The notes under the pieces are model-generated. The model had not been told where the DNA came from. It saw only the letters and a list, made by a program, of their open reading frames with translations, and ran no database searches. Shown here in pieces: positions 1 through 64,000 of a stretch of DNA of 64,000 nt. Source of the DNA: Sinohyriopsis cumingii (lineage: Eukaryota; Mollusca; Bivalvia; Unionida; Unionidae); contig CM068835.1 of the NCBI GenBank assembly GCA_028554795.2, forward strand, positions 28,646,311 through 28,710,310, in the 5' to 3' direction. Every line of letters starts with the position of its first letter. Position 1 is the first letter of the stretch. The position numbers and the translations under genes were made by a program.

Positions 1-410
1 AATATGCTGACCTTTCCCTGTATAGTCAAAAAACAATGGCATTCTTATAGTCAAACACTATAATGAAATTCTCTTAGTCAAACACTATGACCTTATAGTC
101 AAACACTATAATGAAATTCTTATAGTCAAACACTATAATGACATTTCTCTTAGTCAAACACTATGATCTTCTTATAGTCAAACACTATAATGAAATTCTT
201 ATAGTCAAACACTGACCTTTCTCTATATAGTCAAAAAACAATGGCATTCTTATAGTCAAACACTATAACGAAATTCTCTTAGTCAAACACTATGACCTTC
301 TTATAGTCAAACACTATAATGAAATTCGTATAGTCAAACACTATAATGACATTTCTCTTAGTCAAACACTATGATCTTCTTATAGTCAAACACTATAATG
401 AAATTCTTAT
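1..410. repeat. Minisatellite, unit about 28-30 bp
   Basis: Back-to-back imperfect copies of a unit built on AGTCAAACACTATAATGA run from the left edge to about 410, so the array probably continues outside the window. Neighbouring units differ by whether ATAATGAAATTC or ATGACCTTTCTC follows the core. Short open frames across it are a by-product of the repetition and are not genes. Confidence 0.9.
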
Positions 411-1005
411 ATGTATGTCCAATGTTTACTTAACATTTCATGTGCCCTTTTACCTGCTTCCTGGCTCGGTCACTTCAACCATCCAAACTTTTCATGCACA
501 TATACGTTCGCATTTTCCTGGCAGTCTTTCATCATTATTGCTGCGGCCTCTGGCTACACCTAGTCAGTCCGCACACAGTTATCCATACCTAGACACTCAT
601 ACCTAGGTATCCACAACTAGCAATCCACGCCTAGTTATCCACACCTAGTTAGCCAACTCGTTGGCTAAAATTAAGTAAGACATACTGGCGATCCCGCCCC
701 GACAGCTAAACACACAAAGAGCTTCTCTCTAATTGCCGTGTCAGTCAAGATCCCTAAGTAACATCTATAGTCGCGCGCGTTAAAATGTATTACGCACGTG
801 CCGCGCAAGCAAAGAAGGCGTCACGCGATGCAAAGAAAAAGTATATTTACAAGATACTATGGCGCGAAAAACACGTCAAATACTGGAATTTATGGTGGTC
901 TAAGCAAGCCATATCAGTTATTTCGTAACAGCGTACACATAGAAACACACAACCACATACACATAAAGACACAATTATATGATAGGCAACTTGATTAGTC
1001 TCTCT
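411..1005 (+). mobile_element. Possible 5' scrap of an LTR retrotransposon
   Basis: A stretch that could be an LTR (about 411-684, TG at the start, CA at the end, with CTAGTTATCCACAC-like repeats inside) is followed at 687 by TGGCGATCCCGCC, which resembles a primer-binding site. About 100 bases on, an ATG at 786 opens a 46-codon basic frame that could be the start of a gag-like gene. There is no second LTR and no reverse transcriptase here. It could equally be unrelated repetitive DNA; the call rests on the primer-site resemblance alone. Confidence 0.25.
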
Positions 1006-1010
1006 TGTCA

Positions 1011-1435
1011 TCATCCTAATTGACATTTGTTTTGGGAGTGCAGTGCGGGGTGAGTTGCTTCATTATTCCATTCCCACGTTTGATGGATAGCAAAGACTTG
1101 TTCCCTCTGTATTCTTCTATGCCAGACCCGTGGATGTTGTGGTATTCGTGGTTGCTCTTGCTGTCTTTCCATCTCCTCCTTCCAGTTGTCTATCTGAGGG
1201 ACCACAGTCTCTGTGCTGGTAGTGGCTGTGGAGGTGTCTTCACCATGGGCTTGACTTCACAGGCCTGTCTTAACATCAGGTAAGGCAGGATCTTTCTTTT
1301 CGTCTTTTCCTTATCCTCTTTTAACTCTTTCTCCTCCTCTTTAATTCTAGCTCCCTCTGCAACTACCTCTATGGCCAGTTCGTCCACGATGCGACTGGCA
1401 TACTCCAGGTGTATTTGAAGTTCAAACACATTTAG
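1011..1435 (-). mobile_element. Fragment of a third Polinton (end gene)
   Basis: The minus-strand frame at 1190-1429 starts with a stretch ending LQIHLEYASRIVDELA, which matches the sequence near 2750-2830 in copy 1 and near 31840-31905 in copy 2. The similarity to copy 2 continues downstream (RQACEVKP... region against 32010-32090). It is therefore a piece of the same coiled-coil, basic end gene, lying outside the left terminal repeat of copy 1. It is either part of a separate, mostly lost Polinton or a local duplication of the end of copy 1. Confidence 0.65.
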
Positions 1436-1439
1436 GAAA

Positions 1440-1640
1440 AAATAATTATTTTGGGATTATTGTAAATTCGTTTAGAGACATTTTGAATATAACATTGTGA
1501 TATATCACGACTGATAACACAACCATTAGATGTAAAAAAGTAAAATGTATGGGCAAAGGAACGTAAAATATTCATATGTGACAGCGACTAAGTAAATAGC
1601 GTTTTTCGTCTAGTTGCGATTTTGAGAACTAATTCGTCAC
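1440..1640. repeat. Dispersed repeat segment, shared with 43436-43510
   Basis: About 65 bases starting GGGATTATTGTAAATTCGTT and running to a TATCACGA block match 43438-43505 (GAGGTTATTGTGAATTCATT ... CATCACGATT) in the same direction. I do not recognise the family. It separates the Polinton fragment on its left from copy 1 on its right. Confidence 0.4.
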
Positions 1641-1787
1641 TGAACAACAGTCGTTATCATTTGGAACGTGTCACATATATGGAACCTAAGTTTGACTGTA
1701 ATACATGTGGAGCCCATATTGGGTGGTGCATATGTGTAACTTACGTTTGGGTAGCACACACATGGCAGATTAGTTGCATCGCATGTA

Positions 1788-2097
1788 AGTAGTGTATGGG
1801 GCCACCGTAGGGTCAAGGGGACTTTAATGTTAAAAAAGGTATATCCACTATAGGGTCTATATGAATTTAACATGGGGAATTTAAACATGGATGGGACTGT
1901 AGAGCGTCAAGGGAAAATGAACATGGGAATATATCGTGGGCCTGTATAGCGTCAAGAGGAAATGGATATGAGAGATGGAGATAACACAGACAACAGACAA
2001 CAGACAACACTGATACAACATGAATTTGTTGGTTTTTTTATGCAAGAAAGTCATTTCTTTTCCAGACATATGAGGGACCCTGAAAAGGGCCTTTGGC
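1788..2097 (+). repeat. Left inverted terminal repeat of Polinton copy 1
   Basis: Matches the reverse complement of 16418-16757. It contains three imperfect direct units of about 35 bp with the core AGCGTCAAGGGAAAATGAAC, against four at the right end. Its inner part contains a histone-type stem-loop on the minus strand. Confidence 0.93.
2076..2091 (-). promoter_or_regulatory. Histone-type 3' stem-loop (copy 1, left end gene)
   Basis: Reads GGCCCTTTTCAGGGTC on the minus strand: six paired bases (one G-U) around a TTTC loop, the form of the metazoan histone mRNA 3' hairpin (GGCYCTTTYCAGRGCC). It is followed by CCTCATATGTCTGG and then AAAAGAAATGAC, a purine-rich block like the histone downstream element that pairs with U7 snRNA. 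The end gene's stop codon lies about 11 bases upstream. Confidence 0.7.
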
Positions 2098-2102
2098 TTC
2101 TT

Positions 2103-2840
2103 CTATTTCCTCCACTTCTTCAGCCATCTCCTAACCTTTCCCACTATTCTTGTCTTCTTCTTCTTTTGGGACTCTAACATCCAGTCAGGGCGGCCCATGG
2201 CTCTAAACTTGTCCTGGATTTTGATCCAGTTATGGTTCAGGCCTCTCAACACTTACTTTTTCTTTGTATTTTCTCTTTCTTTCCTCTCCTTTAACCACCT
2301 GTCCTTGATCTTCTTCACTTCTACATCTATCGCCTTTCTCATCTGTTCTTCCGCTTTATTCAGTTGTTCACCAACCCTTTTGACAAAGGGCTACTCTGAT
2401 CATTGCTTTATCTCTTCCAAATAGCATCTGAATTCTATAACCTTGTCCAGAGACTCTTTTATTGTCCCCACTCTGACATAGGGGGATTAATGAATCCTCT
2501 CAACCTCTTCACTTCTTCCTATATTATCCCCTTTATCATCTCCCTGATTAATTTTAGTTGGTTGACATAGGCAAAACTGTTTGTTAACCTAAATTCTCTT
2601 TCAATTCTTTCAACAGCATATTCCCCATCCACCACCCAAATTAAGTATTTCTTAAATCATTAAACAAAGCTGACACTGCCATCTCCTCTGCTTATTCCGT
2701 AGAATTGCGCGAACGATGAACGCTTTGAGTTTTTATATCTAAAGCGTCTTCCACAATCGCCTCCGCTGACAGCTCGTCCAGGAGTCGACTGGCATACCCC
2801 AGATGCATCTGAAGTTCTGATGCTCATTCTACTCATTCTG
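2103..2840 (-). pseudogene. Left end gene of Polinton copy 1 (coiled-coil, basic)
   Basis: On the minus strand the region begins with residues related to LQIHLEYASRIVDELA, as in 1190-1429 and 31840-31905, and ends with a strongly basic stretch (QKKKKTRIVGKVRRWLKKW) directly before a stop codon and the stem-loop at 2076-2091. The middle is rich in Glu/Lys and would form a coiled coil. The reading is broken, so only the position and parts are given. Function unknown; I know of no named family. Presence of the same gene in three places in the window shows it is a real part of this Polinton lineage. Confidence 0.5.
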
Positions 2841-3176
2841 CACTATTGATCAATCAACGATGGGTAGCCAGACTGCTGAGTGTTCCGTATATATACTTGA
2901 AGCACGGAAGTGAAGGAAAACATCACCTAAGACCCAAATCTTACATTACCTATATGATTACCAAAAAAACACGCGGACCTAAAAGAACCACTCACTATTT
3001 TGTACTGACAATCAATATTTTAAAATTGTTGACAAGCGACTTAAAGAAAAGCTTATACACGCACTTTCTTACCAAGATAAAGAATTCATGTGCTAATGGA
3101 CGCACTTCTAATTTTTTCTAACTGACTAACATAGTATAGGCAATGAAATGGTTATTTCTTTTCTAGAGTATGGGGT

Positions 3177-3192
3177 AGCCCTGAAAAGGGCT
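3177..3192 (-). promoter_or_regulatory. Histone-type 3' stem-loop (copy 1, second gene)
   Basis: Reads AGCCCTTTTCAGGGCT on the minus strand: a perfect six-base stem with a TTTC loop. The next bases are ACCCCATACTCT and then AGAAAAGAAATAACC, matching the usual ACCCA spacer and purine-rich downstream element of histone genes. The stop codon of the 105-residue gene lies about 33 bases upstream, a typical histone 3'UTR length. Confidence 0.8.
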
Positions 3193-3225
3193 GATTTTGT
3201 GTGAACGAGGAGCAATGGCAATCTT

Positions 3226-3543
3226 TTATGATCTAAGATTGCGGGTTCGTCTGGCGACAGGCTTTCCCACATAATTGGGTCTGCTTCTTCGGAAAGAGAA
3301 GGAGAACTCTTTGGTGTCGACACCGCATTCGACAAAACCTCTGTCTGGTTCCTGCTGCTCTTGCTGCTGCTGCTTTCTTTGCTGATTCTGAAGTCTGTAC
3401 TTCTCTGTCCATTCTCCTTTCTTCTTCTTGATTTCCTCTCTGAAGAGCTCTTCTCTCAGGTCTTCAGTGACTTTCAACATTCTAACATTGTCCATCTCTT
3501 CAGGTCTCGGTCTCAGACATGTCGTGACCCGATGCAAATTCAC
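3226..3543 (-). CDS. Small Gln/Glu/Lys-rich Polinton protein, 105 aa
   Basis: An uninterrupted minus-strand frame of 105 residues. Residues 15-50 are charged and helical (EEMDNVRMLKVTEDL, then KKKKGEW), residues 51-67 are Gln-rich, and the C-terminus is Arg-rich (FRRSRPNYVGKPVARRTRN). I do not recognise a family. It lies between the left end gene and the capsid gene, reads in the same direction as both, and is followed after 33 bases by a perfect histone-type stem-loop, which argues that it is a real gene with a defined 3' end. Its counterpart in copy 2 is not visible. Confidence 0.55.
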   Translation of the reverse strand: MNLHRVTTCLRPRPEEMDNVRMLKVTEDLREELFREEIKKKKGEWTEKYRLQNQQRKQQQQEQQEPDRGFVECGVDTKEFSFSFRRSRPNYVGKPVARRTRNLRS

Positions 3544-3940
3544 GTAGGCTTCGTTCCGCTTGGCTAATTATGAGCACATCTGCGTAGGAGGATGAGTCAA
3601 TAATGGATGGTCAGACTGGAGACTTCCCGCGTTTATGGGAAAAGCGCGGACGCGAAGGAAAACATCCCTACATGATACCCATAGCAACACAAACCACAAA
3701 CGCATTTTTTCAAAACACAACATTTTTTATTCAAATAATTCATAACTAACAATTCACAATTTAAAAAAAAATATTAACCATTCAATTTAGCAATAAATAT
3801 TGTTTTCAATAACTCTCTATTTTGAACAAGGTTGACAACATCGTGAATGAAATTGAGATTTCCACTCTTGGAAGTCATTGAGTCATTGATGTACACTACG
3901 TTTCCCAGCTAAAAGACAAAAGATAACCATAATGACCCAT

Positions 3941-5311
3941 CTAAAGACGGATAACAGTCTTCCATGGCTTCTCATAGTCTATTATACCTTCTCTCAAACT
4001 GTTAATTTCTATGTTAGTATCGAATTTGGCATATAGGAGGACGTTCACCGTCTGAGGTAGAGGTTCTGCAAAGTGAAGTTCTGCTCGCAGTTGACCAGAT
4101 TTTATAGGGTTTAAATGTCCCTCGTCACTGCCTTGGTTTTGAGTGAAATCACAAGCCCACAAAGCGTAGCCTCTTGCATAATCGTCGTACGAAATGCCGT
4201 GACTGGCGTTGGTCCCTAACTGTCCGGTGGCTTCGTACAGGGACAAGTACGATCTCAAGTAATTCCTGTCACCAAACTTAGGGTCGAAAGGTCGGGTACA
4301 CATGACCTTGCCATCGCTGCTGACTTCAATTTTGGAGACTCTGTAGTGCTTAAGCTGGAATGGATTCTGATCGTGGACTCCGTTGAGTGCTGCATTGCTC
4401 ACGATGCCAACGATTAAACGTTTGGGTAACTGTCCTTGGAAAAGATGATCTTCGATCTTGGATCGGAGTACAGCAGGAATAGTTGATGTTTTCACTTCCA
4501 CACGTCGTATCGGATACTTGGCGTTCGTTCTGCTCAAAGTGTGACTGTTGTCGTTTCCCACTTTAGGTAACATTTCCACATTTCGCACTTACAGTCTGGC
4601 TTCTTGAATGATAGTTTTGTACTCGGTAGCATGGACCATCAAATGGAATGAGGTACTGCTACGATTCAGTCTCAGGCGGATATCCACACCGTTCAGAAAA
4701 TACTTCTCTTGCATCCACATGTCCAAATGCAAACGATCCATCAGTTCAAAACTTCGTCCTTGCAGGATTTTCTTTTTACGGTCGTTAAAACATACATTGT
4801 GAGGATTGTCATCTGCTGTCAGGGCTGTGTCGTTAAACGTTCTCACCTCCTGTCTCAGCTTTCCATACCACGCAAGCATCCAGATGAGTGTTCTTGCTCT
4901 CTTTTCCGTACGTCAAGAGACAAGGTACTCTCGGTAAGGGTAAGTAACCATGCTACTGCTGACCAGTTTGTTATTCAAATACAAATCCACTTCACTGAAC
5001 AAGGACTGCATGAGATTGTTGACGGGAGCTACTCTAACATCGGCTTCTGGAGCAGTATCGTCCGTTTTCATCACTTTGACTTTCAAGTACAGGTAACTGC
5101 AATTCAGATCGATGTAATCTTCGGTTTGTCATTTGATTTCAAACTCGATGGGAGCAGAATCCGTGAAAGAGGAAACGGGATGAAATTCGACCCATTGGGA
5201 TTCTTGCATCGTCATCATGGTGGGTAGCATGACAAACAGATCCAGTTCCGACTTAAAACAGGCGCAATACTCTTGGTGCATCATTTCTGTTTCTAATTTT
5301 GTAATAATCAA
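3941..5311 (-). pseudogene. Polinton major capsid protein (double jelly-roll), broken
   Basis: The beginning (about 5311-5130) carries HQEYCACFKSELDLF and SQWVEFHP, typical of the start of Polinton/adintovirus major capsid proteins, often annotated in animal genomes as F54H12.2-like. The later part (3941-4588) has LPKRLIVGIVSNAALNG, a Tyr/Asp-rich segment (YDDYARGYALWACDFT) and VNVLLYAKFDTNIEIN near the C-terminus, also typical. The protein would form the trimeric shell unit of a virus-like particle. Only separate pieces are open, so I give the span and parts. A conventional AATAAA (3726-3731) lies on the minus strand about 215 bases past its end. Confidence 0.85.
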
Positions 5312-5501
5312 AAACGTCTAAGTCTCGAGCAGTTCTTCTTTTCTTTGTCTTTCTAGCTTGAGAAGTGTGAAGACTTCTAAAGGGGTGTTTTCTTCGTCGT
5401 CTCTTTATGCCTTGTCCTTGCTGTGGCGTCGGGAAGCAGAAATGCCTGACTCGGTAGCGTTCAGGGCATTTATAGGAGTGTCTCGTCGGCCCAAAATGTC
5501 T

Positions 5502-5744
5502 TTACCATTTTATCAGCAAGACATTGTTGCCTGCCCTCAAGAAAACTTCTTTAAGGTTTTCTTTGTCAATGATGACATTTTGGAGACATTCTTTACCGTG
5601 TGTCAATGCCGCATCTTTCAATGCATACAATCCTCGTGTCACCATCGGTTTCAACACCAGAGTCACCGAACGAAAGGCTGATTTAAACATATCCCCTAAA
5701 CCATGTCCTCGCTGTCGAGCAACGCATCGGTACACTGGATACAT
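5502..5744 (-). CDS. Small structural protein of Polinton type, 80 aa
   Basis: Begins MYPVYRCVARQRGHGLG and continues with a hydrophobic-basic helix (MFKSAFRSVTLVLKPMV) and a second amphipathic stretch. Proteins with this YPVYRG..RGHGLG start sit next to the capsid genes in other Polintons and adintoviruses and are thought to be minor virion components. Gene position, between the major capsid gene and the minor capsid gene and on the same strand, fits. The C-terminal part may not be original. The role is inferred from context only. Confidence 0.6.
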   Translation of the reverse strand: MYPVYRCVARQRGHGLGDMFKSAFRSVTLVLKPMVTRGLYALKDAALTHGKECLQNVIIDKENLKEVFLRAGNNVLLIKW

Positions 5745-5836
5745 GACTTACAATTCGTTACAGAATCGTTTTCGAAAATGGAGTTTCACCGTGACTTTCC
5801 CTTTGAAGAATGGAATATTTTGTCCCAAATCTCCTT

Positions 5837-6526
5837 TCATAGCAATGTTGTCAGTGTCCAAATACGACTTACTGCCGTGAAAATAGTGAGAACGTACAAA
5901 TTCGCAGTGTACGTGATCGTGTTTGCACCTTCATGGTCATTGGTCGTGGTACTGTCGACTTTGAAAGGATTGACACACAGTAACAGCACCGAGGTGTGTC
6001 CCACCACATTGTACTCCACCACGGAGTACACAAAGATCGAATTCAGTCCTTCATTCAGTCCAACCGGGTTTCCAAAAGCCCTGTAAAAATTCATATAACT
6101 GTTGAACTTGGGGATCAAATTGTATGCGACCATCTGTGGATGTCCACCCAAAATTTCAAACAAACTACCATTAAATCTGAGGGACAATGTGTCCGTGTCC
6201 TGACATTTGATCATGATGCGATGAGTCACTTTATGGTACTCAATCTTCAGGTTTCTTTTGGCTCGGTTGAGGGCTTTGCCAAAGGCTAAGTCGAATCTGG
6301 CCGCAATATTGTCCACCAAATGTTCGCCACTAAAATAAAACCCTGACGGAATTTTCAATGTGTAGACACTGAAGGATGAATTGCTTGCTGGTCTTGAGTC
6401 CCCTAAAAGCCCGATTTTATTTATTTCTTCTTGCAACTGGGCATTCAGGATTTTCACCTGGAAAGTGTTTTGCTTCTCGGTGACGTTTTTGATTTGTGTC
6501 GGGTTAATGAATTCCAACAAAGTCAC
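5837..6526 (-). pseudogene. Putative minor capsid (penton-like) protein region
   Basis: A 229-residue minus-strand frame with alternating beta-rich segments (SSFSVYTLKIPSGFYFS, RIMIKCQDTDTLSLRFN) and the motif GGHPQMVAYNLIPKF; the related text continues upstream to about 6650. Beta-strand-rich, without catalytic motifs, and placed between capsid-associated genes, it fits the minor capsid (penton) slot of Polintons. I cannot align it to a named family by eye with certainty, and its ends look altered. Confidence 0.55.
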
Positions 6527-6657
6527 TTCCCAATAGGCTTCCTGATCTAATTGGATGGCCTGAGGTAATTTAACTGTTTAACAGCACAACTTGTTGTTGG
6601 GAAACACCTCCATGGAACTGTCACTGGGTAAGGTTAAGTACAATTGGTTGTTATTGT

Positions 6658-7059
6658 TCATAATTCTAGAGTTCTGTGGCTGTCTGAGGGGTTACTGGAA
6701 GTTAGAGGCGTGTCTCCGCCGAAAATGGGGTTGTTGGTATTCGAGTGGTGACTGACAATGGACGTAAGATTCCCATTGTTCCCGTTCGAGGAAAATTTCA
6801 GGGTTGGATTTGGAAGCAGATAACCAATGCAACTGCTCAATAAAATGGTCCACAATTGTTTGTCTCCTTGCTGCAAACTCAGATTGGCAATGGCTGCACT
6901 GATGACAAAATACACCACAAAGATTTGGCAGAAAAAAGCGATTTGCGTTTTAGGCACACGTTCTCCACACCACACCCACAAGGGTTGTTTCTGTAAATCT
7001 TGCTGAGAAGAACTGGGTGAAGGATAAGTAGCAGTAGCTGAGTCTGTGTGAAAGGGCAT
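6658..7059 (-). CDS. Small Polinton membrane protein
   Basis: From the internal Met at 7059 the frame gives 133 residues. The N-terminal 40 are Ser/Thr/Gln-rich; residues 46-95 hold two hydrophobic segments (TQIAFFCQIFVVYFVISAAI and LWTILLSSCIGYLLPNP), followed by a polar C-terminus with NGN repeats. Proteins with the KTQIAF.CQ...Y.VI and LWT.LLSSS.GYLLPNP pattern are common in animal Polintons/adintoviruses, lie near the integrase gene, and are expected to sit in a membrane. An earlier Met exists at 7113 but that part overlaps the integrase tail. Function unknown. Confidence 0.65.
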   Translation of the reverse strand: MPFHTDSATATYPSPSSSQQDLQKQPLWVWCGERVPKTQIAFFCQIFVVYFVISAAIANLSLQQGDKQLWTILLSSCIGYLLPNPTLKFSSNGNNGNLTSIVSHHSNTNNPIFGGDTPLTSSNPSDSHRTLEL

Positions 7060-7114
7060 GATGGTCACTTCTTTTATAGTCGATGACTTGCGAAGCGTCG
7101 ATACAAGAATCAAA

Positions 7115-8110
7115 ACTTGGTGGACATCCTTTCCAACGTACTTTGACTTCTATGACACGTCGTTTGCCTACATTACGGGTTCTGCGTTCGAGAATGCTTT
7201 CGATGTCGTACATGTCGTCTTCTTTTTTGGTGACACGTTGTAACTCGGGTAAATAAAACGTTCTTTTTAACACTTCTCCGTTCATGTCTTCCAATTTATT
7301 GACGATAAGATGATGACCATGCACCCGTCCAGTGACACGAAAATTTCGGTGGTCCAGTTAGGTAAGTAACCTTTGTCAAAAGTGCGTTTGGTTTTGCCAA
7401 TGGGCTCCCAATTTCCCACAGCCAACACATCACCTTTCTTGGGGACAGCCACCGTCGGGGACGTACCAAACAGGCGACCAGAAACCAGCACTTCGTTGTC
7501 GGGAGTCACTTTTTGCGGGGCACGACCAATGCTTCGATGGTGAGATTGGTTGTACGCTTGCATAAGGTACGGTAAGATGTCAATGTACTTGAGAGTTTGG
7601 TGATGCGTAAAATATTTCCACATGCGTTCGTTCAAAGTGCTTTGGTTTCGGGATTCTCGGTGGTGAATATTACGTTTCTTTAATTCTTTTTGTAAAACTT
7701 GGTCCAGAAATTCGGTACCTTTGTCCGTTTGCCATCGAAAAGGGTGACGATCACATTGTTTCAACACCCGTTGCTGGGCTCGCACTAACTCGTTGCTCGA
7801 TTTGGAAGTTAATGGCACGACCCAGGCAAATTTGGAAAAGACGTCGATGACACAAAACAAATATTTGTAGCCACGATTGTAGCTGGCCAAATGTGAGGCA
7901 TCGGCTAAATCGGCTTGTCGTCGATGATCCATGCCTTCCACTTGGGTGCGACTTCTGGAAAACTTGTGTCGAATGGGTTAATGTAAAGTGTAGGTAGTTT
8001 GATCTTGTAACCATCGTTGCACTTGAGGCAAACGGAGACTTTTCAGCCGGGTTTTGGCAGCACGATACAACTTCTGAACTCCTCCGTAGCCTGCAGGATG
8101 GGATGGGTCG
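7115..8110 (-). pseudogene. Polinton integrase (rve core plus chromodomain), broken
   Basis: The main open part (7282-7941) shows the DDE core: Asp in RRQADLADASHLASYN, YLFCVIDVFSKFAWVVPL, a second Asp in WQTDKGTEFLD, and Glu in STLNERMWK, followed by YNQSHHRSIGRAPQKVT. In the neighbouring frame (about 7115-7215) is a chromodomain: YDIESILERR ... EVKVRWKGCPPSFDSC. Upstream (7941-8110) there are hints of the N-terminal zinc-binding part. The family joins element ends to target DNA and makes 6-bp duplications; the chromodomain is thought to guide it to chromatin. The reading is broken. Confidence 0.9.
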
Positions 8111-8152
8111 TAAAAAATGCTAGCTCACACCTTTTCCATTTTGGGGGATTTG

Positions 8153-8768
8153 TTAATAAGTCACCCACTCTTCGCTGATGCTACTTTGGACGGGGCGAAA
8201 GGGTGGGTTGGAAACGGATTTATGTATCCGATGGGCCACGGCAGTAGAAGTCGAAGCTAGTGGTGGAGGTGGTACTGCAATGGCTTTGGGCTTCTTTTCT
8301 CTTTTTACTTCTGGTTTCCCGTCTTTGTTTTTCACTTCTATTGAAGGAGAGGTGGAGATCATCTTTTTAACGCAAACTTTCATTTTATCTCGTTGGGGTG
8401 TGGGGTAATGGGTCAACAAGAACGCTGCAATCTTACTAGAAATGAGAGCTGCTGACGCTGTTTGAAAAACTTCTCGTATCTCTTCTTCCTCAAGCTTTCG
8501 TAGTGTGGCGTTTCTCATGACCACTGGGAATGGTGGTGGTTGTGGGGGTGGTGGTAGTGGTGGTGGTGGTGGTGGTGGGGAATGGACCTTTCTTCAACGT
8601 CTTGAAATCTTTCAGAGTGGGTAGATCTGTTTGTGTTGTAACTGGGACATCTCGCTCAAATTGGGATTGGGAGGCAAATGCGGGGTCCACTGTTCTTGCC
8701 AACAATGGTATTCCATCCATCGTTTGTAAGGCACTTAAGCTAGTTTTCTTCCTTCCATTCGATGTCAA
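8153..8768 (-). pseudogene. Thr/Pro-rich Polinton protein region, function unknown
   Basis: Two overlapping minus-strand frames. One (8490-8768) ends in a long Thr run encoded by a TGG/GTG-type simple repeat at 8530-8578; the other (8153-8524) has a short helix (TLRKLEEEEIREVFQTASAA), a Lys-rich middle and a Pro-rich stretch (VPPPPLA). It lies between the integrase and the small basic-protein genes. The repeat is unstable and probably explains length changes. No family recognised. Confidence 0.4.
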
Positions 8769-8805
8769 GGGTCACGTCTGAGATCTTAGACTTCAGATGT
8801 CCTTT

Positions 8806-9130
8806 TTATCTTGCTCCCACGAGTCCTCCCAGCATGGTTCCCAAGACTCCTTTCAGCAATGGTCCTAACAATAGTGTCAAAATTCCTCCACCTTGGACCA
8901 ACATCTTCTTCTTTTGACGAATGGGGATTTTCTTTTGAACCATTTGGCGAAGAACGTGACGATGTTCGCCTAAGCATTGTTTCTGGTATTTCGACAAAGG
9001 GGTTGTACCTTTCAAGACGTTCAAACAACATTCGCACACGGTATCGATGACATCTTTGGAGAGGCCGTTTGAATTAGTTTTGTTCGCATGGGTGGAGAAG
9101 CTTTGGAAAGGACAGACAACATGTCCCCTT
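8806..9130 (-). CDS. Small conserved capsid-associated Polinton protein
   Basis: The frame at 8806-9039 reads CECCLNVLKGTTPLSKYQK, then a basic RHVLRQMVQKK...RQKKKMLVQGGG segment and a Gly/Leu-rich hydrophobic C-terminus (ILTLLLGPLLKGVLGTMLGG). The pattern (Cys-Glu-Cys...NVL.G..PL...K, basic middle, LVQ.GG, hydrophobic tail) recurs in Polintons and resembles small adenovirus core or membrane-lytic proteins. It probably belongs to the particle. Upstream residues to about 9130 look related but are less clear. Confidence 0.6.
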
Positions 9131-9256
9131 ATTTGACTAAACGAAGAGGCAGTTCTTTCGTTTTCTTTCCTTTGGGTTTAGATGAGGGATGTTTTTGTTG
9201 GGGTGAAATCTTTGAGTCTTCAGGAGAACGAAAAACACTGATACCCATGCTTTGTC

Positions 9257-9660
9257 TCAGACCATTTTTTGTACTGGAATGCGTCGCCACTGATTGTCTT
9301 TACGTCGTATCAACTTGATGGCAGGCATCACGCGTCGTGGAGGGTTTCGCAACGGACTAAATCGAGTCATTTCTTGCTTGGCCAAATCCATTAAACTCTG
9401 TAACATGCCCGATCTCTCTTGGACTTTGATTTTGGGAGCAGGTACATTGTGAGCAGCTTCCACTGCTACTAAAGAGGAGGGTGTGGCCACTGGAGGAGAA
9501 GTTCCTGGAGACACGGGCTTCCATGGTGTCATCAACGGAGAGGTAGATGAACCTGAGGCTACCGGAGACGCAGTCATCGTCGTTGCAGGTCGTGGTTTGC
9601 GAATGTAAGGTTGCGTCATGGCCGAAGTGCCTCTCTTGCGGGTAGAGGCTCTTTTCTGGG
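9257..9660 (-). CDS. Basic Ser/Pro-rich core-like protein
   Basis: Part of the minus-strand frame 9257-9796. Its N-terminal 60 residues are Arg/Lys-rich and overlap, in another frame, the Lys-rich tail of the histone-like gene. The middle (about residues 60-115) is Ala/Pro/Ser/Thr-rich, and the C-terminus has RSGMLQSLMDLAKQEMTRF and PPRRVMPAIKLIRRKDNQW. The composition fits a DNA-condensing or capsid-lining protein, as in adenovirus core proteins. I cannot tell whether it is a separate gene or once belonged to the preceding one. Confidence 0.4.
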
Positions 9661-9665
9661 GGGCT

Positions 9666-10130
9666 TTACTTTTTCTGTGGGCTTTTCTTTTTCTGAGGTT
9701 GTAACCTGGTCTTGATACCGTTGCTCTTTTTCTTCTTCGGGCTTCGTTTGGCTTTTTTGGGAGTGGCTTTTTTCTTGGGGAGACCTTTGGGGACATTATG
9801 ATCCCATCTTAAAAGTGAGCGAATGATGACACCTCCTAAAGTACCGCTGCCTCCAGGTTTCAAAATGATTTGCTTTCTAGTTTGAGTGTCGATGCGGGAA
9901 TCGGCCAGTTGGGTCAAGGCTACATTGTTTCTATCAAAAATACGTATGGTTGGATGATGAGTCTGAATGATACCTTGCAATAATTGACGTGCTGTCAGCG
10001 TAAACCATCGTAAGACTTCTTTGAGACTGGCTTCGCTGACACGAGCACGTATTTGTGGAATTTTTTTGCGACTGACGCCACACAAGGCACGAATTAATTT
10101 GACGGAAAGATGAGACTGAAGGGATGTCAT
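9666..10130 (-). CDS. Histone-fold-like protein with Lys-rich tail, 154 aa
   Basis: Uninterrupted frame starting 40 bases after a TATA box (10170-10175). Residues 8-18 could be helix 1, 19-30 a basic loop (GVSRKKIPQIRAR), 31-58 a long amphipathic helix (SEASLKEVLRWFTL then ARQLLQGIIQTH), 60-67 a short strand (PTIRIFDR) and 68-78 helix 3 (NNVALTQLADS). This is the order of a histone fold; the strand-helix join resembles TRIIPRHLQLA of H2A, and GGSGTLGGVIIRSLL (93-107) resembles the GGVTIAQGGVLP region. Residues 115-154 are Lys-rich with TPKK and SPKK motifs, as in H1 and some sperm histones. Lies directly after the ATPase gene. The fold is my reading by eye; a generic basic virion protein is the alternative. 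Confidence 0.5.
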   Translation of the reverse strand: MTSLQSHLSVKLIRALCGVSRKKIPQIRARVSEASLKEVLRWFTLTARQLLQGIIQTHHPTIRIFDRNNVALTQLADSRIDTQTRKQIILKPGGSGTLGGVIIRSLLRWDHNVPKGLPKKKATPKKAKRSPKKKKSNGIKTRLQPQKKKSPQKK

Positions 10131-10169
10131 GTTGACACTGTATGAGACAAAAGAAAAGTGTCTGAGGTT

Positions 10170-10175
10170 TTTATA
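10170..10175 (-). promoter_or_regulatory. TATA box for the histone-like gene
   Basis: CTATAAAAACC on the minus strand, about 40 bases before the ATG at 10130, at the distance expected for a core promoter with a very short leader. The same spacing is seen before the ATPase gene. Confidence 0.6.
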
Positions 10176-10249
10176 GATTTGGTGGGGTCAAGTCGAGGAC
10201 GGAGACGTGTACAGTGCTGAAACAAATAGGCACGAAATCACAAATAATC

Positions 10250-10879
10250 TGGGGTAGTGGGTTTCAAATCGATGAGTAAATAGGCATGTGGAGTTTGAGT
10301 GGCATCGTCTTCCGCCTTAGAGAGCCAAGGCGTTCTTAACTGTTTGACTAAGACTTGCACTTGCGATTTATCTCGAGAGCTTTTAAACAAGACCACGTAA
10401 TGACTATTGAGACTGATGGTACGATAGGCGTTACTTTGTTGAAACTAATTTTGGGTGATGTAAATGACACTGACATTACGATGATGCCCTTTGCGCGTAA
10501 ACCACAGTTTAATTTCTTCTTCGTCTTCTCCTAACATGTCGTCGAAAATGACTAGATGGGTTTGACAGGGGTCAGATACGATTCCGTCGTCTTCGTTTGC
10601 AATGCCTTCCACAAACACGATGGAATCACCTTGACTTTCTTGCAAGAGGCTGTACGCCGATTGCCACTCTATGTAACACCACACGGGTGGACGATCGATC
10701 AAATGTTTATATTCGATCAAACGTTTGACAAATTCGGTTTTGCCTGAACCACTAGGTCCAGCAATGAGCATGTTAAAGCGATGACGAAGATACAAAGCCT
10801 CCCAACTGGCACGATCTAAGTGTTCGTCGATGACTTTGAAAGTGGAGGAAGAGGGAGCAGAGACAGCAAAGGTAGCCAT
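10250..10879 (-). pseudogene. Polinton packaging ATPase (A32/FtsK-like)
   Basis: The open part (10445-10879, 144 residues) has FNMLIAGPSGSGKTEFVKRL (Walker A, about residue 41-48) and THLVIFDDMLGEDEEEIKLW (Walker B, about 108-116), then GHHRNVSVIYITQN, the sensor-like segment. Related coding text continues to about 10250 in another frame (VSIVITW..., AYLLIDLKP). The family pumps DNA into capsids. It starts 48 bases after a TATA box (10927-10933) and is followed by the histone-like gene on the same strand. Confidence 0.88.
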
Positions 10880-10926
10880 AGTGTCAGGAATGTCACTTGT
10901 GACACGAAGGCAAACAAGACAAGAGG

Positions 10927-10954
10927 TTTTATACTTTTTCAGGATACGTTTATT
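10927..10954 (-). promoter_or_regulatory. AATAAA of the 47-aa gene next to TATA box of the ATPase gene
   Basis: On the minus strand AATAAA (10949-10954) ends the small upstream gene, and 16 bases later TATAAAA (10927-10933) begins the ATPase promoter. This tight packing shows separate short transcription units, and shows that this gene uses ordinary polyadenylation rather than the stem-loops found at the element's ends. Confidence 0.6.
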
Positions 10955-11037
10955 GAGGTTTCAAAAATAAACACGAACAACTAAAATACACAAAAGCCAA
11001 ATAGCTATGTACAACGATAAAATGTACATGAAAACGA

Positions 11038-11181
11038 TCAAAGTGGAATAGAAACAAGTTTCTGTACAACAATTGTTTGGTCATAAGATGTCCTAGTGAC
11101 GGGGTGTAATGTTCTGACAGGTTTTACATGAGGTATTGTCACAGAAGTGTCCTTCAGAACTGGTCTTTCAGGTATGTTCAT
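11038..11181 (-). CDS. Small intact Polinton gene, 47 aa
   Basis: ATG at 11181, stop at 11038; 47 residues beginning MNIPERPVLKDTSVTIPHVK and ending VVQKLVSIPL. Basic, Pro/Thr/Val-rich, no hydrophobic segment. A TATA box lies at 11283-11288, no other ATG comes first after the likely start site, and an AATAAA follows at 10949-10954, so a complete small transcription unit is visible between the polymerase and ATPase genes. No family recognised; the whole unit could also be a decayed larger gene. Confidence 0.5.
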   Translation of the reverse strand: MNIPERPVLKDTSVTIPHVKPVRTLHPVTRTSYDQTIVVQKLVSIPL

Positions 11182-11282
11182 GACAGTCCTCTGAACTTCT
11201 TTTGTGCTTCTCTGAAAGAAATTATCTTGTTCGTTTGGTCTTGGTACTCACAATACACTATTGATTTTGGACATTGTCCCTT

Positions 11283-11288
11283 TTTATA
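11283..11288 (-). promoter_or_regulatory. TATA box for the 47-aa gene
   Basis: Minus strand CATATAAAAAGGG, about 100 bases before the ATG at 11181. It lies just past the end of the DNA polymerase gene. Confidence 0.5.
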
Positions 11289-11354
11289 TGCTGACCAATA
11301 TCGACGTGACCGTACGGCAAAGTGAAGTGATTTGGAAGAAGCACTCACTTCCTA

Positions 11355-14300
11355 TTACACGATTTGATAGACTTTTGCCAAGGGATTACTGACGATTTGA
11401 TGAGTGGGTAAACGTACAATAATGTTCGGTTGGTGAGTGGTCACTTTAAAGTTTTCATCCTCTCCAGATTGCAAGGCTTCTTTCAATACCCCAAAGTTGA
11501 CCACTCGACTGGTACGATAATTCAGAGTCAGTCCTTTCACTTTACACTCGGTGGGCACTTCTCCTTTTCTGTCCCGGTATTCGTAGCCGTAACCTTTAAG
11601 TCCGCCACTAGTAAAACTTAAAATCTTCTCGTCGGTTTGCTCATCTGTCCAGGCCCATAAACGGTCTCCTTCGATGTCAGGGTGACGTTGACCTGGGCGA
11701 TCGATGTAGATACAACTGTCCATGTTAAAGTACAGGACACTATCCCCTAACAGTTCTAAAGCTCCGTACAATTTTAAGCGAGCATGGGCTGTCACATAAT
11801 CCGTAATGATGACATTTCCAAATTCGTCGGCTTGTACAAAGTCCAGTGCTTCTTCTTAATTGACTAAGATCTAATCATCACGTGTTTAATGAATCATCTG
11901 GAAGTAGCGGGAAGGTTCTGTCAAATATTCTATCTTGGGTAAACACGATCGTTGTGCCATTTTGCCCCACAAACAATTTAACATCACGTTGGCAAATGAT
12001 CGCCTGCCTTTAGTTTTTCTCGATGTGGTCCAAAGGGACGCCTTCTTGTTCCCAGTATTTCACTTTGAATGTATTTTCATCTTCGGAATTGTGACACCAG
12101 GAAGGATAGCCACTGGCTTTTTGTTTCAGTTTCAAAAAGGCATCCATGTAGTCTGCGAAAATGCCTTCTGAGTCGGTTCACTCATGTGATATTGTTGTGT
12201 ATTGGGAAAGTGGTAGATTTCGTACACTTCTAACAGTTGTTATCCCAAGTCCGGAGCCTTGAACAATTCCACGCTGACCCACGTTACCGTCAAAGCGCGT
12301 TCTTCCTGGGTGTGATGGCAAGGCTGGTCTTAATTGCACGTTTCAGCACAAGTACGGCGCAAGGGAAACATCAGTTTGTCTTGGCAATGGAAGGTAACAA
12401 GGGATGGTACAAGTTGGTGGGAGGCAAGACTTTGCACTTGATCAACCCTTCGTATTGTCGAATGTTGTCCAGGCCGATGTGTTCAGTCAGCAAATGCAAT
12501 GCGGATGCCCTGCAGGAAAGCGACAATGTTTTCACACGTAAGGAAACAGCGAGCACACGTCCAAGTATTTGATTTCTTCTCCTTTCTCTTCGTCAGCGTG
12601 GTACAGAAAATAGGTGGCATTTGTCCGTCCTCCGTACAAACTGTCCCTCGGGTTCAGGGGTTCCATCAACTTGTAACTTTCCACGATGCGTTTAAACATG
12701 GGGTCGGTTTTCAAATGTTGATCGTACTCGTGTTCCCACATTTCCACCACTTGGTATCCTTGCTGTTCTAACTTCAAACGCCTCTGACATGTGACCTGGT
12801 ACAAGTCTTCCATGGTTCGTTGTAAAAACTGATTTTTAGTGCCACGTTCAGGGTAGCAGACGGGACATCCGTGAAATAAGCAACCGTTAAACTCGTACAC
12901 GATCGTGGGGTTTTCTAAGTCCCAGCCATCCACCGAATACGTTCCAATGGTCTTTTCGCCCCTTCCTTTGCGGGCATGCTGAATCCATTTGTCTTCCTTG
13001 TCGCATAAGTAATGTAACCAGCGTAGGGCTTTGACCGAGTATTGACGTTTGACAAAGTTGGTCGTTTAAGGACTGATGACAGCCAGGGTGAATCGTTGTC
13101 GGTACACTAAGGAACACGCTTTGGCAATGGTACAGGCTTCTTTCCAAGGATCGGCCCCTCTGTGTTTCGTGAACAGTTCTCGAAATTTTGCACAGCAACG
13201 CCGTAAAATGTCCACGTCGGAACGACAATATTTTAACATTTCTTCCTGAAAGTCGAAAGGGTCCAAGGCGTGAGTCTTTTACCAAACGTAGAAAGCTTCT
13301 CGTTGTTCGGTACGCATGCTGTCGGGTTCGTAATCGTCAGCCTCATGCAAATGGGGTAGAACGGCATGTTGATTGGCTTCCGTATGGACAAAGTGTGGAA
13401 AGTAGCTTTTGGCCATTACTGTCATTCCAAACCTTTTAGGCAAACAAATTCCAAACCTTTCGATTCAAAGGCATTTTTTCTTGTGTGACATGGCACAATT
13501 GGTACGTATGCCTTGTACACACGTAGGGCACAATCTCAGGAGTTGACAAGCACATTTCTGCTGTGAACCTTGTGTCTTTAGATGTTGGTGGTAACAACCA
13601 GGGCTGACAAAAGGGCGCTGACAAGCTGGAGAATGCATTCGTTCTTGTCCTTGGTCCAGACAGGGATGAGACGCCAAACATCCTGAGCATTTCGATCCAC
13701 AATGTTTGTGTCGCTCTCGATTTTTATAGCCATAGTCACATTTCTCACAGTAATATATGTATCCCAGGAATCCGGTGATAATGGTAATGGCATTGAAATG
13801 TTCATTGTGATGATAGACGTGAATGTATTTTCCATCTTTAAAATCTTGGCCTCGAAACAACAGAGGTCCGCGCACTTGTTGAGGGTGCACTTTCAAGATG
13901 TAACGTGGAGCTAGGACATCTTGCAATTTTTGCATTTCTGGAATGCCACAGGGTGTGTCTTTGGACAGGCCGGCTTGTTGTAACAGGAGTTCTGCTTCAT
14001 ATCGTTGTTTGGCTCAGTCCGATTGTCGAATGTTCTCCCAGACTCTTTTTCCATTGTACCGTGTCGTTCTTGTTGTCATAGGTTCGTCCCACCACGATAG
14101 CCCTGGCTAAACACATCTGGCCTAAAGTGTTGTTAATTCGGACGAAGCTCCTTTTGGTGTTGCGAAGGTCGTCCACCAATAAGACTTTTTTGCGTCCAGT
14201 CCCTTGAGGAGGAGAGACGTGGGTCATGGACAGTGTGGCTTTACCGTCGGTGATGTGAAACTGGTCATTGGATTGTTGTATCTGTTGAATCTTGTCCATG

Positions 14301-14766
14301 ACTTTGGAAGGTGTCAGTTCTGCGGGACTGCTAAACTCAATCCAAACAGGGGATTTCAAGCTGTCGTGAGGTAAAGTCTCAAGCGATCGTCTTCTTTGGC
14401 TTCACATTGTCGCTTTAGTGTGATTAACAAAGAATCTCTTATCTCGGTGATGAAACCTTCTGTTTTCTTCAACGGTACGTCGGACTTGAAATCTTTAAAA
14501 TTCACCCTGTAAGTGCAAGCCGTGGTTTTAAATTTTCTAGAGGAGCGTTTTTCCGTCTCTCGAATGTGATATTACTTTTCAGGGTTTTCTGGTGAACTTT
14601 TGCTAGGTGTATACTCTCTGGGTCTGGATTCTGGTTCACTCGAGTCATCTTCAAAATCACTGGCATGAATTTGTGCCAAGACTTCAGGTATTGTACGAGG
14701 CGATAGATCACGTTTATGCCATTTACTTTCTTCTCCTTTCTTCGCGAATGGATGTGATCGTTTCAT
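11355..14766 (-). pseudogene. Polinton protein-primed DNA polymerase B, broken
   Basis: Several minus-strand pieces of one gene: a Ser/Arg/Lys-rich start at 14766; KKVLLVDDLRNTKRSFVRIN (about 14120-14190); a Cys-rich part with paired CxxC motifs (13465-13935); GWDLENPTIVYEFNGCLFHG and, near 12540, YLDVCSLFPYV (polymerase motif A, normally DxxSLYP); and near 11700 LYFNMDSCIYID (motif C, normally YxDTDS), followed by SGGLKGYGYEY and the C-terminus. The family copies the element with a protein primer. Length and gene position are normal for a Polinton; the reading is interrupted in many places. Confidence 0.92.
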
Positions 14767-14814
14767 CTTGACTGCAAAATGTCAAATGACTACTTGTTAT
14801 ACGCCATGGGTCAC

Positions 14815-14845
14815 TTTATATCCATGACAGCCCAGCGTATATAAA
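14815..14845. promoter_or_regulatory. Divergent TATA boxes between polymerase and zinc-knuckle genes
   Basis: TATAAA on the minus strand (14815-14820) lies 49 bases before the polymerase ATG at 14766. TATATAAA on the plus strand (14838-14845) lies 56 bases before the ATG at 14901. The two boxes are 17 bases apart, a compact two-way promoter. Confidence 0.65.
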
Positions 14846-14900
14846 GGGTGTGTGTCTTACCCTTCCACTATTAATTTTCACTGTCAAACGGAGTAGAACG

Positions 14901-15179
14901 ATGGAAGAGCCTACCCAGATCGAACGTTTGATCAGAGCTTTGCGAGGGATCATTAGAAAATTTTCTTCAGACAATCCAACGGACTACTCACCCTGTTTTC
15001 GAGATAAAAGTCAAGATACTTGCTATATCTGTAAGAAGAATGGACATTGGTCTTCAGAGTGTTCCAACCGTCAAAAAAGCAAAACAGGGGCTAGAAGAGG
15101 CAAAAGTCAAGATACATGTTATCATTGTCAAGAAAAAAGATATTGGTCTTCAGACTGCCCAAAGAAACAACTGAAGTAA
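14901..15179 (+). CDS. Small protein with two zinc-knuckle-like motifs, 92 aa
   Basis: The start at 14901 is chosen because the upstream in-frame ATG (14850) lies too close to the TATA box at 14838. Residues 1-35 are helical and charged; then come two spaced Cys-rich motifs, CYICKKNGHWSSEC and CYHCQEKRYWSSDC, each inside a repeated KSQDTCY segment, so the protein arose by internal duplication. Zinc knuckles bind single-stranded nucleic acid, as in retroviral nucleocapsids. It is transcribed divergently from the polymerase gene. A decayed counterpart lies in copy 2 at about 28480-28880 in the same relation to its polymerase gene. Confidence 0.6.
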   Translation: MEEPTQIERLIRALRGIIRKFSSDNPTDYSPCFRDKSQDTCYICKKNGHWSSECSNRQKSKTGARRGKSQDTCYHCQEKRYWSSDCPKKQLK

Positions 15180-15581
15180 GAAGAAGAAGGAGAAGATAGG
15201 AGTTATGGACAGGAAGAAGAAGAGGTACCCTCCTCCAAGGAAGAACCCAGACACGTGCAGAAAGAGAAACAGAAAAAGAAAAGAAGAAATGGAGAAAGTG
15301 AGGAAGAAGTGCAGAATAAAACTGTGACAGTGTTGAAATTTAAATAGATAGATAGAGAGAGAGAGAGAGTGAAGACAGACACAGAACATTTTAAAGTGTT
15401 ATGTTGTGTTGTGAGTTGGATTGTAAAAAACTGGATCAGAATAGACCAGGCATTAAATGTAAGTGTCTCTTAGGTTTGGTTTTTAGAATAATAACCTACA
15501 CTCATGCACTCATTCACACATGCCATAGAGGTACAAAAGAGAGCTTTTTTTTAGTTTTAATTGATGTTGGCAATTGAAATA

Positions 15582-15944
15582 CTATCTCTTTTCGAGAGAA
15601 ATGGGTGGCCTTGAAAAGGGCCTTTGGGTATTTGTCTCTTCTGCTCTCTGTTGTTGAAGAAGAAAAGCTTGTTCTGCTTCCTTTTGCTGCTGCATACATT
15701 CCTCCAATTCTTCTTTCTGTCTCTCTTTGAAATGATCAGTGAATGGTAAAGAAGGAGAAGGTACTGGCAAAGGTACTGGTACCGGAACAAATTCTTGCGT
15801 GGTAAGAAAATTCACAAAATCCCAGTTAAAAGTAGCCTCTTGTGGAAGTAGGTCGGTGTTCACTTGGGTAGTCGCTGCTATGTCATTGATTTTGGTCTCC
15901 ACGACCGGTGCACCCCCATTCATTGTCTTCTGAGTTTCCTTCAT
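15582..15944 (-). CDS. Pro/Val/Gln-rich Polinton end-region protein
   Basis: The Met at 15944 (not 16016) is the likely start, because a TATA box (15995-16000) lies inside the longer frame. The protein has a hydrophobic-Pro repeat (FVPVPVPLPVPSPSLP), then a Glu/Gln-rich coiled coil (KERQKEELEECMQQQKEAEQ). Copy 2 has the same gene at about 27690-27860 (plus strand). The frame as written runs through the histone-type stem-loop at 15607-15622, so the original stop codon may have been slightly earlier. Function unknown. Confidence 0.5.
   Translation of the reverse strand: MKETQKTMNGGAPVVETKINDIAATTQVNTDLLPQEATFNWDFVNFLTTQEFVPVPVPLPVPSPSLPFTDHFKERQKEELEECMQQQKEAEQAFLLQQQRAEETNTQRPFSRPPISLEKR
15607..15622 (-). 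promoter_or_regulatory. Histone-type 3' stem-loop (copy 1, third)
   Basis: Reads GGCCCTTTTCAAGGCC on the minus strand: six-position stem with one mismatched pair, TTTC loop, then ACCCATTTCTCTC and GAAAAGAGATAG. The ACCCA following the stem is the usual cleavage context of histone mRNAs. It is the counterpart of 28239-28254 in copy 2. Confidence 0.7.
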
Positions 15945-15994
15945 GATTGAAAACGGTGTCGCATTGACTGACTGCACACAAACGCTAGCGCCTC

Positions 15995-16119
15995 TATATA
16001 GGGGATGTGATGTCACAGACTGCTCTCTTCGGATTGGACGTGTGGTGACTGAATTTTGTCACGCGTGTTTGAATTGGTCAACCAACTCAATCCGTTTCGA
16101 TCCTCCCTTCCTCTATAAG
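15995..16119. promoter_or_regulatory. Divergent TATA boxes between the two right-end genes
   Basis: TATATA on the minus strand (15995-16000) serves the gene starting at 15944. TATAAG on the plus strand (16114-16119) lies about 45 bases before the ATG at 16164. Between them is a TGACATCA-like site (TGATGTCA at 16009-16016), which resembles an ATF/CREB-type element. Confidence 0.5.
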
Positions 16120-16163
16120 TAACTGCAGTTCGCTGCATTTCTTCACCTGTTGTTGTCACCAAC

Positions 16164-16397
16164 ATGAGGACCGACGTAGAATCCACTATTCTCGTATCGT
16201 TAATGCTGTTCCGTAAGGACTTACCCATGTATGTCAGATCATCGTGGGTCATCGTCAGGAGGACGGATACAAGCGTTTGGAAAAGAAGAATTTATATAGA
16301 GAGACAAGGCTGTTTAAAGAGAGTTATGATCTATGGACCAGAAGTCAGAAAAAGTTTGAGGAAAAGAAGAATACCAATGATATGTCCTCTATGTTAA
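16164..16397 (+). CDS. Small basic protein at right end of copy 1, 77 aa
   Basis: Open frame of 77 residues; the second half is strongly basic (WKRRIYIERQGCLKRVMIYG, then VRKSLRKRR). The same text occurs in copy 2 on the opposite strand at about 27210-27350 (WKRMINVERQGCLKKVLMYG), which shows real conservation at the protein level. The stop codon is 26 bases before a histone-type stem-loop that lies in the terminal repeat. Length and Arg/Lys content would fit a DNA-binding protein, but I recognise no family. Confidence 0.55.
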   Translation: MRTDVESTILVSLMLFRKDLPMYVRSSWVIVRRTDTSVWKRRIYIERQGCLKRVMIYGPEVRKSLRKRRIPMICPLC

Positions 16398-16417
16398 CGG
16401 AAGGATGTTAACATAAA

Positions 16418-16757
16418 GCCAAAGGCCCTTTTCAGGACCCCTCATAGGTCTCAAAAAGAAATGACTTTCTTGCCTCTCAATGTTTTTTTCTCTTTTTGTA
16501 TCAGTGTTTGTCTCTTGTCTGTGTTATCTCCATCTCCCATGTTCATTTTCCCCTGACGCTATACGGGCCCACGATATATTCCCATGTTCATTTTCCCTTG
16601 ACGCTATGCAGTCCCATCCATGTTCATTTGCCCTTGACGCTTTACAGTCCCATCCATGTTAAAATTTCCCATGTTAAATTCCCATTGACGCTATAGTGGA
16701 TATACCCTTTTATAACATTAAAGTCCCCTTGACCCTACGGTGGCTCCATACACTACT
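16418..16757 (-). repeat. Right inverted terminal repeat of Polinton copy 1
   Basis: Inverse copy of 1788-2097. It has four subterminal units with the AGCGTCAAGGGAAAATGAAC core where the left end has three, which accounts for most of its extra length. Confidence 0.93.
16424..16439 (+). promoter_or_regulatory. Histone-type 3' stem-loop (copy 1, right end gene)
   Basis: Reads GGCCCTTTTCAGGACC on the plus strand: stem with one mismatched pair around TTTC, then CCTCATAGGTCTC and AAAAAGAAATGAC. It is the terminal-repeat partner of 2076-2091, so both ends of the element point the signal outward, each behind a different small gene. Confidence 0.7.
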
Positions 16758-16925
16758 TACATGCCCATACTGGGGAGTATGATACAATCCTCGTTGGATT
16801 CATGATACGCTGAGATCCTTGCATCATAATTTGTAAAGAATAAATATTTTGACAACATATTTACATGTAACTATTAAAGACACAGCAATTAAACAAACTC
16901 AACGTTGCAATGTATTTAATTGCAG

Positions 16926-16927
<2 letters not shown>

Positions 16928-16976
<49 letters not shown>
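16928..16976. repeat. (GA)n microsatellite
   Basis: About 49 bases of uninterrupted GA. The neighbouring sequence from 16765 to 17430 shows no gene. Confidence 0.95.
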
Positions 16977-16979
<3 letters not shown>

Positions 16980-17440
16980 GTGGAATCAATGCAGTTAAAA
17001 TAACTTGATGTGTTTATGCTACATACATGGTCTTTCTCCATACATGTTTTATCTATTGTATTAAGGAATAAGCTTGCTTGTAAAATCCATATCATGATCT
17101 TGGACCGTATTATGTTCAATTTGTAGAGAGTTGTTAAAAAAAGAAGACCCCTTTTATAAACGGTATGATAAAGCGAGAAATGTTGTGTTAATTTTCAATA
17201 GGCAGCGACAAAGTTCGAAAACATGCAATTAAACTGTAAGCTTTTCCTCCAAGTGATTGTGTCGTAAGATTGTGTCATAAGATTGTATCATGTTGTCCTG
17301 TTCATTTATGTGGTAATACTATGAGACCTACTTGTGAAATACAAGAATAGATTAGCATGTAGAATGTATTTTTTAAGCTGTAGGGTATGCATAATACTTT
17401 CAGTCAGGTTTATTTCCTGGACATTGTTTAATGCAGATTT

Positions 17441-17633
17441 GTCATCCTCCTTGCTTATAATTATGTCATCCTCCTTGCTTACAATTATGTCGTCTTCCTT
17501 GCTAGTAATTATGTTATCCTCTTTGCTTATAACTATGTCATTCTCCTTGTTTATAATTATGTTATCCTCCCTGGTTATAATTATGCCATCATACATGCTT
17601 ACAATTATATCATCCTCCCTGCTAATAATTGTG
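17441..17633. repeat. Minisatellite, 24-bp unit, eight copies
   Basis: Units related to GTCATCCTCCTTGCTTATAA plus TTAT. Because 24 is a multiple of three, the array is open on both strands (it reads ISKEDDII on the minus strand), but it has no sign of being a gene. Confidence 0.85.
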
Positions 17634-17689
17634 TCAGAAATACATATGGTCAGAAGAGGAATGGTCAGAAATACTTCACATTTAGAATA

Positions 17690-18165
17690 GTATCATGCAC
17701 TTCATATTTACAATAGTAGCGTGTACTTCACATTTACAATAGTAGCATGTACTTCGCATTTACAATATTAGCGCGTGCTTCACATTTACACTAGTAGCTT
17801 GTGCTACACATTTACACTAGTAGCTTGTAATTCACATTTACAATAGTAGCTTGTACTTTACATTTACACTAGTAGCTTGTACTTCACATTACACTAGTAG
17901 CTTGTACTACACATTTACACTAGTAGCTTGTACTTCACATTTACACTAGTAGTTTGTACTACACATTTACAATAGTAGCTTGTACTACACATTTACAATA
18001 GTAGGTTGTACTTCACATTTACAATAGGAGCTTGTACTTCACATATACAACAGTAGCTTCTGCTTCACATTTACAATAGTAGGTTGTACTTCACATTTAC
18101 GATAGAAGGTTGTACTTCACATTTACAATAGTAGGTTGTACTTCACATTTACAATAGTAGCTTGA
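17690..18165. repeat. Minisatellite, about 26-bp unit, about 18 copies
   Basis: Units related to AGTAGCTTGTACTTCACATT plus TACAAT. From 18170 to 19000 I see no gene; the last part is the 3' flank of the PLAC8 gene. Confidence 0.9.
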
Positions 18166-19001
18166 ACATGAATCTTCTGTCTTTGGAATTCATTAAAGAC
18201 ATCAGTCAGATGGCGTTCTGCTAAACAATTATTAAAGTAGGTCACAGTTATCTAATGTTACTATACTAAACATCTTTCGAAAGTTGGCATCTAACTAATT
18301 ATCATATGATGCACTAAATGACTTTCACATATGCATGCTGCTTCATTTAGTGAGTGTATATAGAACTTTAAAGACAAATAAAAGCACTAAAGAGAATGTA
18401 ATACTGCCTTTTCAAGCCCCATATAAAGACACGATTTCAGGTCCTATTGTGAACACTAAGAATGCAGTCGTCATTTAGGGCAAAACTGTTTTACTAAGGA
18501 CACAATTTATAAACGGTTTTGTAGCATGTACTGAAGGAACGGTAAATACATTAATCTTGAAATTAGATAAGCTTGGAAATCCTGTTGTTGCAGACGAATA
18601 AGAATGGGTACTGTAATAAAATCCAAAAAGTGAAAGAATCAATACCAAATCAATTAGAAAGACATATTATAAAATCACCAAATTTAGTATGAATATATAT
18701 TAGGCATACTACTTGTATTACAACCTTCAAATAAGAATAATAATTACACCCATTTAGATAACACGTCTTATTTCTTCACATAATGAATATCGAGTTGTCT
18801 AACACTCATAGAAAGCTAATTTCCGGCCTAACGAATCGATGGCGGAGTTAATGTATATTTAACATTATTGTTTCACTCTGTTACATACACAATATTTTAG
18901 CAAGAGAAGCAATAAGTTGTAATATATTGTCTTCTTTTTTGAAGATCGATACAGTTGATCATCTTTTGCAATATAAATTAACAGAAAAACAAAAATCAAA
19001 G

Positions 19002-19007
19002 TTTATT
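19002..19007 (-). terminator. Polyadenylation signal of the PLAC8-family gene
   Basis: AATAAA on the minus strand, about 100 bases past the stop codon at 19108, giving a short 3'UTR in the last exon. It is the first such signal after the stop codon. Confidence 0.65.
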
Positions 19008-19107
19008 TTCTAACAGTAGATAATTGCCGCATAATGCCGTCGCATTTTGGAGCACTGTAAGAAACACCCACTGCATTCAGATTGGGTTAGAAAGATTCTT
19101 TTGTCGG

Positions 19108-19200
19108 TTAGAGTCCCATTGCTGTAAGCTCTCGGTCCATCTGGCAAGCTGCACAATACCTGCAGCAACACACAGCACACCAGTCTTTGCAGATGGAGCC
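19108..19200 (-). CDS. PLAC8-family gene, coding exon 3
   Basis: 93 bases including the stop codon; acceptor TTTGTTGCAG at 19210-19201. Encodes the second Cys cluster and CQMDREL, the family's C-terminal signature. Confidence 0.92.
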   Translation of the reverse strand, partial: GSICKDWCAVCCCRYCAACQMDRELTAMGL

Positions 19201-22200
19201 CTGCAACAAAGTTAAATGCATGAAATATGAAGTTACGGGATGTTTGCCGCTCGATTACCTATACCATTCTTCAAATGACAGGTTGAACACTGGATGATCA
19301 ATTTGTCTGCACATTTAGAAAATGCAAATTTATACCTGTTTATAAACTGAAATTAGCTTTAGCCTTGCAAGAGAATGTTCGGTGTATGAAAGAAAAGAAA
19401 TGATTTGAAATCAGGATAGAAGTAGCTCTTTCAAAATCTGCACAACTAATTGTTTTGTATATCTACTATTTGTAACTGTATCTGTATTATGTGTATTTTT
19501 TGTGAAGTGTTCAAAGATGTTCTGGACAATGTCATTTGGATACATCAGGACTTTTGGCAGACCAGTACATTCGTGAGTCTGCAATTCATTTGGAACATTC
19601 GATTCTTTTAGACCTGAATAGAACTTTTAAGGATTATTTTGGATTCAGTTCATACTATTGTATGTTCCTCTTAAATCTTATTTTAAAACTTTGAAATTAT
19701 TTCTTAGGTTTTAAAACACCTAATGGTTTTGAGTCGTCGCACAACGATGTTGTGATATTTGAAAACATAACGTACTGAAGATATTTCACAAGTAAAGGTC
19801 TCGTGATTCTTTATGTTTCCATGAGTCTACATTTATTGAAGCAAAAGAGTGAAAAGCAAATTGTACCAGCATGTATAAGTTTATATGCTAATGACAGGAA
19901 TCGATCAGTAATGTTGGAATAAACCGTTAAATTATTTCGATAATAAGGAACCAAAAACAAATGTACCAAACGAGTTTTTGTATATACATAGTTAGAACCT
20001 GTCATCAGCCGGGTATTTGTCATTTTCCTGGTGTTACGCCCTAATATCAGCTCACTAGACAGTATTGACCAAACATTACCCATATATGTTGGCTACCAGT
20101 TTCTTTCTTCAAGTCACAGCCAGATACAAATGGACGAACTTTCAGCTGCGCTGCTCAGTGAATGCACCGATGTTTTGGGGTCTCTTCTTATTATTCCTAG
20201 TGCACTGAGCATCCTCCAGGTCGACTGTGAAAGAATATCCCCGCATCCTACTTTCACCGGAAAGCTCTCTATTAATTACTCGTCCTTCTGCGTCTTCGTT
20301 TCATATGCCTCTTCCATTCGTTTTCCCATGGGATGATTAGTTCTACCAAGACGATCCATGTTGCAGTCTGACATGATATGACGATATCTGGAAGAAGTGA
20401 TGTCTGCATAACTTCCTGGAATATGGGTTTTAGCCCCATTTTTGCTTTCATCGTCCATGCTTCGCCTCATGGAATACTCCAGCAATGCTTGATGTTACAG
20501 GTTTTATTTGTCACTATCTAACGAATTCAATAAACCGGGCTCCTGGCCGCATTGTAGTTCAAAACCTTTTGTCGTACTCTCTCAACAAATCTGCCATCTC
20601 TCTCAAGACCTAATCATAGCTCCATTTGTATCACAATCTGACATGAGGATAGAGCATTATAGATAGTTGCGTTTTTCTGGTACAACACAACGGGCACGTG
20701 GACTGATCTGTCAGGTTCCATCAGTACATATTTTGCGAAGGCAATTGGAACAGATCGTACACGAACCATAGAAGGAACTCGATTTGCAGTGGTATCTATT
20801 GCCAATGGTCTGTTCGTGTGAGTTATCTGGCAGATGCCAACTTATCCACATTGCTAGGGACCCATTTGGACTGCTCCTGCTCACCTCACATCATCCTCAC
20901 CTCTGCGAATTTCTTCCTGGACCGTGGTACTTCGGTCTTCTGAGCTTGATTCATTCCATCGCTCAAATTTAGAATGACACATAAAGCTAAAGAACATATT
21001 AATAAAATGTCCTTCTTAAAATGTCGGAAAAGAGCAAAGAAAAAAAGAGAAAGGTTTGATCATAGTTTGTTTCGTTTCGCCGTCTGACTAAAACAACTGG
21101 AAAGGAACATGCATGTCCTGTTGTCATTGATATAATCTTATCACCATATTAATATCACATGGAGGACATGCAAAGCTGAGTAGAATGGAACAACATCAAT
21201 GTAACAGTGTGCGATTTTTCAATGCATGGAAATTAATTAGAAAATCTCTTTAGCAGCCTTTGTTTTGATTCAAACAGTATTGTGTCAATTTCATACTGAT
21301 ATTCATCGGATGTTCAACTGTGCTTTGGTAATCTAATACATGCTCTATTCACTAGATACTCACACTAATGTCCCCTAGGGTCCGAGTCCGGGTTCTCATA
21401 GTAACAAGTGCGCCAGGGACAAAACAAGGCATGCAGGCAGAGTCTCCCAGTCGAACGGCCAGCTGCGTTATCATTATTTCAATGCAAAAGCAGGTCATGC
21501 ACACTAAAATTATAATATAGAGTATCCATTGGTAATTTAGAAATACATCATTTTGGAACTCATGTCAATTTTTTCTAAAATTAAACAATATGAGAGTAGC
21601 GTGCACTGGAAATAGATAATGAAAATATGACACCACTCTTAAATAGCAAGGTGTAAATGTGTGTGTGTTTTGTATTTGATAAAGGTATGACAACATGTGT
21701 CAATTGCTTCATACCGTTATATCCTAGTGTCATAAAAATAACGGTAATGAAATGGATAAAAGCTAAAAAAATCAGAGATAAAAATATAAATCAACAATGC
21801 AGTGAGCTTAAAGTTATCCGTGCCTATCTCTGTTCTAATGTGTCATGCTATTGATCAATCGACTCAAGGACTGATCCCCCTATTTATCTGTCGGCATACA
21901 CACTACCTGGACATTCATACCAACTTCAAAGACATACTGGAATATGTTCTTTGTAATATATTTTCTATTAAGGATGTTTTGACCCCTCCAAAGGTATTGT
22001 CAACTAGGATTGATACGTATTACTGTCTATTCTAGGCATATACAATCATACAAAATTTGGAATAACAACAATCTATAAAGAAAAACCGATAACTGGAAGA
22101 ATTAAACTTCCCTTCCCTATCCCCATTAAACCAGATATAACAAGATTAGTGGACTACACCTCTATTGATTGTCGGACAACGAAACAATGTGTAATATAGA

Positions 22201-23192
22201 AATAGTGACATTTCAATATTTCACTTCGCTAATGTGTTTATTTGACAGTTTGATGGATATGTAAATCAAACGTAATTTGATAAAATGATAATTACGATAT
22301 CATATTACCGGTGTCTGATTGTTATAAAGACTGATTCTGCTTCAGATGTTACGGAAAGAATGAGTAATTTTTAAAGTAAACAACATTATGTCAAAAGCTA
22401 ATACGCAATAACAGAGTCTGGTTGTAGATCAGTTTCCTCCCTAAAGCATTCAAAGTTGTCAACAAGTTTAGGAATTTCCAAAATATCCTACATTCAGATA
22501 GAAGTATAAATATATGCTTCTCTTAATAGTGACCTGAATATGTATTCTGTATTCATAGAAAAATATTAGCAATGTAATATGTTGTTTAGAAAATAAATGT
22601 CACTGGTCAGGTACACCATTATCTTGAATCTGGACAAAGGTCAAGTACAAATTACAGATTCGCATAAAATATAATCACTGAAAAAAGCAAACAAACAATA
22701 TAAATTAAATATGCACAGCATTATGTGCTGGTCATGGTCTTTGAACTGGCTGACTTGCCCGACTAATACACCGATGAAAGGAAGCCTGAATAAATAAATC
22801 CAGCGAAGTCTGAGGATGGATGTGTGTGTGTGTGTTTAAAATACTACTGGCATACACTAAGAAAAATACTTTAATAACACTTCCAATTACGTAATTGGAC
22901 ATATTCAAATATACTAGGAAATGTAAGGCATTTGCTGATTAAAGCAATGAAAACTAGAGCCTAATTGATGCAGGAAAAGAAAACACGTGTATGAAGAGTT
23001 GAAATTGTGGAGAAAATTTATCCGAATTCAGAATTCTACATGATTAAGGAACTCACTCGAGCCGCAATCCTCAAAGCATCCAAAGAGCCCGGTCGTCCAG
23101 TCTCTCGTTCCATTCCTGCTCCCAACGAGTAATTTTGGACCCTGTGCAACGGGTTGATTGATGACAACTGTCGTGTTGCTAATTTGATTCAT
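19108..23192 (-). CDS. PLAC8/cornifelin-family protein, three coding exons, 122 aa
   Basis: A spliced host gene. Exon 1 (23057-23192) starts MNQISNTTVVINQPV and ends with RDWTTGLFGCFEDCGS; exon 2 (21364-21503) carries CMTCFCIEIMITQLAVRLGD, SACMPCFVPGALVTMRTR; exon 3 (19108-19200) gives GSICKDWCAVCCCRYC and ends CQMDRELTAMGL. This matches the Cys-rich PLAC8 layout: DW.TGL.GCF.D, C..C, GD..C.PC.VPGAL..LRT, GSIC.DW...CC..C..CQM.REL. Phases agree (a codon is split A/TG at exon 1-2; exon 2-3 is phase 0) and all junctions are GT-AG. The usual length is 110-120 residues. The family includes cornifelin and plant cell-number regulators; most are small membrane-associated Cys-rich proteins with unclear biochemistry. 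A non-coding 5' exon is likely because an AG acceptor lies at 23206-23207, 14 bases before the ATG. The gene looks intact. Confidence 0.93.
19201..21363 (-). other. Intron 2 of the PLAC8-family gene
   Basis: About 2.2 kb. The stretch 20000-20970 is richer in G+C than its surroundings and has minus-strand open frames (20276-20485, 20614-20805) with no family resemblance, no obvious splice sites and stops between them. They may be remains of an old insertion. Confidence 0.6.
21364..21503 (-). CDS. PLAC8-family gene, coding exon 2
   Basis: 140 bases. Acceptor AATTTTAG at 21511-21504, donor GTGAGT at 21363-21358. Encodes the central Cys-rich part and the VPGALVTMRTR segment. An inner AG (AACGCAG, near 21464) looks like an acceptor but would break the phase with exon 1. 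Confidence 0.92.
21504..23056 (-). other. Intron 1 of the PLAC8-family gene
   Basis: About 1.55 kb, AT-rich, with a short TG run at 22819-22832. I see no gene or clear repeat in it. Confidence 0.7.
23057..23192 (-). CDS. PLAC8-family gene, coding exon 1
   Basis: 136 coding bases (45 codons plus one base). Donor GTGAGT follows directly at 23056-23051. The acceptor TTTGCAG precedes the exon's leader at 23206. Encodes the variable N-terminus and the RDWTTGLFGCFEDCGS block. Confidence 0.92.
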
Positions 23193-23209
23193 CTTTGGGT
23201 GTCCTCTGC

Positions 23210-25606
23210 AAATGTTATCTCTGATTTATATCATAGTTGTTCCCATTTTAATTCCTATTAAAGAGTGATGGCTGTACACCATAATAATATAAATAATTTG
23301 ATGTAATTCCCCTTATGAGTATATTCCCATTAAAACACATTCTTCTTCATTAAAATATACTGCATGTACAACAGAGACCTAAACTTTTCTAAATGACGTG
23401 CTCTGTCAGTGTTTTCGATGCGCTATTCGCTGTTGGAGTTTTAGCAATGCACACTTTCATCAGCTACCTAATTTATGTAAAGACAAAACTATGAACAAAG
23501 TACGCTGTCAATACGTGTTCACTGTCGGTATTGTATTACAAAACAAGAAACCTCAAAACCGTACATTGATAAAAATTGAAAAGTTTGAATTCTAATCCGT
23601 TTAGGTACGGGAATCGTCCTACAAACAGTAATAAAAATAGAAAGGTTTGAATTCTAATCTGTTTTTGGAATCTTTCTATTTAGTGAGAAAATATATCCTA
23701 ACAATTCATGTCTCAAAGCGAGTAGATTCATTTTCCTTATTGTTTTGGTGAATTTCTTTCAAAAGAAATGGTTGAGGAACATTTCGCTACTTACCTCATA
23801 TATTTATGGACTAGGAAACTTATAGGCTTAGCAATTGTATAAAATGTTTCGATTTCATCCATCTACTAAAGTGTCATGAAAATATGACGTGGCAAGGTAT
23901 ACCTTCTTTTCAAGATGGGGACATATTCTGGTGGCCTGAACAAGATATTCTTTGAAAATCCATCCATCTTACCTTACTTTTGAAAGCAAAGGCTTTATAC
24001 AAATGTTGAGTAGATTAGAGTCATTTGTAATTAACTGCAAGCTGTTCGATGTTTGTTTTGGAAATCTGCTTCATATGATATGGGACAACATATATACATG
24101 ATGTGAGACAGCATACAGACAGGATGTGGGACAACATAATTATATTATGTGGGACAGCATACAGACATAAGCTTTTTCTAGAGGTTATCACGAAGCCACA
24201 TCTTCGTCTTACTTTTTTAAACATGTTTCTTTGCGCCACGTGACTACTACAGGTTTACAAGCAGACATGATACAGGATAGACGCTACTTTGTCTTTTAGA
24301 CCCTATACAAGCGACGTTAACCAAGCTTTAATAACCCTAATAACTGGTTCTTTTTCTCTTCTCATCCAGTACATAGCTAACATGAAATGTTTAATCCTTG
24401 TTCAAACAATGAGATATATTGCATCTGTTCATGATGTTTAAGAAATTTGAACATATCTATAGATGTTCTAAAATCACAAATGTTGAATCTCAGCAATGCA
24501 AATTTGTGTCTTTGTTGTGAACAAGATATGTTCATTAATATGGCCTCTCAATGAACCAGATGGTGACTAAGCAGATTAGAGAACAGGTGCGTGAATTTGA
24601 GAGCTGGATAAGATGAGCATATATCAATAGTCCAATTGGTTGTTGAAACAACAGGTAGCCAAATGAACGAAACACTTTATCATCTTACTATTCTGCTCAG
24701 ATATCGCTCATGATTAAATTAAAACAAATTCAGATAAGCAGATTTCAGATACCATCGGAAATTTGCTATTATGAGATTTTTTATAGGCACAATCAAAATT
24801 CATTGTATCGATGCCCATCCAGCTGAGAGTTCTAATCAGTCGATGCCATTTAGACTATATCAAAATAAGGTTATTTTTTATGTTTTGTATATTTGAAAAC
24901 GTCCAAAGTATCTAAAGTTTACAAGTTGTCTATGTCTACCTTTCTTAGAAATTTATAAGAATGTATAATGCATCATAGACAATAATTAAAAAGTACCTAT
25001 GTGTTTGTGTTAATATATCATTTTATATTTCCAATTAGATTACATATTGTTGTCTTGAAAAATCAATACTATGAATGTCATATCATTACACATTGAAAAA
25101 ACTGTTTAGGTTTTTTCTTCTTTCAAAGACTAAACTGTGGAGAAGCGTTTCATATGAATCACAATACGATTCAAGGCCATGACGTTTTTTTAAAAGTTTA
25201 ATTTAAACTTTAGCTTGAAGATTTAATTTTTGGTTTGTTTTGTTTTATGTGTTATCTACCATGTACAGAGACACCAATAATGTAAACTTAACGGGGAATA
25301 ATTCCTATAGAGATAGATACTGGAAAGATCAAGAGTTGTGTCCCCGATGGGACTGTTTATTAAAATTTGTTTCTTCTTTACATTGTGTTAAAATTGTCTA
25401 TAACTAATTTACATATTAGTCGTGTTAAATTTATGTTTTGAAATTGTAGTCATATATTTTGTTTGTTTTGAAACAATATTTCATTCAGTTTTTCCAGTGG
25501 TTGGTTGTTTAGAAGAGGGTGTTTGTTTAACAATGTATTTATTTATTTATTTATTGTTTGCTAAGTGTTACGATGGGAAATCTAGTATTATAAACTTTCG
25601 GTAGAG
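23210..25606. other. Upstream of the PLAC8 gene; no further gene seen
   Basis: AT-rich. It should hold the promoter and any non-coding first exon of the PLAC8 gene, which I cannot place. A small tandem array of about 32-bp units (core ATGTGGGACAACATA) lies at 24070-24170. Otherwise nothing recognised. Confidence 0.5.
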
Positions 25607-25612
25607 GATGGT

Positions 25613-25870
25613 AGTAATTTTTTATACTTGGGGGAGAACGGGAGATTCCATCGAAGAAAGGTAAAACAATTATGGGGAGCATGGGTAATTTAACATGGGT
25701 GACGTCATGGTGCTTATAGCGACAAAGGGGTTTGTAAGGACATATGCATATTAAAAGGACAAAAGGAATTATGGGTATAAACAAAACATACACAAAGAAG
25801 AAAAAATAAAACACTAAGAGAAAAACAAATTTGACAAGAGTAGAAGAGTATACCGAAATGCTATGGTGTC
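25613..25870 (+). repeat. Left inverted terminal repeat of Polinton copy 2
   Basis: Matches the reverse complement of 33241-33502 over shared blocks such as GGGAGATTCCAT/GGGAGTTTCCAT, AATTTAACRTGRGTGAC and TTATAGCGACAAA. The TATAGCG.CAA.GGG core also occurs in the ends of copy 1. Confidence 0.8.
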
Positions 25871-26493
25871 GTGGGTCTTCAAGTTTGCAATCGGAGAATA
25901 AGTAGATAAAAACAATGACAATCAAGATATTATACGTCTATTTGTTGTTATCTGCATTATATTATAATGAATTTAATTTGCAGTTTAAATCAGATGACTT
26001 CAGGAAACGATAGATAAACATACGCCATGCAGATTCCAGGGTAAGAATGTTGTGTTATTCTGATATAGTGGTAATACGGAAAAAATATGTTTGCGATTGC
26101 ATATACTTGTCCTATTGTTGAGAACTTTATCATATGTTGTACCAAGTGTAAACCGACATGGAAGCTACTTCCATGGAACTCATTCTGTCACCTGTGCCTT
26201 CCAACATAAACCTATCAGAGAGAAGTAAAGAAATTCATCTGTAAGCATGTGACGGGGAGGGTAGCGCCGGGATGGTTGCTGATAATTGACAACCAACATG
26301 AATATGAAAGTACATGACGACCTGAGACTTTTTAATCAATTCCCATTGTTTCATTTAAAAGTAATAAATGGTGGACAACACAGTTTTCAAGCCTGTCATT
26401 TGCGAAATCCACCAGAAAATAAAAAACCATACATAATTCAGATTGTTTCTTAATAAATACGGTACTCATGTAATCTAATTTTTCCATAACATC

Positions 26494-26819
26494 GTTTGAC
26501 AGTGTTACTAGAAAAACTGAAATACACCAAATTACACACCGAAATACACATATGTGTACCATAATACTCATAAAAATAAATTTATTATACTTTGTATGTG
26601 TTTGAATAATGATAAAAAAGCAAAATAAAATTTGAATTCAGTGATTTTTAAAGGATTGTTATTCTTTTCTAGTTATAGCTCTATTCATACAAATCATAAT
26701 ATCAGGCTGTACACCAATATATACACCCAAAATCTGTAAATAATTGTGTATTTCGGTGTATTTCGGTTTTGGAGCGTATTTCGGTGTTTCTAATAACCAA
26801 ATTGGACAGTGTCAAACGA
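26494..26819. mobile_element. MITE-like insertion inside Polinton copy 2
   Basis: About 326 bp with inverted ends: GTTTGACAGTGTTACTAGAA on the left and, inverted on the right, GTTTGACACTGTCC...TTAGAAACACCGAAATAC. Both ends carry repeated ACCGAAATACAC motifs. There is no coding capacity. It interrupts the part of copy 2 next to its left terminal repeat, so it arrived later. Confidence 0.55.
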
Positions 26820-27131
26820 CAAAATGAATGCATGATTTGTTACAGTGATAGTAGTTTTAAGTTGATATAGGTTCCATATGAGAACATGATGTTCGGGCCT
26901 TATTTGCAAACACTGATATTCATGGTGGTTATTTAACATAATATGCTCGTCAGCAATTCCAACATTTTCTCAAAATCAAGTGGTGATGCAGAACTAGTAA
27001 CTTCTGATCATGTAATGTATATAAGATAAGTACACAAAAGCCGATTCTATGCAGAAAAATGGGATACCACGATACCATAGAACCTAACATATCATAATAG
27101 CCTACCATATATCTTTTCGAGGCATAGGATT

Positions 27132-27147
27132 GACCCTGAAAATTGCC
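27132..27147 (-). promoter_or_regulatory. Decayed histone-type stem-loop (copy 2, left)
   Basis: Reads GGCAATTTTCAGGGTC on the minus strand: TTTC loop and outer pairs remain, two inner pairs are lost. It is followed by AATCCTATGCCTC and GAAAAGATATA, the same downstream block as at 33250-33260. It sits 3' of the basic end gene, at the position matching 16424-16439 in copy 1. Confidence 0.5.
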
Positions 27148-27199
27148 GTTGGGGATTGTTTACTAAAGAATGTAAACACACCGAGCATTGCACTGGTCT

Positions 27200-27360
27200 T
27201 CTCTTCCTTAAACTTTATTTGAGAGCGGGACCGTACATCAAGACTTTCTTCAGACAGCCTTGCCTCTCCACATTAATCATTCTTTTCCAAGTTGCCATAT
27301 CTGTTATCTTCGTGATAGCTGTTAGAGTTATCCGGGCTGAAAAGCTTTCGTGAAATTAGG
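27200..27360 (-). pseudogene. Basic end gene of Polinton copy 2 (remnant)
   Basis: The minus strand reads WKRMINVERQGCLKKVLMYG, matching WKRRIYIERQGCLKRVMIYG of the 16164-16397 gene in copy 1. Only this conserved block is clear. Confidence 0.65.
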
Positions 27361-27599
27361 GAAGACAACATTTTTCCACGTCTTATCATGAGAACAGATG
27401 AATTCACGAGGCGAGCCAGTGGTATTTATAGTCTAAGGTCGGATAGAAAGGGAATGACATGTTTCACCAGTCCGAACGCGCGTTACAAAATTCAGTCATA
27501 GAGAGGAGTGTCTCTTCCAATCGGAAGAGAGCTACATGTGACCTCACATGCACTATGTAGTACAGCTAGCGTCTGTTCTCCATGAGTTGATGCGACAAA

Positions 27600-28235
27600 G
27601 TTTGAGAATGGCGGAAACTAAGAAGATCATGTATTGGGCTGACGAGGAGTGAAGGTACGGCAGCTACCAAAACAACCATGGTTATACGTGCAGAAGAGAA
27701 TGATTTTAATTTGGATCTAATCAATTTTTTTGTTCCCAAGAAATTGTATCGGCACCAGCACCTTCTTGTTCCTGAACTCAGGTAGACAATTTTTGACAAA
27801 GACATAAAGAAGAATTAGATAAATTTCTACAAAAGCGGAAAGAAGCAGAAAAACTTCTGTCATTCAACAAGAGCAGAAAGATGAGGAAGTGTGAAATGAG
27901 AGGAAGAAGGAGAGAAGAGAAAATGCAAGAGAAGAAGGACGGTGAAAGTTAAACGGTGACTACTAGATAGTTTTGTCACAGTTTTAAGGTATCTGAGACA
28001 AATATATCAGACTTCTTTAACTCTCCCGAAGAGAAAACGACTTTCTCGGGCCAAACATTCCAACTCAGTCACCAATCCTCTATGAAGATTATCCATGAGA
28101 GGCCATCAGCAGCAGCAATCACTATCAAATCATCTACAGTATTTGGTGAAGATGTTGTCCTTTGCCGTGGCAAGAGTATAAGACAGTTAAAGCTCATCTT
28201 ATCCAGCTCATGCGTTTGTTAAAAAACAAATACCT
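27600..28235 (+). pseudogene. Pro/Glu-rich gene of Polinton copy 2 (remnant)
   Basis: Nucleotides 27690-27860 follow the 15944-15640 (minus) gene of copy 1: a block equivalent to NFLTTQEFVPVPVP and then the Lys/Glu-rich coiled-coil part. Heavily altered. It is followed by the stem-loop at 28239-28254, as in copy 1. Confidence 0.6.
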
Positions 28236-28238
28236 AAC

Positions 28239-28254
28239 GGTTCTTTTCAGGGCC
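28239..28254 (+). promoter_or_regulatory. Histone-type 3' stem-loop (copy 2, second)
   Basis: Reads GGTTCTTTTCAGGGCC on the plus strand: all six positions pair (two as G-U), TTTC loop, then ACTGAATTCTTT and AGAAAATAGAGAC. Counterpart of 15607-15622 in copy 1. Confidence 0.7.
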
Positions 28255-28479
28255 ACTGAATTCTTTAGAAAATAGAGACTACTCAAAGATTGCCAAATGA
28301 AGTAAAACTTAAATCCATTTTGTCATAATGTTTGAACAAACTACGTGTATGAGTGTAGGTCCTTATACAAAAATCATGTCCAAGAGGGACTTACATTTTT
28401 TTCTGATACATTCTCTCCTTTTGAAAATCACAATGCATATTTCAAGACACAACACAAAAAGTAATTTGTCTTCTTCTTT

Positions 28480-28880
28480 CACTCTCTCTCCCTCTCTCTT
28501 TCCATTTGTATTTCTTCACTGGTACAGGTTCTTCTTCGACTTCACTTTCTTTTCACAATCTGTGTGTGTTTCCTTTCTGAACTGGTTATGGGTTTTTCTA
28601 CTCTTTGGGGTTTTTTCTTTTTCATTTTTGAAAGACATCTTCTTTTCCTCCTCGTTTTACTTTGTTTCACCTTTTCGTAGGGCATTCTGACAACTACGCC
28701 CTTTATCCTCACAATGATAGCAGGAATCTCAATCTTTGTCTCTCTTTTCTCCTGTCTTCCTTTGACGTTGTGGATATTCTGCAGTTCAGTGTCTTTTCTC
28801 CTGACAGATACAGCAAGTCTCCTGAGTAATAGTTCTTCGTCTTTTCTGAAGTAAACTTTTAAATGACTCTACGTTTCTGA
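28480..28880 (-). pseudogene. Zinc-knuckle gene of Polinton copy 2 (remnant)
   Basis: The minus strand near 28820 reads TCCICQEKRH, matching the knuckle blocks of 14901-15179, with a second Cys-x2-Cys/His block near 28710. It lies head to head with the polymerase gene, exactly as in copy 1. Confidence 0.6.
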
Positions 28881-29049
28881 TTACAATACAGGTCTATTGT
28901 ACCAAATCTCTGACTAGAAGGGTAAATTTCTTTTACTCTTCCATCTTGACTGCTTGAGTGCTGAATGAATACTCTGACTTTAGGACATTAACCCATTATA
29001 TAGGGACCATCTGCGTGTAAAATCTAGTCAAAGAGAAGATTCAAATCAG

Positions 29050-30480
29050 GATGAAACGATCGAACGATTTCAGTGAGAGACAATAATAAAATAAGAGGCC
29101 ACAACGTGGCATACCACTTCGCACACGAGCTGAAGTCTTTGCTCAAATCCATGATAGCGATTTCGAAGACGACATAAGTGAACCTGAATCAACGCCTTCC
29201 ACGTCTGCTCCCAGATTAAGAGAGCTTACCACCAGCGAAAGTCGGCCAGTAGCACTTGAAAAGTATTACCTCATTTGAGAAACGGGAAACACTCCTCCAG
29301 TTTAAAGGTTTCAAGTTCGAAGTCCCGCTCGAGGTATCAGGTTTCATCACGAGATTTGCGGGATTCCTTGTTAACCACACTGAAACGATTTTACCAAGCC
29401 AAAGAAGACAATCGTTTGAGACTCTCTATTTATCGCGACAGTTTGATGTCACCCGACTGGATCGAATTGAGTAGCAAACAGAATTGACACCTTCTAAAGT
29501 CATCGAGAAGATTTAATACTTTCAGGAATGCCGGAATCAAGTTCACATTACTGATGGCAAAACGACACTTTATTTGACCCACGTATCCGCTCCGAGACGG
29601 GGCGGACACAGAAAAGTGTCACTGGTGGACGAACCGTGCAATAACAAACGCAGCATCGTCCAAGTTAACAACGATCAAGTCCAGCTTCAACCATAGTCAA
29701 GATCGGACGAAGCCACACAGGAAAACAGGAGCAGAACTGATACAGTAGGCAGGCTATCCAAAGACACGACATGCGGTATAACTGAAATTTTGCAAGACGT
29801 CTTGGCTCTACGCTACGCGTTGTAAAGCAACCTCAAGTGGCCCGCGGACCTCTGGTGTTTTGAGGTCTCGATATCCCAGACCTCGCCTAATGGATCTTAG
29901 ACCCAATTAACGATGCGTGGAGCCAAGGGGACGTTGAACGTTGGGGAGACTGCCATCGTTGTACCTCGGGCGTAGAGGGCGATGAAGGGCCCTGGGCTAA
30001 GAAACACCCAGTCCTCTCCTTGTTCTTGTTCAAACAAAAATATTCTTTAAAAAAATAAAAAAGTGTTGTTTGGTCCGGGCTCTCGTATGGTCCCGGGCCC
30101 CGGGGACATATCCCCGGTTACCCTGGTTGTGCCAGTCGATGGCTCACATTTTCTTGGGATACTAGGGACAGTCTCTTTTAAATTGCTATTAGGAACAAAG
30201 CACTGAAATACTATTTATAATATGCGCACCAAAGAACGAGAAGCTTTCTATGCTTGGTACCGCTCTCACACTTCGTTCATCTTTGAGTCTCTACACTATT
30301 GACAGTCTCTAATTTTTCGCCCGGATTGGCTTTTCATTCGTGTCAATGTCGACAACGATACTGATGTCCAGAATTTGTTTTCCCCTGTGACGGACTCTTC
30401 TGGCATATAGCCTCATTCGAGAAAGTCCTTGAGAATTCATCGTCCTTGTGGAAGACTTTTGGATCTTTTCTGACGCGAGT
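29050..30480 (+). pseudogene. DNA polymerase B of Polinton copy 2 (remnant)
   Basis: Starts ATGAAACGATCGAACGATT, matching the polymerase start at 14766 in copy 1, then follows it through the VTDGKTTL-like and VLLVDDL-like region (29540-29640), LQDVLALRYA (29795) and REAFYAWYRSH (30235-30270). The catalytic motifs A and C are not visible. A GC-rich insertion splits it at about 29880-30170. Confidence 0.75.
29880..30170. mobile_element. GC-rich insertion within the copy 2 polymerase remnant
   Basis: About 290 bases that do not match copy 1, far richer in G+C than the surroundings, containing an A-rich run (AAAAAAATAAAAAAG at 30046-30063) and a GC hairpin (GTCCCGGGCCCCGGGGAC). Polymerase similarity resumes after it. 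It could be the 3' end of a retroposon or a small non-autonomous element; the family is unknown. Confidence 0.4.
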
Positions 30481-30504
30481 CAACAAACACACCTGGTGAC
30501 CTTT

Positions 30505-30605
30505 TACATGTTAGGAGAAGGAGATGAAGAAATTAAACTTTGGTTTACACGAAAAGGGTGTCATCGTAGTGCCAGTATCATTTACCTTACCTAAACTTTG
30601 TTTCA
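30505..30605 (+). pseudogene. Packaging ATPase of Polinton copy 2 (remnant)
   Basis: Reads GDEEIKLWFTRKGCHRSASI followed by IYLT, matching the segment after Walker B in the copy 1 ATPase. Confidence 0.8.
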
Positions 30606-30859
30606 ACAATATATTTGTTGAAAAGTCCCAGATATAATTCTCAAGTCTAAGTGTTAGCCAAACAATTATAAACTCATTGGCTGACGATGCCACTCAGACA
30701 CTTCGTGGGTATTTACTCGTAGATTTAAATCCCATCATACTCGATTATTTGCGATTGTGTACCTACCTGTTTCACGACTAGTGCCAAAAGGAGGGTAAAT
30801 CGTTTACACGTCACTATCGGCTTTAAACACTATGAAAAACCTCTTATACTCATAGTCGT

Positions 30860-31100
30860 CTACAGAACCTACTTTCCGTCTCACCTTCCAGTCAAATTGA
30901 TTTGAGCCCTGTACGGCATCTGTTGATAAAAAGTCCACAAATCCGTACCCGTGTCTCGGAAGCCAGTCTCAACGAATTTTTACTATTGTTTACGGTGACA
31001 GCGCCGGAGAAACGATGGAAAACAGCTGCTATTGTGATGCAATTTATGCCGGCTTAAGTGTATCGACGTTCGAAGAAGATCTCGTGGCACTGAAACCAAT
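30860..31100 (+). pseudogene. Histone-like gene of Polinton copy 2 (remnant)
   Basis: Matches the N-terminal half of the 9666-10130 gene: SHLPVKLI..ALYGI against SHLSVKLIRALCGV, and RTRVSEASLNEFLLLFTVTA against RARVSEASLKEVLRWFTLTA. It follows the ATPase remnant, as in copy 1, so this gene is a stable member of the lineage. Confidence 0.65.
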
Positions 31101-31829
31101 CAATTAATACAACGATTGCCTGTTTGTTACTAAAAACCCTTTGAACAATTTTATATTATTTTGAAGTTATTGATTTGATCCTTGTATACCAACGTCAAAA
31201 TGTATAGATCTTTGATTTTCATATATTGGATGATACAAAATTTGTTACAAGTTACTAGGACTCACTAGGACTCAGAATCTTGGGTTAAATTTAGGAAATC
31301 AATGTACACGTTGTACTCTAAATTTAAAATTGAATGAATAAATATTGATTTGTTTTAACTATAACTGATTGACCTGATTGCACAGGTGGCTTACACATTA
31401 TTGACTTTTCCATTCTCAGACATGCACAGAGAAGTATTTGGCCAATTCCCACTCGTCTAGTAGTCATATCATCCGAAAGGTTTTTGCGCGCATGGGACCA
31501 GAGTGGCACCATGTGTGTGGTTTTAATCCTCACCGGGCTTCTTATGTGCGATACACACACTATATTATAATGGTTGTGCATGTGTGGTTCAATTCCCACT
31601 CATTCTAAATGACTAAATGACTAAATCTGACTAATTTAAGCTGCATACTTAGTATGCATAAATGGTGTGAGAGCGTAACTCTGATTCCCTTCCGCACAAT
31701 CAATGAATTAGTCCACTGTGTGGACACAAGATGGTCGTGCACGCCAGATGGGCAAAACGGAACTTAATTCAAGTAAAGTCAATTCAGTCTGTCTACCCAT
31801 TGTTGACTAGTCAACGTACAATGAATGAG

Positions 31830-33220
31830 CCGTATACAGAAACTGTTACAACTAAAGATGCAGCTGGAATATGCTCGCCGAGTCCTTAACGAACTGGCCA
31901 TGTAGATAATATGGAAGCTGAGAAGAGAAAACGACTTTCTAGGGCAAAACATTCCAAGAAAGAAGAAAGAAGATGACACGAGAAAAAGATACTGCTTCAT
32001 CGCATAAGGCGACAGACCTGTCAAATCTAGCCTGTGGTAAAGGCACCAGCAAAATCGCACCAACTGCCACAAATAATGGTCGCTGTCCCTCCAATACAAA
32101 ACTGGGACCTGGAGCTGGAGCGTCAGCGGCAAGAGTTGGAGCCTCAGCGATGAGAATAACAATTACCACAACACCCACAAGGACATCGTATAATTCAGAG
32201 GGAAGGAGTCTTCACAATCACTAAACGGAAGAATGAAATTCTGAGGCCACTGAAAGCCCCTCAGCACTCCCAATCACCATTATTTGTTGTGGTGGAGATA
32301 GATGGAGGCTACGATGTGTTTGTGGTGTTAAGCCTGGGAGATGCGGGCATGAATCGGGTTCACTGAGGAAAATAAACCTGGGCCTTGTCAGAGCCCAAAG
32401 ATCTCCAGAAAAGAGAGACTTATCAGTTTGCCAAGATATTTGTGTATGGACGTGTTTCTTTGTGTATGTATGAGTTTTCCCGCACAACAATTTGTTTTCC
32501 CTTCTGAGTGTGTTTGTATGTGAGGGGTTAATGTGGGTCTATAAACACTCACTTTGCATGTGTGAAAGTGTGTGTTTGGTATGTCTGAATATGAGGGTCT
32601 GCATATGAGGGTTTAGTGGTGTGATTATTAACACTTACTACCCTTATTTGTATGATGGGGTATTGTGTAGATTGGTTGTTTAATTGTATTTAAACTTTAT
32701 AAAAAATATTTTTCTTTGTATAGTAGGTGTTGTATAGTGTGTTTGTATATCTTTGTAAAATGCAGTTGAAAGAGTTTCTTTTTAGTCCTCGCTACTATCT
32801 CGTTTTTGATGTTTTGTATGTAAAATGTGGTTTTGTGTGAGTTGACGTTTTCCTTCACGTCCGTGCTTCAGTTTATTAAGATACACACTTGTCCGTCGGT
32901 CACCCTTGTTGACTCGACAACACTAAACTTATGTCAGTGATTGATTTACATGAAGCTTGGTAGTGGATGGTGGATGTGGAATATCTTTTAGAAAACAACA
33001 TAAGAATATTGGAGTTACCAAGTCACCCAGTACCATGTGACAACAACTGTCAGCCCTAGAAAGAACCAAGGGCTTGTAACAAATTTAGGAGGATAGGCTA
33101 TCCAGACTATATGCCTGAGGATGGAAACAGGGATGGTAAGAACAAGATGAATTTCCTCCAAAAACTGAGAAGACGGTTGAAAAGCTGAAGGAAATATAAA
33201 AGAAAGTCAAGAAGAATCTC
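31830..33220 (+). pseudogene. Coiled-coil end gene of Polinton copy 2 (remnant)
   Basis: Begins with KLLQLKMQLEYARRVLNELA, matching the end gene pieces at 1190-1429 and 2750-2830, and ends in a basic part (GNINSRKSRRISTAF-like text at 33180-33225) directly before the stem-loop at 33225. The frames between are broken. Confidence 0.5.
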
Positions 33221-33224
33221 AACG

Positions 33225-33240
33225 GCCTTTCCCAGGGCCA
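33225..33240 (+). promoter_or_regulatory. Histone-type 3' stem-loop (copy 2, right end gene)
   Basis: Reads GGCCTTTCCCAGGGCC on the plus strand: six paired positions (one G-U), TCCC loop, then ACTAGAATGTCTC and GAAAAGATATAC. Counterpart of 2076-2091 in copy 1. Confidence 0.65.
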
Positions 33241-33502
33241 CTAGAATGTCTCGAAAAGATATACTCGTTTACTCTTGTTTACCGAAATAAAATTGTCTTT
33301 GTGTTGTAATTATTTTGTTTGTTTGGGTTTTTTGGTTTCCGTAACCATTTTGTGCCTATAAATTGCTTCTGACCCTATAAACTCATTTGTCGCTATAAAC
33401 CCCATGATGTCACTCACGTTAAATTTCCCATTGTCCATACAAATAGTTTGTCTCTTTTCAATGGAAACTCCCATTGTCCCCCATTTATCCCGTATCAGTA
33501 CT
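33241..33502 (-). repeat. Right inverted terminal repeat of Polinton copy 2
   Basis: Inverse of 25613-25870; ends AGTACTGATACGG when read inward. The GATGAT target copy follows. Confidence 0.8.
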
Positions 33503-33508
33503 GATGAT

Positions 33509-34640
33509 TCCCAATTTCTGTTTCATGAATGATGCAAGATAAAATAATATGGATATGCATGTATATTGTCTTTCTACAATCATTTATTTAGTTCTATTTC
33601 CGATTTCATTCCGTTTCTCTCATTTGCAGACAATGGCTGATCGATTAACTTTACATTTGAAAATGACTGAATTGATTTGGATATAGTCTGACAATTGTCA
33701 GCATGAATTATGATAAATAATTGGAACATTTTTATATTTTGGAAGAATAAGAAAAAATAAAGGTTTATCTTTCAGACTTTTCAACCAAAGTTAAAGAAAT
33801 ATCTTTTTGAAGCAAAAGTTGTTAATTAAAAAATAAATTTGTTAATGAAATTTTAAATGTAACGGCAAATACATTTTGGAATTATATTTTAAGAGTTACC
33901 AAGGGGAGTGTGAAGGACATTGGCTCAACTTAAATACAATAGAAGCCAGGGTTACAACACATCCCGTATTTTGCAATAACGTATATTGAGAAAAGGTATC
34001 GGATACTCATCTCTAAGATAAATACGAACAATTTATCTTCGTATTGTTTTCTTCCCTTCCACTTTCTCGTCTTTGTTAAGAGAAATCGATATTTATATTT
34101 GAAATGAAAATATTTTGAATATTTAGATTGTCTTACCTTAGCAACACAACGGCTATGCAATGGACTCCGCGAATACCTCAACAAAGAATGCCTAGCTAAC
34201 AAGTGTTCTGGAGCTCAGACCATACGATAAAGCGGTTGACTTAACACATTGCAGTATGGTATCGTCATTAGCAGTAGTAGTATTGAAATTATAGATTCTA
34301 GGCCACCTACTATAGATTTTACATTTGTTGTCGATTTCCAAAGTAGTGTAGACAAAATATTCATGAATATTAAAAATAATGTTTTCAATGTGATTATAAT
34401 ACACACAGCCAAACATGAGCTTGCCTTGTCCAACCGAGTTCAGAGGCAAAAAAAAAAATGTTATTTTCAAGATTCTTTTTGTTTAAATTGTAATGCCAAT
34501 ATTGACACACAACGTTACTTTTATATTGCTGCTCCATGGTAAAATCTTTTAACAAGTGCAGTCTTTAGACAAACGAATCCTGCTTTTTTTCTCTAAGACT
34601 TACTGCTATAATTTTTGGAAACATTCTTGTTCTGTTGTCT
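33509..34640. other. No gene seen
   Basis: AT-rich. Overlapping open frames near 34190-34540 show no family resemblance and may be the decayed upstream part of the LINE that follows. Confidence 0.5.
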
Positions 34641-36215
34641 GTGGGGTCCAGAGATGGACGTTGCATTTGTCACAGTAGTCAAACTGGGTCGCATAACTGC
34701 AAGAACTAATCAAAGTTGAACAACTGATGTTACAAATACGCAATGCGAAAATTAAAAATTATTCTAAAAGAATTTCTTCTATTGGAAATAAGTGCAAACC
34801 ATTAGTTCTTCAATCTGGTGAAATACATAAAATATTTGACATTGGGACTTCCACTGACGATACTTATGTTGTTACAACAGTCCAAACGGAAAATGAAAAT
34901 TGATTGGATAAACACAAAGACCTAAACTAGCAATGTGGCCCTAACAAATCACCTAGTCTAGATGTAATTCACTACAAAAGTCTGAAAATTTCGGCTATAT
35001 CAATCTTTGAGTAGGTGAAAGAAGTACTTTTCTGTTGCATCACTTCCTGTAAATTTATTGAAGTTAGCAAACGTATTGGCAATTCATAATGGAAATGGAA
35101 AGAATAAAACATAAATCTCCCGACCAATATATGTTCTATCTGTACTTTCAAAAATATTGAGAAAAAAAACAAACATGTCGGCATGATAAACGTATCAGCA
35201 AGCATCATCTGGATATCTTAATAAGTATAAATTCCTTCATAAATAATAACCAGTTTCGTCTACAGAAACATTTATGTCAAATTACATGAGAAAACTTAGA
35301 GACCAGTGGCTACTAGCGATGTAATCAAGGGAACTTACTGATGCAATTTCCATTGATTTTGAAAAACATTCTAATTTGGTTGTGATCATTAAAACAACAC
35401 AGGCCCATAAGATTTCTTCAAACTCAATTTCTTTTATCTCGCTACAAGAACCCAAGTTATTTCCATCGACAAATTTACTTCATGTCATATGTTACGTGGT
35501 GATCCTCATGGATCTGTATTAGGCCCACTTCGTTTATATACTGTTGCCTCTAAAACGAAATGTATGAAATTATTCCCATGGATGTATTGCATACTCAATA
35601 TAGCTCACACTTGTCTAGTATTTAAAATCAGAATGGTCTTCTATCTACATTGATCAACATATCAAGTGGAATACACATATCGATCATATTATGTGCAACG
35701 GTCATCAACAGAATAACTCTGTTAAAATTAGTCGAACTTTCTACTTACTCAGTCATTTGAACTTTGATTTTCCGGATATCTACTAACTTTGATAGACTAC
35801 AGCTGTATCATGTATGGAAACACATTAACTTATAATCTATCCAGAACAGAAACACTTTGGAAAAGGGTCTCCCAAATAATCATTTTTTATTTAAAGGTCT
35901 TACGTATACAATGGCTACTTATACAAAAATGTATTATTTATTTTAAAGGAATCCTCGCATATAAGATTATATTTCCAGCCAAACTGAGCAAAGATCCTCA
36001 AATACTGAGCGTAATTTTAGATCAACAACTAAAAATGAACTGCAGATTCCTTGGTCGAAAACCAACCTGTTCAAAACTTCCTTTGATGTTTCAGCACCTT
36101 CCTTTAAGAACTCCTTCATGACAAACACATGACACAATGGTCTTTCATGACATAATTTAACACGGTAGTGTTAATAAAGGTTATTATTATTATTACTGTT
36201 ATTATTATTATTATT
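34640..36215 (+). mobile_element. Dead LINE (non-LTR retrotransposon), 3' part
   Basis: Broken reverse-transcriptase text on the plus strand in normal order: NKSPSLDVIHYKSLK (34945-34990), LANVLAIHNGNGKNKT with SRPIYVLSVLSKIL (35065-35165), NNNQFRLQKH (35250), IDFEKHSN, RGDPHGSVLGPLRLYT (35488-35535, the GxPQGSxLGPLLF block), and the thumb-like frame 35789-36121 starting IDYSCIMYGNTL. The catalytic F/YxDD motif is not readable. The 3' end, GTGTTAATAAAGGTTATTATTATTA (36170 onward), is the short-repeat tail typical of CR1/Jockey-group LINEs. Many stops: a 5'-truncated, inactive copy. Confidence 0.78.
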
Positions 36216-36359
36216 GGTGTCAGTCTGTCCGTTAGCACAATTTTGTTATCGCTACTCCGAAAATATATTTTAGATTCCAATGAAACTTTACACCCACTCA
36301 CACACCCACACACACCCACCCCCACCCCACACACATGGTCTATTTTGTCATAAATAAAA

Positions 36360-37080
36360 ATTGCCCCTCTCGTACATCCAATATGGCTATCATACCAGTC
36401 ATCTTGAAGGTCTTGATATCCATACGTCTTCTGAATGAATGGACACATCATGATGGGGTTTTCACTAAAGATTTCTGATTCGGTATAGTTTGGCCTATGT
36501 AATGAAGGAATGAGGATATGGCCATCACGTTAGCCATCTTGAAAATCTTATTATCGCTAATCCTACTGAACAAAAAAATCATATTGACATGGGTTTTCAC
36601 CACAAAACGTCCTATGTTGTCTAGTTGGTGGTATTTTATGGTTGTTACAAAGGCCATCTTCAGAATCGTTTCTACTTGGTAGATTCCTATGAAAATTTAC
36701 ACACAAACACACGCATATACACACATACATTCACCTATGATCTAATGTGTCTTAAATAAATAATTGCCCTTCTCGGTCTTCCGATATGGCTATCATACCA
36801 GTCATCTTGAAGGTCTTGATATCCATACGTCTTCTGAATGGATGGACACATCATGATGGGGTTTTCGCTACAGACTTATGATTCGGTATAGTTTGGCCTA
36901 TGTAATGAAGGACTGAGGATATGGCCGTCAAGTCAGCCATCTTGAAAATCTTATTATCTATTATCGCTACTCATATTGAACTAAAAATCATATGGACAAG
37001 AGGTTTCACCACAAAACGTACTTCGTTGTCTAGCTGGTGGTATTTTATGGTCGCCGGAGAGATCATCGACGTAAATGTTT
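36360..37080. repeat. Tandem duplication, unit about 410 bp
   Basis: 36360-36675 and 36769-37080 are near-identical (for example CCAGTCATCTTGAAGGTCTT, GGTATAGTTTGGCCTATGTA and CATCTTGAAAATCTTATTAT occur in both, in the same order). The spacer carries a CACACA-type run. About 90% alike, so fairly recent. No coding function seen. Confidence 0.85.
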
Positions 37081-37089
37081 CATTGCTAC

Positions 37090-38975
37090 TTATCCAAAAT
37101 GGATAGTCGTTTCATCATGGGATGTTTGCTAAAGGATTTCTTAGAATATCTAGCTGGTTTAAAAGGAAAACGGCAGCGCTCATATTATTCATGATACCGC
37201 CACAGTGATAATCTTGAAAATCGTGTCATCACTACTATTCCTGAACAAAGACATCGAGTTTTTCAGCGTTTTAAACAACGACAATAGCCTGCCTTTGTTT
37301 CAAAAACATGGCAGCGTTTGAAGGGTTCGTACTTGACGGCTACAGAAGAAATCAGAATGTAAATTTGAACATGAGGAAACAGACTAAGCCGCTATAAAAT
37401 GACTTTATTGTGAGGAAAATTGACCTTCCAGAGCAAAATTAAAAACTGTTTCGAGCAATCTCAGTTAGTATTCTTTTACAACTATTATCTACAAATTGGT
37501 TATAGTATATGGACCTATATAGTAGTTTTTGAATTGTGTCAGGATTTTGGATATATTGCTAAGACTGAAACCGCATGGATTTTAGATTTAGTCTCTTGTA
37601 CCCTGTACAGAAAATCATTAATCTCGATAGCTATAGCATCGGTCAAATTAATTTATAAAACAGTCCCTGGTACTGTTTCAGCAAATATTCACGAAGCCAT
37701 ATAATGATAAACATGTGCACCCAGGGTGGGAGTGATACATCGTTTTCGTCTATTTCTCGTACATTTGATTTTGGCTGTGCGCCCGCCCATAATAATTCCT
37801 GCAGACGTCAATGGTTATGTAATTCAGAGTCAATATCTTTCTACAAGAATCGGTGGGTACAAAGATTCAAATTCTTTTAAATGTTTAAGGCTGTTCATAT
37901 TGAAAAGACCCATATGGAATGAATTAACTTAATAGGTAATAGCTGTTTTCCATGGAATTGCCCAATTTATCAATTTCAAAGTCTGTCTCACTGGCCATTT
38001 CAGTGTTACGTGGCAATTAGTTTGATGATTTACTTGAAGCAGCCTATAAATAATACTTATAGTGTTTAATAGCCATCTGTTTACTTTTACTGCTAGGTAC
38101 AAGTAGTTATAAGGCAAAGAATCCACACTGCATGCACCACTTCTAGTATACAACATTTTCAGATACTATGTTTAGCTGGCCGAACCTATCCCATTGCCGC
38201 ATCCGGTATGGTCATGCGCATTTGACGTAGGGCAACTCGAGTGACCTAGACTTCTTACATGAATAGAACATTTGTCATTATAGATCGCCGCAGATAGTAG
38301 TGAACAATAATATGCCAGTACACAAGTATAAGAGTTGAAATGTACGTTTTCATCAAGTATTTTTAACAATAAATGAGTATCTATTGCTTTATGTTACTGC
38401 ATCATGTCTCTCATCTAAACTCAACTAAAATTTGCCCTACGTTGATTGCGCATGCGTTCAATATTGGAGTGGAAAACCCCAGACTAAACTTCCTGAAAAA
38501 GGTCTATAGCTAATATATGGCTGTATTTTCTCCAGACATGATTTGTCTACCTTAATTCTACAACTAGACAGTTCACACAACAATTGCGGTCATTTAGTTT
38601 GATACTCATACACATCAGATCTCAGTCAAGTTAGCTTTATAATTTTAATCCAGCAAAATACCCCACTCCCCCCCCCCGTGTTTTGCCATCTCAGGCAAAA
38701 CCACTGCTCTGTCACTCTCTGTAAATGCCATCACCAGCTGTTAATTTTGATCTTTCACACCAGAGACTATTCCCTCTGTTGAAAGTGATAAATAAATGAA
38801 ATATGGTTACCAAATCTGAATTTTCTCCCTTATGCAAAAGGACTTTTGTTATGCTTTCCTTCAATCTTGACAGACTTAAATTTCTTGCATGGATTATTAA
38901 GAAAAGTAGATAGACAGTACTGGCCTTGCATTTTTGTGCTAAAGAAAAATGATAACAGAATATGGACAAAAGCTT
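37090..38975. other. No gene seen
   Basis: AT-rich single-copy-looking sequence with short open frames only; a C run occurs at 38667-38676. It ends in an (ATGT)n microsatellite (38980-39003). Confidence 0.5.
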
Positions 38976-39005
38976 AGAGTATGTATGTATGTATGTATGT
39001 ATGTA

Positions 39006-41309
39006 CAGTGGTTCCTTGACTTAACGAGTTTAATTCGTTCCGTGACGGAAGTCGTAACTCAAATTACTCGTTATGTCAAATCAATTATCCCCATTGAAAT
39101 GAATTGAAATGCCATTAATCCGTTCCGGATCCCCAAAAAACACCACAATATTTTTGTTACATGTTTTTAAATAAGAAAAATGTACTTATAAATAACGAAT
39201 ATTGTATAAAAACACAATACAATAGAATGTACTGCAATAAACTGGTTTTATTAAGTATAATGTACAGCATTTACCTTGGAGATCAGACGACTTGAAGATG
39301 CTGACGGAGGTGGAGGAGAAAGGCTGAAGTTAGTAACTGAATCTTATTCGCTGATTTTTGCCGTTTTCGTTACGCTTTCCTCACTTTCATCTGCAGGGGT
39401 TTTCGATAAAAACCTGTCCAATGAGGTCTGTTTCATCCTCTGTTTCAGACTGTTTCTGAAATGAGTTAGGCAAGTGTCATTAAACAGCGCCGTCGCACGC
39501 CCAGTTGCAACTTTTTCTGGGTGTTTCTTTTGAATAAAGTCTGAAAGTTTCTCCCACATTCCCAACATTTCCTTTATCTCACTTGTAGAGATAACCTCCT
39601 CCGCCTCCTCCGCGTCACCTATTTCCTGCAAAACCTCCATGTGCTGCTGCGTCTGTAGCTCCTTTAGTTCCTCCGTTGTCAGTCCCTCGGAGTGCTTGTC
39701 ACCTTCATCCATGTCCAGGCCCATGGACTTACCGAGGGATACAATCTCCTCCACCACTGCAGCTTCGTGTTCCAGTCTTTCAAAGTCTGTTTCAGACACA
39801 ACCTCAGGCCACAGCTTCTTCCACGCAGAGGTCAAGGTCCTGCCAGGCCATATTGATAATTCTGAGGCATATCACGATGTTATAGTGGTCCTTCCAAAAC
39901 TCTCGAAGGGTGAGGTTTGTGCTCTCCGTCACCTCAAAGCAGCGGCAGAACAGGTGCTTGGTGAAGAGCTTCTTGAAATTAGAAATCACCTGCTGGTCTA
40001 TGGGCTGCAGGATAGGGGTGGTGTTGGATGGAAGGTAGAGAACCTTTATAAACCTGAACTCTTCGAGGATGTCATCTTCGAGGTTTCGTGGGTGAGCAGG
40101 TGCATTGCCCAGGAAGAGAAGGGCTTGCAGCTGTAGGTTATTTTCCTGGAGATATTTCTTAACGTCAGGACTAAAGACCAAATTCACCCACTCCACAAAG
40201 AACTTCCTGGTGACCCACGCCCTCGGGTTTGCCCTCCACATAACCTGCAGTTTTTCTTTCAGAATCTTATGTGACTTAAAGGCTCTGGGGCTTCCCGAAT
40301 GATAAACGAGCAGCGGCTTAATCTTGCAGTCGCCGCTCGCATTGGCGCACAGTGCGAGGGTTAGCCTAGCCTTCATGGGTTTGTGGCCTGGCATCCTCTT
40401 CTCCTCTGCCGTTATTGGAATCTTCCAGAAGAGTCCTGTCTCGTCACAGTTGAAGACTTGCTGGGGGATGTATCCTTCTACTGCTATAATTCCAGCAAAA
40501 GTTGTGAGGTAATCCTCAGCTGCCTTCATATCCGCGCTCGCTGCCTCACCATGCCTGACAACGAAGTGAATGCCGGTCCTCTTTTTAAAATTCTCGAACC
40601 AGCCCCAACTGGCTTTAAACAGCTTGCCCGATGCCTCGTCCGTCGAAGTGCCTGGGGTCTGCTGCAGCAAATCAGCATAAACAGCTCGTGCCTTCTCGCA
40701 GAGTATAGCCTCCGTCACGGTATCTCCTGCAAGCTGTTTCTCCGTTAACCACACCATCAGCAGCTTCTCCATATTTTCATGGATAGATGTCCACTGTTTA
40801 GAAATTATTTTAACACCCTTGGCTGGCGTTATAGCCTTTATCGACTCCTTTTGCTTCAGTATGGTGCAGATCGTAGAAGTGCTACGCTTGTACTGCTTCG
40901 CCAAGTCGACTACACGCACACCTTGGTCATGTTTTTCGATAATTTCTTTCTTTAATTCAATGCACATCATCCGCTTCTTCCTCTCAGCACTGTCCTTCGC
41001 ACTCACTTTCTTTGGATCCATGGTTGGAAAAACGAAGTTTTGCAAAATAAGTGCAAGCACAAATGCGAGCACAACACTGATGCTTCCACTGCAAGCTACC
41101 CGCTTAAAGTGAACGAGGGAGACACGAGATGCTGGGCGGGTGTTGCCACGTTCACTGTTGCGTTCGCTGCGCCAACTAGCGGTGGGGTATCTGAAGATGG
41201 CTCGTAACCCGAATTTTTGCTCTCAACTCAAAGCAAAAAATCGGCCGAAAGACGGCTCGTATCTCGAAAAACTCGTTAGTTGGGACACTCGTAAGTCAAG
41301 GAACCACTG
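39006..41309 (-). mobile_element. Tigger/pogo-type DNA transposon, complete but inactive
   Basis: 2304 bp with inverted ends CAGTGGTTCCTTGACTTAAC and, inverted, CAGTGGTTCCTTGACTTACG, and TA on both sides (39004-39005, 41310-41311), as Tc1/mariner-pogo elements leave. The inner ends also repeat ACTCGTTA-type motifs. It landed in an ATGT microsatellite, which continues on both sides. The single transposase gene is on the minus strand and is defective. Confidence 0.95.
39344..41021 (-). pseudogene. Tigger transposase, frameshifted
   Basis: Start at MDPKKVSAKD (41021). Residues 15-60 are the psq-type helix-turn-helix, about 75-150 the CENP-B-type second DNA-binding domain (ASWGWFENFKKRTG), and about 190-390 the DDE_1 catalytic core. 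Catalytic residues: D193 in NCDETGLFW and D342 in QPIDQQV are present; the second Asp is replaced by Gly at 305 (LLFLGNAPAHP, normally LLLDNAPAHP). After residue 394 (NMAWQ) the normal text continues in another frame (LTSAWKKLWPEVV...) to a stop at 39344, giving an acidic then basic C-terminal tail of about 160 residues. So one frameshift and one lost active-site residue; otherwise well preserved, hence a fairly young insertion. Confidence 0.95.
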
Positions 41310-41344
41310 TATGTATGTATGTATGTATTGTATGTCTGTATGTA

Positions 41345-41348
<4 letters not shown>

Positions 41349-41390
<42 letters not shown>
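41349..41390. repeat. (TG)n microsatellite
   Basis: Follows the ATGT repeat on the right of the Tigger element, so the insertion split a compound microsatellite. Confidence 0.9.
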
Positions 41391-41392
<2 letters not shown>

Positions 41393-43435
41393 GTAACAGC
41401 CGAGCTAGGTCCTGATAATACTACACAGTAGTAGGGCATCAGTGATGAGACTGCTTATTATCATCTAAGGAGGGGAGAATGGAGTAAACTAGAACTCTGA
41501 TTTCTTTTCAACCATAACACAAAATGATTCATTTATTAAGAAACCTTAAATAAAGTCAGTTCATAACCATGACAGTCTTGTTGTTTGTGTACAAGGCATG
41601 AATGCAATCATTGTCTTGAAGTGCAGTTTGGTATATAATAACTTCACACAAGGTCCGGGAAACCATTACCACTATACTATTAGTTCATTATATTATTACT
41701 CCTTTAGATAAATGAAAATTATATAAGATTTACCATATTTGGATTTACTTATAATAACGTTTACTACAGAAGAGAAAATATGTTTTGATTGTAATATGTG
41801 AAATGTAAAATCTGCAAGGAAAACACCTGCTTGACTTGACACTTCAACTATAGATTTATACTTATTTGATGTGAATTGTTATAGATGGAAGTAAATCGGC
41901 TGTAAAATCAGTGAAGAAAACACTTATAATGACTTAGACAATTTGTAAATTATAAAATAGAAACATAAATAAATTATTCCTTTATAGATTGCTAGATTAA
42001 TCAAGTATTGTTGAATTGAATTTAGAATGTCAAGTCGGTGCGGAAAGAACTCACAATGACTTAGACATTCTATTTCCCTAAGAACATTTTTAGACCTATA
42101 ATTTAAGAAAGGAATTATATATTTGTAGTGTCAAGAAACGTCTCTTATGATTTTGGCTTCATAACACTAAATAAAAATAAATAAATAAATAAAAGTATTG
42201 GTCTGTGAGTACAACAATCACTTGACGGTATAACTGAGTTTCAAATAGCAAATGATATGACAATATCTAGTTTGCTTGTAAAAAAAGCATCCCACAAAGC
42301 CTTATATACTCCTGATAAAACCCACAGTCAACAGAGCCCACAAAGCCCACAAATTCAATAAAACCCACGAAGCCCACAGTTCTAACAAAACCCACAACCA
42401 ACAAAGTCCACAAAACCCACAATTGTTATTGGAATATTCAAGCAAGCAGGAGCTAATATTGCATGTGTAGACTTGTTCAATTTCCTAAAAAGTAAATATT
42501 CAAACTTCCACATAAAAGGAAGTCCTATCAGCTAAAGATGAAAAATAAATAACATAATTTCCTAATTATTCAATGTCATATATTATTAACGATGCTTAGT
42601 AAATAGCAAAATAACTTAGCTCTCCAAGCCAAAATAACATTCAACACGCTTTAATTATGAAATACAATTTTTCTGATGTCTTTCAAACATAGTACACAAA
42701 GAGAAAGAAAATTATTTCATCCTCTAATTTTTTAACAAAAGAATCATCCCTTGGGATAATAGGTGTTTTATAATTGTCAAATCGAATTTTACCATAGGTG
42801 TAAATCTCTGGAACAACAATTGTGAAATTAGAAATTTAATTTTTTTTTTTAAATTACATTATGCCGGGAATATTTAGGCCTTAATACTTATTATTTAATT
42901 AGCAGAACGAATGGCCAAAATTATCTTTGGAGTTAGTGAACAGTTGGAATCGGAATACATAAACCAATAACATTATGTACATTTAATTTGCATTGTTTTT
43001 TGGCTTTTCTCCATGATTATATGCTATGTATATCTATATTATGTTTTTGACCTTCGCCAATAGAGTTAAGGCTCGACCTGACATGTGACTTTATTTGTAA
43101 CCAACATAATACATATGTATTTCTCTATGATTAACGTTATATATTAAATATTCAGATAATTATTAATGGAGGTTAGCATCTTTATTTGTATCTGAGTATT
43201 AGAAAATTAGTTTTTTGTGTTGGAAATTCATAATCTTGTTGACAGCCTAAAATGTTTTAGAAAAGATGTTTACCTTCATCCTGGTTCTGTTATTGTGTTA
43301 AAGCTGTTCATATTAATGTTCTTTACTTCAAAATTTCAGTCTTATTGTTGTACTCAGTTTTTAACTTGTGAGGATTTGTTACTTTAAATTATTCACTGGA
43401 ATTATAAAATGCCTCATATTTCCAGACTAAATCAA
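41391..43435. other. No gene seen; CCCACA-rich patch at 42290-42425
   Basis: AT-rich. The patch repeats AAACCCACA and AAAGCCCACA irregularly, with an odd C-on-one-strand bias in an otherwise AT-rich area. An (AAAT)n run lies at 42165-42190. Confidence 0.5.
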
Positions 43436-44719
43436 TATATTGAGGTTATTGTGAATTCATTGAAGGACGTTTTTATTAAATCACTATGATACATCACGAT
43501 TTCTGGCACATTAGCACAGTCAAGGCCATCAGAAAATCAGCATGTTCAGTATTGGAATTTATTCAGAATGCCATTGGAATTCATTTGGAACTCCATATTT
43601 TTGAATTTTTGATAAAAGGTTTAGTATTAATTGGGATTTAATTCGCAATCATAACTGTAAGTTCTTTTTAAATTTTCACTTTGTATTCAAGTTAAATAAA
43701 TTACTTGCTGAATTTTACTAAACTGGTTTTTGCTTTCTTCTGTTACTAAGATTAAGACCATTGAGGCAAAACAATATTAACAACAAATTTAGGAATCCCC
43801 ACATAAACTAGATGCTTAGCTGCTAGATTGTTTATGACAATGCCTTTGATCCTGTAGTTAAGTTCAGGTGATGATATAATGTGCCACGTTGTGTTTATTC
43901 CTACTTGAATTTGATTTGCAATCAATTAAGAAAGTGATTCAAGCAAATAATTAAAAAAGATGTGTGCCACTATATTTTAGAGTTCAGATTCCAACAAAAC
44001 AATCATCTCTTGCCACCTTCCTTACACTTAAATTGTAACTCATGAAATGAGTCTCTATTCATACTTGAGCAAACTCTTGATGGGTCTTCTGAATGACTGA
44101 TCTAGCTTCATTTTAAATTTTATATGAACCAACTGCCAATAGCCAGAGTTTGGTCGTAATATTCAACCATTATACAGACATATTGACTATCTCCACTCAT
44201 TTCTAGAGATTGGAGCAGTGTTTGAGGGTTTGTGAAATATTATTAAGACATGCACTTATCCATGTATCCACATGCAGAATCCATATTTTCTTCTTCAAAA
44301 TTATCAGAGGAACTAGTAGTTGTACTTTAATTGGATTTTGGACATTGTTGGACAGCTGTAACAGTTTAAAGTATATAATTAGTTTTTTTTATTAAATCAG
44401 AAAATATTCTTGTTCATACTTCATTGAGGAAAATATTAAAGTCAATCTCTCTCTCTCATTTAATAATTTAATTAAGCCGCATAGGATTTTGATATCATCT
44501 TGCTGGGCAGTTAATAACTTGTTATAACCATCAACCTGCCCACTCCCCAACTTGCTAGCCAAGCTTGCTTTCCTGTTTATGTTTAGCCATTTAGCATTCT
44601 CCGTAACAAACTAATATACCTGCTCTACTCCATGGAATTAATGATCTTAGTATTATCCCTATGCTTTGGGAATAAACTAGAGATTATTAAAGTCTATTAA
44701 CTATATAAATGGTTTTGTT

Positions 44720-44935
44720 CTTGTTGTTGGTGTTGCTTTTGGGTTTAATGCCATTTCACAGGACGTTCATGGCAGCAAGTGTAACTAGTTGTAGATGAGC
44801 AAAGGGAAGCCCCGATAAGAGCCACCGACTCACGCGAAACTGCTGATAGCATTCTCACATACCCACACTGGAATGCACAAGCCTCAAAACTTCATCGAGA
44901 GAGGTGAGGTGACAGTGAATTCAGTACCATGAAAA
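44720..44935 (+). mobile_element. SINE-like or MITE-like dispersed repeat
   Basis: GGGTTTAATGCCATTTCACA, then GGGAAGCCCCGATAAGAGCC, ACCGACTCACGCGAAACTGC and CTCACATACCCACACTGGAA resemble, in order, blocks of a repeat that is common in molluscan genomes. No tRNA-like head is visible. I call it from memory of that pattern, so the family name is left open. Confidence 0.4.
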
Positions 44936-44999
44936 GTTTGTTGATTAAAGGCAACATTAAAAGAAGAAATTTAATTTTTTAAGTTCACGTTTTTGTTGT

Positions 45000-46430
45000 A
45001 AACATATTTGATAAAAACAGCTTTTTAAAATGATATTTATGTGAGGTCCATAAATAACGTTTAGGTTCAGTAAGTGAAAGTAATGAAAAAATAAAAAATA
45101 ATAAAAATTATTAAATTTTCATATTTACTTTATTTGTACGAAAACAAAAATCATGCAAGGAAAAAATAAGATTACAAAGCTGAGATAGATAACTCTTTCG
45201 GTCCTTACAATGGCACATATATCAATGCTATAGAAAGAAGATAATCATGGTCATATAATAAGCTGATTTTGCCAATGTCACTGGCTTTCTATCATATATA
45301 CATACCTGTTAAATAATGTTTTAGTGATTAAAGTGGCTCTATGTCTCTTGCGATATGTTTGACTTCAGTTTTAAGTCTGTGAATAACATATTCTCAGAAT
45401 GCAATGCTTTATGCAAACTAATGTACTCTATTAATTTGTTTGCATTTTAGCTGAAATACATTTGAGACTTGCTATAAAATAACCATGCATTATAAAAGAA
45501 ACTTAAATTTTCCTTTAATCCTCACAAATAATATTGCCCAATGTCTTATGAAAATGCACATATTGTAGACAATAACACAAGGATGTGCAGTAAAAATTGC
45601 ACAACTTATAAAATGAAACTAAACATCCTACATATAGTTTCTGTGATAAGCTAATTGACTGCAAAAACAGTTTATATAATATTTTGGACTGGTAATGCAA
45701 TATGTTTTGTTTGTTTGAGATTTCTGCTCTTTTCCAAAAACATAAATGCATATGGGGTAATTTGACACTTGGCACATAATCTAAACTTTCTTCATTGGTC
45801 CTGTTTGGTTTTCTATATACAAAATGACAGTCATACAGAATTGACGTTTTTCAATATCAGATCATTACGACCTGAGGCATGAGTCCACAGTGACTTAAAA
45901 TTTGACTGGGAAATTTATAAAATCCACAAGTGATAATAATTGAATCCATTCAATGTTTACACCCATACAATGCACAATGATTGCTCCCACCTATTTTATT
46001 CAACCTGAAAACTATATGATATTATAGTTTTGACTTGACTTGTTTACTGACGTGTGTAGGAAGAGCGACTTGACTGCCCCCACAATTGCTTGTCTCACAA
46101 AAGCTGATACAATAACATACAACCTCAAGGCATCAGTGCATAACAATTAGAAGGAACAATGTTGTTGTTGGAAAGCTTTGTTGCAAACATATAGATGATA
46201 GAATATGTCTACTACTTAAATTTCTACAACTACTGCTAATTAATAATAATCATATTTCAATCTTTCTTTGTCAGACAGGTGAAAGCCATTATTTAAAAAA
46301 GATTTTAATATAATGTTAAAACAATTCTTTTTGACTAACGTTGCTAAAACATTTCCTTCTAAAATGTATGTGTGTGTGATATGGATTTTTAACGCAGCTT
46401 TAACATCATATTGCTTTGGCGTCTGCAGTG
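45000..46430. other. No gene seen
   Basis: AT-rich, short open frames only, no clear repeat. Confidence 0.5.
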
Positions 46431-46439
46431 TGGAAGTTA

Positions 46440-46678
46440 ACAGTGATGTCTAGGACTGGGGCATCATGCCACATATATGTAGCATGATTTCCCACCCCGT
46501 CACATTATCCTGACACCAGGCCAACCAGTCCTAACACAAACCTCTTAATGCTGAGCACATAGCGAAGCAGCTGTTAGTAACATTGTTTTATAAGTCTTTG
46601 GTATGACTCGATTGGGGTTAAAACCCGTGACCTCCCGCATCTGAGGTAGGAACTCTAACCACTAGGCCACCAGAGAGG
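46440..46678 (-). mobile_element. tRNA-derived SINE (molluscan V-SINE type)
   Basis: Read on the minus strand it starts with a tRNA-like head: TGGTGGCCTAGTGGTTAGAG (box A) and GGTCACGGGTTTTAACCCC (box B region), followed by the body with GACTTATAAAAC, the TGCTGAGCACATAGCGAAGC equivalent and TGGTTGGCCTGGTGTCAGGA. This head-body combination is widespread in molluscs. Box B departs from consensus, so it is probably silent. A head-only remnant of the same family lies at 60245-60295. Confidence 0.75.
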
Positions 46679-46859
46679 TCCTTCTAAAAAGCATTATTTT
46701 CGAAAGGTAAACGGACGTGTAAAGCAAATGTAACAAAATTCTCTCAAAAGCAGTAACACCTTTTATGCTGCCAAGTTTGCTCAAAAATTAAAGATAAGAT
46801 CATTTCTAATCTTTAAGTGCTAACTGTTGAAACCATCTCTGATATTCTACAGCAATAAC

Positions 46860-47560
46860 ATGATTTTCAATTTAACTGCTATGTTGGACATATTGGAAGA
46901 CAGATTGGCATCATTATCATTTAGCACCAAGATGACATCATGATCAGTCTTGTGATGGAAAGTTCATGTTGACACGACTTTCTATTTTAAAGATGGCTGC
47001 CATGGTAGCAATACTGGATACATTAGCACCATTTCCACTTTGAACAAATATGAAATCATAAGAAGTCTTGTTGTGAAAATACAATAGATATTACACGATT
47101 TTCAAGATAGTCATTGTGCTGACCATATAGGAAGTCAGATTGGCACCATTTTCGTTTTACAACCAACAATACTTCATAGTATTTCAGTGAAAACCCTACG
47201 CTGATGTGACTATTCATTCAAGAGAAGTGATATGAACTTCATGATTGCCACTAAAGTCAACAAAAATCAGCTCAGCATCATAAGTTTTCTATTAAAATTC
47301 CCATGGCAATATATGTTTCCATCCAAAAGGAGTAGCCATTACAAGATTTTAAGATACTGCAGTGGCAGCCATATTGGACATCAGATCAGTGCCATTTTCT
47401 TATGGACCAACTGGACATCCTAGGAACACCTTTACTGGAAACTTCATGCTGATAGGATCATCCATTCAGAAAAAAGTAGCAATAACTAGATTTCAAGAAG
47501 GCCATTCTGGATGCCATAGTCGATGTCCACCCATCACCATTAGTGTTGGCACCATCTAGA
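46860..47560. repeat. Old diverged tandem repeat, unit about 150 bp
   Basis: Four or five imperfect units each containing a version of CCATATTGGACATCAGATCAGTGCCATTTTC, then TCATGCTGAT..GA and ATTCA.AA. The similarity is weak, and the phrase GCCATATTGGA also resembles the duplicated segment at 36360-37080. Confidence 0.5.
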
Positions 47561-47579
47561 CCATTGGGTGATTGTGTGT

Positions 47580-48840
47580 GTGTAAAATTTAAATGCAGTG
47601 GTCTAAGTAGTTGAAGAGATGTAGTAATAACAAGCTAAAGTCAGAAAATGGACGGACAATATTCAACATATCATACATAAGCCCAACTGGTCTGTGTCAA
47701 ACAGTGCTAATTTTGATGCAATGTCCTAAAATCTTTACTCCGTGTAACAAATTACTCGAGATGGACAGCGAGGGACATTTTTCCATGTATCCAGCAGAGT
47801 CAAGTTTCTTCTTTCACGTTTTGTCAAGTTTCCCCACACATCTCTTCTCACTCCCCTATTTTCATCAATTGTAAAATTATTTGTGTTATTTTATTTTTTC
47901 AATATTTTATTACTGCATGTGTGTGTGTATGGGGGGGGGGGGAGCAAAGCAGTTACGTCAAATGTTTTCCTTAAAATCCAGCCGGGCAGGTACTTCTGCA
48001 TAGTGCGAAACCTACTCAGTACCTGATCACTTCTACAAATTACCATATAAAAGTTCTTTGGTGCTGTAAAATCGCTACTTCATGCAAATAATTCACATCA
48101 TTGAAACTGTTTTGATAGGGGCCTGATGTTTAGAATAACATTTCTGTGTACACGCTTTATATTTTATCTTTAGATAACTAAAACACTTGCTCCATTCCAT
48201 GGACTTACATTTCGTAATATAATTTCTTTGCATTAGGAATGAAACGTAAATTATGAACTATATAATTGCTTGGACAGTTATTGCACCACAAGAGTGTAAT
48301 ATAACATCAAAACTAACAGGCACGGAGAGCTAAAAAATATTTATGAATTTGCTGCTGGAATGCTTAATTATATCACATTGATGAAATCTATAATAATAAT
48401 AATAATAAGAAGAAGAAGAAGAAGAAGAAGAAAAAGAAAACTACTACTAATAATAATTTTAGCTGCTTTTATTGTACATATTTAATGCCAACAAGGTGAT
48501 GATATGTAAGTAACTTAGGTGATAATATATATCAATGATCAAGTTATTTTGCCATTTGTTCTAGGAAGCTTTTCATCCAAACGTTACCCAAGTCCAAAGT
48601 TAAAAATCCAAGTCCAAAAGGTTCAATTAATAAATGAAAAATACTTTTGAAAAATTGCATAATATTCTAAAAACGTAATCAGTGTAGTTATTTATAAGCA
48701 TGACAAGTCCAAAGTTATATGACTGTAGTTTTTTTATAGCTCTTTGCCATTGTGCTAAAATGAATACAGGATAGACATACAAACAAACACACATAATGAC
48801 AAAGACACATACTGATGGACATAGGCAACAGGCCATTTAT
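47580..48840. other. No gene seen; simple repeats
   Basis: A G run follows a short TG run at 47916-47942, and an (AAT)n/(AAG)n run lies at 48392-48440. Confidence 0.5.
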
Positions 48841-49779
48841 GCTTGTAACGATTCCCTCTTAGTAAGAGGGGTGATTAATTGGATATGGCTGGCGTTATCT
48901 AGAGGATGACCTACCTCAATATTATAGCCCCGCAGGAGTGAAAGAAGAATATAATTTCACCAGACAACTGAGCGGGAATACTGGGGAGAAATAAAACAAT
49001 ACCAGCCCCCTTTGACAAGAAAATAACAAATTCAATCAGAACAAATTAAATAGCGGCAATTCCAATGCAAGTTAGATTATATCATTAGAATTAACAGGAG
49101 TGTCTAATTTGTATTGATTTCATCATCATGACGAAAGGTGAAAAGGGCGCAATGTCCACGATTGATAAGCATCACCTTGAACGTAGATCAACGTCTCCTA
49201 GTTCATCCTTAGTAAGCTCTATGCTTTGCCCCTTCATGGAGTTTTAGGCCCTTTTAGTCTGACCTCGTCCTTCTTTTCCTCGGACTTCTGTCTTCAGACT
49301 GTCCCGTCTCTCTCCAAGAATGCTGTTCCTTAAAGAACAAAATTACCCCTAAATTTCTATATACCCCACTCTCTAGACGTACATAAAATTCCCTCACTTT
49401 ACTCAGATCATGCTGGCTATCCACACACTGCGTAAATTCTGACAGCACGGTAGGTCATTGGCCTCGCTTCCACCGGCAGGTCTTAAATTACCACGTGAGC
49501 ATCTATCGAATATTACCGTATCCTTTTACATATGCTACTAATGTTCGATTACTATTGCATGAAATTCACAAATTGTAACTCACATCAATCCTTAACCTTC
49601 AAGATTATTCAAACATTACAAAATCAGATATAATTAGGTAAGTATCGTTAACTCACAATGATCTATATCGTCCTAACAAACAAAGAAAGTTATTTCATAT
49701 AACCTATGAAATTCTACACATATGATCTTTTGAATTGCATGCAATCAATTCTAACAATGAACTAATAACTGTAAAATTA

Positions 49780-49950
49780 AAAGGTAAGTTGCATAACAAT
49801 TCTAGCGTCAACACTTTCCATGAAATTGAATAAAAATAAATTGCATGACAACTCTAGCATCAACACTATCCTTGACACTGAGTTAAATAAATTGCATAAC
49901 AACACTAGCATCGGCACATTTCCATGAAATTGAATAAACGAGAAATAATA
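49780..49950. repeat. 56-bp triplication in the left arm only
   Basis: Three units with TTGCATAACAA.TCTAGC and TCCATGAAATTGAATAAA in the left arm, against one at the matching place in the right arm (51363-51420). It arose after the two arms separated and explains part of their length difference. Confidence 0.7.
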
Positions 49951-50383
49951 TGGAAACCTAGTCATAGAAAAACACATTTGCATAAAACAAACAATCGAAT
50001 AATAGAATATTACGTGAAACTAAAATTGCGTACCTTATTGCTGTTCTCTTCCAGAACTTGTGCGTCCTAGCACTAAAACCTGTATTTCCTTTACCAAGAC
50101 GGCCACCTGGTCCCTTTCTTGTTTAACGAGGAAAGCACTATTCTCTTTAGGCTTCCACGTAGTCGACTACCTCTCCTCTTCCAGGAACATTTAATTTAAA
50201 GTCTGATTGCTTCTAAATTGTACACTTTAATGTATTCTGCCCAATCGTAGACAGCGGTCTCTAATTGTTCCCAAAGAAATAATTCAAGTTTTGGCAGCTC
50301 GGAATCTGTGAACTACGGTGCGTAACAATTTCCCTTTGAAGAAATAATAAGTGGACATAGGTCCCTATCAAGCGGTTAGGGTT

Positions 50384-50520
50384 GGTAGCTCAATGGTTTA
50401 CTTTCTAAGGAACGTGTTAAGATACCCCGGTCAATTTCACTGGGTTGCCCCTTGGAAGTTTACACTGACATGGGGGAGATGAACTAAGAAAGGTCGAAGT
50501 GACCCTTCACAACGACTTTT
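50384..50520 (+). mobile_element. tRNA-like SINE head in the centre of the inverted-repeat element
   Basis: TTGGTAGCTCAATGGTTTAC matches an A box (TRGCNNAGYGG) and, 40 bases later, GGTCAATTTCACTGGG resembles a B box. No acceptor stem can be closed, so it is not a working tRNA gene. It probably begins a short SINE that landed between the arms. Confidence 0.4.
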
Positions 50521-52928
50521 CTCTCTCAAATGCGATAACATTTTAATGCTCAATGCATTCAGCTTTAAAGTTCACTGCAATTCAAAATTCGACACTTCAC
50601 AATGCTATTGTATAGAGGGTGAAGCAAATAAAAAATAAACATGAAATTGGAATAGTCATACAATCCTGACCCATATTTCTAAACGTATGTGTAACTAGTT
50701 AGTTCACTGTATGAACTTGTGGAAAGCATTAGCATATTGGTGTCTAGTATTGTTGTTTTCAAATCAGAAAACATTACTTTATTCCTCTCATGCCCTCTTT
50801 CTCTTCTGTTTAAAGAAATTTATTAGATATTAAAGAATTAATAAAAGTCCCATTAGTTGCTAAACACCAGCTATGCACCTGTCATGTACCACCATCACCA
50901 ACGTACTAAGCAAATATGGACCAGGGGCACACATATAAGTATTTTTTTTTGGGGGGGGGGCAACATGTATTGGTCAGCTATTAAGCTTTACAGATGGAGA
51001 CCAGGTCATGTTTAGAGATGAACTCAGTTGGAGGGGAGTAAATTAAGGCGTAAAATTTGGCGGTAATGTGAATTTGAAGTGTCGAACTTGGACGAAATTC
51101 TTTAGTCCGAAACTTCCTGAAACAGGTGAAGTATGGACCCAAGGAATCCTAAACAGAATAGTGCTTTACTCGTTAAACAAGTTATGGACCAGGTGACTGT
51201 CTTTTAAGAAAAGACAGATTTTAGTACTAGGACGCACAATTTCTGAAATAGACCAACATTAAGGTACACAATTTTAATTTTTCACCTAATGTTCTATTTT
51301 TGATTGTTTATTTTATGCAAATGTGTCTGGTATGATTATGATCCATATTATGAATCGTTTATTCAATCTCATGGAAATATGTTGATGCTAGAGTTGCTAT
51401 GCTACTTATCTCTTTAATTTTACAGTTACTAGTTCATTGATAGAAATGACGGATTGCATGCGATCCAAATTGTCATATGTGTATGATTTCATACGGTATA
51501 TGAAATAATTTCCTTTGTCTGTTTTGTCGATACTGATTATCATGAGTTAACGATAATAGCATATTTATATCTGATTTTGTAAAGTTTAAATAATCTTGTA
51601 GGTAAGGGATTGCTGTGAGGTAGAAGTTCGCGAATTTTATGTAATAGTAATCCAGTATGTGGTGGCGTAGGAAAAGAGATACGGTAATGTTAGATACACC
51701 GCTTGCGTGTTAATTTATGGTCGGTCGCTGTGAAGCGAGAGTGATGTTCTATCGAATTAGATCAGAATTAATGCAGTGTTTGGATAGCAACTTAATGCTT
51801 CTGAGTAACATAAGTGAGGGAATTTAAGGTACGTATAGAAAGTGATCCGTATATAGATTATGGGGTAATTTCGACCTTTAAGGAAACAGCTTTCTGGGAC
51901 AGACGGGACAGTCCGAAGACAGAAGCCTGTAAAGAGAAGTATTCAGAATAAAAGACTAGGAAGTCCAGAAAAAGATGAAGCATTCAGAATAGAAAGACTA
52001 GAGAGGTCAGGAAGACGTGTGATACATGGATCAAGAAAGGAAGGTGATGCAATCAGTCGTGGACATTGCGCTCTTTTTACCACTCGTTATTATGATGAAG
52101 TAAATCCAAATTAGAAATTGCGATTATATTCTGTTGACATAACTTAGGTTAAATTGGAATTAATTGTTATTGATTAATTTTTTATTTTTTATTTTTTCTT
52201 TTTTGTCTATGGGAGCTCTTATTGCATTATATCTTCCCAATATTCTGGGCTCAGTTCTCTGTTGGTATTCCATCTATCCACTCGCAACGGGCCATACAAT
52301 CGAGAGAGTTCATCCCCTAGATAACGACAGCCAAATCCAACTAAACACCCCTCTTACTAACAGAGAGAAGTTACATTGAAATATTACTAGAGTGTCATTT
52401 GCACGCATGCATAGTACACACTAGGGCTGCATCGGTTGTCAAATTCCTTAATTAGTGAACCATAATGCATTATCTGAACCTAAATTGTTATATTAGATGA
52501 TTTCTGTTCCAAATTTATATGCATCTAATATATTAATCACATATTTCGACATACTTTTTATAGTGGGATCAGTTTGAATTTCTTCTTATATAGTTTCAAA
52601 TAATATTTACACAGTAAGTACATTTTGATAGAGAGGTGATCAATGATTTCTGTACACAAGTGATAAGACACATCTTCAACCAGGTTTTTTTTCCCAGTTG
52701 TTTATGACGTCAACACTATTTAAGATATTTGATTTTTCAAAACAGAACCAATCAAAATTACTATATGATATAATCATTTAATAATAAGAAACATTAGTGA
52801 GTATTCTGAGAGCAGACTGCTAAAATGGTCATACAGTTAACAAGGGATTTGAACAAATAATAGCTACAGCATCTTAGCTTTTGAAGTACTACTTTTACCT
52901 ATTTGTTTATAAACTGGAGGATCATCAG

Positions 52929-52933
<5 letters not shown>

Positions 52934-52965
<32 letters not shown>
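52934..52965. repeat. (AG)n microsatellite
   Basis: Uninterrupted run of about 32 bases. The surrounding sequence, 52376-53515, shows no gene. Confidence 0.9.
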
Positions 52966-52968
<3 letters not shown>

Positions 52969-53518
52969 CAAATTGTGAGGGAAGACTGCAGCTTAAAAAA
53001 TACTTCTAATAATCATTTTAGAATAGTCACAGTTCTAGATGTACATGATTATGCTTGATATACGTGCTTGAGAAAAAATTCAAGTTATATGATTTTGAAT
53101 ATAAAAGGTTTTCTCTTTTTTTCTTCAGGTTTTTTAAAAAAAAATACTAAACTGCAAGTTCTGTTCTGTTAAGTAATGAACACTTTTACAGGTGTTGGGG
53201 AGCATTCACATAAAAGCATTGTTTATATTTACACCTTTATTTCCATCTTCTCTAAACTATCACTGATTCAGAACTACAAGCTCTGTTACTTGAAGACAAT
53301 GTAACTAAGGCAGGTGCTGATAATTAACAGAGACTAATCTGTCACTGGACAACCAGGACCACCAAATATGTTTATTGACAGATAAGAGATGGCACTGATT
53401 GACTGTAATTAAGATTGGCTATAGAACACTTTCACTAAGATCTGAAGTAAAACAACTGTAAATCAAATCTATCTTCAATAATTAATTCCTATGGGGTCAG
53501 TGTTGAACAGAGTCAGTG

Positions 53519-53770
53519 TTGGACACATGGTACTAATTATATGGAGAAATGGGAAACAGCCTGGAAATGGGTGAACATACAATAGAGTATCTATGGGATT
53601 GGCTGTCCATCATTGGTTAATAATGCAAGTTTTGTTTTAAGAAAAATAATCTTTTTAGATCTTATCCTAGTTGTAAGTGAAAAAAATATAGACATTGTTT
53701 TATTGATGGAATTTCAGTCCTTTAACAGTATTGAATTTGGAACACTCATTACTAAAATTAGCAACTGACT
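53519..53770 (+). repeat. Direct repeat pair, first copy
   Basis: Shares with 54781-55025, in order, GGACACATGGTACTAATTAT, CAGCCTGGAAATGGGTGAAC, ATAGACATTGTTTTATTG and ACTCATTACTAAAATTAG. About 85% alike. Either a dispersed element or a local duplication with 1 kb between. Confidence 0.85.
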
Positions 53771-54780
53771 CTTTGGTGTGGAATTGAAAGCACATGTTTC
53801 CAACACATGCGGGAAAAGAAAATGCCACACAGAAGCCGTCATCCAGGTTTCATCGATACTGATAAATATACGTTTGATCATGAGCATACAGAAATTTTAA
53901 GTTATTGAATTTTTAATTTCATGGTGTTTGCATAGGTTTACTATGGGAACTGAGTTAGTACCGTGATTCTTATAGACGGCTACAGCAAAAAAGTGACTCC
54001 ACATAAGTAAGTGTGTATAACTTTGCTATAAATGCAATCATATGGTTCTATTTGTGGATAACAAGCACAATTATTACGCTTTATAAATCACAGAGTGATT
54101 TTTAGTGGGATATTAAACACATATTCAAATATATCAACTGTTGCCAAGAAGGGGGAGGGGAACAATGTATAGATTTGACCATGTTAGGTGGAGTGTTTTA
54201 CACTTTAGTTTATATCTAAGTAATACATATATAATATTTATACAATTTACCATTTACTGAGTAATTATATAAAGCAATATTATATTTCCAGGTTGTGTTT
54301 TGAAACATAATGCTTCAGATAGGATCTCCTAGGTCTCTTCCACCATGCTTAATAGTAATGACCTGTCATGACTTTGCATCCCACTAATTTCTTTTCGTCT
54401 GGGATCAATTTTAAGTAATCTTAGTCATTGAGGTATCTTTTCCTGCAATAATACATGTACATATAGATGGTCACCTTGACCTTTCACTCATTAATTACAG
54501 AATATGACAAGGTTGGTAATATATTTTAGTATTAAATTGAAGAGCGATAAATGGTGATATTAAAAGAGATGATTCTTATTCTTTGTTTTAATATTTTTTC
54601 CAGATTTTCTTAAATAGAACTCAAATATTTAAATGTTGCCTGAAATGCACCATTGCTCTTTAGGTGAGCATGAACTTGCAATGTAATTTAATATTGACGA
54701 ATGTAATCTTTGACGAGCAGAACTATGCACATTGCTTACTTATGTATTTACTAGGGCTGTCAATAAAATCAAGGTAGATA

Positions 54781-55025
54781 TAGGACACATGGTACTAATT
54801 ATATTGAAAATGGGGAACCAGCCTGGAAATGGGTGAACATGAAATAGAGTACATATGGGTTAGGCTGACCAGGATTGGTTAATAATGTAAGTTATGTTGT
54901 AGGAAAAAGAATCTTTTGAGAGCTTACCCTAGTTGAAAGTGACAAAATTATAGACATTGTTTTATTGGTGAATTTCAGTCCTTTTACAGTGTTGAGTTTG
55001 GAAAACTCATTACTAAAATTAGTAA
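54781..55025 (+). repeat. Direct repeat pair, second copy
   Basis: Partner of 53519-53770. The sequence after it (55025-55180) has a short open frame with no family resemblance. The two copies and their flanks diverge sharply at both ends, which favours a mobile element. Confidence 0.85.
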
Positions 55026-55767
55026 CCACTGGCAGAGATTTCACCAAATGTTTGCTTTTAAAAATTAGCTGGAGAATGACCCCATCAAGGTCGGCTCCTC
55101 AGGATGACTCCAGTCTACTTCCCACACCTGACAAGAACTGTCAGTCATGCTTAATATGTGCCAGCATCAGACGATAGTATTAAAATGTGTCATTTAAAAC
55201 TACTGACATACATTAAACATAATATAAGAGCAGCATTTATCCATTGTCCAGCATGTATATTTAATTCCTGTGTAATAATATTCATTAGTAAATTCGATGT
55301 GAACCATTTAAATTTACTTTTCTTAGAAAGAAATTTACAGTTAGCAAAACCTTAAAAGGCCAGATCTTCAATCAAAACTGACCAGAAAGTATTTTCATGA
55401 GAGTTTCCTTAGTTTCGCGAGAGTTTCCTTATTCGCTGCATTATATTTTAATGATTTTTTGCTCACTGATGTGACGATGTAACCGCTAAAGTTGTCCACC
55501 ATATATCTGCAATGTACCCATTCCCCTATGATCTTCGCTTGACGTTTATCAGCATGAAAGTAATGCACTAAGAAAAGTCAATTCCCTTGGATAAGAGTGT
55601 TTGCATTAAAGTGAAAAAAAGCCTCACATGCATTGCGCCAAAAAAAACGACAGTGCGATAAAAGAACTGAAAAATCGATGCATTGGTCCTGACTGACAAC
55701 GTGGGTTTCAAACATAACTATGTTGTTATGCACGAATATATTGCATACATTGAAACCTTTACACCTG

Positions 55768-55768
<1 letters not shown>

Positions 55769-55806
<38 letters not shown>
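55769..55806. repeat. (CT)n microsatellite
   Basis: Nearly perfect run. It makes the Arg-Glu stretch of a minus-strand frame here, which is not a gene. Confidence 0.9.
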
Positions 55807-55807
<1 letters not shown>

Positions 55808-56203
55808 TCAAATAATGGTCACTCCAATTTAAAAAGTCTATAAATACTTTCCTGTAAATTTTTTTATCAAAATCATTTAAATGCAGTCTTTAAATTATGA
55901 ATATTAATTATACAAGTATTAATCTAAAAGTAATTCTGATATCGAATTCAATTATGAAGAGTGCTTCTAGCAATCCACAAAGTCAGCGTGACTGGGGGAT
56001 TTGTATTTGATTCTCTGTGCGAACACAAATATGTTGTAACCATGCCCGATTTGTATTACGCCCAATATCAGTATATATTCGGTCTGCAGAGGCATTTACA
56101 GACCTAGATATTCGTTTCTAATAATTCCGACTGAAAAAAAATATTGTAATGTTCCCCTTCCTCTTTTCCTTCTCCACTTTTATTTCCACACGTGTATGTA
56201 TGT

Positions 56204-56204
<1 letters not shown>

Positions 56205-56236
<32 letters not shown>
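56205..56236. repeat. (TG)n microsatellite
   Basis: Sixteen TG units. Confidence 0.9.
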
Positions 56237-56489
56237 TTTCAGCAAAACTAAGTCTTTGCATACATTAACGCTAATAGAGGCGAGTTTTGGGGTATAGATG
56301 AAAAGTTTAGTGTGTCCAGGCCAGAAGGTCTTATTGTACCTCCAGTGTATCAACTTTTTCTCTCAGTTTTATGATATTTTAACTTAAGACTTTAACCAAC
56401 TGGATAAAAATGCACAAAATATGGATACGCAGCCATAATCTAAGCTTACTGTATCGTATGTCCTTTCTATGTTGGAGCTTGCTGAATTG

Positions 56490-56643
<154 letters not shown>

Positions 56644-57094
56644 CCTAGATTAGTTCCGAGCTTCGGCCCTCACAGCAACAGACTGAAACGTTGTCACACA
56701 GTTTGAAATAGATCTTTTTAATTTGTTTTGGGCAAACACAACAGGTCAATGTTTAGACTACCAGTCTAGACTTGGTTTTCCGACCCACTTCGTTTTCTCA
56801 TGGCCTTGTGACTTTTTTAATCGATTCCAGTCTAAAAGAAGGGCTCGACAAGAAAAGAAACTTTGGCTCACTGCCTACCTTGCCAGTATATATTTTTGTC
56901 TTCATTTATTTATTGAAACCACCCGGTGAACAGCTGTCTTTTAGTAGATAAATAATCCAAAAATCTTATCTTGTTTGAAGGACATATCATGGGCAATGCT
57001 CCTAGAATGAGTAATACTTATTACATAGTTTTGATCTTACACGAAGGTGTGAATGAAATCCTACATGTTCTTCCTTTCTCTACATCTGCTAAAG

Positions 57095-57095
<1 letters not shown>

Positions 57096-57169
<74 letters not shown>
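57096..57169. repeat. (TA)n microsatellite, about 74 bp
   Basis: Second long TA run, 450 bases from the first. From 57170 to 60240 I see no gene, only simple repeats. Confidence 0.95.
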
Positions 57170-57172
<3 letters not shown>

Positions 57173-58439
57173 CTACATGTGCATGTCTGTATGTCCAAAT
57201 GTGCATATAGAAAATACTTATAATAAGTATTAATGCAATGTTTCTCAAGCAACACGTTTATATCAAGCATTAAGAAATGAATAACGCCGCTTATGTCAGC
57301 ACAAACAGTGTGAATGAAAAAATGTTTGATTTGCGACGGTGTTTAGAAAAGAGGTCACAAATCTTAACTTGCTAAATATCACTCCACTTATGTGTGCTAT
57401 GGTTTATATACACATGTTAAACCTGCCTGAAAGGCCAGCAGTATTACACACCCATCTGTCTTACAATGCAACTTCTTTAAGGTCTCTTACACCAATTATA
57501 GTCAATTAACTTCTGATCAACAACCACCTGTCTTAAGAATACAATATTCTCACTTTCCAGAGACTACTGCTTATCTACCGGTTTGACTGTCTTTGTACGT
57601 GTTGTTGTTCTCATGTTCCTTATTTATATAAAGAAACATAAAAACAGAAAAGGCCGTTATTCTGTGCCATTAATGTATGTACATCCATTGGATATTTGTC
57701 ATAAATTCTATTGTTATCTATAACATGGACTGGTTTATCATTCACATTGCTGTACTGTCGAATTCAGTTTTTGAAATTCCAACTGAGCGTATGCATGAAA
57801 CGGAACATCCTAATTCGGTTACAAGGTCAACAACTTATATTTTCACATATTTTCACAGAAACAGATGTTTGAGACGACTCTGCTGAATTAGGCATGCTGG
57901 TTGAGTAAAATAATAGTCAAACCTGCTAAATCGAGTACCTATATATGAAGACTACACGTGTAATAAAAACGATGTTAAATAGACTCTAATGTATAAAAAA
58001 GAACACATTTATCTTCAGATAAGGACCATGTCTTGTTAAATACAAGCCTTAGCCGGGTTCCTCAGCGGTTGTTAAACACATTTTTAGTATATGTAAAGAA
58101 CAACGAAGTTAATGTGTAATTTAAAGGTAACATTGCAATTCAGACACGGAATACATGAATCGCCTTTCCGCATTTACATATGTGTGCTACATATATTTAA
58201 AAGTTTAGACTGAATCCGAAAACGATGATGACACAGCTTGAACTTCTTTCGAAACATGAAATTATACGCATAAGAACATAGAAAAACAAAAACAAAAAAC
58301 CATCACCCACAGAAAGAAAAACAAAATTACGCTCCTCCCGAAAAAAAACTAAACAACACAACAACAACCCCAAACACAAAAACAGAATCTCTCGTGTCTA
58401 TGGACCTAACGAGGGAAGCGAGTTAGTTTTAGTGTAAGT

Positions 58440-58440
<1 letters not shown>

Positions 58441-58475
<35 letters not shown>
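58441..58475. repeat. (CA)n microsatellite
   Basis: Seventeen CA units. Confidence 0.9.
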
Positions 58476-58478
<3 letters not shown>

Positions 58479-59014
58479 TCTCCGTGTGACTGCACTGAAA
58501 CTTCAACGCCGCACGAATAAAATATTGATTTTCAAGACAAGTTTGACTAATGAGACCAAATCAGAAGAAATAATATAGGAATAAATAACCTTCTTTCAAC
58601 ATTCGAACTCTGATTTAAACCGAAGATAAAATGTATGACCTCAGCAAGTAATGAAAACTGTATTAACTATGTCGTCATTATTTGTTTGGGGACAGGGTAA
58701 AGAATAGTGATGGGTAGGTGGGGATTCTTTTTAAACGTCCTGTAAAGATAGTGATCCACGTATCTCCTCCATGGTCCCTTATTTAACTGGAAAAAATCAA
58801 TAATGATATTGAAACAGTATAAGTTGTACAGAGAGTTAGCATTAATCAAAAAAAAATTTGTATTTCTTTTTCACAGGATGCTGTAATTAGGACAGCGGTG
58901 TGGGCTTTTACGCCTGCGACCACGAAGCTTACACATCTTTCAAAAATCTGTTCGATACAGTCCTCAAAGATTATTAAAAGTTCTTCTGACTATCTGTTTC
59001 TTTTCTTCTTCTTG

Positions 59015-59017
<3 letters not shown>

Positions 59018-59047
<30 letters not shown>
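59018..59047. repeat. (CT)n microsatellite
   Basis: Fifteen CT units. Confidence 0.9.
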
Positions 59048-59050
<3 letters not shown>

Positions 59051-60244
59051 TAAGAATGTCAATTTGATACACTAAATGAAAGATGTCAGAGTTACTTTTC
59101 AGACCGTTTCTTGTTCCCCGTATCTTGATGAGGCTGTTATTTCTCATTACACCGGAAGAATCAAAAGCTTGTTACGTCATTTTTTTCTCTCCGTTAACTT
59201 CACATGTCAGCCTCATCAATGTGAATTTTTTAACATGAACGTAATTAAATAGGATACGTACAGATTTTCTCCTGACCTTTAAAAATTTCTTGGAATTATG
59301 TCGCCATGTTTACCAAAAAGATTCTGTCAAAACACGTTCTTTCCTTGCGCATGATGCACTTCAGAAGTTGCAAGAGCGTATACCCAGATCCACTATCGCA
59401 TAAAGGTCAAGAAGGTCAGGCCATGAACTGTTCTCTATATTTGAGATCCGCGGTATTACCGGTATACTGGTTTACCACGTTATGTTTTTTTTTTGGTGGT
59501 ACGTACAAAGGTACTTTTTCACTGTACCGGTATTTCGGTAGTTTTTTCAGCAGGAAGTGTACGTAAATTATTGAGTAATCTTGTTTGGAATTAAATTATA
59601 TTAACAGCATTTTTCATTTATCATGAGCAAATACTTAAAATTAATTTACTTATCTTATTTTACAAAACAGCTGTATTTGCCTCAAATTAATTTTAAATTT
59701 TAATTGTATACCTGTATTTATGAATCTTTTAATCACATATTTGACACGTATCATGTATGCCAACGTGATGGCCAAATGGTATGTTGTGAAGGATATTCGG
59801 GCCAAATCCATTTTGGAAACGTTTCGGATTTTAAAAAAAACAAACAAAAATAACCATGCCATTTTTTGCTTACTTACAAGCATATACGAATGTGTTCTAT
59901 ACATATATTCCTTTGTAAGACTGCGAATCATCCTTAAATTTGAATAACTTTAATCCACTAAATATATTCTCGTTTGTTGAGTAAGTGTGTTTTATGTTTA
60001 CTTATCCTTTCCGATAAATAGTATGCCCATTTGTTTGTCTCCCTCTTAAAGTTTCGCTGCCTCTTATATCAAAATTGATGTTAGTAAATTGTAGGCTTCA
60101 GTGTCAGTACTTCCTATTTTTATCAACAAGCTAATTTTTAGCTTACTGTCTTTTATCGGGTGTCGCTATATTGAAAACTTAACCATCCCATTTCAGTTAC
60201 ATTTTTTAGATGTCGACTCATCCAACAATTAACATACACATAGA

Positions 60245-60295
60245 TTTTTGAACCCGCGACCTCTCGCATCTAACCACTTAGGCCACCGTAGCTGT
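60245..60295 (-). mobile_element. SINE head remnant (same family as 46440-46678)
   Basis: On the minus strand, GGTGGCCTAAGTGGTTAGAT and GAGGTCGCGGGTTCAAAA give box A and a good box B. The body is missing and part of the anticodon region is shortened, so this is neither a tRNA gene nor a full SINE. Confidence 0.55.
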
Positions 60296-60974
60296 GTTTG
60301 TGTGTATGTGTGTGTCTCTCTCTCAGTATTTATTTGTATCTTTGGTGTAATATGTTCTTCGTTTAATGTCAGGTAAGTGGTCGGAACCATCCCAAACCAA
60401 ATTTTGGTGATAATAAACTTGACTTCAGTGATCTTGACCTTAAAGGAGAAATGATCATTTCTACCCGTGTTCAAGTTGGCAGAAGTCATGACGGCTATTC
60501 CTTCCCGCCAAGCATAAAGAGTTCTGAGTTAAGTACACAAAGTAATGTTGCAATGTTGTCAGTATTTGTTTCATGAACTGAAGAAAGATTGTTTGATAAT
60601 GCGTAGGATTATAAATAGTTGAATAAAAACGATCACACCCCAGAGATATGTTCCGAAACTTTTCCAGATTTAAATACTAGTGATGAATCTCTCATGATTT
60701 TTTATAGTTTGAGCTCTCCTTCTTAAAAGTAAAGTTCCACAACTATAACCCCAATATTGTATCTGATTTTGGATGTTTTAAGTTCGAGCTCCCAAAGGAG
60801 TTTCGAACATAAACACGTTTAAAAATCGTGTCAAAAATTAATCCTGGCGTTACATTAGCGTTATCACTATCATGTATTGTCGGGGACAGTATAGATCAAT
60901 CTCGCGCGTTGTTGCAAAAGGAAATTAAATGATATGCCATCAGCATCACCCCATGCCCTATTCTTTATCCACCA

Positions 60975-61290
60975 GTCCAAAACACCCCAGTTTAGCGTTG
61001 TAAGAGTTGTCAAAACAACTCAGTTTATTGCAGTAAGAGTTAACTCAAAACACCTCAGTTGAATGTTGTAAGAGTTAAGTTAAAACACCTCAGTTTAGTG
61101 TACCTAGAGTTATGTTAAAACACCTCAGTTTAGTGTTGTAAGAGTTAAGTCAAAACACCTCAGTTTAGTGTAGTAAGAGTTAAGTCAAAGCACATCAGTA
61201 TGGTGTTGCAAGAGTTTAGTTAAAACATCTCAGTTTAGTGTACCTAGAACTGAGTCAAAACACCCCAATTTAATGTTGTAAGAGTTAAGC
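60975..61290. repeat. Minisatellite, 36-bp unit, about eight copies
   Basis: Units related to GTAAGAGTTAAGTCAAAACA plus CCTCAGTTTAGTGTT. Variation among units is high (CAAAACACCCC, TACCTAGA variants), so the array is old. Confidence 0.88.
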
Positions 61291-61430
61291 ATTATCAATT
61301 AGCATTATGTTACATAATGTGTTTTCACTAAACTGAAATATGAAGTGTGAACCATGTTAGACGGATGACACCTGGAATACTTTGAACTTGTATATTGGCT
61401 TTCAAAGAATTTTCCCATTGTCTTTTCTAG

Positions 61431-61826
61431 GATCGTAAGGATATGGAGAAAAAGACAATAGAGGCTTTGAACACATTAGAACGGGAACTGAATGGTAAAT
61501 ATTATTCTCTGGAAACGATGTCCAAAGAAAACCAAACACAGCTTGTAGATGATCATTTCTTATTCAAGGATGATGACGGTTTCGTTGGGATTTCTAGCAG
61601 TATCATATCTTTGACAAAACAGAGAAAAAACCAATTCTACTACATCATTAAAAGGTTGCCACAGAGAGAAAACCATGAAGGAAACTCGGAAAAGAATCTG
61701 TTGATAATACTATACTCCATAATTGGGGGGTGGGCGGTGGACTTCCTGATTTTGTTCACTTTTGACCAGCCCACTGCAAACACCGATCAGATGAATAACG
61801 CTTTTTTTTTCGGAGAGACTTCTTGA
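61431..61826 (+). CDS. Possible exon of an unknown host gene
   Basis: A strong acceptor (CCATTGTCTTTTCTAG) ends at 61430 and is followed by an open frame beginning DRKDMEKKTIEALNTLEREL, a coiled-coil-like start. A donor candidate (GGTAAAT) at 61495 would give a 64-base exon. If it is not used, the frame continues (ETMSKENQTQLVDDHFLFKD and so on) to a stop at 61826. No family recognised. It may belong with the exon-like segment at 63066-63175, but the phases do not join directly, so another exon would be needed between them. Confidence 0.35.
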   Translation, partial: DRKDMEKKTIEALNTLERELNGKYYSLETMSKENQTQLVDDHFLFKDDDGFVGISSSIISLTKQRKNQFYYIIKRLPQRENHEGNSEKNLLIILYSIIGGWAVDFLILFTFDQPTANTDQMNNAFFFGETS

Positions 61827-62517
61827 TATTGTTCAACTATTCTCATCTTTATGATCTTGAGTTGCTGTCAGTACTCCTTTCGTCGCCATCTTCATCGCAA
61901 TAAATTCTAGCCACCTCTGGGTATGGTGTGTCAGCACTGGTATGTTGTTTTTGTAACAACTGTCCATGGATCGCCTTCCTCTGCACACAGATTTTGTTGC
62001 TTTACTGTCAAATCGTAGTAGGTCTCTTTACTTTCCTTTTCTTTCAACGGGTCTTCTTAAAGTGTAAGGAGAATGTATTCGTTTTCTCTCACACATTTTG
62101 CGAGTTTCTTTTCTCAGCCTAAACACTGTCTTCTGCATTCAAGATGACCCTACCCCTTATCTTCTTGGGAAAGTACAATACTTCTTTATCCGTTCTTTTT
62201 GAGTACTGTACCATAGGATGTGTGTATATGTGTGTATATGATGATCGAAACTGTCCTGGTGTAAATGGATTTAATAGTGTCACCATAATTCAATGTCGAG
62301 CGGATGCTTCCTTTATTAGTCGAACGTGCTCAATGTAATTTTTCTTTATAATTTATACGTCTTAATACTCCTTGAAACTTCAGCTTACTTCATTATTATT
62401 TTGATAACCATAGGTTGTCAGGGTTTAACATATTCCCCAACATCACCACCTCACCTGGCGTACAGAAGTTACCTTAACTTGTATTGCGTCATGCTTTGTA
62501 CATCTCTCTCTCTCTCA

Positions 62518-62519
<2 letters not shown>

Positions 62520-62561
<42 letters not shown>
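62520..62561. repeat. (CA)n microsatellite
   Basis: About 21 CA units after a short TC run. Confidence 0.95.
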
Positions 62562-62563
<2 letters not shown>

Positions 62564-63029
62564 CGCACGCTATTGTACACAAGAACATATACTCATCTAA
62601 AAACCCAAGATGTTATTAAATTACCTTGTTACTTGAAATGCAAGATTGCTTCCCTTCTAAGATAGTTTGAAAATGTTAAAAAAAATAATTAAAACAAAAC
62701 AAAACACGTAACAAAATTATTCTTTCTCTTATTCACCGAGGCTACATATTTTTCCAGCGTTTAATACAAAATTACTATAATTGGTTCAATTAATTTTTTT
62801 AGTCATTCTGTGGACACCTGGAAGTTGGCTGTCTTCCGTTCTTAACAGTTTAAAGCGATTGGCAGTCATTATTATTTATAAGTACCCTAATAGTGTTTAG
62901 CTGTTATTACGGTTTATAAGTACCATAACAGTTTACAATGAATGACTGTCATTAAAATTTATGAGTACCCCTATAGTCTGGGAAAATGTTGTTCATATTG
63001 TCATTATTATCATTAAAATATTGTCATTG

Positions 63030-63061
<32 letters not shown>

Positions 63062-63065
63062 TCAG

Positions 63066-63175
63066 ATTCATGAGGGATGCTGGTGGTTACAGTTTTTTGG
63101 CCAGTGGGCAGAGGTATTTTCCACAATTCCAGCAAGACATTCTTGGTCTGGAGCTACTGCAACTCCCTTTACTAG
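63066..63175 (+). CDS. Possible exon of an unknown host gene
   Basis: 110 bases between a TTATTATTATTTCAG acceptor and a TAG/GTGAAA donor. In the phase that starts with one base of a split codon it reads FMRDAGGYSFLASGQRYFPQ, FQQDILGLELLQLPLL without a stop. The residue mix looks like a folded protein. The exon is flanked by intron-like (ATT)n and (CA)n repeats. I cannot name the family; a chance open stretch is possible. Confidence 0.42.
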
Positions 63176-63182
63176 GTGAAAG

Positions 63183-63184
<2 letters not shown>

Positions 63185-63229
<45 letters not shown>
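63185..63229. repeat. (CA)n microsatellite
   Basis: About 22 CA units, nine bases after the possible exon. Confidence 0.95.
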
Positions 63230-63231
<2 letters not shown>

Positions 63232-63812
63232 CCCATGCATATTTTTAAAAAAAAATCATGTTCGGTCAATAATGATGTAGATAGAATATTGAATATTGTC
63301 AATTTTTGGGGCTCGGAATTTTAAAATAGCAAGTTCAAGTAGAAAATGCAAGGAGCCTGTAATGGCCTGAACATCAAATTGGGTCACTTACATATCAATA
63401 CATGTACAAGTAATCATATTTTATTTGTCTTCCCCAAATAGTTTTCCTTAATTGTGATAAGATTTTTTTCTCCACAAATGTCTGAAAAGTCTACACCCAA
63501 GTGACTAGTCCAATACCGTTTTGATACTGATGGACTATATGTATAAATCCTCCCGCGAAAATCAATATCATCAAGGGTGGAGGGCTGATTTATCGGCCTA
63601 CCAAGTGACCTGCACAGTTACACAGGAACAACTGCAGAATCACGTAGCAACACATTTGTCTTTGTAGCAATTTTAGTCAATTGGATTCCAGTAAACTGAT
63701 ACTGATAGTGCTGACAATTGTCATGTCCATGAGTCAGCAATTGGGTCTCTCATAAAGGCAAACTGATATGAGTTGTCTGTGGAACTCCAGAGCTGTCTTA
63801 AGATGACAATTG

Positions 63813-64000
63813 TTATTATATGATGTGCAAACTTCTTTAAATGTTGTGCTTTTGTACTTATATGATGTGCAAACTTCTTCATATCTGTGCTTTTGTACTT
63901 ATATGATGTGCACATGTCTTTATATGCGGTGCTTTCGTCCTTATATAATGTGCAAACTTCTTTATATGCTATGCTTTCGTCCTTATATGATAACCGGGCT
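63813..64000. repeat. Minisatellite, about 42-bp unit, running off the right edge
   Basis: Units related to TTATATGATGTGCAAACTTC plus TTTATATGCTGTGCTTTCGTCC; four and a half copies are visible. Confidence 0.88.

Follow-up and report, generated by a model that had tools for sequence, protein, structure and literature searches.

Histone-type 3′ stem-loops at the ends of Polinton genes in Sinohyriopsis cumingii

Four short genes at the ends of a Polinton family in Sinohyriopsis cumingii, A and B at one end and C and D, which diverge from each other, at the opposite one, appear to close with a histone-type 3′ processing signal that would give tail-less, S-phase-biased mRNAs, a reading of the sequence to which we assign a probability of about 85%. 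Directly seen are the anatomy of the module (a 6-bp stem, a UUUC loop, ACCCA, and GAAAAGA 13 nt past the hairpin), a position beyond stop codons, agreement with the host histone signal, and conservation and abundance in one genome. These observations support the histone-type 3′ end interpretation put forward in an earlier note on this DNA.

Results

The window, that is, the whole stretch of 64,000 nt analysed here (GCA_028554795.2, CM068835.1 28,646,311-28,710,310, from a genome of 2.9 Gb), contains two decayed Polintons of identical A/B/C/D layout with four hairpin modules each, eight in total, copy 2 being inverted relative to copy 1. The boundaries and core of copy 1 are as follows.

1781..16764, no strand: Polinton copy 1, with terminal inverted repeats (TIRs) I7, I3, I1 and I8 at its ends
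1781..2099, no strand: left TIR, copy 1 (arms I7/I3/I1/I8), with hairpin A at its inner edge
16416..16764, no strand: right TIR, copy 1, with hairpin D at its inner edge
3941..4588, minus: end of the leftmost core gene, copy 1, AATAAA 209 nt past the stop, without hairpin
7282..7977, minus: retroviral-type integrase core, copy 1 (PF00665, E 1.3e-10)
10445..10960, minus: A32-type packaging ATPase piece, copy 1 (PF04665, E 9.2e-8, 32.3 bits against a cut-off of 22.8)

Pfam profile search of the interior of copy 1 thus gave an integrase, an A32-type ATPase and a weak match to family B DNA polymerase, the last a single piece of 18.8 bits, under the Pfam cut-off of 25.8, in a broken copy. The integrase has 556 relatives (best 75% identity), with a chromodomain in most of the 120 relatives listed; the window's own integrase copy is broken, and the chromodomain is known from relatives of 73-75% identity. 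The leftmost core gene we take, by position, to be the capsid gene; no Pfam model matched it as a capsid, and its Pfam matches were weak and unrelated. No 6-bp target duplication at 1781/16764 was clear by eye in the flanks of copy 1.

The hairpins and their purine-rich blocks lie at these places.

2076..2091, minus: hairpin A, copy 1, at the 3′ end of gene A (RF00032 23.6 bits)
2056..2062, minus: purine block (HDE-like) of A, copy 1, 13 nt past the hairpin
3177..3192, minus: hairpin B, copy 1, first pair A-U, not G-C (RF00032 29.2 bits)
3157..3163, minus: purine block of B, copy 1, downstream of the hairpin
15607..15622, minus: hairpin C, copy 1 (RF00032 29.9 bits, E 1.7e-4)
15587..15593, minus: purine block of C, copy 1, downstream of the hairpin
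16424..16439, plus: hairpin D, copy 1, one broken pair (RF00032 23.4 bits)
16453..16459, plus: purine block of D, copy 1, downstream of the hairpin
33224..33239, plus: hairpin A, copy 2 (RF00032 17.6 bits)
33253..33259, plus: purine block of A, copy 2, downstream of the hairpin
32380..32395, plus: hairpin B, copy 2, two broken pairs, place predicted from copy 1, absent from the RF00032 matches
32408..32414, plus: purine block of B, copy 2, 12 nt past the hairpin
28239..28254, plus: hairpin C, copy 2 (RF00032 21.3 bits)
28268..28274, plus: purine block of C, copy 2, with a single base change
27132..27147, minus: hairpin D, copy 2, two broken pairs, absent from the RF00032 matches
27112..27118, minus: purine block of D, copy 2, downstream of the hairpin

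All seven hairpins that the earlier note had described are present where it put them (the one given as 33225 starts at 33224); its count of seven overlooked an eighth, at 32380-32395(+), the copy 2 partner of the hairpin at 3177. Searching the window with the pattern GGCYCTTTTCAGRGCC at no more than three mismatches returned 10 matches against 0.59 expected (maximum 3 in 100 shuffles), namely the eight hairpins and two unrelated places (9647 and 44808). None of the eight reaches the RF00032 cut-off of 34 bits; at a relaxed threshold six are found with 17.6-29.9 bits, in matches starting at 15582 (E 1.7e-4), 3152, 2052, 16419, 28234 and 33219 (E 6.6), those at 27132 and 32380 not being listed. 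The purine block claimed for each hairpin is there as RAAAA(G/T)A in all eight, at 13 nt (12 nt for 32380), where the probability of finding it at one of those offsets from a random place is 0.0028. The further suggestion that pairing maintained through G-U exchange betrays selection did not hold in the window: the covariation score was reached by 117 of 500 column shuffles and 87.5% of cells are paired compared with 87.2% in the shuffles, so the window's G-U exchanges alone are no proof of selection.

Intact modules abound in the genome. Among the RF00032 matches scored genome-wide, 75/75 lie above the cut-off of 34 (34.5-45.6 bits), a list that is partial, since host histone hairpins also pass the cut-off and are missing from it. 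Of these 75 loci, 74 have ACCCA after the stem and 71 have RAAAAG at 13 nt. An exact 21-mer covering hairpin and ACCCA, GGCCCTTTTCAGGGCCACCCA, occurs 13,559 times, and the reversed pattern not once. Once the 64-nt module is masked, flanking sequence matches the window's Polinton at 75/75 RF00032 loci and two host histone loci at 0/75, and 40/40 sampled 21-mer sites, all from the first 6.7 Mb of a single contig, likewise have Polinton flanks; extrapolating from these 40, the bulk of the 13,559 perfect hairpins is presumably Polinton.

The 75 and the 40 loci had been chosen for good hairpins. In a further test, for which a hairpin was no criterion, we took from a 1-kb stretch at each of 20 gene-C sites the 16-mer that scored best on the strand where one was expected. 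At 20/20 neighbouring gene ends this 16-mer was a hairpin, 1,051-1,108 nt (~1.08 kb) from the C hairpin, 18 with six pairs and 18 with the RAAAAG block at 13 nt, while one base shuffle per stretch gave a best score of 10 of 16. A second hairpin with block, not chosen by RF00032, was likewise found in 8/8 3-kb loci (four six-pair, four five-pair). Hairpins recur at matching places among family members in this genome. In a single RF00032 scan of 12 Polinton sources, 12 Polinton matches passed, with up to 45.6 bits, above two host histone hairpins (35.9 and 37.7); the cut-off was missed in that scan by 7/8 second hairpins and by the hairpin of locus L145. Neither of the two outcomes that the earlier note had named as refuting, covariance scores at the level of shuffled sequence and a lack of hairpins at matching places in relatives, was encountered. 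RF00032 had no match in 8 Polinton contigs from other sources, and none of the five that were scanned for TIRs had a convincing pair.

The host's own histone signal provides a direct comparison. Tandem histone arrays are present in the host (150 of 662 candidate PF00125 matches scored), and two host histone hairpins, one after an H3 gene and the other adjoining, have the form GGCCCTTTTTAGGGCC followed at 13 nt by GAAAAGA, so that the Polinton purine block fits that of the host histone genes. The Polinton modules could in principle be dispersed histone retropseudogenes or a histone-derived repeat with Polintons merely nearby, as the host's arrays would allow, but the masked flanks match Polinton at every locus sampled, the loop is TTTC in Polintons versus TTTT in the two host hairpins, and interior stretches near 4/5 sites match the Polinton core, two of them with integrase; we consider this origin the least probable of all those weighed, and close to negligible. 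A pattern search for the host U7 snRNA gave 21 matches versus 38 for a reversed control, with no convincing 3′ hairpin in the 20 matches inspected.

The gene frames that bear on the position of the hairpins are these.

3226..3567, minus: gene B open frame, copy 1; stop positioned as in relatives L012 and L016
15582..16058, minus: open frame containing gene C, copy 1 (first Met 15944), which continues through the hairpin
16164..16411, plus: gene D, copy 1 (decayed); a short promoter region shared with the divergent gene C separates the two

The earlier note placed the hairpins on the coding strand, 11-33 bases past stop codons; several decayed window copies are ambiguous in this respect, and the gene-C stops of relatives support it. 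Gene A of copy 1 ends in KKWRK and a stop 11 nt before its hairpin, and its relatives have the stop 15-60 nt before the hairpin in 11/12 cases. In copy 1 one frame has its stop 33 nt before hairpin B and another reads through, the distance being ~32-36 nt in L012 and L016. The stop of gene C lies 16 nt before the hairpin in copy 2 and 21-40 nt before it in 45/46 genome loci, and that of gene D lies 12 nt before it in both copy 1 and L010; a gene D end motif was found in 7/20 loci, with the stop 7 nt before the hairpin in four, at 67-69 nt in two and one frame open (these counts covering only loci with a recognised end motif). Copy 1 gene C seems to have lost its C-terminal part and stop, so that its frame runs through the hairpin: by eye, the C-terminus of its relative P0121 (208 aa, 56% identity, E 5e-28) is kept in copy 2 and missing in copy 1. 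The short C/D intergenic region holds TATA boxes and ATTGG motifs. Neither the gene B nor the gene C frame of copy 1 has a Pfam match, histones included.

Read-through frames such as those of copy 1 B and C, and one frame yielding similar peptides at all eight window places, could indicate that the module encodes a conserved C-terminal peptide (approximately K/T-A-L-F-R-x-T-x-x-S-R-K-E/D). For gene C this is contradicted by the stops before the hairpin and by the varying frame of the hairpin with respect to the gene (22/20/3 for the three frames among 45 loci), which together leave hairpin C untranslated, and the P0121 protein ends, by eye, near the gene-C stop position. In 19 D mates, compared ungapped, the spacer is conserved less (0.80) than the hairpin (0.97) and GAAAAGA (0.97), with outer flanks at 0.48-0.57, and the same type of signal, equally spaced, follows a host histone gene, making a coding motif highly improbable. 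In gene B the hairpin's first pair is A-U in copy 1 and in 4/5 relatives (L012, L013, L014, L016; A-C in L009), a change from G-C on both sides by which the pair is kept.

Two of the four modules lie at inner TIR edges, as might be expected if the hairpin acted as a DNA or generic RNA element (in replication, packaging or transcription stop) and resembled histone signals by convergence. Against this, stem, ACCCA, 13-nt spacer and GAAAAGA fit the histone signal, spacer and block fit that of the same genome, and at recognised gene ends the module is mostly past the stop and in coding orientation, B and C included, which do not adjoin the TIRs; such convergence is very unlikely, if less so than a coding role.

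The histone-type signal had been proposed to stand instead of ordinary polyadenylation signals; AATAAA or ATTAAA within 150 nt downstream is not enriched, occurring in 37/115 loci versus 37.4 in shuffles, but is not depleted either. In the window AATAAA lies 46 nt past hairpin 33224 (A, copy 2) and ATTAAA 45 nt past 15607 (C, copy 1), and backup polyadenylation is therefore possible. The mRNAs might then usually be polyadenylated at such sites, with a histone-derived hairpin that only tunes stability or S-phase translation, and in bdelloids, histone variants have signals of both types (PMC2642717); the locus counts give no sign of a kept polyadenylation signal, and we regard this as unlikely, though the most plausible of the alternatives. 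The copy 1 core genes are without the hairpin module and presumably use ordinary polyadenylation, although AATAAA is found within 500 nt after the end in only 1/8 core-gene ends checked.

Discussion

Under the histone-type reading, host SLBP would bind the Polinton hairpin during transcription, the U7 snRNP would pair with the GAAAAGA block, and the pre-mRNA would be cut after ACCCA. In histone pre-mRNA the U7 snRNP cuts 4-5 nt past the stem-loop, and ACCCA precedes the cut (PMC7026596). The resulting end-gene mRNAs would have no poly(A), be stable and be translated mainly while the cell replicates its DNA, a timing that could benefit an element bringing its own DNA polymerase. What we infer is that SLBP and U7 are used, that poly(A) is missing, that the mRNAs are timed to S phase and that the element benefits. 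It is probable, at somewhat lower confidence than for the signal itself, that this Polinton family took over the host histone mRNA pathway, tail-less SLBP- and U7-dependent end-gene mRNAs tracking DNA replication and early or accessory functions being timed to host DNA synthesis.

If true, the histone 3′-end pathway can be borrowed by a mobile element, and a self-replicating transposon is directly linked to S phase. With 13,559 perfect hairpins, Polintons may even draw on SLBP or U7 at the expense of histone genes, and data from poly(A)-selected RNA would under-represent Polinton end-gene transcripts. The reading makes a precise prediction, transcript 3′ ends at ACCCA, testable with existing RNA data types.

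The elements resemble known Polintons/Mavericks (with adintoviruses as relatives) in their chromodomain-type integrase, A32-type ATPase, long TIRs and length of ~15 kb, and possibly in a family B polymerase, matched weakly. What sets them apart is a histone-type 3′ signal after each of four end genes; in a term search, the text of a study of vertebrate Mavericks (PMC8097293) contained none of the terms histone, stem-loop, hairpin and polyadenyl-. The module itself is like the histone 3′ UTR stem-loop (RF00032) with its downstream element, in its 6-bp stem, 4-base loop, ACCCA and block at 13 nt. Were the reading right, no other non-histone class of animal protein-coding genes would, to our knowledge, end in this way. 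Genes C and D diverge from the short TATA/ATTGG region, each ending in a hairpin, an arrangement that we take to resemble divergent replication-dependent histone gene pairs; unlike in those pairs, no Pfam family, histones among them, was matched by the copy 1 frames of genes B and C. Unlike histone 3′ stem-loops, the Polinton hairpins end non-histone mobile-element genes, and unlike histone arrays they exist as thousands of dispersed copies.

Two Polintons with the same four hairpin modules

Both decayed Polintons of the window carry four copies of a module in which a 6-bp hairpin is followed by an AC-rich spacer and a GAAAAGA-like purine block, placed at the 3′ ends of short end genes (A and B at one end, the divergent C and D at the other), and the layout is identical between the two copies.

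Features of the window
1781–16764: Polinton copy 1, delimited by terminal inverted repeats
7282–7977: integrase core of copy 1 (PF00665, E 1.3e-10)
10445–10960: A32-type ATPase of copy 1 (E 9.2e-8)
About 27,100–33,300: remains of Polinton copy 2, in opposite orientation to copy 1 and more decayed
2076 (copy 1) and 33224 (copy 2): hairpin A
3177 (copy 1) and 32380 (copy 2): hairpin B
15607 (copy 1) and 28239 (copy 2): hairpin C
16424 (copy 1) and 27132 (copy 2): hairpin D
39804–41222 (−): DDE transposase frame outside the Polintons (PF03184, E 4.5e-33), which we take to be of the Tigger/pogo type

A piece of family B polymerase in copy 1 gives a weak match only, and relatives of its integrase, at up to 75% identity, contain a chromodomain. 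The seven hairpins listed by the earlier note are all present, but the count is eight, hairpin B of copy 2 (32380) having been overlooked; it lies where copy 1 predicts. A search of the window with the hairpin pattern gave 10 matches against 0.59 expected, two of which (9647 and 44808) are unrelated to the modules, while the Rfam histone 3′ stem-loop model (RF00032, cut-off 34 bits) detected six of the eight hairpins below its cut-off and none above it. The purine block begins 13 nt after the hairpin (12 nt for B of copy 2), for which the chance is 0.0028 per place.

A profile built from the four modules of copy 1 recovered three copy-2 modules at 37.2, 35.3 and 32.7 bits, the last being hairpin C, with the next place in the window at 11.8 bits; the fourth module, whose spacer is one base shorter, scored 9.2 bits, under three other places. 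Best scores in 40 simulated windows averaged 12.2 bits with a maximum of 32.4, about that of hairpin C of copy 2, and 100 further windows gave a mean of 11.6 and a maximum of 21.7. The earlier note had argued for selection from the pairing retained between the copies; pairing within the window is no better than in column shuffles, so we dropped in-window covariation as proof. Both copies are decayed, and selection would not have been provable from the window by itself.

Hairpin modules across the host genome

We searched the window's own assembly (2.90 Gb, 1138 contigs) with RF00032. All 75 scored matches, part of 589,472 candidates, pass the cut-off (34.5–45.6 bits) and are spread over many contigs; the list is partial, since two host histone hairpins (35.9 and 37.7 bits) pass the cut-off yet are absent from it. 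Host histone genes, with at least 150 scored PF00125 matches among 662 candidates, mostly form tandem arrays located on different contigs or at different places. When the surroundings of all 75 matches, with the module replaced by N, were compared with the window's two Polintons and two host histone loci, all 75 matched a Polinton at E ≤1e-5 and none matched a histone locus.

The exact 21-mer of hairpin plus ACCCA occurs 13,559 times in the genome, and its reversed control not once. Polinton flanks surround 40 of 40 sampled sites, drawn from the first 42 listed, all on contig C1 and within its first 6.7 Mb (the two excluded were D mates near an included site), and by extrapolation from this sample most copies would belong to Polintons. 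Interior stretches 6.5–8.5 kb from five 21-mer sites matched the window's Polinton core in four cases, two of them with an integrase 88.6–93.5% identical by piece to the integrase P0001; the fifth, at locus L170, matched nothing in the window. Two hairpin loci on C1 (L092 at 1.15 Mb and L111 at 3.08 Mb) are 99.75% identical across 1.2 kb, and other loci 97–99%, indicating either recent spread or segmental duplication.

Conservation at sites not chosen by their hairpins

Within the host genome, hairpins stand at matching places in other members of the family, as the earlier note's reading predicted. A second hairpin with its block, not selected by RF00032, was present in all eight 3-kb loci, with six pairs in four and five pairs in four; a single one of these hairpins scores above the RF00032 cut-off. 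For gene D, we took a 1-kb stretch at its expected end from the first 20 gene-C sites and, on the strand where the hairpin was expected, kept the top-scoring 16-mer. A hairpin was found 1,051–1,108 nt distant in 20 of 20, with six pairs in 18 and the block at 13 nt in 18, while the control of one base shuffle per stretch reached a top score of 10 of 16.

We compared 19 non-redundant D mates, leaving out one of the 20. Mean pairwise identity is 0.97 for both the hairpin and GAAAAGA and 0.80 for the spacer; the ten bases preceding the hairpin give 0.91, the 20 bases following the block 0.81, and positions further out 0.48–0.57, the outer values being depressed by the ungapped comparison. The first stem pair of the gene B hairpin is A-U in four of five relatives and in copy 1, and G-C in the other genes.

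The modules lie beyond stop codons

In one frame the eight modules of the window read as similar peptides, and a coding motif therefore had to be excluded. The gene-C end motif was recognised in 46 of 115 loci, and a stop lies 21–40 nt upstream of the hairpin in 45 of these, the frame being open in one; within these 45, each of the three frames relative to gene C is represented at the hairpin (22/20/3). On these gene-C stops and frames we reject a coding motif, and read the hairpin module as untranslated. Likewise, a stop precedes the hairpin of gene A by 15–60 nt in 11 of 12 motif-bearing loci (the frame continues in one), and that of gene B by about 32–36 nt in two Polinton loci, L012 and L016. 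Gene D is mixed: among the seven of 20 loci with a recognised end motif, the stop is 7 nt upstream in four and 67–69 nt in two, and the frame is open in one. In locus L010 the stop of gene D lies 12 nt upstream, and a search for protein relatives of gene D found none. Judged by eye, P0121, a 208-aa relative of gene C (E 5e-28), has its C-terminus near the pre-hairpin stop of copy 2, and gene C of copy 1 appears to have lost the C-terminal end that both show.

At 14900–15180 (+) a short frame, in which two CCHC zinc knuckles can be recognised by eye, heads towards hairpin C from the opposite side and is kept in another Polinton locus, L011. Genes A and B have a promoter block in common, TTTTCCTTCRCKTCCGYGCTT (2920, 3662 (−) and 32848 (+)), which suggests that the end genes arose by duplication of a single unit. 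About 220 bp (15944–16164) separate the divergent genes C and D and contain TATA boxes and ATTGG motifs that copy 2 retains in part; the arrangement resembles that of divergent histone pairs. E2F-like strings were not used as support; they are scattered across the window, and in this uncontrolled listing 2 of 42 places fall close to the promoters of genes A and B.

Other sources and novelty

Two histone-like hairpin patterns had no matches in IMG/VR, nor did integrase and gene-C relatives yield a confirmed hairpin there. Polinton-type integrases (34–47% identity) also occur on eight contigs from other sources; these were binned with prokaryotes (Limnohabitans, Nomurabacteria, Ignavibacteria and a mussel symbiont) and are probable eukaryotic contamination. 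RF00032 gave no match on these eight at E up to 10; the Polinton ends are probably absent from them, because the five scanned for inverted repeats had none, or short ones at 71–76%. The contig from the mussel-symbiont bin (L008) has a twister-P1-like ribozyme match at 14146–14210 (+; 28.9 bits, E 0.044, cut-off 67.2).

We found no joint report of Polintons or Mavericks and histone-mRNA 3′ ends in the literature searched, which excluded most subscription journals; both mentions of ‘histone’ found in PMC11071296 refer to other viral proteins. Polintons and histone 3′ ends are each known, and within that literature we did not find the two combined.

Likeness to the histone 3′ end

The earlier note set the hairpins in place of polyadenylation signals; such signals occur within 150 nt downstream at shuffle frequency (37 of 115 loci versus 37.4). 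Core genes of copy 1 lack the module and presumably use ordinary polyadenylation; AATAAA occurs within 500 nt of one of eight core-gene ends checked in copy 1, 209 nt after the leftmost gene.

Past the stem, 74 of the 75 matches read ACCCA, and PMC7026596 places U7 snRNP cleavage 4–5 nt past the stem-loop, with ACCCA preceding the cut. A pattern search of the genome did not find the host U7 snRNA. Beyond the sequence itself, the probable course is that SLBP would bind the hairpin of the end-gene transcript and U7 snRNP would pair with the purine block, the RNA being cleaved after ACCCA. Such an mRNA would be histone-like, lacking poly(A) and abundant in S phase, as the earlier note proposed, and end-gene production would coincide with host DNA replication.

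In a single RF00032 scan, Polinton modules above the cut-off scored 35.6–45.6 bits and two host histone hairpins 35.9 and 37.7. The hairpin after a host gene that we take, from its sequence, to be H3 and the neighbouring hairpin of that locus both read GGCCCTTTTTAGGGCC, with GAAAAGA after 13 nt. Compared with these host histone hairpins, the Polinton modules have the same stem, spacer length and block, and differ in one loop base and in their flanks.
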